Below, piece by piece: positions 1 through 64,000 of a DNA stretch of 64,000 nucleotides. Numbering within the stretch: position 1 is the first letter of the stretch; each line of letters starts with the position of its first letter. The DNA lies in assembly GCA_030765065.1 (NCBI GenBank), contig CM060990.1, forward strand, positions 11,655,501-11,719,500, given 5' to 3'. Position numbers and translations under genes: made by a program. Source of the DNA: Deroplatys truncata. Its lineage: Eukaryota > Arthropoda > Insecta > Mantodea > Mantidae. The notes under the pieces were generated by a model, which was given only the letters and a program-made list of their open reading frames with translations, was not told the origin of the DNA and ran no database searches.

Positions 1-1779
1 TAAAATCAAGTTAGAATAACTGGCATTGGAACCAAAATATTCAAGTTAATAATTATATTGACATTTGCACATATCAAGTCGCCAGCATGCAACATATTCT
101 TTCCTTGAAGAACTTACTGGTGTAGTGGATAAGGTGTACAGCAGAAGCACTTGCTTCTACAATTTAAGTGTCCAAAAGCTTATTGCACGTGCCAGTTTCA
201 CAGCATCCCTTCCTTCCCTCAGTTATTTGAACAGCCCTATATGGCTTAGCCTCGAAATTCTGAAAAAACACAGCGACTATAATTTTGTTTATGAATATCT
301 AATAACACACAGAAAATGCAGATGACGTAAGCAAATATTAATTGTTCTTTTACGTTTTTAAAAAGCACAGTCTTGCATGTAGATATTTATTTATAAATGA
401 CCAATTGTACAAGAAAGCCTATAGCAATAAGTATGATACACAATAACTCAAAGCAAATTAAACTATTCGTAATTAACAGAAGCTGATAAATCATTAATCA
501 AATTAAACCTGAATATCTGAATTAATCCGACATTAAAGATACACATTTTATAAATATTGATATTTTAACTTCCTCTGCTACTCACTTATTGAATTTCCAA
601 ATAAATTCCAATTTTATCCCCAAATTAGATTGAGTGTTTTAGTTGGCAAACGAGGCACACTCACCAAACTTAGCATTTAAAAGCAAAAGGGTCATAAAGA
701 TAATCCGTATTTAAGCAATATGATAAAATAGGCAATAAATAACAGGAAATAAATTATCATTATTGTTGTTATTATTATTACATATAAGCACACAAAATTG
801 CAAACTATTAAATAAATTAAGTTTTTATAAGCAATATTTGCAAACAGATTAGGGTTAAAAATTAATTTAGGTTACGAAGGTCTATCTATTTTACTCAATG
901 AGAGTTGAAAATGAAACCTTGATGAATTAGTGCGCATTTAAATAATAGGCACTGCATTCTCTTTGCCACATTTGCATTTTTCAGATTGGACAACGAATAT
1001 TGTCCATATTAAAAGCTTGGGATCAAACCTCTACACATTAACCTGCCATAAGTTGTAGGGAAGAATGTTGTCACAGGATCGATAAAACGGTCTTTTGCAA
1101 TTTTCTTGAAAACAGTTATTAAATATGTACCGTAGACCAGGGGCAGTTGCGAAACAAGGTTCAGATTTGTCACATTCTCAGCTCAACTCGCATTACATTT
1201 ACAATGGGCTGGTTTCAACTGGACGCGGCTTCTACCAGCAGAAACACCAAACATTTCGATAGGTTTTGTCCTGCAAATGTGTGCAGTGGGATGGATTATG
1301 TCATCTAAACGTGTCCTTCACCATGCAGGCACTAGGTTTTAACATTGACAGTGAAATGCCCGGCATCTAACCTCGAAAATTGGAAGTAATTATATAATGG
1401 CAGACGTAAGCGAGATTTGTCGTTTGTGAAAGTGCTTTCATTGGAGAGTAACAAGGAAGGAAGGATGGACAGACACGTAAATGCATGGGCAATTTAGTGG
1501 CACACGAGTGAAATTGCATGCCGTGACATCATTCGACCGGCTAATGTGTCGCTGACCTCAAAACTAACACCATTTCTCCGGTCTCTAGGGTGATCATGCA
1601 TGACCTGTTTATCTGACATCCCGTGCTGGGCGGCCGAGTAGAAAAGAAAATACGAAGCAAAATCGCACAGAAATAACTGCTAATCGTAAGAAGCATCTCT
1701 GCAGTAACGGTTAATCTCATCCAGAACAAATAACTGTGTGAAATCCAAAGATTACTGGTGTTTGTAATAACCGTAGTTA
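1..1779. other. AT-rich flank without recognisable gene
   Basis: The stretch is AT-rich. Its longest open frames are 86 codons (65-325, +) and 62 codons (1,541-1,729, -), with no recognisable domain and no codon pattern that sets them apart from chance. I see no splice-flanked exon series, RNA gene or transposon terminus here, apart from a short ATT tract. It could hold distal non-coding sequence of a gene outside the window, but nothing shows this. Confidence 0.6.
756..780. repeat. ATT-type imperfect microsatellite
   Basis: A short run of imperfect att/gtt trinucleotides, about 8 units, lies in AT-rich DNA. It is a simple sequence repeat with no apparent function. Confidence 0.7.
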
Positions 1780-1794
1780 AGATACAGAACCAAA

Positions 1795-2150
1795 CCTAGC
1801 GGATGGCAACGTGGGTTCGATTCCCGCGGCCGACCTTCCCGGATTTCCTGTCCCTCTAATGCAAACATTTTCTCATTTCATTTCAACTTCCATCTGCTTG
1901 GCTGTTTCAAGGTTGAAAGTGTCGGCGGGAATCTCGGCGTTGCATGGCAGGGGAAAAGGATGCTCTAGGTAACTCTTCGTCCCCTAGAATGGGGGCGGTC
2001 AACGAGTCCCGGGCCCCCCAGGGGATGTGCAAGCCCGCAAGGAGGAGGGGAGCCGGTTGCACCAGCTGCCATCCGGGGAGTTTCAATCTGTAAAAGGTAG
2101 AGACCCTGCCCTCTGCCTTGTCGTACCTATGGTCCGACCGATCTGCCTCC
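1795..2150 (+). mobile_element. SINE-like GC-rich element with T-arm/B-box motif
   Basis: A GC-rich island sits in an AT-rich flank. At its left end is ggttcgattcc (1,814-1,824), a perfect match to the pol III B-box/T-arm consensus. The surrounding bases can form a five-pair T stem (gtggg with cccgc, one G-T pair). The body downstream contains C- and G-runs around 1,980-2,040. I do not see a convincing A box upstream, so the tRNA head is degenerate or truncated. The right end is not defined by a tail or target duplication. It may belong to the same broad group as the elements at 2,450 and 63,290, which share a T-arm followed by a pyrimidine-rich body. The alternative is a fragment of another retroelement. 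Confidence 0.4.
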
Positions 2151-2449
2151 TCTCACCTCAGCATCCCGTCTGGGGCTTGAGGAACAAAATATGTTGTAGG
2201 TAGAGGTGTTAACTCCTCCGCAGTTAGTGCCAGCCATAGAGCCAAAAGCCCAACACTAGCACTACTCAAATACGTACCGTTTCTGGCATTTCCAAAAGCG
2301 GTATTGTTAATGAGTGTCATAGATGCGGTAGTAGATGAACTCTTATGCATGGAGCATTTATTTCATTGAGATAAACTTCATCATTCACGTTTCAAATTCC
2401 ATAAAAGTCTTTTCACCAGAACTTAAAGTGACATATTTATCTGTTTTTA
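2151..2449. other. Unassigned sequence between SINE-like elements
   Basis: A 65-codon minus-strand frame (2,153-2,350) and part of a 65-codon plus frame (2,335-2,532) overlap here, but neither resembles a known domain. The first third is still GC-rich and may be the tail of the preceding element. I see no other feature. Confidence 0.45.
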
Positions 2450-2502
2450 GTTCAGATGCGACGAAGCGAGATGTCTTCGCTCACATTCGGGAGGTCTCCG
2501 GT

Positions 2503-2513
2503 TTGATTCCCGT
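2503..2513. repeat. Target-site duplication, left copy
   Basis: The 11 bases ttgattcccgt directly precede the inserted SINE and recur exactly after it. The duplicated target lies within the T-arm motif of the older element. Confidence 0.85.
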
Positions 2514-2749
2514 AAAAAAAACTAAAAATTAAATTGAGTTTTATTTATGGACGCTCTTTAACTGCTGTGGTCCTTAGCGTCCCATTCTATATTGGGCGTG
2601 AAAGTCTGGTAATTCTGTTCAGAGGCCTCTTTATCAGGCTTGAGGTACATTTACGTGCTGTCAATCTACGACACGGGACCACCGGCTTTACTTCCGAAGG
2701 AAGCCATGCTAAGGATTTTTACGTCCGAAAAAATCCATAGCTCTCCGCC

Positions 2750-2760
2750 GGGTTTGAACC
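2750..2760 (-). promoter_or_regulatory. Pol III B box of SINE
   Basis: On the minus strand this reads ggttcaaaccc, matching the B-box/T-loop consensus with one transition. It is correctly spaced from the A box at 2,794-2,804. Confidence 0.75.
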
Positions 2761-2793
2761 TGCGACCTCGGGAACTAGAGGCCAGCATGGTAA

Positions 2794-2804
2794 CCACTAC
2801 ACCA
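2794..2804 (-). promoter_or_regulatory. Pol III A box of SINE
   Basis: On the minus strand this reads tggtgtagtgg, an excellent match to the A-box/D-arm consensus. It begins about 11 bases from the 5' end of the element, as expected for a tRNA-derived head. Confidence 0.75.
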
Positions 2805-2815
2805 CGGAGGACGAC

Positions 2816-2826
2816 TTGATTCCCGT
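2816..2826. repeat. Target-site duplication, right copy
   Basis: An exact second copy of ttgattcccgt, directly after the 5' end of the minus-strand SINE. Bases on either side differ between the two copies, so the duplication is 11 bp. Confidence 0.85.
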
Positions 2827-3245
2827 CGACCGACCGCTCTGACTTTGGGTTTTTCCTGGTTTTCTCTAGTAGGTAGGCGAATGATGGGGTGATTTCTGAT
2901 TAACTACTATTTCCTTTCCATCATTTCCCTTTCATTCCGTCTCCTTTTTATGTTTCAGGTGTGTTTCTAGGTTTCGTGGGTATGGCGGTGCCGGACAGAT
3001 GGCGCGGATGCTTGCTCAAAGGAAACAGTAGCGGGCTGCTTGGTTGACGGTCGTTCATCGCTCTTATTGGGCAGCTACAGTAGTGTGATAGGTCTTCGAG
3101 ACGAACTCGTAGTTCTCCAGTGTCTCTGTTGTCTGTCTGCCTCCCTGAAGACGGTAGCTCTCATCCCTTCCTCCTGCGGGTGGCAGCCGCAGTGCGGGAG
3201 GTGTCCCACTCCGTTGTATACCCTTTACCCCATAGTTCAAATGCG

Positions 3246-4748
3246 AAGTCCCTTTCCATTACATACAGTTTTTACTGATAAATGATCCTTCAACAGGCCA
3301 GCTCTATCAGAACAAATAAATTAAATGCATTTTTATGACAAAATTGAAAATAAACGTTTTTGGTGAACCTTTGACTCTCTCCCATTTAGGTAAATTATTT
3401 TATTATGCCTTTAAATTTTATATTTATAATGTGCAACAACAAGCATAAATAATCCCGCAGGAATTTATATTTTAATTTATGTTTCAACGATAAAAGGCTT
3501 GACCATAGGTGGATGGTTTTTGCAGGGATCCTTAACCAATAGAAATAAAACACACTTTATTTGATTATAAAAAGTTAGAGATTTCCTTAGTGTTGTAGGA
3601 GTGAAAATTGACCACCGTTTACCTAAAGCGGAATATGATCTATGTCGCGAATTTAAGGATACCGATTTGTTTTATTTCTAAAATCCACCATTTCAATTCG
3701 ATTTATTTCAAACGTGAACACAGCAATTAGAATTTAATGTATAATAATGCACTTATATCAATGCATATTTTAAAACTAGTTCCGGAGATATTAAACCTCT
3801 CCTTATCTTTTACTGTTTTGAAAACTTGCTTTTCATTATATAGTTATATTTCTTAAAGTTAATAGTTTATAGCTAAACCTCTTATTAGCATGTTCATAAA
3901 TAGTACAGTTGAGATTATAATTAGCCTACTAGTTTGGGAGAAGGTAAATTTTAAATATAAGACTTCAACCTTCTGCTTAAAAATTTACAGAGAATGAGTA
4001 TTATTGTTTAATTATATCACAGCCAAGCATATTTCATCCCTTTTCATCCTTGTTATTTCTTAAGAGGTATTATAACGAAAAGTACATCTCGTGTAACATT
4101 CTGAAAATGAAAATGTGCTGACACCTGAAAAGCCGAGAAAAAGGGTTAAAACATTGTAGTGCTAAAACAACAGCACTTCTGACTTTATGCTGTTTAAGGG
4201 GCTTCATTGCATATATAGACTCATCTTTACGTTTTTCTTCTCCTCTGCGCCTAATTTAGTATTTGAAAATTGTTGAGGCCATCTCTCGAATGGCTTATTC
4301 ACCTTCAACTAGGAAATGCTAGCGTCCCATACTACATTTATAGGCCAACAGAGGATTACAGCCACAATAAATCGTATAATGACATGCTTTAAAATGACAT
4401 ATAGCAGTGAAACATACACAGCACTAAAGCATAATCTTTATAGTTTAACATTAATATTCGTATTCTGGAATCTTGGCAAAGCTTGATCTTTTCTATCTGA
4501 TCAGTATTCCTAACTACTAATAGTAGCATATAAGAGTACTACACTGAAATATTTAAGGCTGTGTTTACTCCTGAGCAAATATCTGTTTCTTTAGCTTTAT
4601 TCCCTATAAACATATGCAAAAATATTGTTTTAGATCGAACATCTCGAAATACCGACTGACTATGACAACAATAACTATATTGTTATGATAAAACATGAAG
4701 GCTAGGATGAGATAATGAAAAAGTTGGCTTATGATACATTCGGAACAT
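3246..4748. other. AT-rich flank, nothing recognisable
   Basis: About 1.5 kb of AT-rich sequence with no open frame of note, no RNA gene signature and no clear repeat. It runs up to the first degenerate monomer of the 55-bp satellite. Confidence 0.65.
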
Positions 4749-5030
4749 GGGTATGCAGACAAAACGAAGCAATAGGCTGCAAGAGTGCAACAATAAGGTT
4801 GGTACTTCCTCCAAACAAAGGAAGAAATAGGCTACAAGTGTGTAACTATAAGGTTGATACTTCCTCTAAACAAAGGAAGAAATAGGCTGCAAGTGTGTAA
4901 CTATAAGGTTGATACTTCCTTCAAACAAAGGAAGTAATAGGCTGCAAGTGTGTAACAATAAGGTTGATACTTCCTCCAAACAAAGGAAGTAATAGGCTGC
5001 AAGTGTGTAACAACAAGGTTGATACTTCCT

Positions 5031-8000
5031 CCAAACAAAGCAAGAAATAGGCTGCAAGTGTGTAACAATAAGGTTGATACTTCCTCCAAACAAAGCAGGA
5101 AATAGGCTGCAAGTGTGTAACAATAAGGTTGATACTTCCTCCAAACAAAGCAAGAAATAGGCTGAAAGTGTGTAACAATAAGGTTGATACTTCCTCCAAA
5201 CAAAGCAGGAAATAGGCTGCAAGTGTTGTAACAATAAGGTTGATACTTCCTCGAAACAAAGGAAGTAATAGGCTGCAAGTGTGTAGCACTAAGGTTTATA
5301 CATCCTCCAAACAAAGCAAGTAATAGGCTGCAGGTGTGTAACAATAAGGTTGATACTTCCTCCAAACAAAGGAAGAAATAGGCAGCAAGTGTGTAGCAAT
5401 AAAGTTGATACTTCCTCCAAACAAAGGAAGAAATAGGCTGCAAGTGTGTAGCAATAAAACTGATACTTCCTCCAAACAAAGGAAGTAATAGAATGCAAGT
5501 GTGTAGCAATAAAGTTGATACTTCCTCCAAACAAAGGAAGAAATAGGCTGCAAGTGTGTAACAATAAAGCTGATACTTCCTCCAAACAAAGGAAGTAATA
5601 GGCTACAAGTGTGTAGCAATAAAGTTGATACTTCCTCCAAACAAAGAAAGAAATAGGCTGCAAGTGTGTAACAACAAGGTTGATACTTCCTCCAAACAAA
5701 GGAAGTAATAAGCAACAAGTGTGTAGCAATAAAGTTGATACTTCCTCCAAACAAAGCAAGTAATAGGCTGCAAGTGTGAAACAATAAGGTTGATACTTCC
5801 TCCAAACAAAGAAAGTAATAGGCTGCAAGTGTGTATCAATAAGGTCGATACTTCCTCCAAACAAAGGAAGAAATAGGCTGCAAGTGTGAAACAATAAGGT
5901 TGATACTTCCTCCAAACAAAGCAAGTAATTGGCTGCAAGTGTGTAACATATAGGGTTTATGCTTCCTCCAAACGAAGGAAGTAATAGGCAGCAAGTGTGT
6001 AACAATAAGGTTGATACTTCCTCCAAACAAAGGAAGTAATAGGTTGCAAGTGTGTAACAATAAGGTTGATACTTCCTCCAAACAAAGCTAGTAATAGGTA
6101 GCAAGTGTGTAGCAATAAGGTTGATACTTCCTCCAAACAAAGGAAGTAATAGGCAGCAAGTGTGTAACAATAAAGTTGATACTTCCTCCAAACAACGGAA
6201 GTAATAGGCAGCAAGTGTGTAACAATAAGGTTGATACTTCCTCCAAACAAAGAAAGTAATAGGCAGCAAGTGTGTAGCAATAAGGTTGATACTTCCTCCA
6301 AACAAAGAAAGAAATAGGCTGCAAGTGTGTAACAATAAGGTTGATACTTCCTCCAAACAAAGGACGTAATAGACAACAAGTGTGTAGCAATAAAGTTGAC
6401 ACTTCCTCCAAACAAAGGAAGTAATAGGCTGCAAGTGTGAAACAAAAAGGTTGATACTTCCTCTTAACAAAGAAAGTAATAGGCTGCAAGTGTGTATCAA
6501 TAAAGTCGATACTTCCTCCAAACAAAGGAAGAAATAGGCTGCAAGTGTAAAACAGTAAGGTTGATACTTCCTCCAAACAAAGGAAGTAACAGGTTGCAAG
6601 TGTGTAACAATAAGGTTGAAACTTCCTCCAAACAAACCTAGTACTAGGCAGCAAGTGTGTAGCAATAAGGTTGATACTTCCTCCAAACAAAGGAAGTAAT
6701 AGGCAGCAAGTGTGTAACAATAAAGTTGATACTTCCTCCAAACAAAGGAAGTAATAGGCAGCAAGTGTGTAGCAATAAGGTTGATACTTCCTCCAAACAA
6801 CGGTAGTAATAGGCAGCAAGTGTGTAGCAATAAAGTTGATACTTCCTCCAAACAAAGGAAGTAATAAGCAGCAAGTGTGTAACAATAAGGTTGATACTTC
6901 CTCCAAACAAAGGAAGTAATAGGCTGCAAGTGTAACAATAAGGTTGATACTTCCTCCAAACAAAGGCAGAAATAGGCTGCAAGTGTGTAACAATAAGGTT
7001 GATACTTTCTCCAAACAAAGGTAGTAATAGGCTGAAAGTGTGTAACAATAAGGTTGATACTTCCTCCAAACAAAGGCAGAAATAGGCTGCAAGTGTGTAA
7101 CAATAAGGTTGATACTTCCTCCAAACAAATGAAGTAATGGGCAGCAAGTGTGTAACTATAAGGTTGATACTTCCTCCAAACAAAGGTAGTAATAGGCTTC
7201 AAGTGTGTAACAATAAGGTTGATACTTCCTCCAAACAAAGGAAGTATAAGGCTGCAAGTGTGTAACAATAAGGTTGATACTTCCTATAAACAAAGGAAGT
7301 AATAGGCTGCAAGTGTGTAACTATAAGGTTGATACTTCCTGCAAACACAGGTAGTAATAGGCTGCAAGTTTGTAACTATAAGGTTGATACTTCCTCCAAA
7401 CAAAGAAAGTAATAGGCTGCAAGTGTGTAACAATGAGGTTGATACTTCCACCAAACAAACGAAGTAATAGGCTGCAAGTGTGTAACAATAAGGTTGATAC
7501 TTCCTCAAAACAAAGGCAGAAATAGGCTGCAAGTGTGTAACAATAAGGTTCATACTTCCTCCAAACAAAGGAAGTAATGGGCAGCAAGTGTGTAACTATA
7601 AGGTTGATACTTCCTCCAAATAAGGTAGTAATAGGCAGCAAGTGTGTAGCAATACGGTTGATACTTCCTCCAAACAAAGGAAGTAATAGGCTGCAAGTGT
7701 GTAACAATAAGGTTGATACTTCCTCCAAACAAAGGAAGTAACAGGCTGCAAGTATGTAGCAATAAGGTTGATATTTCCTCCAAACAAAAGAAATAAAAGG
7801 CTGCAAGTGTGTATCAATAAGGTTGATACTTCCTCCAAACAAAGCAAGTAATAGGCAGCAAGTGTGTAGCAATAAGGTTGGTACTTCCTCCAAACAAAGG
7901 AAGTAATTGGCTGCAAGTGTGTAACTATAAGGTTGATACTTCCTCCAAACAAAGGAAGTAATTGGCTGCAAGTTAGTAACAATAGGGTTTATGCTTCCTC

Positions 8001-9807
8001 CAAACAAAGCAAGAAATAGGCTGCAAGTGTGTAACAATAGGGTTTATGTTTCCTACAAACAAAGCAAGAAATAGGCTGCAAGTGTGTAACAATAGGGTTT
8101 ATGCTTCCTCCAAACAAAGCAAGAAATAGTTTGCAAGTGTGTTACAGTAAGGTTTATGCTTCCTCTAACAAAGGAAGAAATAGGCTGTAAGTGTGTAACA
8201 ATAATGTTGATACTTCCTCCAAACGATGGAAGTAATAGGCTGCAAGTGTGTAACAACAAGGTTTATGCTTCCTCCAAACGAAGCAAGAAATAGGCTGCAA
8301 GTGTGTAACAATAGGGGTTATGCTTCCTCTAAACGAAGGAAGAAATAGGCTGCAAGTGTGTAACAATAAGGTTTATGCTTCCTCCAAACGAAGCAAGAAA
8401 TAGGCTGCAAGTGTGTAACAATAAGGTTATGCTTCCTCAAACGAAGCAAGAGATAGGCTTCAAGTGTGTAACAATAGGGTTTATGCTTCCTCCAAACGAA
8501 GCAAGAAATAGGCTGCAAGTGTGTAACAATAAGGTTTATGCTTCCTCCAAACAAAGCAAGAAATGGGCTGCAAGTGTGTAACAATAGGGTTTATGCTTCC
8601 TCCAAACAAAGGAAGTAATAGGCTGCAAGCGTGTAACAATAAGTTTGATACTTCCTCCAAACGAAGGAACTAATAGGATGCAAGTGTGTAACTATATAGT
8701 TGATACTTCCTCCAAACAAAGAAAGTAATGGGCAGCAAGTGTGTAGCAATAAGGTTAATACTTCCTCCAAAAAAGGAAGTAATAGGCTGAAGGTGTGTAA
8801 CAATAAGATTGATACTTCCTCCGAACAAAGGAAGTAATAGGCTGAAAGTCTGTAACAATAAGGTTGATACTTCCTACAAACAAAGGAAGAAATAGACTGC
8901 AAGTGTGTAACAATAAGGTTGATACTTCTTCCATACAAAGGAAGTAATTGGCTGCAAGTGTGTCACAATAGGGTTTATGTTTCCTACAAACGAAGGAAGT
9001 AATAGGCTGCAAGTGTGTAACAATAGGGTTTATGCTTCCTCCAAACAAAGGAAGTAATAGGCTGCAAGTGTGTAACAATAGGGTTTATGGTTCCTCCAAA
9101 CGAAGGAAGTAATAGGCTGCGAGTGTGTAACAAGAGGGTGTATGCTTCCGCCAAACGAAGGAAGTAATAAGCTGCAAGTGTGTAACAATAGGGTTTATGC
9201 TTCCTCCAAACGAAGGAAGTAATGGGCTGCAAGTGTGTAACAATAAGGTTTATGCTTCCTCCAAACGAAGGAAGTAATAGGCTGCAAGTGTGTAACAATA
9301 GGGTTTATGCTTCCTCCAAACGAGGATGTATTATGCTGCAAGTGTGTAACAATAGGGTTTATGCTTCCTCCAAACAAAGGAAGTAATAGGCTGCAGGTGT
9401 GTATTAATAAGTTTGATACTTCCTTCAAACAAAGGAAGCAATAGGTTGAAGGGTGTAACAATAAGGTTGATACTTCCTCCAAACAAAGGAAGAAATAGAC
9501 TGCAAGTGTGTAACAATAAGGTTGATACTTCCTCTAAACAAAGCAAGTAATTGGCTGCAAGTGTGTCACAATAGGGTTTATGTTTCCTACAAACGAAGGA
9601 AGTAATAGGCTGCAAGTGTGTAACAATAGGGTTTATGCTTCCTCCAAACAAAGGAAGTAATGGGCAGCAGGTGTGTAACAATAGGGTTTATGCTTCCTCC
9701 AAACAAAGGAAGTAAAAGGCTGCAAGTGTGTAACAATAGAGTTTATGCTTCCTCCAAACAAAGGAAGTAATGGGCAACAAGTGTGTAACAATAAGGTTGA
9801 TACTTCC
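5031..9807. repeat. Higher-order unit D1 (4.78 kb, 55-bp satellite)
   Basis: First of three tandem multi-monomer units. The same order of variant monomers reappears from 9,808. Landmarks are the gtgtagcac variant at 5,281 and the ctatatagttgatac variant near 8,692. It is 165 bp (exactly three monomers) shorter than D2 and D3 because of a gap near 6,570, where the other copies have extra monomers (about 11,365-11,530 in D2). Identity to D2 is very high, particularly right of 7,280. Confidence 0.85.
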
Positions 9808-12800
9808 TGCAAACAAAGCAAGAAATAGGCTGCAAGTGTGTAACAATAAGGTTGATACTTCCTCCAAACAAAGCAGGAAATAGGCTGCAAGTGTGTAACA
9901 ATAAGGTTGATACTTCCTCCAAACAAAGCAAGAAATAGGCTGAAAGTGTGTAACAATAAGGTTGATACTTCCTCCAACAAAGCAGGAAATAGGCTGCAAG
10001 TGTTGTAACAATAAGGTTGATACTTCCTCGAAACAAAGGAAGTAATAGGCTGCAAGTGTGTAGCACTAAGGTTTATACATCCTCCAAACAAAGCAAGTAA
10101 TAGGCTGCAGGTGTGTAACAATAAGGTTGATACTTCCTCCAAACAAAGGAAGAAATAGGCAGCAAGTGTGTAGCCATAAAGTTGATACTTCCTCCAAACA
10201 AAGGAAGAAATAGGCTGCAAGTGTGTAGCAATAAAACTGATACTTCCTCCAAACAAAGGAAGTAATAGAATGCAAGTGTGTAGCAATAAAGTTGATACTT
10301 CCTCCAAACAAAGGAAGAAATAGGCTGCAAGTGTGTAACAATAAAGTTGATACTTCCTCCAAACAAAGGAAGTAATAGGCTACAAGTGTGTAGCAATAAA
10401 GTTGATACTTCCTCCAAACAAAGAAAGAAATAGGCTGCAAGTGTGTAACAACAAGGTTGATACTTCCTCCAAACAAAGGAAGTAATAAGCAACAAGTGTG
10501 TAGCAATAAAGTTGATACTTCCTCCAAACAAAGCAAGTAATAGGCTGCAAGTGTGAAACAATAAGGTTGATACTTCCTCCAAACAAAGAAAGTAATAGGC
10601 TGCAAGTGTGTATCAATAAGGTCGATACTTCCTCCAAACAAAGGAAGAAATAGGCTGCAAGTGTGAAACAATAAGGTTGATACTTCCTCCAAACAAAGCA
10701 AGTAATTGGCTGCAAGTGTGTAACATATAGGGTTTATGCTTCCTCCAAACGAAGGAAGTAATAGGCAGCAAGTGTGTAACAATAAGGTTGATACTTCCTC
10801 CAAACAAAGGAAGTAATAGGTTGCAAGTGTGTAACAATAAGGTTGATACTTCCTCCAAACAAAGCTAGTAATAGGTAGCAAGTGTGTAGCAATAAGGTTG
10901 ATACTTCCTCCAAACAAAGGAAGTAATAGGCAGCAAGTGTGTAACAATAAAGTTGATACTTCCTCCAAACAAAGGAAGTAATAGGCAGCAAGTGTGTAAC
11001 AATAAGGTTGATACTTCCTCCAAACAAAGAAAGTAATAGGCAGCAAGTGTGTAGCAATAAGGTTGATACTTCCTCCAAACAAAGAAAGAAATAGGCTGCA
11101 AGTGTGTAACAATAAGGTTGATACTTCCTCCAAACAAAGGAAGTAATAGACAACAAGTGTGTAGCAATAAAGTTGACACTTCCTCCAAACAAAGGAAGTA
11201 ATAGGCTGCAAGTGTGAAACAAAAAGGTTGATACTTCCTCTTAACAAAGAAAGTAATAGGCTGCAAGTGTGTATCAATAAAGTCGATACTTCCTCCAAAC
11301 AAAGGAAGAAATAGGCTGCAAGTGTGAAACAGTAAGGTTGATACTTCCTCCAAACAAAGGAAGTAATTGGCTGCAAGTGTGTAACAATAGGGTTTATGCT
11401 TCCTCCAACGTAAGGAAGTAATAGGCAGCAAGTGTGTAACAATAAGGTTCATACTTCCTCCAAAAAAAGGAAGAAATAGGCTGCAAGTGTGTAACAATAA
11501 GGTTGATACTTCCTCCAAACAAAGGAAGTAACAGGTTGCAAGTGTGTAACAATAAGGTTGAAACTTCCTCCAAACAAACCTAGTACTAGGCAGCAAGTGT
11601 GTAGCAATAAGGTTGATACTTCCTCCAAACAAAGGAAGTAATAGGCAGCAAGTGTGTAACAATAAAGTTGATACTTCCTCCAAACAAAGGAAGTAATAGG
11701 CAGCAAGTGTGTAGCAATAAGGTTGATACTTCCTCCAAACAACGGTAGTAATAGGCAGCAAGTGTGTAGCAATAAAGTTGATACTTCCTCCAAACAAAGG
11801 AAGTAATAAGCAGCAAGTGTGTAACAATAAGGTTGATACTTCCTCCAAACAAAGGAAGTAATAGGCTGCAAGTGTAACAATAAGGTTGATACTTCCTCCA
11901 AACAAAGGCAGAAATAGGCTGCAAGTGTGTAACAATAAGGTTGATACTTTCTCCAAACAAAGAAAGTAATAGGCTGAAAGTGTGTAACAATAAGGTTGAT
12001 ACTTCCTCCAAACAAAGGCAGAAATAGGCTGCAAGTGTGTAACAATAAGGTTGATACTTCCTCCAAACAAAGGAAGTAATGGGCAGCAAGTGTGTAACTA
12101 TAAGGTTGATACTTCCTCCAAACAAAGGTAGTAATAGGCTTCAAGTGTGTAACAATAAGGTTGATACTTCCTCCAAACAAAGGAAGTATAAGGCTGCAAG
12201 TGTGTAACAATAAGGTTGATACTTCCTATAAACAAAGGAAGTAATAGGCTGCAAGTGTGTAACTATAAGGTTGATACTTCCTGCAAACACAGGTAGTAAT
12301 AGGCTGCAAGTTTGTAACTATAAGGTTGATACTTCCTCCAAACAAAGAAAGTAATAGGCTGCAAGTGTGTAACAATGAGGTTGATACTTCCACCAAACAA
12401 ACGAAGTAATAGGCTGCAAGTGTGTAACAATAAGGTTGATACTTCCTCAAAACAAAGGCAGAAATAGGCTGCAAGTGTGTAACAATAAGGTTCATACTTC
12501 CTCCAAACAAAGGAAGTAATGGGCAGCAAGTGTGTAACTATAAGGTTGATACTTCCTCCAAATAAGGTAGTAATAGGCAGCAAGTGTGTAGCAATACGGT
12601 TGATACTTCCTCCAAACAAAGGAAGTAATAGGCTGCAAGTGTGTAACAATAAGGTTGATACTTCCTCCAAACAAAGGAAGTAACAGGCTGCAAGTATGTA
12701 GCAATAAGGTTGATATTTCCTCCAAACAAAAGAAATAAAAGGCTGCAAGTGTGTATCAATAAGGTTGATACTTCCTCCAAACAAAGCAAGTAATAGGCAG

Positions 12801-14749
12801 CAAGTGTGTAGCAATAAGGTTGGTACTTCCTCCAAACAAAGGAAGTAATTGGCTGCAAGTGTGTAACTATAAGGTTGATACTTCCTCCAAACAAAGGAAG
12901 TAATTGGCTGCAAGTTAGTAACAATAGGGTTTATGCTTCCTCCAAACAAAGCAAGAAATAGGCTGCAAGTGTGTAACAATAGGGTTTATGTTTCCTACAA
13001 ACAAAGCAAGAAATAGGCTGCAAGTGTGTAACAATAGGGTTTATGCTTCCTCCAAACAAAGCAAGAAATAGTTTGCAAGTGTGTTACAGTAAGGTTTATG
13101 CTTCCTCTAACAAAGGAAGAAATAGGCTGTAAGTGTGTAACAATAATGTTGATACTTCCTCCAAACGATGGAAGTAATAGGCTGCAAGTGTGTAACAACA
13201 AGGTTTATGCTTCCTCCAAACGAAGCAAGAAATAGGCTGCAAGTGTGTAACAATAGGGGTTATGCTTCCTCCAAACGAAGGAAGAAATAGGCTGCAAGTG
13301 TGTAACAATAAGGTTTATGCTTCCTCCAAACGAAGCAAGAAATAGGCTGCAAGTGTGTAACAATAAGGTTATGCTTCCTCAAACGAAGCAAGAGATAGGC
13401 TTCAAGTGTGTAACAATAGGGTTTATGCTTCCTCCAAACGAAGCAAGAAATAGGCTGCAAGTGTGTAACAATAAGGTTTATGCTTCCTCCAAACAAAGCA
13501 AGAAATGGGCTGCAAGTGTGTAACAATAGGGTTTATGCTTCCTCCAAACAAAGGAAGTAATAGGCTGCAAGCGTGTAACAATAAGTTTGATACTTCCTCC
13601 AAACGAAGGAACTAATAGGATGCAAGTGTGTAACTATATAGTTGATACTTCCTCCAAACAAAGAAAGTAATGGGCAGCAAGTGTGTAGCAATAAGGTTAA
13701 TACTTCCTCCAAAAAAGGAAGTAATAGGCTGAAGGTGTGTAACAATAAGATTGATACTTCCTCCGAACAAAGGAAGTAATAGGCTGAAAGTCTGTAACAA
13801 TAAGGTTGATACTTCCTACAAACAAAGGAAGAAATAGACTGCAAGTGTGTAACAATAAGGTTGATACTTCTTCCATACAAAGGAAGTAATTGGCTGCAAG
13901 TGTGTCACAATAGGGTTTATGTTTCCTACAAACGAAGGAAGTAATAGGCTGCAAGTGTGTAACAATAGGGTTTATGCTTCCTCCAAACAAAGGAAGTAAT
14001 AGGCTGCAAGTGTGTAACAATAGGGTTTATGGTTCCTCCAAACGAAGGAAGTAATAGGCTGCGAGTGTGTAACAAGAGGGTGTATGCTTCCGCCAAACGA
14101 AGGAAGTAATAAGCTGCAAGTGTGTAACAATAGGGTTTATGCTTCCTCCAAACGAAGGAAGTAATGGGCTGCAAGTGTGTAACAATAAGGTTTATGCTTC
14201 CTCCAAACGAAGGAAGTAATAGGCTGCAAGTGTGTAACAATAGGGTTTATGCTTCCTCCAAACGAGGATGTATTATGCTGCAAGTGTGTAACAATAGGGT
14301 TTATGCTTCCTCCAAACAAAGGAAGTAATAGGCTGCAGGTGTGTATTAATAAGTTTGATACTTCCTTCAAACAAAGGAAGCAATAGGTTGAAGGGTGTAA
14401 CAATAAGGTTGATACTTCCTCCAAACAAAGGAAGAAATAGACTGCAAGTGTGTAACAATAAGGTTGATACTTCCTCTAAACAAAGCAAGTAATTGGCTGC
14501 AAGTGTGTCACAATAGGGTTTATGTTTCCTACAAACGAAGGAAGTAATAGGCTGCAAGTGTGTAACAATAGGGTTTATGCTTCCTCCAAACAAAGGAAGT
14601 AATGGGCAGCAGGTGTGTAACAATAGGGTTTATGCTTCCTCCAAACAAAGGAAGTAAAAGGCTGCAAGTGTGTAACAATAGAGTTTATGCTTCCTCCAAA
14701 CAAAGGAAGTAATGGGCAACAAGTGTGTAACAATAAGGTTGATACTTCC
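9808..14749. repeat. Higher-order unit D2 (4,942 bp)
   Basis: Second copy of the ~4.94-kb unit, about 90 monomers. It corresponds base for base to D3 at an offset of 4,942. The one difference I noticed is at 11,963-11,964 (aa here, gt in D3 and in D1), so the change is private to D2. Confidence 0.88.
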
Positions 14750-17700
14750 TGCAAACAAAGCAAGAAATAGGCTGCAAGTGTGTAACAATAAGGTTGATAC
14801 TTCCTCCAAACAAAGCAGGAAATAGGCTGCAAGTGTGTAACAATAAGGTTGATACTTCCTCCAAACAAAGCAAGAAATAGGCTGAAAGTGTGTAACAATA
14901 AGGTTGATACTTCCTCCAACAAAGCAGGAAATAGGCTGCAAGTGTTGTAACAATAAGGTTGATACTTCCTCGAAACAAAGGAAGTAATAGGCTGCAAGTG
15001 TGTAGCACTAAGGTTTATACATCCTCCAAACAAAGCAAGTAATAGGCTGCAGGTGTGTAACAATAAGGTTGATACTTCCTCCAAACAAAGGAAGAAATAG
15101 GCAGCAAGTGTGTAGCCATAAAGTTGATACTTCCTCCAAACAAAGGAAGAAATAGGCTGCAAGTGTGTAGCAATAAAACTGATACTTCCTCCAAACAAAG
15201 GAAGTAATAGAATGCAAGTGTGTAGCAATAAAGTTGATACTTCCTCCAAACAAAGGAAGAAATAGGCTGCAAGTGTGTAACAATAAAGTTGATACTTCCT
15301 CCAAACAAAGGAAGTAATAGGCTACAAGTGTGTAGCAATAAAGTTGATACTTCCTCCAAACAAAGAAAGAAATAGGCTGCAAGTGTGTAACAACAAGGTT
15401 GATACTTCCTCCAAACAAAGGAAGTAATAAGCAACAAGTGTGTAGCAATAAAGTTGATACTTCCTCCAAACAAAGCAAGTAATAGGCTGCAAGTGTGAAA
15501 CAATAAGGTTGATACTTCCTCCAAACAAAGAAAGTAATAGGCTGCAAGTGTGTATCAATAAGGTCGATACTTCCTCCAAACAAAGGAAGAAATAGGCTGC
15601 AAGTGTGAAACAATAAGGTTGATACTTCCTCCAAACAAAGCAAGTAATTGGCTGCAAGTGTGTAACATATAGGGTTTATGCTTCCTCCAAACGAAGGAAG
15701 TAATAGGCAGCAAGTGTGTAACAATAAGGTTGATACTTCCTCCAAACAAAGGAAGTAATAGGTTGCAAGTGTGTAACAATAAGGTTGATACTTCCTCCAA
15801 ACAAAGCTAGTAATAGGTAGCAAGTGTGTAGCAATAAGGTTGATACTTCCTCCAAACAAAGGAAGTAATAGGCAGCAAGTGTGTAACAATAAAGTTGATA
15901 CTTCCTCCAAACAAAGGAAGTAATAGGCAGCAAGTGTGTAACAATAAGGTTGATACTTCCTCCAAACAAAGAAAGTAATAGGCAGCAAGTGTGTAGCAAT
16001 AAGGTTGATACTTCCTCCAAACAAAGAAAGAAATAGGCTGCAAGTGTGTAACAATAAGGTTGATACTTCCTCCAAACAAAGGAAGTAATAGACAACAAGT
16101 GTGTAGCAATAAAGTTGACACTTCCTCCAAACAAAGGAAGTAATAGGCTGCAAGTGTGAAACAAAAAGGTTGATACTTCCTCTTAACAAAGAAAGTAATA
16201 GGCTGCAAGTGTGTATCAATAAAGTCGATACTTCCTCCAAACAAAGGAAGAAATAGGCTGCAAGTGTGAAACAGTAAGGTTGATACTTCCTCCAAACAAA
16301 GGAAGTAATTGGCTGCAAGTGTGTAACAATAGGGTTTATGCTTCCTCCAACGTAAGGAAGTAATAGGCAGCAAGTGTGTAACAATAAGGTTCATACTTCC
16401 TCCAAAAAAAGGAAGAAATAGGCTGCAAGTGTGTAACAATAAGGTTGATACTTCCTCCAAACAAAGGAAGTAACAGGTTGCAAGTGTGTAACAATAAGGT
16501 TGAAACTTCCTCCAAACAAACCTAGTACTAGGCAGCAAGTGTGTAGCAATAAGGTTGATACTTCCTCCAAACAAAGGAAGTAATAGGCAGCAAGTGTGTA
16601 ACAATAAAGTTGATACTTCCTCCAAACAAAGGAAGTAATAGGCAGCAAGTGTGTAGCAATAAGGTTGATACTTCCTCCAAACAACGGTAGTAATAGGCAG
16701 CAAGTGTGTAGCAATAAAGTTGATACTTCCTCCAAACAAAGGAAGTAATAAGCAGCAAGTGTGTAACAATAAGGTTGATACTTCCTCCAAACAAAGGAAG
16801 TAATAGGCTGCAAGTGTAACAATAAGGTTGATACTTCCTCCAAACAAAGGCAGAAATAGGCTGCAAGTGTGTAACAATAAGGTTGATACTTTCTCCAAAC
16901 AAAGGTAGTAATAGGCTGAAAGTGTGTAACAATAAGGTTGATACTTCCTCCAAACAAAGGCAGAAATAGGCTGCAAGTGTGTAACAATAAGGTTGATACT
17001 TCCTCCAAACAAAGGAAGTAATGGGCAGCAAGTGTGTAACTATAAGGTTGATACTTCCTCCAAACAAAGGTAGTAATAGGCTTCAAGTGTGTAACAATAA
17101 GGTTGATACTTCCTCCAAACAAAGGAAGTATAAGGCTGCAAGTGTGTAACAATAAGGTTGATACTTCCTATAAACAAAGGAAGTAATAGGCTGCAAGTGT
17201 GTAACTATAAGGTTGATACTTCCTGCAAACACAGGTAGTAATAGGCTGCAAGTTTGTAACTATAAGGTTGATACTTCCTCCAAACAAAGAAAGTAATAGG
17301 CTGCAAGTGTGTAACAATGAGGTTGATACTTCCACCAAACAAACGAAGTAATAGGCTGCAAGTGTGTAACAATAAGGTTGATACTTCCTCAAAACAAAGG
17401 CAGAAATAGGCTGCAAGTGTGTAACAATAAGGTTCATACTTCCTCCAAACAAAGGAAGTAATGGGCAGCAAGTGTGTAACTATAAGGTTGATACTTCCTC
17501 CAAATAAGGTAGTAATAGGCAGCAAGTGTGTAGCAATACGGTTGATACTTCCTCCAAACAAAGGAAGTAATAGGCTGCAAGTGTGTAACAATAAGGTTGA
17601 TACTTCCTCCAAACAAAGGAAGTAACAGGCTGCAAGTATGTAGCAATAAGGTTGATATTTCCTCCAAACAAAAGAAATAAAAGGCTGCAAGTGTGTATCA

Positions 17701-19691
17701 ATAAGGTTGATACTTCCTCCAAACAAAGCAAGTAATAGGCAGCAAGTGTGTAGCAATAAGGTTGGTACTTCCTCCAAACAAAGGAAGTAATTGGCTGCAA
17801 GTGTGTAACTATAAGGTTGATACTTCCTCCAAACAAAGGAAGTAATTGGCTGCAAGTTAGTAACAATAGGGTTTATGCTTCCTCCAAACAAAGCAAGAAA
17901 TAGGCTGCAAGTGTGTAACAATAGGGTTTATGTTTCCTACAAACAAAGCAAGAAATAGGCTGCAAGTGTGTAACAATAGGGTTTATGCTTCCTCCAAACA
18001 AAGCAAGAAATAGTTTGCAAGTGTGTTACAGTAAGGTTTATGCTTCCTCTAACAAAGGAAGAAATAGGCTGTAAGTGTGTAACAATAATGTTGATACTTC
18101 CTCCAAACGATGGAAGTAATAGGCTGCAAGTGTGTAACAACAAGGTTTATGCTTCCTCCAAACGAAGCAAGAAATAGGCTGCAAGTGTGTAACAATAGGG
18201 GTTATGCTTCCTCCAAACGAAGGAAGAAATAGGCTGCAAGTGTGTAACAATAAGGTTTATGCTTCCTCCAAACGAAGCAAGAAATAGGCTGCAAGTGTGT
18301 AACAATAAGGTTATGCTTCCTCAAACGAAGCAAGAGATAGGCTTCAAGTGTGTAACAATAGGGTTTATGCTTCCTCCAAACGAAGCAAGAAATAGGCTGC
18401 AAGTGTGTAACAATAAGGTTTATGCTTCCTCCAAACAAAGCAAGAAATGGGCTGCAAGTGTGTAACAATAGGGTTTATGCTTCCTCCAAACAAAGGAAGT
18501 AATAGGCTGCAAGCGTGTAACAATAAGTTTGATACTTCCTCCAAACGAAGGAACTAATAGGATGCAAGTGTGTAACTATATAGTTGATACTTCCTCCAAA
18601 CAAAGAAAGTAATGGGCAGCAAGTGTGTAGCAATAAGGTTAATACTTCCTCCAAAAAAGGAAGTAATAGGCTGAAGGTGTGTAACAATAAGATTGATACT
18701 TCCTCCGAACAAAGGAAGTAATAGGCTGAAAGTCTGTAACAATAAGGTTGATACTTCCTACAAACAAAGGAAGAAATAGACTGCAAGTGTGTAACAATAA
18801 GGTTGATACTTCTTCCATACAAAGGAAGTAATTGGCTGCAAGTGTGTCACAATAGGGTTTATGTTTCCTACAAACGAAGGAAGTAATAGGCTGCAAGTGT
18901 GTAACAATAGGGTTTATGCTTCCTCCAAACAAAGGAAGTAATAGGCTGCAAGTGTGTAACAATAGGGTTTATGGTTCCTCCAAACGAAGGAAGTAATAGG
19001 CTGCGAGTGTGTAACAAGAGGGTGTATGCTTCCGCCAAACGAAGGAAGTAATAAGCTGCAAGTGTGTAACAATAGGGTTTATGCTTCCTCCAAACGAAGG
19101 AAGTAATGGGCTGCAAGTGTGTAACAATAAGGTTTATGCTTCCTCCAAACGAAGGAAGTAATAGGCTGCAAGTGTGTAACAATAGGGTTTATGCTTCCTC
19201 CAAACGAGGATGTATTATGCTGCAAGTGTGTAACAATAGGGTTTATGCTTCCTCCAAACAAAGGAAGTAATAGGCTGCAGGTGTGTATTAATAAGTTTGA
19301 TACTTCCTTCAAACAAAGGAAGCAATAGGTTGAAGGGTGTAACAATAAGGTTGATACTTCCTCCAAACAAAGGAAGAAATAGACTGCAAGTGTGTAACAA
19401 TAAGGTTGATACTTCCTCTAAACAAAGCAAGTAATTGGCTGCAAGTGTGTCACAATAGGGTTTATGTTTCCTACAAACGAAGGAAGTAATAGGCTGCAAG
19501 TGTGTAACAATAGGGTTTATGCTTCCTCCAAACAAAGGAAGTAATGGGCAGCAGGTGTGTAACAATAGGGTTTATGCTTCCTCCAAACAAAGGAAGTAAA
19601 AGGCTGCAAGTGTGTAACAATAGAGTTTATGCTTCCTCCAAACAAAGGAAGTAATGGGCAACAAGTGTGTAACAATAAGGTTGATACTTCC
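14750..19691. repeat. Higher-order unit D3 (4,942 bp)
   Basis: Third copy, nearly identical to D2. Homology to the start of another unit stops at about 19,691, where the following monomers carry the gcaaagaaagg variant instead. The rightmost part (from about 18,950) also matches 29,608 onward at an offset of 10,658. The D and E blocks therefore share ancestry. Confidence 0.85.
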
Positions 19692-20830
19692 TGCAAAGAA
19701 AGGAAGTAATAGGTTGCAAGTGTGTAACAATAAGGTTGATGCTTCCTGCAAACAAAGGAAGTAATAGGCTGGAAGTGTGTAACAATAAGGTTGATACTTC
19801 CTCTAAACAAAGGAACTAATAGGCTGCAAGTGTGTAACAAAAGGATTGGTACTTCCTCCAAACAAAGGAAGTAATAGGCTGCAAGTGTGTAACAATCAGT
19901 TTGATACTTCCTAAAAACAAAGAAAGCAATAGGCTGCAAGTGTGTAACAATAGGATTGATACTTCCTCCAAACAAAGGAAGTAATAGGCTGCAAGTGTGT
20001 AACAATAAGGTTGATACTTCCTCCAAAAAAAGGAAGAAATAGGCTGCAAGTGTGTAATAAAAGGGTTATGTTTCCTCCAAACAAAGGAAAAAATAGGCTG
20101 CAAGTTTGTAACAATAGGGTTTATGCTTCCTCCAAACGAAGGAAGTAATAGGCTGCAAGTGTGTAACAATACGATTGATACTTCCTCCAACAAAGGAAGA
20201 AATAGGCATCAAGTGTGTAACAATAAGGTTGATACTTCCTCCAAAGGAAGGAAGTAATTGGCTGCAAGTGTGTGGCAATAAGGTCGATACTTCCTCCAAA
20301 CAAAGCAAGAAATAGGCTGCAAGTCTGTAACAATAAGATTTATGCTTCCTTCAAACAAAGAAAGAAATAGGCTGCAAGTGTGTAACAATAGGGTTTATGC
20401 TTCCTCCAAACGAAGGAAGTAATAGGCTGCAAGTGAGTAATAATAAGGTTGATATTTCCTCCAAAAAAGGAAATAATAGGCTGCAAGTGTGTAACCATAG
20501 GGTTTATGCTTCCTCCAAACGAAGGAAGAAATAGGCTGCAAGTGTGTAACCATAGGGTTTATGCTTCCTCCAAACGAAGGAAGTAATAGGCTGCAAGTGT
20601 GTAACAGTAGGGTTTATGCTTCCTCCAAACGAAGGAAGTAATTGGCTGCAAGTGTGTAACAATAAGGTTTATGCTTCCTTTCAAACGAAGGAAGTGATAG
20701 GCTGCAAGTGTGTAACAATAGGGTTTATGCTTCCTCCAAACGAAGGAAGTAATAGGCTGCAAGTGTGTAACAATAGGGTTTATGCTTTCTCCAAACGAAG
20801 GAAGTAATAGGCTGCAAGTGTGTAACAATC
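18950..20830. repeat. Segment shared with the 7-kb units (offset 10,658)
   Basis: The monomer order from about 18,950 to 20,830 recurs at 29,608-31,488 at a constant offset of 10,658. It recurs again at about 36,750-38,515 with small whole-monomer differences. It overlaps the end of D3, showing that different higher-order families have been joined by recombination. Confidence 0.7.
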
Positions 20831-20989
20831 GGGTTTATGCTTCCTCCAAACGAAGGAAGTATTTAGCTGCAAGTGTGTAACAATAGGGTTTATGCTTCCT
20901 CCAAACAAAGGAAGTAATGGGCTGCAAGTGTGTAACAATAAGGTTTATGCTTCCTTTCAAACGAAGGAAGTGATAGGCTGCAAGTGTGT

Positions 20990-23690
20990 AACAATAGGGT
21001 TTATGCTTCCTCCAAACGAAGGAAGTAATAGGCTGCAAGTGCGTAACAATAGGGTTTATGCTTCCTCCTAATGAATGAAGTAATAAGCTGCAGGTGTGTA
21101 ACAATAGGGTTTATGCTTCCTCCAAACGAAAGAAGTAATAGGCTGCAAGTGTGTAACAATAAGGTTGATATTTCCTCCAAACAAAGCAAGAAATAGGCTG
21201 CAAGTGTGTAACAATAAGGTTGATATTTCCTCCAAACAAAACAAGAAATAGGCTGCAAGTGTGTAACAATAGGGTTTATGCTTCCTCCAAACAAAGGAAG
21301 TAATGGGCTGCAAGTGTGTAACAATAAGGTTTATGCTTCCTTTCAAACGAAGGAAGTGATAGGCTGCAAGTGTGTAACAATAGGGTTTATGCTTCCTCAA
21401 ACGAAGGAAGTAATAGGCTGCAAGTGCGTAACAATAGGGTTTATGCTTCCTCCAAACGAAGGAAGTAATATGCTTCAAGTTTGTAACAATGGGGTTTATG
21501 CTTCCTCCAAACGAACGAAGTAATAGCCTGCAAGTGTGTAACAATAGGGTTTATGCTTCCTCCAAACGAATGATGTAATAAGCTGCAAGTGTGTAACAAT
21601 AGGGTTTATGCTTCCTCCAAACGAAGGAAGTAATAGGCTGCAAGTGTGTAGCAATAAAGTTGATACTACCTCCAAACAAAGGAAGTAATAGGCTGCAAGT
21701 GTGTAAAAATAAGGTTTATGCTTCCTCCAAACGAAGGAAGTAATAGGCTGCAAGTGTGTAACAATAAGGTTGATACTTCCTCCAAAGGAAGGAAGTAATT
21801 GGCTGCAAGTGTGTGGCAATAAGGTTGATACTTCCTCCAAACAAAGCAAGAAATAGGCTGCAAGTCTGTAACAATAAGGTTTATGCTTCCTTCAAACAAA
21901 GCAAGAAATAGGCTGCAAGTGTATAACAATAGGGTTTATGCTTCCTCCAAACGAAGGAAATAATAGGCTGAAAGTGAGTAATAATAAGGTTGATACTTCC
22001 TCCAAACAAAGGAAGTAATAGGCTGCAAGTGTGTAACAGTAGGGCTTATGCTTCCTCCAAACGAAGGAAGTAATGGGCTGCAAGTGTGTAACAATAAGGT
22101 TTATGCTTCCCTTCAAACGAAGGAAGTAATAGGCTGGAAGTGTGTAACAATAGGGTTTATGCTTCCTCCAAACGAAGGAAGTAATAGGCTGCAAGTGTGT
22201 AACAATAGGGTTTATGCTTCCTCCAAACAAAGGAAGTAATAGGCTGCAAGTGTGTAACAATAGGGTTTATGCTTCCTCCAAACAAAGGAAGCAATAGGTT
22301 GCAAGTGTGTAACAATAAGGTTGATACTTCCTCCAAACAAAGGAAGAAATAGACTGCAAGTGTGTAACAATGAGGTTGATACTTCCTCCAAACAAAGGAA
22401 GTAATTGGCTGCAAGTGTGTCACAATAGGGTTTATGTTTCCTACAAACGAGGATGTATTATGCTGCAAGTGTGTAACAATAGGGTTTATGCTTCCTCCAA
22501 ACAAAGGAAGCAATAGGTTGCAAGTGTGTAACAATAAGGTTGATACTTCCTCCAAACAAAGGAAGAAATAGACTGCAAGTGTGTAACAATGAGGTTGATA
22601 CTTCCTCCAAACAAAGGAAGTAATTGGCTGCAAGTGTGTCACAATAGGGTTTATGTTTCCTACAAACGAAGGAAGTAATAGGCTGCAAGTGTGTAACAAT
22701 AAGGTTTATGCTTCCTCCAAACAAAGGAAGTAATGGGCAGCAGGTGTGTAACAATAGGGTTTATGCTTCCTCCAAACAAAGGAAGTAATAGGCTGCAAGT
22801 GTATAACAATAAGGTTGATACTTCCTGCAAACAAAGGAAGTAATAGGCTGGAAGTGTGTAACAATAAGGTTGATACATCCTCTAAACAAAGGAAGTAATA
22901 GGCTGCAAGTGTGTAACAAAAGGATTGATACTTCCTCCAAACAAAGGAAGTAACTGGCAGCAAGTGTGTAACAATAATTTTGATACTTACTAAAAACAAA
23001 GGAAGCAATACGCTGCAAGTGTGTAACAATAAGATTGATACTTCCTCCAAACAAAGGAAGTAATAGGCTGCAAGTGTGTAACAAAAGGGTTATGTTTCCT
23101 CCAAACAAAGGAAAAAATAGGCTGCAAGTTTGTAACAATAAAGTTGATACATCCTCCAAACAAAGGAACAAATAGGCTGCAAGTGTGTAACAATAGGGTT
23201 TATGCTTCCTCCAAACGAAGGAAGTAACAGGCTGCAAGTGTGTAACAATACGATTGATACTTCCTCCAACAAAGGAAGAAATAGGCATCAAGTGTGTAAC
23301 AATAAGGTTGATACTTCCTCCAAAGGAAGGAAGTAAATGGCTGCATGTGTGTGGCAATAAGGTTGATACTTCCTCCAAACAAAGCAAGAAACAGGCTGCA
23401 AGTCTGTAACAATAAGATTTATGCTTCCTTCAAACAAAGCAAGAAATAGGCTGCAAGTGTGTAACAATAGGGTTTATGCTTCCTCCAAACGAAGGAAGTA
23501 ATAGGCTGCAAGTGAGTAATAATAAGGTTGATACTTCCTCCAAAAAGGAAATAATAGGCTGCAAGTGTGTAAAAATAAGGTTTATGCTTCCTCCAAACGG
23601 ATGAAGTAATAGGCTGCAAGTGTGTTACAATAAGGTTGATTATTCCTGCAAACGAAGGAAGTAATATGCTGCAAGTGTGTAACAATAGGG
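20990..23690. repeat. Block F1 of the 55-bp array, duplicated near 40-43 kb
   Basis: The variant monomer order here matches 39,940-43,190. The offset grows from 18,950 (left) through 19,061 and 19,171 to 19,500 (right) in steps close to multiples of 55. The same block has thus gained or lost whole monomers since duplication. Type B monomers predominate. Confidence 0.75.
22232..22669. repeat. Local ~219-bp tandem duplication (4 monomers)
   Basis: A four-monomer string containing the gcaataggttgcaag variant (22,291) and the ggatgtattatgctgc variant recurs about 219 bases later (22,510). Confidence 0.75.
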
Positions 23691-24681
23691 TTTATGCTTC
23701 CTCCAAACAAAGGAAGTAATGGGCTGCAAGTGTGTAACAATAAGGTTTATGCTTCCTTTCAAACGAAGGAAGTGATAGGCTGCAAGTGTGTAACAATAGG
23801 GTTTATGCTTCCTCCAAACGAAGGAAGTAATAGGCTGCAAGTGCGTAACAATAGGGTTTATGCTTCCTCCAAACGAAGGAAGTAATAGGCTGCAAGTTTG
23901 TAACAATGGGGTTTATGCTTCCTCCAAACGAAGGAAGTAATAGGCTGCAAGTGTGTAACAATAGGGTTTATGCTTCCTCCAAACGAATGAAGTAATGAGC
24001 TGCAAGTGTGTAACAATAGGGTTTATGCTTCCTCCAAACGAAGGAAGTAATAGGCTGCAAGTGTGTAGCAATAAAGTTGATACTTCCTCCAAACAAAGGA
24101 AGTAATAGGCTGCAAGTGTGTAAAAATAAGGTTTATACTTCCTCCAAACGGATGAAGTAATAGGCTGCAAGTGTGTTACAATAAGGTTGATTATTCCTGC
24201 AAACGAAGGAAGTAATATGCTGCAAGTGTGTAACAATAGGGTTTATGCTTCCTCCAAACAAAGGAAGTAATGGGCTGCAAGTGTGTAACAATAAGGTTTA
24301 TGCTTCCTTTCAAACGAAGGAAGTGATAGGCTGCAAGTGTGTAACAATAGGGTTTATGCTTCCTCCAAACGAAGGAAGTAATAGGCTGCAAGTGCGTAAC
24401 AATAGGGTTTATGCTTCCTCCAAACGAAGGAAGTAATAGGCTGCAAGTTTGTAACAATGGGGTTTATGCTTCCTCCAAACGAAGGAAGTAATAGGCTGCA
24501 AGTGTGTAACAATAGGGTTTATGCTTCCTCCAAACGAATGAAGTAATGAGCTGCAAGTGTGTAACAATAGGGTTTATGCTTCCTCCAAACGAAGGAAGTA
24601 ATAGGCTGCAAGTGTGTAGCAATAAAGTTGATACTTCCTCCAAACAAAGGAAGTAATAGGCTGCAAGTGTGTAAAAATAAG
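23580..24681. repeat. Local 551-bp tandem duplication (10 monomers)
   Basis: Two successive ~551-bp copies (23,580-24,130 and 24,131-24,681). Each begins with the caaacggatgaagtaatagg variant and includes the cctttcaaacgaagg variant (two extra bases in the core). Confidence 0.8.
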
Positions 24682-27600
24682 GTTTATACTTCCTCCAAAC
24701 GGATGAAGTAATAGGCTGCAAGGGTGTTACAATAAGGTTGATACTTCCTGCAAACGAAGGAAGTAATATGCTGCAAGTGTGTAACAATAGGGTTTATGCT
24801 TCCTCCAAACAAAGGAAGTAATAGGCTGCAAGTGTGTATTAATAAGTTTGATACTTCCTTCAAACAAAGGAAGCAATATTTTGCAAGTGTATAACAATAA
24901 GGTTGATACTTCCTCCAAACAAAGGAAGTAATAGGCTGCAAGTGTGTAACAATAAGGTTGATACTTCCTCCAAACAAAGGAAGTAATAGGCTGCAAGTGT
25001 GTAACAATAAGGTTGATACTTCCTCCAAACGAAGGAAGTAATAGGCTGAAAGTGTGTAACAAGAAGGTTGATACTTCCTCCAAACAAAGGAAGTAATAGG
25101 CTGCAAGTGTGTAACAATAAGGTTGATACTTCCTCCAAACAAAGCAAGTAATAGGCTGCAAGTGTGAAACAATAAGGTTGATACTTCCTCCAAACAAAGA
25201 AAGTAATAGGCTGCAAGTGTGTATCAATAAGGTCGATACTTCCTCCAAACAAAGGAAGTAATAGGCAGCAAGTGTGTAACAATAAGGTTGATACTTCCTC
25301 CAAACAAAGAAAGTAATAGGCAGCAAGTGTGTAGCAATAAGGTTGATACTTCCTCCAAACAAAGAAGGAAATAGGCTGCAAGTGTGTAACAATAAGGTTG
25401 ATACTTCCTCCAAACAAAGGAAGTAATAGGCAACAAGTGTGTAGCAATAAAGTTGATACTTCCTCCAAACAAAGGAAGTAATAGGCTGCAAGTGTGAAAC
25501 AAAAAGGTTGATACTTCCTCTTAACAAAGAAAGTAATAGGCTGCAAGTGTGTATCAATAAGGTCGATACTTCCTCCAAACAAAGGAAGAAATAGGCTGCA
25601 AGTGTGAAACAGTAAGGTTGATACTTCCTCCAAACAAAGGAAGTAATTGGCTGCAAGTGTGTAACAATAGGGTATATGCTTCCTCCAACGTAAGGAAGTA
25701 ATAGGCAGCAAGTGTGTAACAATAAGGTTCATACTTCCTCCAAAAAAAGGAAGAAATAGGCTGCAAGTGTGTAACAATAAGGTTGAAACTTCCTCCAAAC
25801 AAAGCTAGTAATAGGCAGCAAGTGTGTAGCAATAAGGTTGATACTTCCTCCAAACAAAGGAAGTAATAGGCAGCAAGTGTGTAACAATAAAGTTGATACT
25901 TCCTCCAAACAAAGGAAGTAATAGGCAGCAAGTGTGTAACAATAAGGTTGATACTTCCTCCAAACAAAGGAAGTAATAGGCAGCAAGTGTGTAGCAATAA
26001 GGTTGATACTTCCTCCAAACAAAGGTAGTAATAGGCAGCAAGTGTGTAGCAATAAAGTTGATACTTCCTCCAAACAAAGGAAGTAATAAGCAGCAAGTAT
26101 GTAACAATAAGGTTGATACTTCCTCCAAACAAAGGAAGTAATAGGCTGCAAGTGTAACAATAAGGTTGATACTTCCTCCAAAAAAAGGCAGAAATAGGCT
26201 GCAAGTGTGTAACAATAAGGTTGATACTTTCTCCAAACAAAGGTAGTAATAGGCTGAAAGTGTGTAACAATAAGGTTGATACTTCCTCCAAACAAAGGCA
26301 GAAATAGGCTGCAAGTGTGTAACAATAAGGTTGATACTTCCTCCAAACAAAGGAAGTAATGGGCAGCAAGTGTGTAACTATAAGGTTGATACTTCCTCCA
26401 AACAAAGGTAGTAATAGGCTTCAAGTGTGTAACAATAAGGTTGATACTTCCTCCAAACAAAGGAAGTATAAGGCTGCAAGTGTGTAACAATAAGGTTGAT
26501 ACTTCCTATAAACAAAGGAAGTAATAGGCTGCAAGTGTGTAACTATAAGGTTGATACTTCCTCCAAACAAACAAAGTAATAGGCTGCAAGTGTGTAACAA
26601 TGAGGTTGATACTTCCACCAAACAAACGAAGTAATAGGCTGCAAGTGTGTAACAATAAGGTTGATACTTCCTCAAAACAAAGGCAGAAATAGGCTGCAAG
26701 TGTGTAACAATAAGGTTCATACTTCCTCCAAACAAAGGAAGTAATGGGCAGCAAGTGTGTAACTATAAGGTTGATACTTCCTCCAAATAAGGTAGTAATA
26801 GGCAGCAAGTGTGTAGCAATACGGTTGATACTTCCTCCAAACAAAGGAAGTAATAGGCTGCAAGTGTGTAACAATAAGGTTGATACTTCCTCCAAACAAA
26901 GGAAGTAACAGGCTGCAAGTATGTAGCAATAAGGTTGATATTTCCTCCAAACAAAAGAAGTAAAAGGCAGCAAGTGTGTATCAATAAGGTTGATACTTCC
27001 TCCAAACAAAGCAAGTAATAGGCAGCAAGTGTGTAGCAATAAGGTTGGTACTTCCTCTAAACAAAGGAAGTAATTGGCTGCAAGTGTGTAAATATAAGGT
27101 TGATACTTCCTCCAAACAAAGGAAGTAATTGGCTGCAAGTTAGTAACAATAGGGTTTATGCTTCCTCCAAACAAAGCAAGAAATAGGCTGCAAGTGTGTA
27201 ACAATAGGGTTTATGTTTCCTACAAACAAAGCAAGAAATAGGCTGCAAGTGTGTAACAATACTGTTTATGCTTCCTCCAAACAAAGCAAGAAATAGTTTG
27301 CAAGTGTGTAACAATAGGGTATATGCTTCCTCCAAACAAAGGAAGTAATTGGCAGCAAGTGTGTAACAATAGGGTTTATGCTTCCTCCAAACAAAGGAAG
27401 TAATAGGCTGCAAGTGTGTTACAGTAAGGTTTATGATTCCTCCAAACAAGGCAAGAAATAAGCTGCAAGTGTGTAACAATAGCGTTGATACTTCCTCCAT
27501 ACAAAGGAAGTAATAGACTGCAAGTGTGTAACTATAAGGTTGATACTTCCTCTAACAAAGGAAGAAATAGGCTGTAAGTGTGTAACAATAATGTTGATAC

Positions 27601-30600
27601 TTCCTCCAAACGATGGAAGCAATAGGCTGCAAGTGTGTAACAACAAGGTTTATGCTTCCTCCAAACGAAGCAAGAAATAGGCTGCAAGTGTGTAACAATA
27701 GGGGTTATGCTTCCTCCAAACGAAGGAAGAAATAGGCTGCAAGTGTGTAACAATAAGGTTTATGCTTCCTCCAAACGAAGCAAGAAATAGGCTGCAAGTG
27801 TGTAACAATAAGGTTATGCTTCCTCAAACGAAGCAAGAAATAGGCTTCAAGTGTGTAACAATAGGGTTTATGCTTCCTCCAAACGAAGCAAGAAATAGGC
27901 TGCAAGTGTGTAACAATAAGGTTTATGCTTCCTCCAAACAAAGCAAGAAATGGGCTGCAAGTGTGTAACAATAGGGTTTATGCTTCCTCCAAACAAAGGA
28001 AGTAATAGGCTGCAAGCGTGTAACAATACGTTTGATACTTCCTCCAAACGAAGGAACTAATAGGATGCAAGTGTGTAAGTATATAGTTGATACTTCCTCC
28101 AAACAAAGGAAGTAATGGGCAGCAAGTGTGTAGCAATAAGGTTAATACTTCCTCCAAAAAAGGAAGTAATAGGCTGAAGGTGTGTAACAATAAGATTGAT
28201 ACTTCCTCCGAACAAAGGAAGTAATAGGCTGAAAGTCTGTAACAATAAGGTTGATACTTCCTACAAACAAAGGAAGAAATAGACTGCAAGTGTGTAACAA
28301 TAAGGTTGATACTTCTTCCATACAAAGGAAGTAATTGGCTGCAAGTGTGTCACAATAGGGTTTATGTTTCCTACAAACGAAGGAAGTAATAGGCTGCAAG
28401 TGTGTAACAATAGGGTTTATGCTTCCTCCAAACAAAGGAAGTAATGGGCAGCAAGTGTGTAACAATAGGGTTTATGCTTCCTCCAAACAAAGGAAGTATT
28501 AGGCTGCAAGTGTGTAACAATAGAGTTTATGCTTCCTCCAAACAAAGGAAGTAATGGGCAACAAGTGTGTAACAATAAGGTTGATACTTCCTGCAAAGAA
28601 AGGAAGTAATAAGCTGCAAGTGTGTAACAATAAGGTTGATACTTCCTGCAAACAAAGGAAGTAATAGGCTGCAAGTGTGTAACAATAGGATTAATACTTC
28701 CTCCAAACAAAGGAAGTTATAGGCTGCAAGTGTGTAACAATAAGGTTGATACTTCCTAAAAACAAAGGAAGTAATAGGCTGCAAGTGTGAAACAATAAGG
28801 TTGATACTTCCTCCAAAAAAGAGGAAGAAATAGGCTGCAAGTGTGTAACAATAAGGTTATGCTTCCTCCAAACAAAGGAATAAATAGGCTGCAAGTTTGT
28901 AACAATAAATTGATACTTCCTCCAAACAAAGGAAGAAATGGGCTGCAAGTGTGTAACGATAGGGTTTATGCTTCCTCCAAACGAAGGAAGTAATAGGCTG
29001 CAAGTGTGTAACAATAAGGTTGATACTTCCTCCAAAGGAAGGAAGTAATTGGCTGCAAGTGTGTGGCAATAAGGTTGATACTTCCTCCAAACAAAGCAAG
29101 AAATAGGCTGCAAGTCTGTAACAATAAGGTTTATGCTTCCTTCAAACAAAGCAAGAAATAGGTTGCACGTGTGTAACAATAGGGTTTATGCTTCATCCAA
29201 ACGAAGGAAATAATAGGCTGAAAGTGAGTAATAATAAGGTTGATACTTCCTCCAAACAAAGGAAGTAATAGGCTGCAAGTGTGTAACCATAGGGTTTATG
29301 CTTCCTCCAAACGAAGGAAGAAATAGGCTGCAAGTGTGTAACCATAGGGTTTATGCTTCCTCCAAACGAAGGAAGTAATAGGCTGCAAGTGTGTAACAGT
29401 AGGGTTTATGCTTCCTCCAAACGAAGGAAGTAATGGGCTGCAAGTGTGTTACAATAAGGTTTATGCTTCCTTTCAAACGAAGGAAGTAATAGGCTGCAAG
29501 TGTGTAACAATAGGGTTTATGCTTCCTCCAAACGAAGGAAGTAATAGGCTGCATGTGTGTAACAATAGGGTTTATGCTTCCTCCAAACAAAGGAAGTAAT
29601 AGGCTGCAAGTGTGTAACAATAGGGTTTATGGTTCCTCCAAAAGAAGGAAGTAATAGGCTGCGAGTGTGTAACAAGAGGGTGTATGCTTCCGCCAAACGA
29701 AGGAAGTAATAAGCTGCAAGTGTGTAACAATAGGGTTTATGCTTCCTCCAAACGAAGGAAGTAATGGGCTGCAAGTGCGTAACAATAAGGTTTATGCTTC
29801 CTCCAAACGAAGGAAGTAATAGGCTGCAAGTGTGTAACAATAGGGTTTATGCTTCCTCCAAACGAGGATGTATTATGCTGCAAGTGTGTAACAATAGGGT
29901 TTATGCTTCCTCCAAACAAAGGAAGTAATAGGCTGCAGGTGTGTATTAATAAGTTTGATACTTCCTTCAAACAAAGGAAGCAATAGGTTGAAGGGTGTAA
30001 CAATAAGGTTGATACTTCCTCCAAACAAAGGAAGAAATAGACTGCAAGTGTGTAACAATAAGGTTGATACTTCCTCTAAACAAAGCAAGTAATTGGCTGC
30101 AAGTGTGTCACAATAGGGTTTATGTTTCCTACAAACGAAGGAAGTAATAGGCTGCAAGTGTGTAACAATAGGGTTTATGCTTCCTCCAAACAAAGGAAGT
30201 AATGAGCAGCAGGTGTGTAACAATAGGGTTTATGCTTCCTCCAAACAAAGGAAGTAATAGGCTGCAAGTGTGTAACAATAGAGTTTATGCTTCCTCCAAA
30301 AAAAGGAAGTAATGGGCAACAAGTGTGTAAAAATAAGGTTGATACTTCTGGCAAAGAAAGGAAGTAATAGGTTGCAAGTGTGTAACAATAAGGTTGATGC
30401 TTCCTGCAAACAAAGGAAGTAATAGGCTGGAAGTGTGTAACAATAAGGTTGATACTTCCTCTAAACAAAGGAACTAATAGGCTGCAAGTGTGTAACAAAA
30501 GGATTGGTACTTCCTCCAAACAAAGGAAGTAATAGGCTGCAAATGTGTAACAATAAGTTTGATACTTCCTAAAAACAAAGGAAGCAATAGGCTGCAAGTG

Positions 30601-31298
30601 TGTAACAATAGGATTGATACTTCCTCCAAACAAAGGAAGTAATAGGCTGCAAGTGTGTAACAATAAGGTTGATACTTCCTCCAAAAAAAGGAAGAAATAG
30701 GCTGCAAGTGTGTAACAAAAGGGTTATGTTTCCTCCAAACAAAGGGAAAAATAGGCTGCAAGTTTGTAACAATAGGGTTTATGCTTCCTCCAAACGAAGG
30801 AAGTAATAGGCTGCAAGTGTGTAACAATACGATTGATACTTCCTCGAACAAAGGAAGAAATAGGCATCAAGTGTGTAACAATAAGGTTGATACTTCCTCC
30901 AAAGGAAGGAAGTAATTGGCTGCAAGTGTGTGGCAATAAGGTCGATACTTCCTCCAAACAAAGCAAGAAATAGGCTGCAAGTCTGTAACAATAAGATTTA
31001 TGCTTCCTTCAAACAAAGCAAGAAATAGGCTGCAAGTGTGTAACAATAGGGTTTATGCTTCCTCCAAACGAAGGAAGTAATAGGCTGCAAGTGAGTAATA
31101 ATAAGGTTGATATTTCCTCCAAAAAAGGAAATAATAGGCTGCAAGTGTGTAACCATAGGGTTTATGCTTCCTCCAAACGAAGGAAGAAATAGGCTGCAAG
31201 TGTGTAACCATAGGGTTTATGCTTCCTCCAAACGAAGGAAGTAATAGGCTGCAAGTGTGTAACAGTAGGGTTTATGCTTCCTCCAAACGAAGGAAGTA
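24270..31298. repeat. Higher-order unit E1 (~7.03 kb)
   Basis: This matches 31,299-38,327 at an offset of 7,029. It contains a type A zone (about 24,880-27,140) homologous to the D-unit type A zones, then mixed A/B monomers. It lacks one monomer near 26,570 that E2 retains, and has one near 27,250 that E2 lost. Confidence 0.82.
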
Positions 31299-34200
31299 AT
31301 GGGCTGCAAGTGTGTAACAATAAGGTTTATGCTTCCTTTCAAACGAAGGAAGTGATAGGCTGCAAGTGTGTAACAATAGGGTTTATGCTTCCTCCAAACG
31401 AAGGAAGTAATAGGCTGCAAGTGCGTAACAATAGGGTTTATGCTTCCTCCAAACGAAGGAAGTAATAGGCTGCAAGTTTGTAACAATGGGGTTTATGCTT
31501 CCTCCAAACGAAGGAAGTAATAGGCTGCAAGTGTGTAACAATAGGGTTTATGTTTCCTCCAAACGAATGAAGTAATGAGCTGCAAGTGTGTAACAATAGG
31601 GTTTATGCTTCCTCCAAACGAAGGAAGTAATAGGCTGCAAGTGTGTAGCAATAAAGTTGATACTTCCTCCAAACAAAGGAAGTAATAGGCTGCAAGTGTG
31701 TAAAAATAAGGTTTATACTTCCTCCAAACGGATGAAGTAATAGGCTGCAAGGGTGTTACAATAAGGTTGATACTTCCTGCAAACGAAGGAAGTAATATGC
31801 TGCAAGTGTGTAACAATAGGGTTTATGCTTCCTCCAAACAAAGGAAGTAATAGGCTGCAAGTGTGTATTAATAAGTTTGATACTTCCTTCAAACAAAGGA
31901 AGCAATATTTTGCAAGTGTGTAACAATAAGGTTGATACTTCCTCCAAACAAAGGAAGTAATAGGCTGCAAGTGTGTAACAATAAGGTTGATACTTCCTCC
32001 AAACAAAGGAAGTAATAGGCTGCAAGTGTGCAACAATAAGGTTGATACTTCCTCCAAACGAAGGAAGTAATAGGCTGAAAGTGTGTAACAAGAAGGTTGA
32101 TACTTCCTCCAAACAAAGGAAGTAATAGGCTGCAAGTGTGTAACAATAAGGTTGATACTTCCTCCAAACAAAGCAAGTAATAGGCTGCAAGTGTGAAACA
32201 ATAAGGTTGATACTTCCTCCAAACAAAGAAAGTAATAGGCTGCAAGTGTGTATCAATAAGGTCGATACTTCCTCCAAACAAAGGAAGTAATAGGCAGCAA
32301 GTGTGTAACAATAAGGTTGATACTTCCTCCAAACAAAGAAAGTAATAGGCAGCAAGTGTGTAGCAATAAGGTTGATACTTCCTCCAAACAAAGAAGGAAA
32401 TAGGCTGCAAGTGTGTAACAATAAGGTTGATACTTCCTCCAAACAAAGGAAGTAATAGGCAACAAGTGTGTAGCAATAAAGTTGATACTTCCTCCAAACA
32501 AAGGAAGTAATAGGCTGCAAGTGTGAAACAAAAAGGTTGATACTTCCTCTTAACAAAGAAAGTAATAGGCTGCAAGTGTGTATCAATAAGGTCGATACTT
32601 CCTCCAAACAAAGGAAGAAATAGGCTGCAAGTGTGAAACAGTAAGGTTGATACTTCCTCCAAACAAAGGAAGTAATTGGCTGCAAGTGTGTAACAATAGG
32701 GTATATGCTTCCTCCAACGTAAGGAAGTAATAGGCGGCAAGTGTGTAACAATAAGGTTCATACTTCCTCCAAAAAAAGGAAGAAATAGGCTGCAAGTGTG
32801 TAACAATAAGGTTGAAACTTCCTCCAAACAAAGCTAGTAATAGGCAGCAAGTGTGTAGCAATAAGGTTGATACTTCCTCCAAACAAAGGAAGTAATAGGC
32901 AGCAAGTGTGTAACAATAAAGTTGATACTTCCTCCAAACAAAGGAAGTAATAGGCAGCAAGTGTGTAACAATAAGGTTGATACTTCCTCCAAACAAAGGA
33001 AGTAATAGGCAGCAAGTGTGTAGCAATAAGGTTGATACTTCCTCCAAACAAAGGTAGTAATAGGCAGCAAGTGTGTAGCAATAAAGTTGATACTTCCTCC
33101 AAACAAAGGAAGTAATAAGCAGCAAGTATGTAACAATAAGGTTGATACTTCCTCCAAACAAAGGAAGTAATAGGCTGCAAGTGTAACAATAAGGTTGATA
33201 CTTCCTCCAAAAAAAGGCAGAAATAGGCTGCAAGTGTGTAACAATAAGGTTGATACTTTCTCCAAACAAAGGTAGTAATAGGCTGAAAGTGTGTAACAAT
33301 AAGGTTGATACTTCCTCCAAACAAAGGCAGAAATAGGCTGCAAGTGTGTAACAATAAGGTTGATACTTCCTCCAAACAAAGGAAGTAATGGGCAGCAAGT
33401 GTGTAACTATAAGGTTGATACTTCCTCCAAACAAAGGTAGTAATAGGCTTCAAGTGTGTAACAATAAGGTTGATACTTCCTCCAAACAAAGAATGTATAA
33501 GGCTGCAAGTGTGTAACAATAAGGTTGATACTTCCTATAAACAAAGGAAGTAATAGGCTGCAAGTGTGTAACTATAAGGTTGATACTTCCTGCAAACACA
33601 GGTAGTAATAGGCTGCAAGTTTGTAACTATAAGGTTGATACTTCCTCCAAACAAACAAAGTAATAGGCTGCAAGTGTGTAACAATGAGGTTGATACTTCC
33701 ACCAAACAAACGAAGTAATAGGCTGCAAGTGTGTAACAATAAGGTTGATACTTCCTCAAAACAAAGGCAGAAATAGGCTGCAAGTGTGTAACAATAAGGT
33801 TCATACTTCCTCCAAACAAAGGAAGTAATGGGCAGCAAGTGTGTAACTATAAGGTTGATACTTCCTCCAAATAAGGTAGTAATAGGCAGCAAGTGTGTAG
33901 CAATACGGTTGATACTTCCTCCAAACAAAGGAAGTAATAGGCTGCAAGTGTGTAACAGTAAGGTTGATACTTCCTCCAAACAAAGGAAGTAACAGGCTGC
34001 AAGTATGTAGCAATAAGGTTGATATTTCCTCCAAACAAAAGAAGTAAAAGGCTGCAAGTGTGTATCAATAAGGTTGATACTTCCTCCAAACAAAGCAAGT
34101 AATAGGCAGCAAGTGTGTAGCAATAAGGTTGGTACTTCCTCCAAACAAAGGAAGTAATTGGCTGCAAGTGTGTAAATATAAGGTTGATACTTCCTCCAAA

Positions 34201-37200
34201 CAAAGGAAGTAATTGGCTGCAAGTTAGTAACAATAGGGTTTATGCTTCCTCCAAACAAAGCAAGAAATAGGCTGCAAGTGTGTAACAATAGGGTTTATGT
34301 TTCCTACAAACAAAGCAAGAAATAGTTTGCAAGTGTGTAACAATAGGGTATATGCTTCCTCCAAACAAAGGAAGTAATTGGCAGCAAGTGTGTAACAATA
34401 GGGTTTAAGCTTCCTCCAAACAAAGGAAGTAATAGGCTGCAAGTGTGTTACAGTAAGGTTTATGATTCCTCCAAACAAGGCAAGAAATAGGCTGCAAGTG
34501 TGTAACAATAGCGTTGATACTTCCTCCATACAAAGCAAGTAATAGACTGCAAGTGTGTAACTATAAGGTTGATACTTCCTCTAACAAAGGAAGAAATAGG
34601 CTCTAAGTGTGTAACAATAATGTTGATACTTCCTCCAAACGATGGAAGTAAAAGGCTGCAAGTGTGTAACAACAAGGTTTATGCTTCCTCCAAACGAAGC
34701 AAGAAATAGGCTGCAAGTGTGTAACAATAGGGGTTATGCTTCCTCCAAACGAAGGAAGAAATAGGCTGCAAGTGTGTAACAATAAGGTTTATGCTTCCTC
34801 CAAACGAAGCAAGAAATAGGCTGCAAGTGTGTAACAATAAGGTTATGCTTCCTCAAACGAAGCAAGAAATAGGCTTCAAGTGTGTAACAATAAGGTTTAT
34901 GCTTCCTCCAAACGAAGCAAGAAATAGGCTGCAAGTGTGTAACAATAAGGTTTATGCTTCCTCCAAACAAAGCAAGAAATGGGCTGCAAGTGTGTAACAA
35001 TAGGGTTTATGCTTCCTCCAAACAAAGGAAGTAATAGGCTGCAAGCGTGTAACAATAAGTTTGATACTTCCTCCAAACGAAGGAACTAATAGGATGCAAG
35101 TGTGTAACTATATAGTTGATACTTCCTCCAAACAAAGGAAGTAATGGGCAGCAAGTGTGTAGCAATAAGGTTAATGCTTCCTCCAAAAAAGGAAGTAATA
35201 GGCTGAAGGTGTGTAACAATAAGATTGATACTTCCTCCGAACAAAGGAAGTAATAGGCTGAAAGTCTGTAACAATAAGGTTGATACTTCCTACAAACAAA
35301 GGAAGAAATAGACTGCAAGTGTGTAACAATAAGGTTGATACTTCTTCCATACAAAGGAAGTAATTGGCTGCAAGTGTGTCACAATAGGGTTTATGTTTCC
35401 TACAAACGAAGGAAGTAATAGGCTGCAAGTGTGTAACAATAGGGTTTATGCTTCCTCCAAACAAAGGAAGTAATGGGCAGCAAGTGTGTAACAATAGGGT
35501 TTATGCTTCCTCCAAACAAAGGAAGTATTAGGCTGCAAGTGTGTAACAATAGAGTTTATGCTTCCTCCAAACAAAGGAAGTAATGGGCAACAAGTGTGTA
35601 ACAATAAGGTTGATACTTCCTGCAAAGAAAGGAAGTAATAAGCTGCAAGTGTGTAACAATAAGGTTGATACTTCCTGCAAACAAAGGAAGTAATAGGCTG
35701 CAAGTGTGTAACAATAGGATTAATACTTCCTCCAAACAAAGGAAGTAATAGGCTGCAAGTGTGTAACAATAAGGTTGATACTTCCAAAAACAAAGGAAGT
35801 AATAGGCTGCAAGTGTGAAACAATAAGGTTGATACTTCCTCCAAAAAAGAGGAAGAAATAGGCTGCAAGTGTGTAACAATAAGGTTATGCTTCCTCCAAA
35901 CAAAGGAATAAATAGGCTGCAAGTTTGTAACAATAAATTGATACTTCCTCCAAACAAAGGAAGAAATGGGCTGCAAGTGTGTAACAATAGGGTTTATGCT
36001 TCCTCCAAACGAAGGAAGTAATAGGCTGCAAGTGTGTAACAATAAGGTTGATACTTCCTCCAAAGGAAGGAAGTAATTGGCTGCAAGTGTGTGGCAATAA
36101 GGTTGATACTTCCTCCAAACAAAGCAAGAAATAGGCTGCAAGTCTGTAACAATAAGGTTTATGCTTCCTTCAAACAAAGCAAGAAATAGGTTGCACGTGT
36201 GTAACAATAGGGTTTATGCTTCATCCAAACGAAGGAAATAATAGGCTGAAAGTGAGTAATAATAAGGTTGATACTTCCTCCAAACAAAGGAAGTAATAGG
36301 CTGCAAGTGTGTAACCATAGGGTTTATGCTTCCTCCAAACGAAGGAAGAAATAGGCTGCAAGTGTGTAACCATAGGGTTTATGCTTCCTCCAAACGAAGG
36401 AAGTAATAGGCTGCAAGTGTGTAACAGTAGGGTTTATGCTTCCTCCAAACGAAGGAAGTAATGGGCTGCAAGTGTGTTACAATAAGGTTTATGCTTCCTT
36501 TCAAACGAAGGAAGTAATAGGTTGCAAGTGTGTAACAATAGGGTTTATGCTTCCTCCAAACGAAGGAAGTAATAGGCTGCATGTGTGTAACAATAGGGTT
36601 TATGCTTCCCCCAAACAAAGGAAGTAATAGGCTGCATGTGTGTAACAAGAGGGTGTATGCTTCCGCCAAACGAAGGAAGTAATAAGCTGCAAGTGTGTAA
36701 CAATAGGGTTTATGCTTCCTCCAAACGAAGGAAGTAATAGGCTGCATGTGTGTAACAATAGGGTTTATGGTTCCTCCAAACAAAGGAAGTAATAGGCTGC
36801 ATGTGTGTAACAAGAGGGTGTATGCTTCCGCCAAACGAAGGAAGTAATAAGCTGCAAGTGTGTAACAATAGTGTTTATGCTTCCTCCAAACGAAGGAAGT
36901 AATGGGCTGCAAGTGTGTAACAATAAGGTTTATGCTTCCTCCAAACGAAGGAAGTAATAGGCTGCAAGTGTGTAACAATAGGGTTTATGCTTCCTCCAAA
37001 CGAGGATGTATTATGCTGCAAGTGTGTAACAATAGGGTTTATGCTTCCTCCAAACAAAGGAAGTAATAGGCTGCAGGTGTGTATTAATAAGTTTGATACT
37101 TCCTTCAAACAAAGGAAGCAATAGGTTGAAGGGTGTAACAATAAGGTTGATACTTCCTCCAAACAAAGGAAGAAATAGACTGCAAGTGTGTAACAATGAG

Positions 37201-38327
37201 GTTGATACTTCCTCTAAACAAAGCAAGTAATTGGCTGCAAGTGTGTCACAATAGGGTTTATGTTTCCTACAAACGAAGGAAGTAATAGGCTGCAAGTGTG
37301 TAACAATAGGGTTTATGCTTCCTCCAAACAAAGGAAGTAATGGGCAGCAGGTGTGTAACAATAGGGTTTATGCTTCCTCCAAACAAAGGAAGTAATAGGC
37401 TGCAAGTGTGTAACAATAGAGTTTATGCTTCCTCCAAACAAAGGAAGTAATGGGCAACAAGTGTGTAACAATAAGGTTGATACTTCCTGCAAAGAAAGGA
37501 AGTAATAGGTTGGAAGTGTGTAACAATAAGGTTGATGCTTCCTGCAAACAAAGGAAGTAATAGGCTGGAAGTGTGTAACAATAAGGTTGATACTTCCTCT
37601 AAACAAAGGAACTAATAGGCTGCAAGTGTGTAACAAAAGGATTGGTACTTCCTCCAAACAAAGGAAGTAATAGGCTGCAAGTGTGTAACAATAAGGTTGA
37701 TACTTCCTCCAAAAAAAGGAAGAAATAGGCTGCAAGTGTGTAACAAAAGGGTTATGTTTCCTCCAAACAAAGGAAAAAATAGGCTGCAAGTTTGTAACAA
37801 TAGGGTTTATGCTTCCTCCAAACGAAGGAAGTAATAGGCTGCAAGTGTGTAACAATACGATTGATACTTCCTCCAACAAAGGAAGAAATAGGCATCAAGT
37901 GTGTAACAATAAGGTTGATACTTCCTCCAAAGGAAGGAAGTAATTGGCTGCAAGTGTGTGGCAATAAGGTCGATAGTTCCTCCAAACAAAGCAAGAAATA
38001 GGCTGCAAGTCTGTAACAATAAGATTTATGCTTCCTTCAAACAAAGCAAGAAATAGGCTGCAAGTGTGTAACAATAGGGTTTATGCTTCCTCCAAACGAA
38101 GGAAGTAATAGGCTGCAAGTGAGTAATAATAAGGTTGATATTTCCTCCAAAAAAGGAAATAATAGGCTGCAAGTGTGTAACCATAGGGTTTATGCTTCCT
38201 CCAAACGAAGGAAGAAATGGGCTGCAAGTGTGTAACCATAGGGTTTATGCTTCCTCCAAACGAAGGAAGTAATAGGCTGCAAGTGTGTAACAGTAGGGTT
38301 TATGCTTCCTCCAAACGAAGGAAGTAA
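31299..38327. repeat. Higher-order unit E2 (~7.03 kb)
   Basis: Second tandem copy of E. Relative to E1 it has a one-monomer gain and a one-monomer loss. It also has a 110-bp gain around 36,640-36,860, where the gagggtgtatgcttccgcc variant appears twice, and a 110-bp loss around 37,600-37,700. The net period stays at 7,028-7,029. Confidence 0.82.
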
Positions 38328-39345
38328 TTGGCTGCAAGTGTGTAACAATAAGGTTTATGCTTCCTTTCAAACGAAGGAAGTGATAGGCTGCAAGTGTGTA
38401 ACAATAGGGTTTTCGCTTCCTCCAAACGAAGAAAGTAATAGGCTGCAAGTGCGTAACAATAGGGTTTATGCTTCCTCCAAACGAAGGAAGTAATAGGCTG
38501 CAAGTGTGTAACAATAGGGCTTATGCTTTCTCCAAACGAAGGAAGTAATAGGCTGCAAGTGTGTAACAATCGGGTTTATGCTTCCTCCAAACGAAGGAAG
38601 TATTTAGCTGCAAGTGTGTAACAATAGGGTTTATGCTTCCTCCAAACAAAGGAAGCAATAGGTTGCAAGTGTGTAACAATAAGGCTGATACTTCCTCCAG
38701 ACAAAGGAAGAAATAGACTGCAAGTGTGTAACAATGAGGTTGATACTTCCTCCAAACAAAGGAAGTAATTGGCTGCAAGTGTGTAACAATAGGGTTTATG
38801 CTTCCTCCAAACGAAGGAAGTAATAGGCTGCAAGTGAGTAATAATAAGGTTGATATTTCCTCCAAAAAAGGAAATAATAGGCTGCAAGTGTGTAACCATA
38901 GGGTTTATGCTTCCTCCAAACGAAGGAAGAAATGGGCTGCAAGTGTGTAACCATAGGGTTTATGCTTCCTCCAAACGAAGGAAGTAATAGGCTGCAAGTG
39001 TGTAACAGTAGGGTTTATGCTTCCTCCAAACGAAGGAAGTAATTGGCTGCAAGTGTGTAACAATAAGGTTTATGCTTCCTTTCAAACGAAGGAAGTGATA
39101 GGCTGCAAGTGTGCAACAATAGGGTTTATGCTTCCTCCAAACGAAGAAAGTAATAGGCTGCAAGTGCGTAACAATAGGGTTTATGCTTCCTCCAAACGAA
39201 GGAAGTAATAGGCTGCAAGTGTGTAACAATAGGGCTTATGCTTTCTCCAAACGAAGGAAGTAATAGGCTGCAAGTGTGTAACAATCGGGTTTATGCTTCC
39301 TCCAAACGAAGGAAGTATTTAGCTGCAAGTGTGTAACAATAGGGT
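38066..39345. repeat. Local 715-bp tandem duplication (13 monomers)
   Basis: The order of variants from 38,066 recurs from 38,781; for example, gaagaaatgggctgc is at 38,211 and 38,926. 715 is exactly 13 times 55. The second copy runs to about 39,345. Confidence 0.8.
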
Positions 39346-39939
39346 TTATGCTTCCTCCAAACGAAGGAAGTAATGGGCTGCAAGTGTAAAACAATAAGGT
39401 TTATGCTTCCTCCAAACGAAGGAAGTAATAGGCTGCAAGTGTGTAACAATAGGGTTTATGCTTCCTCCAAACAAGGATGTATTATGCTGCAAGTGTGTAA
39501 CAATAGGGTTTATGCTTCCTCCAAACAAAGGAAGTAATAGGCTGCAAGTGTGTAGCAATAACTTTGATACTACCTCCAAACAAAGGAAGTAATAGGCTGC
39601 AAGTGTGTAAAAATAAGGTTTATGCTTCCTCCAAACGGATGAAGTAATAGGCTGCAAGTGTGTTACAATAAGGTTGATACTTCCTGCAAACGAAGGAAGT
39701 AATATGCTGCAAGTGTGTAACAATAGGGTTTATGCTTCCTCCAAACAAAGGAAGTAATAGGCTGCAAGTGTGTAACAATAAGGTTTATGCTTCCTTTCAA
39801 ACGACGGAAGTGATAGGCTGCAAGTGTGTAACATTAGGGTTTATGCTTCCTCCAAACGAAGGAAGTAATAGGCTGCAAGTGCGTAACAATAGGGTTTATG
39901 CTTCCTCCAAACGAAGGAAGTAATGGGCTGCAAGTTTGT

Positions 39940-42900
39940 AACAATGGGGTTTATGCTTCCTCCAAACGAAGGAAGTAATAGGCTGCAAGTGTGTAACAAT
40001 AGGGTTTATGCTTCCTCCTAACGAATGAAGTAATAAGCTGCAGGTGTGTAACAATAGGGTTTATGCTTCCTCCAAACGAAGGAAGTAATAGGCTGCAAGT
40101 GTGTAACAATAAGGTTGATATTTCCTCCAAACAAAGCAAGAAATAGGCTGCAAGTGTGTAACAATAAGGTTGATATTTCCTCCAAACAAAACAAGAAATA
40201 GGCTGCAAGTGTGAAACAATAGGGTTTATGCTTCCTCCAAACAAAGGAAGTAATGGGCTGCAAGTGTGTAACAATAAGGTTTATGCTTCCTTTCAAACGA
40301 AGGAAGTGATAGGCTGCAAGTGTGTAACAATAGGGTTTATGCTTCCTCCAAACGAAGGAAGTAATAGGCTGCAAGTGCGTAACAATAGGGTTTATGCTTC
40401 CTCCAAACGAAGGAAGTAATATGCTGCAAGTTTGTAACAATGGGGTTTATGCTTCCTCCAAACGAACGAAGTAATAGCCTGCAAGTGTGTAACAATAGGG
40501 TTTATGCTTCCTCCAAACGAATGAAGTAATAAGCTGCAAGTGTGTAACAATAGGGTTTATACTTCCTCCAAACGAACGAAGTAATAGCCTGCAAGTTTGT
40601 AACAATGGGGTTTATGCTTCCTCCAAACGAATGAAGTAATAAGCTGCAAGTGTGTAACAATAGGGTTTATGCTTCCTCCAAACGAAGGAAGTAATAGGCT
40701 GCAAGTGTGTAGCAATAAAGTTGATACTACCTCCAAACAAAGGAAGTAATAGGCTGCAAGTGTGTAAAAATAAGGTTTATGCTTCCTCCAAACGAAGGAA
40801 GTAATAGGCTGCAAGTGTGTAACAATAAGGTTGATACTTCCTCCAAAGGAAGGAAGTAATTGGCTGCAAGTGTGTGGCAATAAGGTTGATACTTCCTCCA
40901 AACAAAGCAAGAAATAGGCTGCAAGTCTGTAACAATAAGGCTTATGCTTCCTTCAAACAAAGCAAGAAATAGGCTGCAAGTGTATAACAATAGGGTTTAT
41001 GCTTCCTCCAAACGAAGGAAATAATAGGCTGAAAGTGAGTAATAATAAGGTTGATACTTCCTCCAAACAAAGGAAGTAATAGGCTGCAAGTGTGTAACCA
41101 TAAGGTTTATGCTTCCTCCAAACGAATGAAGAAATAGGCTGCAAGTGTGTAACCATAGGGTATTTGCTTCCTCCAAACAAAGGAAGTAATAGGCTGCAAG
41201 TGTGTAACAGTAGGGCTTATGCTTCCTCCAAACGAAGGAAGTAATGGGCTGCAAGTGTGTAACAATAAGGTTTATGCTTCCCTTCAAACGAAGGAAGTAA
41301 TAGGCTGCAAGTGTGTAACAATAGGGTTTATGCTTCCTCCAAACGAAGGAAGTAATAGGCTGCAAGTGTGTAACAATAGGGTTTATGCTTCCTCCAAACA
41401 AAGGAAGTAATAGGCTGCAAGTGTGTAACAATAGGGTTTATGCTTCCTCCAAACGAAGGAAGTAATCGGCTGCGAGTGTGTAACAATAGGGTTTATGCTT
41501 CCTCTAAACGAAGGAAGTAATGGGCTGCAAGTGTGTAACAATAAGGTTTATGCTTCCTCTAAACGAAGGAGGTAATAGGCTGCAAGTGTGTAACAATAGG
41601 GTTTATGCTTCCTCCAAACGAGGATGTATTATGCTGCAAGTGTGTAACAATAGGGTTTATGCTTCCTCCAAACGAAGGAAGTAATGGGCTGCAAGTGTGT
41701 AACAATAGGGTTTATGCTTCCTCCAAACAAAGGAAGTAATAGGCTGCAAGTGTGTAACAATGAGGTTGATACTTCCTCCAAACAAAGGAAGTAATTGGCT
41801 GCAAGTGTGTCACAATAGGGTTTATGTTTCCTACAAACGAGGATGTATTATGCTGCAAGTGTGTAACAATAGGGTTTATGCTTCCTCCAAACAAAGGAAG
41901 CAATAGGTTGCAAGTGTGTAACAATAAGGTTGATACTTCCTCCAAACAAAGGAAGAAATAGACTGCAAGTGTGTAACAATGAGGTTGATACTTCCTCCAA
42001 ACAAAGGAAGTAATTGGCTGCAAGTGTGTCACAATAGGGTTTATGTTTCCTACAAACGAAGGAAGTAATAGGCTGCAAGTGTGTAACAATAGGGTTTATG
42101 CTTCCTCCAAACAAAGGAAGTAATGGGCAGCAGGTGTGTAACAATAGGGTTTATGCTTCCTCCAAACAAAGGAAGTAATAGGCTGCAAGTGTGTAACAAT
42201 AGAGTTTATGCTTCCTCCAAACAAAGGATGTAATGGGCAACAAGTGTGTAACAATAAGGTTGATACTTCCTGCAAAGAAAGGAAGTAATAGGTTGCAAGT
42301 GTATAACAATAAGGTTGATACTTCCTGCAAACAAAGGAAGTAATAGGCTGGAAGTGTGTAACAATAAGGTTGATACTTCCTCTAAACAAAGGAAGTAATA
42401 GGCTGCAAGTGTGTAACAAAAGGATTGATACTTCCTCCAAACAAAGGAAGTAACAGGCTGCAAGTGTGTAACAATAATTTTGATACTTACTAAAAACAAA
42501 GGAAGCAATACGCTGCAAGTGTGTAACAATAGGATTGATACTTCCTCCAAACAAAGGAAGTAATAGGCTGCAAGTGTGTAACAAAAGGGTTATGTTTCCT
42601 CCAAACAAAGGAAAAAATTGGCTGCAAGTTTGTAACAATAAAGTTGATACATCCTCCAAACAAAGGAAGAAATAGGCTGCAAGTGTGTAACAATAGGGTT
42701 TATGCTTCCTCCAAACGAAGGAAGTAACAGGCTGCAAGTGTGTAACAATACGATTGATACTTCCTCCAACAAAGGAAGAAATAGGCATCAAGTGTGTAAC
42801 AATAAGGTTGATACTTCCTCCAAAGGAAGGAAGTAAATGGCTGCAAGTGTGTGGCAATAAGGTTGATACTTCCTCCAAACAAAGCAAGAAATGGGCTGCA

Positions 42901-43190
42901 AGTCTGTAACAATAAGATTTATGCTTCCTTCAAACAAAGCAAGAAATAGGCTGCAAGTGTGTAACAATAGGGTTTATGCTTCCTCCAAACGAAGGAAGTA
43001 ATAGGCTGCAAGTGAGTAATAATAAGGTTGATACTTCCTCCAAAAAGGAAATAATAGGCTGCAAGTGTGTAAAAATAAGGTTTATGCTTCCTCCAAACGG
43101 ATGAAGTAATAGGCTGCAAGTGTGTTACAATAAGGTTGATTATTCCTGCAAACGAAGGAAGTAATATGCTGCAAGTGTGTAACAATAGGG
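39940..43190. repeat. Block F2 of the 55-bp array (copy of 20,990-23,690)
   Basis: Expanded second copy of block F1, about 550 bp (ten monomers) longer, with several private whole-monomer duplications. It joins the G units at 43,191. Confidence 0.75.
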
Positions 43191-46100
43191 TTTATGCTTC
43201 CTCCAAACAAAGGAAGAAATAGGCTGCAAGTGTGTAACAATAGGGTTTATGCTTCCTCCAAACGAAGGAAGAAATAGGCTGCAAGTGTGTAACAATAACG
43301 TTGATACTTCCTCCAAACAAAGCAAGAAATAGGCTGCAAGTGTGTAACAATAGGGTTTATGCTTCCTCCAAACAAAGGAAGTAATAGGCTGCAAGTGTGT
43401 AACAATAGGGTTTATGCTTCCTCCAAACAAAGGAAGAAATAGGCTGCAAGTGTGTAACAATAAAGTTGATACTTCCTCCAAACAAAGCAAGAAATAGGCT
43501 GCAAGTGTGTAACAATAGGGTTTATGCTTCCTCCAAACGAAGGAAGAAATAGGCTGCAAGTGAGTAACAATAAGGTTTATGCTTCTTCCAAACAAAGCAA
43601 GAAATAGGCTACAGGTGTGTAACAATAGGGTTTATGCTTCCTCCAAACATAGCAAGAAATAGGCTGCAAGTGTGTAACAATAGGGTTTATGCTTCCTCCA
43701 AACAAAGCAAGAAATAGGGTGCAAGTGTGTAGCAATAAGGTTTATGCTTCCTCCAAACGAAGGAAGAAATAGGCTGCAAGTGTGTAACAATGGGGTTGAT
43801 ACTTCCTCCAAACAAAGCAAGAAATAGGTTGCAAGTGTGTAACAATAGGGTTTATGCTTCCTCCAAACGAAGGAAGAAATAGGTTGCAAGTGTGTAACAA
43901 TAGGGTTTATGCTTCCTCCAAACGAAGGAAGAAATAGGCTGCAAGTGTGTAACAATAACGTTGATACTTCCTCCAAACAAAGCAGGAAATAGGCTGCAAG
44001 TGTGTAACAATAGGCTTTATGCTTCCTCCAAACAAAGGAAGTAATAGGCTGCAAATGTGTAACAATAGGGTTTATGCTTCCTCCAAACGAAGCGAGAAAT
44101 AGGCTGCAAGTGTGTAACAATAAGGTTTATGCTTCCTCAAACGAAGCAAGAAATAGGCTTCAGTTGTGTAACAATAGGGTTTATGCTTCCTCCAAACGAA
44201 GCATGAAATAGGCTGCAAGTGTGTAACAATAAGGTTTATGCTTCCTCCAAACAAAGCAAGAAATGGGCTGCAAGTGTGTAACAATAGGGTTTATGCTTCC
44301 TCCAAACAAAGGAAGTAATAGGCTGCAAGCGTGTAACAATAAGGTTGATACTTCCTCCAAACGAAGGAACTAATAGGATGCAAGTGTGTAACTATATAGT
44401 TGATACTTCCTCCAAACAAAGGAAGTAATGGGCAGCAAGTGTGTAGCAATAAGGTTAATACTTCCTCCAAGCAAAGGAAGTAATAGGCTGAAGGTGTGTA
44501 ACAATAAGATTGATACTTCCTCCAAACAAAGGAAGTAATAGGCTGAAAGTCTATAACAATAAGGTTGATACTTCCTCCAAACAAAGGAAGAAATAGACTG
44601 CAAGTGTGTAACAATAAGGTTGATACTTCCTCCATACAAAGGAAGTAATTGGCTGCAAGTGTGTCACAATAGGGTTTATGTTTCCTACAAACGAAGGAAG
44701 TAATAGGCTGCAAGTGTGTAACAATAGGGTTTATGCTTCCTCCAAAAAAGGAAGTAATGGGCAGCAAGTGTGTAACAATAGGGTTTATGCTTCCTCCAAA
44801 CAAAGGAAGTAATAGGCTGCAAGTGTGTAACAATAGAGTTTATGCTTCCTCCAAACAAAGGAAGTAATGGGCAACAAGTGTGTAACAATAAGGTTGATAC
44901 TTCCTGCAAAGAAAGGAAGTAATAAGCTGCAAGTGTGTAACAATAAGGATGATACTTCCTGCAAACAAAGGAAGTAATAGGCTGCAAGTGTGTAACAATA
45001 GGATTGATTCTTCCTCCAAACAAAGGAAGTAATAGGCTGCAAGTGTGTAACAATAAGGTTGATACTTCCTAAAAACAAAGGAAGTAATAGGCTGCAAGTG
45101 TGTAACAATAAGGTTGATACTTCCTCCAAAAAAAGGAAGAAATAGGCTGCAAGAGTGTAACAATAGGGTTATGTTTCCTCCAAAAAAAGGAATAAATAGG
45201 CTGCAAGTTTGTAACAATAAATTGATACTTCCTCCAAACAAAGGAAGAAATAGGCTGCAAGTGTGTAACAATAGGGTTTATGCTTCCTCCAAACGAAGGA
45301 AGTAATAGGCTGCAAGTGTGTAACAATAAGGTTGATACTTCCTCCAAAGGAAGGAAGTAATTGGCTGCAAGTGTGTGGCAATAAGGTTGATACTTCCTCC
45401 AAACAAAGCAAGAAATAGGCTGCAAGTCTGTAACAATAAGGTTTATGCTTCCTTCAAACAAAGCAAGAAATAGGCTGCGAGTGTGTAACAATAGGGTTTA
45501 TGCTTCCTCCAAACGAAGGAAATAATAGGCTGAAAGTGAGTAATAATAAGGTTGATACTTCCTCCAAACAAAGGAAGTAATAGGCTGCAAGTGTGTAACC
45601 ATAGGGTTTATGCTTCCTCCAAACGAATGAAGAAATAGGCTGCAAGTGTGTAACCATAGGGTTTATGCTTCCTCCAAACGAAGGAAGTAATAGGTTGCAA
45701 GTGTGTAACAGTAGGGCTTATGCTTCCTCCAAACGAAGGAAGTAATGGGCTGCAAGTGTGTAACAATAAGGTTTATGCTTCCCTTCAAACGAAGGAAGTA
45801 ATTAGCTGTTAAGTGTGTAACAATAGGGTTTATGCTTCCTCCAAACGAAGGAAGTAATAGGCTGCATGTGTGTAACAATAGGGTTTATGCTTCCTCCAAA
45901 CAAAGGAAGTAATAGGCTGCATGTGTGTAACAATAGGGTTTATGCTTCCTCCAAACGAAGGAAGTAATAGGCAGCGAGTGTGTAACAAGAGGGCTTATGC
46001 TTCCTCCAAACGAAGGAAGTAATGGGATGCAAGTGTGTAACAATAAGGTTTATGCTTCCTCCAAACGAAGGAAGTAATAGGCTGCAAGTGTGTAACAATA

Positions 46101-49100
46101 GGGTTTATGCTTCCTCCAAACGAGGATGTATTATGCTGCACGTGTGTAACAATAGGGTTTATGCTTCCTCCAAAGAACGGAAGTAATAGGCTGCAAGTGT
46201 GTATTAATAAGTTTGATACTTCCTTCAAACAAACGAAGCAATAGGTTGCAAGTGTGTAACAATAAGGTTGATACTTCCTCCAAACAAAGGAGGAAATAGA
46301 CTGCAAGTGTGTAACAATAAGGTTGATACTTCCTCCAAACAAAGGAAGTAATTGGCTGCAAGTGTGTCACAATAGGGTTTATGTTTCCTACAAACGAAGG
46401 TAGTAATAGGCTGCAAGTGTGTAACAATAGGGTTTATGCTTCCTCCAAACAAAGGACGTAATGGGCAGCAGGTGTGTAACAATAGGGTTTATGCTTCCTC
46501 CAAACAAAGGAAGTAATAGGCTGCAAGTGTGTAACAATAGAGTTTATGCTTCCTCCAAACAAAGGATGTAATGGGCAACAAGTGTGTAACAATAAGGTTG
46601 ATACTTCCTGCAAAGAAAGGAAGTAATAAGTTGCAACTGTGTAACAATAAGGTTGATACTTCCTGCAAAGAAAGGAAGTAATAGGCTGGAAGTGTGTAAC
46701 AAAAGGATTGATACTTCCTCCAAACAAAGGAAGTAATAGGCTGCAAGTGTGTAACAATAATTTTGATACTTCCTAAAAACAAAGGAAGCAATAGGCTGCA
46801 AGTGTGTAACAATAGGATTGATACTTCCTCCAAACAAAGGAAGTAATAGGCTGCAAGTGTGTAACATAAATGTTGATACTTCCTCCAAAAAAAGGAAGAA
46901 ATAGGCTGCAAGTGTGTAACAAAAGGGTTATGTTTCCTCCAAAAAAAGGAAAAAATAGGCTGCAAGTTTGTAACAATAAAGTTGATACATCCTCCAAACA
47001 AAGGAAGAAATAGGCTGCAAGTGTGTAACAATAGGGTTTATGCTTCCTCCAAACGAAGGAAGTAACAGGCTGCAAGTGTGTAACAATACGATTGATATTT
47101 CCTCCAACAAAGGAAGAAATAGGCATCAAGTGTGTAACAATAAGGTTGATACTTCCTCCAAAGGAAGGAAGTAATTGGCTGCAAGTATGTGGCAATAAGG
47201 TTGACACTTCCTCCAAACAAAGCAAGAAATAGGCTGCAAGTCTGTAACAATAAGATTTATGCTTCCTTCAAACAAAGCAAGAAATAGGCTGCAAGTGCGT
47301 AACAATAGGGTTTATGCTTCCTCCAAACGAAGGAAGTAATAGGCTGCAAGTGAGTAATAATAAGGTTGATACTTCCTCCAAAAAGGAAATAATAGGCTGC
47401 AAGTGTGTAACCATAGGGTTTATGCTTCCTCCAAACGAAGGAAGAAATAGGCTGCAAGTGTGTAACCATAGGGTTTATGCTTCCTCCAAACGAAGGAAGT
47501 AATAGGCTGCAAGTGTGTAGCAGTAGGGTTTATGCTTCTTCCAAACGAAGGAAGTAATTGGCTGCAAGTGTGTAACAATAAGGTTTATGCTTCCTTTCAA
47601 ACGAAGGAAGTGATAGGCTGCAAGTGTGTAACAATAGGGTTTATGCTTCCTCCAAACGAAGGAAGTAATAGGCTGCAAGTGCGTAACAATAGGGTTTATG
47701 CTTCCTCCAAACGAAGGAAGTAATAGGCTGCAAGTGTGTAACAATAGGGTTTATGCTTTCTCCAAACGAAGGAAGTAATAGGCTGCAAGTGTGTAACAAT
47801 AGGGTTTATGCTTTCTCCAAACGAAGGAAGTAATAGGCTGCAAGTGTGTAACAATAGGGTTTATGCTTCCTCCAAACGAAGGAAGTATTTAGCTGCAAGT
47901 GTGTAACAATAGGGTTTATGCTTCCTCCAAACGAAGGAAGTATTGGGCTGCAAGTGTGTAACAATAAGGTTTATGCTTCCTCCAAACGAAGGAAGTAATA
48001 GGCTGCAGGTGTGTAACAATAGGGTTTATGCTTCCTCCAAACAAGGATGTATTATGCTGCAAGTGTGTAACAATAGGGTTTATGCTTCCTCCAAACGAAG
48101 GAAGTAATAGGCTGCAAGTGTGTAGCAATAAATTTGATACTACCTCCAAACAAAGGAAGTAATAGGCTACAAGTGTATAAAAATAAGGTTTATGCTTCCT
48201 CCAAACGGATGAAGTAATAGGCTGCAAGTGTGTTACAATAAGGTTTATACTTCCTGCAAACGAAGGAAGTAATATGCTGCAAGTGTGTAACAATAGGGTT
48301 TATGCTTCCTCCAAACAAAGGAAGTAATAGGCTGCAAGTATGTAACAATAAGTTTGATACTTCCTTCAAACAATGGAAGTAATAAGTTGCAAGTGTGTAA
48401 GAATAAGGTTGATACTTCCTCCAAACAAAGGAAGTAATAGGCTGCAAGTGTGTAAGAATAAGGTTGATACTTCCACGAAACAAAGGAAGTAATAGCCTGC
48501 AAGTGTGTAACAATAAGGTTGATGCTTCCTCCAAACGAAGGAAGTAATAGGCTGCAAGTGTGTAACAAGAAGGTTGATACTTCCTCCAAACAAAGGAAGT
48601 AATAGGCTGCAAGTTTGTAACTATAAGGTTGATATTTCCTCCAAACAAAGCAAGAAATAGGCTGCAAGTGTGTAACAATAGGGTTTATGCTTCCTCCAAA
48701 CAAAGGAAGTAATGGGCTGCAAGTGTGTAACAATAAGGTTTATGCTTCCTTTCAAACGAAGGAAGTGATAGGCTGCAAGTGTGTAACAATAGGGTTTATG
48801 CTTACTCCAAACGAAGGAAGTAATAGGCTGCAAGTGCGTAACAATAGGGTTTATGCTTCCTCCAAACGAAGGAAGTAATAGGCTGCAAGTTTGTAACAAT
48901 GGGGTTTATGCTTCCACCAAACGAAGGAAGTAATAGGCTGCAAGTGTGTAACAATAGGGTTTATGCTTCCTCCAAACGAATGAAGTAATAAGCTGCAAGT
49001 GTGTAACAATAGGGTTTATGCTTCCTCCAAACGAAGGAAGTAATAGGCTGCAAGTGTGTAGCAATAAAGTTGATACTACCTCCAAACAAAGGAAGTAATA

Positions 49101-49672
49101 GGCTGCAAGTGTGTAAAAATAAGGTTTATGCTTCCTCCAAACGGATGAAGTAATAGGCTGCAAGTGTGTTACAATAAGGTTATACTTCCTGCAAACGAAG
49201 GAAGTAATATGCTGCAAGTGTGTAACAATAGGGTTTATGCTTCCTCCAAACAAAGGAAGTAATAGGCTGCAAGTGTGTATTAATAAGTTTGATACTTCCT
49301 TCAAACAAAGGAAGCAATAGGTTGCAAGTGTGTATCAATAAGGTTGATACTTACTCCAAACAAAGGAAGTAATAGGCTGCAAGTGTGTAACAATAAGGTT
49401 GATACTTCCTCCAAACAAAGGAAGTAATAGGCTGCAAGTGTGTAACAATAAGGTTGATACTTCCTCCAAACGAAGGAAGTAATAGGCTGCAAGTGTGTAA
49501 CAAGAAGGTTGATACTTCCTCCAAACCAAGGAAGTAATAGGCTGCAAGTGTGTAACAATAAGGTTGATACTTCCTCCAAACAAAGGAAGTAATAGGCTGC
49601 AAGTGTGTAACAATAAGGTTGATATTTCCTCCAAACAAACAAGAAATAGGCTGCAAGTGTGTAACAATAGGG
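43191..49672. repeat. Higher-order unit G1 (~6.48 kb)
   Basis: It begins with a type B run containing the aataacgttgatac and caaacatagcaag variants. That start recurs at 49,673 and 55,389. It includes the ctatatagttgatac landmark at 44,391, so it shares ancestry with the D and E units. Confidence 0.78.
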
Positions 49673-52600
49673 TTTATGCTTCCTCCAAACAAAGGAAGAA
49701 ATAGGCTGCAAGTGTGTAACAATAGGGTTTATGCTTCCTCCAAACGAAGGAAGAAATAGGCTGCAAGTGTGTAACAATAACGTTGATACTTCCTCCAAAC
49801 AAAGCAAGAAATAGGCTGCAAGTGTGTAACAATAGGGTTTATGCTTCCTTCAAACAAAGGAAGTAATAGGCTGCAAGTGTGTAACAATAGGGTTTATGCT
49901 TCCTCCAAACAAAGGAAGAAATAGGCTGCAAGTGTGTAACAATAAGGTTGATACTTCAACTAAACAAAGCAAGAAATAGGCTGCAAGTGTGTAACAATAG
50001 GGTTTATGCTTCCTCCAAACGAAGGAAGAAATAGGCTGCAAGTGAGTAACAATAAGGTTTATGCTTCTTCCAAACAAAGCAAGAAATAGGCTGCAGGTGT
50101 GTAACAATAGGGTTTATGCTTCCTCCAAACATAGCAAGAAATAGGCTGCCAGTGTGTAACAATAGTGTTTATGCTTCCTCCAAACAAAGCAAGAAATAGG
50201 GTGCAAGTGTGTAGCAATAAGGTTTATGCTTCCTCCAAACGAAGGAAGAAATAGGCTGCAAGTGTGTAACAATGGGGTTGATACTTCCTCCAAACAAAGC
50301 AAGAAATAGGTTGCAAGTGTGTAACAATAGGGTTTATGCCTCCTCCAAACGTAGGAAGAAATAGGCTGCAAGTGAGTAACAATAAGGTTTATGCTTCTTC
50401 CAAACAAAGCAAGAAATAGGCTGCAGGTGTGTAACAATAGGGTTTATGCTTCCTCCAAACATAGCAAGAAATAGGCTGCCAGTGTGTAACAATAGGGTTT
50501 ATGCTTCCTCCAAACAAAGCAAGAAATAGGGTGCATGTGTGTAGCAATAAGGTTTATGCTTCCTCCAAACGAAGGAAGAAATAGGCTGCAAGTGTGTAAC
50601 AATGGGGTTGATACTTCCTCCAAACAAAGCAAGAAATAGGTTGCAAGTGTGTAACAATAGGGTTTATGCCTCCTCCAAACGAAGGAAGAAATAGGCTGCA
50701 AGTGTGTAACAATAGGGTTTATGCTTCCTCCAAACGAAGGAAGAAATAGGCTGCAAGTGTGTAACAATAACGTTGATACTTCCTCCAAACAAAGCAGGAA
50801 ATAGGCTGCAAGTGTGTAACAATAGGCTTCATGCTTCCTCCAAACAAAGGAAGTAATAGGCTGCAAGTGTGTAACAATAGGGTTTATGCTTCCTCCAAAC
50901 GAAGCAAGAAATAGGCTGCAAGTGTGTAACAATAAGGTTTATGCTTCCTCAAACGATGCAAGAAATAGGCTTCAAGTGTGTAACAATAGGGTTTATGCTT
51001 CCTCCAAACGAAGCAAGAAATAGGCTTCAAGTGTGTAACAATAAGGTTTATGCTTCCTCCAAACAATGCAAGAAATGGGCTGCAAGTGTGTAACAATAGG
51101 GTTTATGCTTCCTCCAAACAAAGGAAGTAATAGGCTGCAAGCGTGTAACAATAAGGTTGATACTTCCTCCAAACGAAGGAACTAATAGGATGCAATTGTG
51201 TAACTATATAGTTGATACTTCCTCCAAACAAAGGAAGTAATGGGCAGCAAGTGTGTAGCAATAAGGTTAATACTTCCTCCAAACAAAGGAAGTAATAGGC
51301 TGAAGGTGTGTAACAATAAGACTGATACTTCCTCCGAACAAAGGAAGTAATAGGCTGAAAGTCTGTAACAATAAGGTTGATACTTCCTCCAAACAAAGGA
51401 AGAAATAGACTGCAAGTGTGTAACAATAAGGTTGATACTTCCTCCATACAAAGGAAGTAATTGGCTGCAAGTGTGTCACAATAGGGTTTATGTTTCCTAC
51501 AAACGAAGGAAGTAATAGGCTGCAGGTGTGTAACAATAGGGTTTATGCTTCCTCCAAACAAAGGAAGTAATGGGCAGCAAGTGTGTAACAATAGGGTTTA
51601 TGCTTCCTCCAAACAAAGGAAGTAATAGGCCGCAAGTGTGTAACAATAGAGTTTATGCTTCCTCCAAACAAAGGAAGTAATGGGCAACAAGTGTGTAACA
51701 ATAAGGTTGATACTTCCTGCAAAGAAAGGAAGTAATAAGCTGCAAGTGTGTACCAATAAGGTTGATACTTCCTGCAAACAAAGGAAGTAATGGGCTGCAA
51801 GTGTGTAACAATAGGATTGATACTTCCTCCAAACAAAGGAAGTAATAGGCTGCAAGTGTGTAGCAATAAGGTTGATACTTCCTAAAAACAAAGGAAGTAA
51901 TAGGCTGCAAGTGTGTTACAATAAGGTTGATACTTCCTCCAAAAAAAGAAAGAAATAGGCTGCAAGTGTGTAAAAATAGGGTTATGTTTCCTCCAAACAA
52001 AGGAATAAATAGGCTGCAAGTTTGTAACAATAAATTGATACTTCCTCCAAACAAAGGAAGAAATAGGCTACAAGTGTGTAACAATAGGGTTTATGCTTCC
52101 TCCAAACGAAGGAAGTAATAGGCTGCAAGTGTGTAACAATAAGGTTGATACTTCCTCCAAAGGAAGGAAGTAATTGGCTGCAAGTGTGTGGCAATAAGGT
52201 TGATACTTCCTCCAAACAAAGCAAGAAATAGGCTGCAAGTCTGTAACAATAAGGTTTATGCTTCCTTCAAACAAAGCAAGAAATAGGCTGCAAGTGTGTA
52301 ACAATAGGGTTTATGCTTCCTCCAAACGAAGGAAATAATAGGCTGAAAGTGAGTAATAATAAGGTTGATACTTCTTCCAAACAAAGGAAGTAATAGGCTG
52401 CAAGTGTGTAACCATAGGGTTTATGCTTCCTCCAAACGAAGGAACAAATAGGCTGCAAGTGTGTAACCATAGGGTTTATGCTTCCTCCAAACGAAGGAAG
52501 TAATAGGCTGCAAGTGTGTAACAGTAGGGTTTATGCTTCCTCCAAACGAAGGAAGTAATAGGCTGCATGTGTGTAACAATAGGGTTTATGCTTCCTCCAA

Positions 52601-55388
52601 ACAAAGGAAGTAATAGGCTGCAAGTGTGTAACAATAGGGTTTATGCTTCCTCCAAACGAAGGAAGTAATAGGCTGCGAGTGTGTAACAAGAGGGTTTATG
52701 CTTCCTCCAAACGAAGGAAGTAATGTGCTGCAAGTGTGTAACAATAAGGTTTATGCTTCCTCCAAACGAAGGAAGTAATAGGCTGCAAGTGTGTAACAAT
52801 AGGGTTTATGCTTCCTCCAAACGAGGATGTATTATGCTGCAAGTGTGTATTAATAAGTTTGATACTTCCTTCAAACAAAGGAAGCAATAGGTTGCAAGTG
52901 TGTAACAATAAGGTTGATACTTCCTCCAAACAAAGGAAGAAAAAGACTGCAAGTGTGTAACAATAAGGTTGATACTTCCTCCAAACAAAGGAAGTAATTG
53001 GTTGCAAGTGTGTCACAATAGGGTTTATGTTTCCTACAAACGAAGGAAGTAATAGGCTGCAAGTGTGTAACAATGGGGTTTATGCTTCCTCCAAACAAAG
53101 GAAGTAATGGGCAGCAGGTGTGTAACAATAGGGTTTATGCTTCCTCCAAACAAAGGAAGTAATAGGCTGCAAGTGTGTAACAATAGAGTTTATGCTTCCT
53201 CCAAACAAAGGAAGTAATGGGCAACAAGTGTGTAACAATAAGGTTGATACTTCCTGCAAAGAAAGGAAGTAATAGGTTGCAAGTGTGTAACAATAAGGTT
53301 GATACTTCCTGCAAACAAAGGAAGTAATGGGCTGGAAGTGTGTAACAATAAGGTTGATACTTCCTCTAAACAAAGGAAGTAATAGGCTGCAAGTGTGTAA
53401 CAAAAGGATTGATACTTCCTCCAAACAAAGGAAGTAATAGGCTGCAAGTGTGTAACAATAAGTTTGATAATTCCTAAAAACAAAGGAAGCAATAGGCTGC
53501 AAGTGTGTAACAATAGGGTTTATGCTTTCTCCAAACGAAGGAAGTAATAGGCTGCAAGTGTGTAACAATAGGGTTTATGCTTTCTCCAAACGAAGGAAGT
53601 AATAGGCTGCAAGTGTGTAACAATAGGGTTTATGCTTCCTCCAAACGAAGGAAGTATTTAGCTGCAAGTGTGTAACAATAGGGTTTATGCTTCCTCCAAA
53701 CGAAGGAAGTAATGGGCTGCAAGTGTGTAACAATAAGGTTTATGCTTCCTCCAAACAAGGATGTATTATGCTGCAAGTGTGTAACAATAGGGTTTATGCT
53801 TCCTCCAAACGAAGGAAGTAATAGGCTGCAAGTGTGTAGCAATAAATTTGATACTACCTCCAAACAAAGGAAGTAATAGGCTGCAAGTGTATAAAAATAA
53901 GGTTTATGCTTCCTCCAAACGGATGAAGTAATAGGCTGCAAGTGTGTTACAATTAGGTTGATACTTCCTGCAAACGAAGGAAGTAATATGCTGCAAGTGT
54001 GTAACAATAGGGTTTATGCTTCCTCCAAACAAAGGAAGTAATAGGCTGCAAGTATGTAACAATAAGTTTGATACCTCCTTCAAACAAAGGAAGTAATAAG
54101 TTGCAAGTGTGTAAGAATAAGGTTGATACTTCCTCCAAACAAAGGAAGTAATAGACTGCAAGTGTGTAACAATAAGGTTGATACTTCCTCGAAACAAAGG
54201 AAGTAATAGGCTGCAAGTGTGTAACAATAAGGTTGATGCTTCCTCCAAACGAAGGAAGTAATAGGCTGCAAGTGTGTAACAAGAAGGTTGATACTTCCTC
54301 CAAACAAAGGAAGTAATAGGCTGCAAGTGTGTAACAATAAGGTTGATATCTCCTCCAAACAAAGCAAGAAATAGGCTGCAAGTGTGTAACAATAGGGTTT
54401 ATGCTTCCTCCAAACAAAGGAAGTAATGGGCTGCAAGTGCGTAACAATAAGGTTTATGCTTCCTTTCAAACGAAGGAAGTGACAGGCTGCAAGTGTGTAA
54501 CAATAGGGTTTATGCTTCCTCCAAACGAAGGAAGTAATAGGCTGCAAGTGCGTAACAATAGGGTTTATGCTTCCTCCAAACGAATGGAAGTAATAGGCTG
54601 CAAGTTTGTAACAATGGGGTTTATGCTTCCTCCAAACGAAGGAAGTAATACGCTGCGAGTGTGTAACAATAGGGTTTATGCCTCCTCCAAACGAATGAAG
54701 TAATAAGCTGCAAGTTTGTAACAATAGGGTTTATGCTTCCTCCAAACGAAGGAAGTAATAGGCTGCAAGTGTGTAGCAATAAAGTTGATACTACCTCCAA
54801 ACAAAGGAAGTAATAGGCTGCAAGTGTGTAAAAATAAGGTTTATGCTTCCTCCAAACGGATGAAGTAATAGGCTGCAAGTGTGTTACAATAAGGTTGATA
54901 CTTCCTGCAAACGAAGGAAGTAATATGCTGCAGGTGTGTAACAATAGGGTTTATGCTTCCTCCAAACAAAAGAAGTAATAGGCTGCAAGTGTGTATTAAT
55001 AAGTTTGATACTTCCTTCAAACAAAGGAAGCAATAGGTTGCAAGTGTGTAACAATAAGGTTGATACTTCCTCCAAACAAAGGAAGTAATAGGCTGCAAGT
55101 ATGTAACAATAAGGTTGATACCTCCTCCAAACAAAGGAAGTAATAGGCTGCAAGTGTGTAACAATAAGGTTGATACTTCCTCCAAACGAAGGAAGTAAAA
55201 GGCTGCAAGTGTGTAACAAGAAGGTTGATACTTCCTCCAAACAAAGGAAGTAATAGGCTGCAAGTGTGTAACAATAAGGTTGATACTTCCTCCAAACAAA
55301 GGAAGTAATAGGCTGCAAGTGTGTAACAATAAGGTTGATATTTCCTCCAAACAAACAAGAAATAGGCTGTAAGTGTGTAACAATAGGG
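49673..55388. repeat. Higher-order unit G2 (~5.72 kb)
   Basis: Second copy of G. Relative to G1 it has gained 330 bp (the local duplication at 50,020) and lost about 1.1 kb (about 20 monomers) in two steps, between the regions equivalent to 45,660 and 47,900 in G1. Offsets therefore run 6,482, 6,812, 6,646 and 5,714 from left to right. Confidence 0.78.
50020..50679. repeat. Local 330-bp tandem duplication (6 monomers)
   Basis: The string with aggctgcaggtgtgtaac followed by caaacatagcaag occurs at 50,096 and again at 50,426, exactly six monomers later. G1 has it once. Confidence 0.85.
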
Positions 55389-56557
55389 TTTATGCTTCCT
55401 CCAAACAAAGGAAGAAATAGGCTGCAAGTGTGTAACAATAGGGTTTATGCTTCCTCCAAACGAAGGAAGAAATAGGCTGCAAGTGTGTAACAATAACGTT
55501 GATACTTCCTCCAAACAAAGCAAGAAATAGGCTGCAAGTGTGTAACAATAGGGTTTATGCTTCCTCCAAACAAAGGAAGTAATAGGCTGCAAGTGTGTAA
55601 CAATAGGGTTTATGCTTCCTCCAAACGAAGGAAGAAATAGGCTGCAAGTGAGTAACAATAAGGTTTATGCTTCTTCCAAACAAAGCAAGAAATAGGCTGC
55701 AGGTGTGTAACAATAGGGTTTATGCTTCCTCCAAACATAGCAAGAAATAGGCTGCCAGTGTGTAACAATAGGGTTTATGCTTCCTCCAAACAAAGCAAGA
55801 AATAGGGTGCAAGTGTGTAGCAATAAGGTTTATGCTTCCTCCAAACGAAGGAAGAAATAGGCTGAAAGTGTGTAACAATGGGGTTGATACTTCCTCCAAA
55901 CAAAGCAAGAAATAGGTTGCAAGTGTGTAACAATAGGGTATATGCCTCCTCCAAACGAAGGAAGAAATAGGCTGCAAGTGTGTAACAATAGGGTTTATGC
56001 TTCCTCCAAACGAAGGAAGAAATAGGCTGCAAGTGTGTAACAATAACGTTGATACTTCCTCCAAACAAAGCAGGAAATAGGCTGCAAGTGTGTAACAATA
56101 GGCTTTATGCTTCCTCCAAACAAAGGAAGTAATAGGCTGCAAGTGTGTAACAATAGGGTTTATGCTTCCTCCAAACAAAGGAAGAATTAGGCTGCAAGTG
56201 TGTAACAATAAGGTTGATACTTCCTCCACACAAAGCAAGAAATAGGCTGCAAGTGTGTAACAATAGGGTTTATGCTTCCTCCAAACGAAGGAAGAAATAG
56301 GCTGCAAGTGAGTAACAATAGGGTTTATGCTTCCTCCAAACAAAGCAAGAAATGGGCTGCAGGTGTGTAACAATAGGGTGTTTCCTCCTCCAAACAATGC
56401 AAGAAATAGGCTGCAAGTGTGTAACAATAGGGTTTATGCTTCCTCCAAACAAAGCAAGAAATAGGCTGCAAGTGTGTAGCAATAAGGTTGATGCTTCCTC
56501 CAAACAAAGCAAGAAATAGGCTGCAAGTGTGTAGCAATAGGGTTGATACTTCCTGCA
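55389..56557. repeat. Partial higher-order unit G3 and right edge of array
   Basis: Third, truncated copy of the G start: it has the same B-type run with aataacgttgatac and caaacatagcaag. The array ends inside the conserved core at ttcctgcag, followed by unrelated sequence. Confidence 0.75.
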
Positions 56558-56565
56558 GTCGACGG

Positions 56566-56943
56566 AAACCGTTTTGTGCGTTTTTTGCGAGGGAGATTGA
56601 AGGAACCACTATAAAGAGATTTTGCATCCTAACTGGTAGGACAGTGATTAAACTCAAACCATCTGATAGCACCGACATCTATGGTTTCTCTAATAATTTA
56701 CTAAAAACGGTTAATGACTGCATTAACGAATACCTCACATTCTGTTTAAACCAATGCTTGGTTTAGGGAGTTTTCCCTGAAGTATTGAAAATGTCCAGAG
56801 TCATTCCGATTTATAAAAAGGGAGATAAACATCATTATGTATACTCAATTATAGTCTACCGATACGATATATGCTGTTGTGTGAATGATTTTCTCCGCTG
56901 TTGCCCAGAGTTTTATCAGTCCAGAAACAAAACATGTTGTTAA
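56566..56943 (+). pseudogene. Fragment of a non-LTR retrotransposon reverse transcriptase
   Basis: A plus-strand frame runs out of the satellite edge into sequence resembling the start of a LINE reverse transcriptase domain of the Jockey/CR1-like kind. It has a KLKPSDSTDIYGFSNNLLK-type segment (about 56,649-56,705), then a helix ending CLNQCLV. A TAG stop follows at 56,764-56,766. The same frame continues with GVFPEVLKMSRVIPIYKKGD, the typical FP-LK, PI-KKGD signature, up to about 56,826. After that similarity is lost where the YRPIS-type motif would be expected, and the frame stops at 56,941. The catalytic FADD-type box and the rest of the domain are absent, so this is a dead fragment of roughly 80-90 recognisable residues. 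No tail or target duplication is visible. The first codons of the open frame (56,488-56,557) are satellite-derived and not part of the element. Confidence 0.75.
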
Positions 56944-57142
56944 GGGTGCGAACAAGCTTTTACATTTCATTAAAGCCGAGACACTACAATACAAAGTCTT
57001 CCAATTATTTGAGTTACCTATTAGCGTATGTGCTGAGATTGGAAGTTTACGCGACGGAAGCGAACGTCCTTCAGAATGGAGATACTGGAAAGCTACGATA
57101 AAAGTTCCATTTCATTAATGTGACCTCGAAACTTTTGACATC
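56944..57142. other. Spacer between reverse transcriptase fragment and 76-bp array
   Basis: About 200 bases of unassigned sequence. The 77-codon (56,885-57,118) and 66-codon (56,901-57,101) plus-strand frames overlap each other and show no domain. It may be further decayed retroelement sequence. Confidence 0.45.
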
Positions 57143-58757
57143 CATCCTGGGTGTGCTATGATCCAGAGTTCCCGTACTCCCTGATAGGCTACTGACCTAA
57201 GGCATTGGGCTGATCACCCATGCTGGGTATGCTATGATCCAGAGTTCCCGTACTCCACGATAGGCTACTGACCCAAGGCATTGGGCTGATCACCCAGCCT
57301 GGGTATGCTATGATCCAGAGTTCCCGTGCTCCTCGATAGGCTACTGACCCAAGGCATTGGGCTGATCACCCATCCTGGGTATGCTATGATCCAGAGTTCC
57401 CGTGCTCCTCGATAGGCTACTGACCCAAGGCATTGGGCTGATCACCCATCCTGGATATGCTATGATCCAGAGTTCCCGTGCTCCTCGATAGGCTACTGAC
57501 CCAAGGCTTTGGGCTGATCACCCATCCTGGATATGCCATGATCCAGAGTTCCCGTGCTCCACGACCGGCTACTGACCCAAGGCATTGGGCTGATCACCCA
57601 TCCTGGGTATGCTATGATCCAGAGTTCCCGTGCTCCACGACCGGCTACTGAACAAAGGCATTGGGCTGATCAACCAGCCTGGGTATGCTATGATCCAGAG
57701 TTCCCGAGCTCCACGACCGGCTACTGACCCAAGGCATTGGGCTGATCACCCATCCTGGGTATGCTATGATCCAGAGTACCCGAGCTCCACGATAGGCTAC
57801 TGACCCAAGGCATTAGACTGATCACCCATCCTGGAAATGATATGATCCAGAGTTCCCGTGCTCCTCGATAGGCTACTGACCCAAGGCACTGGGCTGATCT
57901 CCCATCCTGGACATGCTATGATGCTGAGTTCCCGTGCTCCTCTATAGGTTACTGACCCAAGGCATTGGGTTGATCACCCATCCTGGGTATGCTATGATCC
58001 AGAGTTCCCGAGCTCCACGACCGGATACTGACCCAAGGCATTGGGCTGATCACCCATCCTGGGTATGCTATGATCCAGAGTTCCTGAGCTCCACGACAGG
58101 CTACTGACCGAAGGCATTGGGCTGATAACCCATCCTGGGTATGCTATGATCCAGAGTTCCCGTGATTCACGACAGGTTGCTGACCGAAGGCATTGGGCTG
58201 ATAACCCATCCTGGGTATGCTATGATCCAGAGTTTCCAGCTCCTCGATAGGCTATTGACCCAAGGCATGGGGCTGATCACCCATCTTGGCTATGCTATGA
58301 TCTAGAGTTCCGTGCTCCACGACAGGCTACTGACCCAAGGCATTGGGCTGAACACCCATCCTGGATATGCTATGATCCAGAGCTCCCGTGGTCCTCGATA
58401 GGCTACTGACCCAAGGCATTGGGCTGATCACCCATCCTGGATATGCTATGATCCAGAGTTGCCGTGCTCCTCGATAGGCTACTGACCCAAGGCATTGGGC
58501 TGATCACCCATCCCGGATATACTATGATCCTGAGTTCCCGTGCTCCACGACCGGCTACTGACCCAAGGCATTGGGCTTATCACTCATCCTGGGTATGCTA
58601 TGATCCAGAGTTCCCGTGCTCCTCGATAGGTCATTGACCCAAGGCATTGGGCTGATCACCCATCCTGGGTGTGCTATGATCCAGAGTTCCCGTACTCCAC
58701 GACCGGCTACTGACCCAAGGCATTGGGCTGATCACCCATCCTGGGTATGCTATGATC
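57143..58757. repeat. 76-bp satellite/minisatellite, 21 copies
   Basis: The motif tgctatgatccagagttccc recurs every 76 bases from 57,154 (next at 57,230) to 58,749, giving 21 units. Copies differ by scattered substitutions (gtgctcctcgatagg versus gagctccacgaccgg) and rare small indels. Each unit contains two short inverted repeats: acccatcctgggt, and cccaa with ttggg around ggca. It is unrelated to the 55-bp repeat. A 62-codon frame at 58,616-58,804 lies inside it and is not a gene. Confidence 0.97.
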
Positions 58758-58760
58758 AAT

Positions 58761-60423
58761 GGAGCTATCAATCATGCTTTGGTCCACTCCTCTACCTCTC
58801 TTAGTTTCTGAGGTAATGACGATTTAAAAAATTAAGGATTGAACCCAGAACATCAGGTAACCAAATATACATCCACAAGATACTACCTAATAACATAAAC
58901 GCAATAAAGTTTATTTGACGTCTTTATCTTAATTAGTTTAGGAGTTATTAAATTTATAATTAAATTACATTTTATCGGTATTCGAACCCTGGACACCAGA
59001 AACAAAAACATTTACAATATTAGTTTGATATGTTTAAAGGTGCTGTATGCAGTTACAGCATCAATCTAAGTGATATATTCTAGAGTACAGAGAAAAATAA
59101 GTAAGTGATTGAAAGATCGGGATTCGAAATAAGGACAACTGATTGAAAATTATATACAGTATTAATTACCCATCATAGGAGCTACCAATCGTGCTTTGGT
59201 GCATCCCTCTAGCTTTCTTAGTTTCCGAGATAATGGTGATTTAAAAATTAGGATCGAACCCAGAACACCAGCTACCCAAGTATACATCCACAAGATACTA
59301 CCTAATAGCATAAACACAATAAAGTTTATTTGGCGTCTTTATCTTAATTAGTTTAGGAGTTATTAAATTTATAACCAAATTACATTTTATCGGTATTCGA
59401 ACCCTGGACACCAGAAACAAAATTATTTACAATATTAGTTTGATATGTTTAAAGGTGTTGTATGCAGCTACAGCATCAATCTAAGTGATATATTCTAGAG
59501 TATAGAGAAAAAATAAGTAAGTGATTGAAAGATCGGGATTCGAAATAAGAACAACTGATTAAAAATTATATACAGTATTAATTACCCATCATAAGAGCTA
59601 TCAATCATGCTTTGGTCCATCCCTCTAGCTTTCTTAGTTACCGAGATAATGGTGATTTAAAAATTAGGATCGAATTCAGAACGTCATGTATCTAATTACG
59701 CATCCAAAATATACTACCTAATAACATAAACGCAATAAAGTTTATTTGGCGTCTTTATCTTAATTAGTTTAGGAGTTATTAAATTTATAATTAAATTACA
59801 TTTTATCGGTATTCGAACCCTGGACACCAGAAACAAAATTATTTACAATATTAGTTTGTTATGCTTAAAGGTGCTGTATGCAGTTACAGCATCAATCTAA
59901 GTGATATATTCTAGAGTATAGAGAAAAAATAAGTAAGTGATTGAAAGATCGGGATTCGAAATAAGAACTGATTGAAAATTATATACAGTATTAATTACCC
60001 ATAATAGGAGCTATCAATCATGCTTTGGTCCATCCCTCTAGCTTTCTTAGTTTCCGAGATAATGGTGATTTAAAAATTAGGATCGAACCCAGAACGTCAT
60101 ATATATCTAATCACGCATCCAAAAGATACTACCTAATAACATAAACGCAATAAAGTTTATTTGGCGTCTTTATCTTAATTAGTTTAGGAGTTATTAAATT
60201 TATAATTAAATTACATTTTATCGGTATTCGAACCCTGGACACCAGAAACAAAATTATTTACAATATTAGTTTGATATGTTTAAAGGTGCTGTATGCAGTT
60301 ACAGCATCAATCTAAGTGATATATTCTAGAGTACAGAGATAAATAAGTAAGTGATTGAAAGATCGGGATTCGAAATAAGGACAACTGATTGAAAATTATA
60401 TACAGTATTAATTAACCATCATA
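58761..60423. repeat. Four-monomer higher-order unit, copy 1 (1,663 bp)
   Basis: Monomers 1, 2 and 3 share private variants with monomers 5, 6 and 7: the ccactcctctacctctc start, the gctaccaatcgtgc start, and the cataagagc start. All three pairs are exactly 1,663 bases apart. This defines a four-monomer period. Confidence 0.85.
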
Positions 60424-61916
60424 GGAGCTATCAATCATGCTTTGGTCCACTCCTCTACCTCTCTTAGTTTCTGAGGTAATGACGATTTAAAAAATTAAGG
60501 ATTGAACCCAGAACATCAGGTAATCAAATATACATCCACAAGATACTACCTAATAACATAAACGCAATAACGTTTATTTGACGTCTTTATCTTAATTAGT
60601 TTAGGAGTTATTAAATTTATAATTAAATTACATTTTATCGGTATTCGAACCCTGGACACCAGAAACAAAAACATTTACAATATTAGTTTGATATGTTTAA
60701 AGGTGCTGTATGCAGTTACAGCATCAATCTAAGTGATATATTCTAGAGTACAGAGAAAAATAAGTAAGTGATTGAAAGATCGGGATTCGAAATAAGGACA
60801 ACTGATTGAAAATTATATACAGTATTAATTACCCATCATAGGAGCTACCAATCGTGCTTTGGTGCATCCCTCTAGCTTTCTTAGTTTCCGAGATAATGGT
60901 GATTTAAAAATTAGGATCGAACCCAGAACACCAGCTACCCAAGTATACATCCACAAGATACTACCTAATAGCATAAACACAATAAGGTTTATTTGGCGTC
61001 TTTATCTTAATTAGTTTAGGAGTTATTAAATTTATAACTAAATTACATTTGATCGGTATTCGAACCCTGGACACCAGAAACAAAATTATTTACAATATTA
61101 GTTTGATATGTTTAAAGGTGTTGTATGCAGTTACAGCATCAATCTAAGTGATATATTCTAGAGTATAGAGAAAAAATAAGTAAGTGATTGAAAGATCGGG
61201 ATTCGAAATAAGAACAACTGATTAAAAATTATATACAGTATTAATTACCCATCATAAGAGCTATCAATCATGCTTTGGTCCATCCCTCTAGCTTTCTTAG
61301 TTTCCGAGATAATGGTGATTTAAAAATTAGGATCGAACCCAGAACGTCATGTATCTAATTACGCATCCAAAAGATACTACCTAATAACATAAACGCAATA
61401 AAGTTTATTTGGCGTCTTTATCTTAATTAGTTTAGGAGTTATTAAATTTATAATTAAATTACATTTTATCGGTATTCGAACCCTGGACACCAGAAACAAA
61501 ATTATTTACAATATTAGTTTGTTATGCTTAAAGGTGCTGTATGCAGTTACAGCATCAATCTAAGTGATATATTCTAGAGTATAGAGAAAAAATAAGTAAG
61601 TGATTGAAAGATCGGGATTCGAAATAAGAACAACTGATTGAAAATTATATACAGTATTAATTACCCATCATAGGAGCTATCAATCATGCTTTGGTCCTGG
61701 TCCACTCCTCTACATCTCTTAGTTTCTGAGATAATGACGATTTAAAAAATTGAGGATTGAACCCAGAACACCAGGTACCCAAATATACATCCACAAGATA
61801 CTAACTAATAACATAAACGCAATAAAGCTTATTTGGCGTCTTTATCTTAATTAGTTTAGGAGTTATTAAATTTATAATTAAATTACATTTTATCGGTATT
61901 CGAACCCTGGACACCA
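60424..61916. repeat. Four-monomer higher-order unit, copy 2 (partial)
   Basis: Monomers 5-7 repeat monomers 1-3. The eighth monomer begins like monomer 1 rather than monomer 4, with a small ggtcctggtcc duplication. The second unit therefore does not close in the same way. Confidence 0.75.
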
Positions 61917-62040
61917 TGTACCCAAATATACATTCACAAGAAACTACCTAATGACATTAATGTAATAAACTTTATGTGACGTCTTTATCGTAATTAGTCT
62001 CTGAGTTATTAGAAGCTGAATTTGTAATTCGAACCCAGCC
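61917..62040. repeat. Diverged, internally deleted edge monomer of the 416-bp array
   Basis: After gaaccctggacacca the sequence jumps back to the part of the monomer beginning tacccaaatatacat. That part normally follows a different motif, gaacccagaacacca. It then continues at clearly lower identity and fades by about 62,040. The junction coincides with the internally repeated gaaccc-type motif. Confidence 0.75.
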
Positions 62041-62153
62041 ATCCCGGTCAACTTGGAACTCATTGGAGAAGCTTCTGCTTTTTATATCATTTCCCCCGCT
62101 AAAGGTGAAGTGTTGAGAGTTGTGCAGAACACTTAGGAAAACAATTACTGACA

Positions 62154-62316
62154 TTGTTCGCTAATGTGGTGAAAGCGTCTAACGGGTCAGCTAATGGAGG
62201 TCACCGTTACCACCATGCAGAAGTAGGTTGTTCGCTAATGTATGTAAACAGATCCGGAATGTAAACTTAAAAGTCTATTAATGTGGTGAAAGCGTCTAAC
62301 ATTGTCAGCTAATGGA
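62154..62316. repeat. Interlaced short direct repeats
   Basis: The block taatgtggtgaaagcgtcta, followed by a gtcagctaatgg motif, occurs at 62,162 and again at 62,279 (117 bases apart). A second motif, ttgttcgctaatgt, occurs at 62,154 and 62,228. This looks like a degenerate two-copy duplication just outside the satellite. Confidence 0.8.
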
Positions 62317-62564
62317 CAAGCGCTTTCCCCCAGATAGAAGAAGGCTGCAGTGTTTCATTACATGACAGACTGTTCCCGTGAGCAGACTACTTATACTCAC
62401 GCTCGAGTCAACAATTCATTATTCAAAAAACTTAATTGCTCGAGGATGCAATGTGCAGGCCTTACTAGTCATAAAAAAATGTTTGACGAACGTTACCTAA
62501 TTAATTTGCCGAGGGGCGGCAGGCCTCGAGAAAACAATTCCCTCAAGTCAGGACGCCACAGTAG

Positions 62565-62750
62565 AACGCATGGGGGAGGGGGTAGGACCTGTTAGCACAG
62601 ACACTGTCAGCATTAGGTAAGCACACAAAGCGAGAGGGGGCGGAGCCTAACGACACGAGACCTGGCGGCATGTAAGCCCTCAAAGGGAGGGGAAGGGGAC
62701 TTGTCGGCGTAGAACAAAGAACCTTATCGCTTGTCGGCATCTCTCTGTGG
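62565..62750. repeat. G-rich, weakly periodic sequence
   Basis: Three G-rich purine tracts lie near 62,573, 62,632 and 62,680, alternating with gtcagcat/ggcggcat/gtcggcat-like motifs. They suggest a decayed minisatellite of about 50-60 bp. The overlapping 81-codon plus frame (62,350-62,595) and 73-codon minus frame (62,543-62,764) have no recognisable domain. Confidence 0.4.
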
Positions 62751-63285
62751 GCCAGAACATACATGATATGACTACTACTATGTACAATTCTTATTAATGA
62801 GCGGTACTTCCCCTTTCATGCTGTTGTTAATAACGTGGTTGGTTATTTTTATAACGCATAATTAATTGCCGATAAATTTTAGTCACAATGTAGTATAATC
62901 TTTAATAAACAAACTATTACGTAAAAGTGTATCAGTGAACTTAGAAGGCATCCTGTAAACATTTCAGTCTATCGCCTTAAATAGTTTCTGAGATAATAGT
63001 TCATGAATTCAGTAGATTTAACATAGTGTGCATAGTGTTTTTAATCTCCCCTTAGCAACCGAGGCCACACGTGTGGGCTTTCTGTCACTAAATTATATTT
63101 CTAGTGTAGATAAGCCTTTTAATTCCTTAAAATCGTCTGATTTTCTTCATTTATCATATTAACATTACACAACTAGGCGAGCTATTGGTTTGATACCTAC
63201 TCACCCTGGAGAGAGTAGCCGATCGTTTTAAGCATTCCTCGGCTTGTTTCATATATTTTAATTGAAGTGAAGGTGTGCAGTACCG
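62751..63285. other. AT-rich sequence without recognisable gene
   Basis: No meaningful open frame or RNA gene. The only notable local feature is a 12-bp perfect palindrome at 63,065-63,076 (ccacacgtgtgg) containing an E-box core cacgtg. Its significance is unknown. Confidence 0.55.
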
Positions 63286-63289
63286 AACG

Positions 63290-63790
63290 AAATGACTCCG
63301 CGATAACGTGTAAGTCTCGCTTTCGGCAGGTTCTGGGTTCGATTCCCGGTGGCCGCCTCCTCTGACTATGGCTTTTTCCTGGTTTTCAATAGTTGACAAA
63401 GTGAATGCTGAAATGGTGCATTCTACCAAGGCTCTCCTATCTTTCTCATTTCCTCTCATTTAATTTCGCTTTCAAGTTTCAGGTTGACTACCAAGGCTGT
63501 AGTTCGGTCGAGTCGGGCAGATGGCACAGAGGCTTGCACTTTGGAGATGTTCCCCCGGTCCCACTGGAGGGATGTCTCCGAGCGGTCCTCCCATGGTCGT
63601 GTGGTCAAGCTGGAACTTTTAGGGAACTCTGCGCGACTCTGTCTACTTGAGCCGGCTTCGCTCTGCAACCCGCGTGTCTCCTGCTGTTGCCTTCCTTCAT
63701 CCGTTCCTTCCGGAGGTATGCACAATAGATCCGTTGAGGGTCGTAGTGCTAGGTGTACCCTCCGTTCACTACTCCAGTCCAGTCCAAAGG
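63290..63790 (+). mobile_element. SINE-like element related to the left-flank element
   Basis: It carries a B-box/T-arm motif, ggttcgattcc (63,336-63,346), with a five-pair T stem (ctggg with cccgg, one G-T pair). The body contains ctctgactatgg, ctttttcctggttttc and cagatggcacagaggcttgc. The same motifs in the same order occur at 2,816-3,020 in the left flank. The region upstream of the T-arm is a poor A-box match, so the promoter may be degenerate. Overlapping small open frames on both strands (63,405-63,810 and 63,154-63,806) reflect the GC-rich body. I find no target duplication, and the ends are approximate. Confidence 0.55.
63336..63346 (+). promoter_or_regulatory. Pol III B-box-like motif
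   Basis: Exact consensus-type ggttcgattcc in the head of the SINE-like element. No convincing A box lies at the expected distance upstream, so activity is doubtful. Confidence 0.55.
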
Positions 63791-64000
63791 TGCACAGTAA
63801 TTTCAAATGAAATGTACATCTTGAATTTTGTGGGAGTAGCCTGGAAAGTGCTCTTCATTCGGAAGGAATGTTGTATAACTTGTGAGACAGACAAAACGTA
63901 TAATCTCTTTAAAGCACACCATATGCTTCTGATAAGTTTTGTTGTGCCATCAGCCATTTCCGAGATATCCGTTTTTGTTGCTTTGAAATTTTCATTACTT
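63791..64000. other. Right end of window, nothing recognisable
   Basis: About 210 bases of ordinary AT-rich sequence with only a 62-codon minus-strand frame (63,769-63,957) lacking any known domain. Confidence 0.5.

What the first reader, a model, noticed from the sequence alone, without database searches (positions are those of the whole stretch)
4749..56557. 51.8-kb uninterrupted 55-bp satellite with at least three nested higher-order periods
One short monomer (55 bp) is organised at several larger scales: ~4.94-kb units (x3), ~7.03-kb units (x2), a ~3-kb block repeated ~19 kb away, and ~5.7-6.5-kb units (x2 plus a part). Local duplications of 219, 330, 551 and 715 bp lie on top. Higher-order satellite structure is well known from alphoid DNA, but units of about 90-128 very short monomers, with several unit families chained in one array, are an unusual architecture. 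Satellites with active higher-order amplification are typical of centromeric or pericentromeric domains; that location is inference here.
Basis: partly seen in the sequence, partly recalled or inferred. Interest (0 to 1): 0.7.

Follow-up and report, generated by a model that had tools for sequence, protein, structure and literature searches.

The report
Satellite array grown by block duplications
A 51.8-kb stretch of DNA is one 55-base motif repeated about 943 times and then copied again in blocks of several thousand bases; it is a very clear example of a known kind of satellite DNA, and nothing here shows that it belongs to a centromere.

Summary
Window 4756-56557 is one uninterrupted head-to-tail array of a 55-bp monomer: 942 full monomers of 53-56 bp, 403 of them distinct. 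Large block duplications lie on top. The clearest are three abutting copies of a 90-monomer unit (5037-9814, 9815-14756, 14757-19698; second and third differ at 3 of 4,942 bases) and two abutting copies of a 128-monomer unit (24078-31106, 31107-38135; 99.1% identical apart from gaps). Older, broken blocks with 104- and 124-monomer lags fill the right part. All five gaps longer than 1 bp inside the two young families are 55, 110 or 165 bp, that is whole monomers. Twenty shuffles of monomer order gave no comparable block.

This is a record of stacked block duplications, not a classical array of one unit repeated many times. Such structure on short monomers is in print, including a 61-bp human repeat with irregular multi-kb HORs in the pseudoautosomal region (PMC2588610, section 6 read). 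No test here supports a centromeric position. Neighbouring 76-bp and 416-bp arrays, the latter with its own 1.66-kb duplication, point to a generic local process. Species and chromosomal place stay unknown.

The parts
4756..56557 (+). 55-bp satellite array, 942 full monomers plus two partial ones
5037..9814 (+). 90-monomer block family, copy 1 (87 monomers: 165 bp shorter than the other two)
9815..14756 (+). 90-monomer block family, copy 2 (4,942 bp)
14757..19698 (+). 90-monomer block family, copy 3 (4,942 bp; 3 mismatches to copy 2)
24078..31106 (+). 128-monomer block family, copy 1 (7,029 bp)
31107..38135 (+). 128-monomer block family, copy 2 (99.1% of aligned bases)
43159..49970 (+). older block, lag about 124 monomers to 49971-56557, 94.0% with many gaps
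47646..50172 (+). older block, lag about 104 monomers to 53360-55888, 94-95% ungapped
21374..23787 (+). pieces repeated about 19 kb further on (40435-43287)
57142..58757 (+). neighbouring 76-bp array, 21.3 copies; no detectable relation to the 55-bp unit
58761..61916 (+). neighbouring 416-bp array, 7.6 copies, with a four-unit (1,663-bp) duplication

Best explanation
A non-coding satellite array of an unnamed eukaryote. It grew in two regimes. First, small local steps spread a 55-bp monomer and let it diversify. Later, a modest number of large tandem duplications, tens to more than a hundred monomers each, copied whole stretches at different times; the 90-monomer triplication is the youngest, the 128-monomer duplication older, the 124- and 104-monomer blocks older still. 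The likely machinery is out-of-register homologous exchange between sister chromatids or within a chromatid (unequal crossing-over), because longer length changes between copies are whole monomers. Shown: array, blocks, order of divergence, whole-monomer gaps in the two young families. Inferred: the exchange mechanism, the number of events, and that no selected function is needed.
For: Blocks and sharp edges of the triplication. All 5 gaps longer than 1 bp in the 90- and 128-monomer families are 165, 55, 55, 110, 110 bp; the others are 1 bp. Divergence of aligned bases rises by family: 0.06-0.19%, 0.86%, 2.7%, 6.0%. Neighbouring monomers are slightly more alike than random pairs (0.892 vs 0.873; highest of 200 shuffles 0.876), which speaks for small steps too. 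A growth model (start 60-300 monomers, 72 runs) gives values near the observed ones at some settings: start 120, mean block 60, 2% mutation gave distinct monomers 388, 384, 443 (observed 403), coverage 1.0, 0.999, 0.979 (0.995), longest segment 134, 202, 170 (154), with 10-15 duplications. An unrelated neighbouring array shows the same kind of event.
Against: The growth model does not fit everything: lag-1 excess was -0.005 to 0.003 in all 72 runs against 0.019 observed, because starting monomers were drawn unlinked; mean identity was 0.787-0.864 in all runs, below the observed 0.873; at the setting quoted, segments of 30 or more monomers were 46-52 against 17. Constant-size models (15 runs, one mutation setting) gave 20-60 distinct monomers; only 4 of the 15 had a mean identity within 0.03 of the observed, so that comparison is rough. 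Crossing-over, break-induced replication and circle reinsertion leave similar traces and were not separated. Gaps in the 104- and 124-monomer pairs are not all whole monomers, but there the alignments are poor.
Confidence: 0.82

Rival explanations
1. A functional centromeric or pericentromeric satellite whose blocks are true higher-order units maintained there.
For: Recent large amplification and satellite-rich surroundings (76-bp and 416-bp arrays next door) are common near centromeres.
Against: No unit spans the array; each occurs 2-3 times. The only match to the CENP-B box core (motif recalled) is in the right flank at 63503, about what chance gives. Known short-monomer arrays with irregular HORs also lie outside centromeres. 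The array is 51.8 kb and ends inside the window on both sides.
Confidence: 0.25
2. The near-identical 4.94-kb copies are an assembly artefact (one stretch laid down twice or haplotypes joined).
For: Copies 2 and 3 differ at only 3 of 4,942 bases with no gap; such identity is hard for assemblers. No reads were available.
Against: Copy 1 differs from both by 8-9 mismatches and a 165-bp gap, the 128-monomer copies by 59 mismatches and several gaps, so the wider structure cannot be an artefact of this kind.
Confidence: 0.12
3. The triplication came from a circular DNA of about 90 monomers copied by rolling circle and put back, not from crossing-over.
For: Copies 2 and 3 have exactly the same length and all three abut, as head-to-tail products of one circle would.
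Against: Two successive exchanges give the same picture; copy 1 is 165 bp shorter; nothing here separates the two.
Confidence: 0.2
4. The minus strand codes for a repetitive protein: the consensus is open in all three minus frames and the longest open frame has 664 residues.
For: Open frames. Pfam Ferlin_C scored 46.1 bits for the 664-residue frame, above its cut-off of 29.4.
Against: Minus-strand stops are not depleted: 334 in the 403 distinct monomers against a null of 272.7 (sd 12.9, highest of 500 runs 315), so they are more frequent than the null. In the Ferlin_C and Arc_C matches no single stretch passed, so the scores are sums of weak repeated matches. One- to three-base indels between monomers shift the frame.
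Confidence: 0.02

Closest known systems
61-bp tandem repeat of human Xp22.33 with irregular HORs of 1.6 and 2.5 kb (PMC2588610, section 6 read)
   Same: Very short monomer, single array of tens of kb, several irregular higher-order units in a complex arrangement.
   Different: 18 kb there, 51.8 kb here; units of about 26-41 monomers (my division) against 90-128; no sequence comparison was made.
Human HsatII and GAATG arrays with 5.8, 3.36 and 3.6-kb HORs (PMC2588610)
   Same: Multi-kb units built from short monomers.
   Different: There one unit runs over 50-100 kb; here each unit occurs 2-3 times.
52-monomer alpha-satellite HOR of human chromosome 21, two copies (PMC12385485, passages)
   Same: A long unit present in only two tandem copies, 0.2% apart, monomers within it about 18% apart (here random monomers about 13% apart).
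   Different: 171-bp centromeric monomer; here 55 bp and no known location.

Membership tests
satellite DNA array | long head-to-tail array of one monomer | tested here: met
   942 full monomers, no insertion
satellite DNA array | non-coding | tested here: met
   no depletion of stops on the open strand; plus-strand consensus has stops in all frames
satellite DNA array | high genomic copy number at several loci | not testable with these tools
   own-genome search unanswered
classical HOR (alphoid type; criteria from passages of PMC12385485) | unit copies less than 5% apart, in tandem | tested here: met
   90-monomer x3 and 128-monomer x2
classical HOR (alphoid type) | monomers within a unit 20-40% apart | tested here: not met
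   mean pairwise difference about 13% over the array
classical HOR (alphoid type) | one unit repeated over most of the array | tested here: not met
   2-3 copies per unit; 90-monomer family covers 14.7 of 51.8 kb
centromeric satellite | CENH3/CENP-A occupancy or centromeric FISH signal | not testable with these tools
   no chromatin or cytogenetic data
centromeric satellite | CENP-B box (not universal; recalled motif) | tested here: not met
   no match to the core in the array; one in the right flank

The most novel reading that the evidence does not exclude
Blocks of 5-7 kb are the preferred unit of amplification in this region, in unrelated satellites as well as this one, through a mechanism that copies a fixed length more than once (for example circle reinsertion or break-induced replication), so that long 'higher-order' units arise without any centromere function.
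Probability: 0.15. Interest if true: 0.5.

Novelty: new member of a known kind. Interest (0 to 1): 0.3.

Why it matters
It is a compact, fully resolved array with three readable age layers, so it is a good test case for models of how satellites grow. It also cautions against reading higher-order structure as a sign of a centromere.

Tried and rejected
Coding on the minus strand: rejected, stops are in excess of the null. Conserved hairpin TACTTCC/GGAAGTA within the monomer: pairing equals the independence expectation at nearly every position within and between monomers, so no sign of covariation. CENP-B box: none in the array. RNA families: none in the window at gathering score and none in 56558-64000 at E up to 1; no tRNA by the bacterial-code ARAGORN. 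Common origin of the 55-, 76- and 416-bp units, or a progenitor monomer in the flanks: scores within the shuffled range. Target-site duplication at the array ends: longest shared word 6 bp. Taxon: 10 flank frames against Pfam gave one sub-threshold match (Peptidase_M66, 15.6 bits, cut-off 20.6); one frame against PDB gave none; an exact 25-base core of the monomer is absent from viral contigs and genome contigs and a 28-base piece of the 76-bp unit from viral contigs. Paper search for six 17-18-base words of the monomers found no paper; the four-term search for a 55-bp satellite with insect higher-order repeats found none; the further searches gave general works. That is no proof that this monomer is unpublished. 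My first reading that the 4.94-kb unit is present only 2.66 times was wrong and was mended.

Full report
What is there. Window 4756-56557 is a single head-to-tail array of a 55-bp monomer, consensus given by TRF. Aligned to that consensus it holds 942 full monomers: 837 of 55 bp, 66 of 54, 13 of 53, 26 of 56. None is longer, so nothing interrupts it. Mean identity to the consensus is 0.92, and 403 of the 942 monomers are distinct. Two linked sites (39 and 42, r = 0.92) split the monomers into two main types, and the string of types along the array repeats visibly with a period of 90 monomers in the left part.

Block structure. On a self-comparison many long diagonals appear. In monomer space, 210 segments pass 95.5% identity over 8 monomers, the longest of 154 monomers, and 99.5% of monomers lie in such segments of 10 or more; 20 shuffles of the order of monomers gave none. 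Sixteen different lags carry segments of 30 or more monomers. The youngest family is a tandem triplication with sharp edges: 5037-9814, 9815-14756, 14757-19698. Copies 2 and 3 have 3 mismatches in 4,942 bases; copy 1 has 8-9 mismatches to the others and lacks 165 bp, three monomers, at 6556. Next is a tandem duplication of 128 monomers, 24078-31106 and 31107-38135, with 59 mismatches in 6,862 aligned bases and internal gaps of 55, 55, 110 and 110 bp. The 104- and 124-monomer relations in the right part are older (97.3% and 94.0% of aligned bases) and broken by many gaps. The local steps of 219, 330, 551 and 715 bp and the 19-kb echo are also there.

How it probably arose. In the two young families all gaps above 1 bp are whole monomers, as expected if copies exchange in register. 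Neighbours are slightly more alike than random pairs (0.892 vs 0.873, 200 shuffles at most 0.876), so small steps act as well. Simulations give a rough guide. With constant size and steady turnover (15 runs, one mutation setting) 20-60 distinct monomers remain, against 403; only 4 of these runs matched the observed mean identity within 0.03, with 30-60 distinct. With growth from 60-300 monomers by block duplication (72 runs) several settings come near the observed distinct number, coverage and longest segment with about 10-35 duplications, but none reproduces the similarity of neighbours and all have a lower mean identity than observed. I therefore favour a few tens of large block duplications at most on top of older small steps. 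That number is a model-based inference.

What it is not, as far as tested. The consensus minus strand has no stop in any frame and open frames reach 664 residues, but stops are in excess of a null of moved substitutions (334 against 272.7, sd 12.9), and the Pfam scores of that frame rest on no single passing stretch. There is no covariation in the small inverted repeat of the monomer. No CENP-B box lies in the array.

Surroundings. A 76-bp array (57142-58757) and a 416-bp array (58761-61916) follow within 600 bp and share no detectable sequence with the 55-bp unit. The 416-bp array has its own 1,663-bp duplication of four units, 98.3% over the aligned part. So the same kind of event hit an unrelated repeat next door, which speaks for a property of the region or genome rather than of this monomer.

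Comparison with what is known. Multi-kb HORs on very short monomers were described in human DNA in 2008, including an 18-kb array of a 61-bp repeat with irregular HORs of 1.6 and 2.5 kb in the pseudoautosomal region (PMC2588610, section 6 read). Long units in only two copies also occur in alpha satellite, a 52-monomer HOR with 0.2% between copies (PMC12385485, passages). Saltatory amplification within satellite arrays is discussed for human centromeres, with the remark that simple unequal crossover may not suffice there (PMC11062924, passages); a grasshopper study attributes changes in satellite amount mainly to unequal crossing-over (PMC8822648, passages). The present case differs in the length of the units counted in monomers, not in kind.

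Limits. The genome of the window could not be searched. Host, chromosomal place and total abundance are therefore unknown. That the flanks look like insect DNA is my impression from recalled repeat styles and was not confirmed by any search.

Noticed in passing
58761-61916: A 416-bp tandem array of 7.6 copies whose first and fifth to seventh units are near-identical: a tandem duplication of four units (1,663 bp), 98.3% over the aligned part.
   Followed up: partly
57142-58757: A 76-bp tandem array of 21.3 copies directly before the 416-bp array, with no sequence in common with its neighbours above the shuffled range.
   Followed up: partly
56767-56940: A short frame right of the array that reminded me of a piece of a non-LTR reverse transcriptase (recall only); Pfam and PDB sequence searches found nothing.
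   Followed up: partly
1800-1850, 2470-2520, 2750-2830, 63290-63370: Stretches resembling tRNA B-box motifs followed by similar tails, as in tRNA-derived SINEs (recall only; no Rfam or tRNA match).
   Followed up: no
4762-56557: The consensus monomer read on the minus strand is free of stops in all three frames, which makes long but apparently meaningless open frames (up to 664 residues) that an automatic annotation could mistake for genes.
   Followed up: yes
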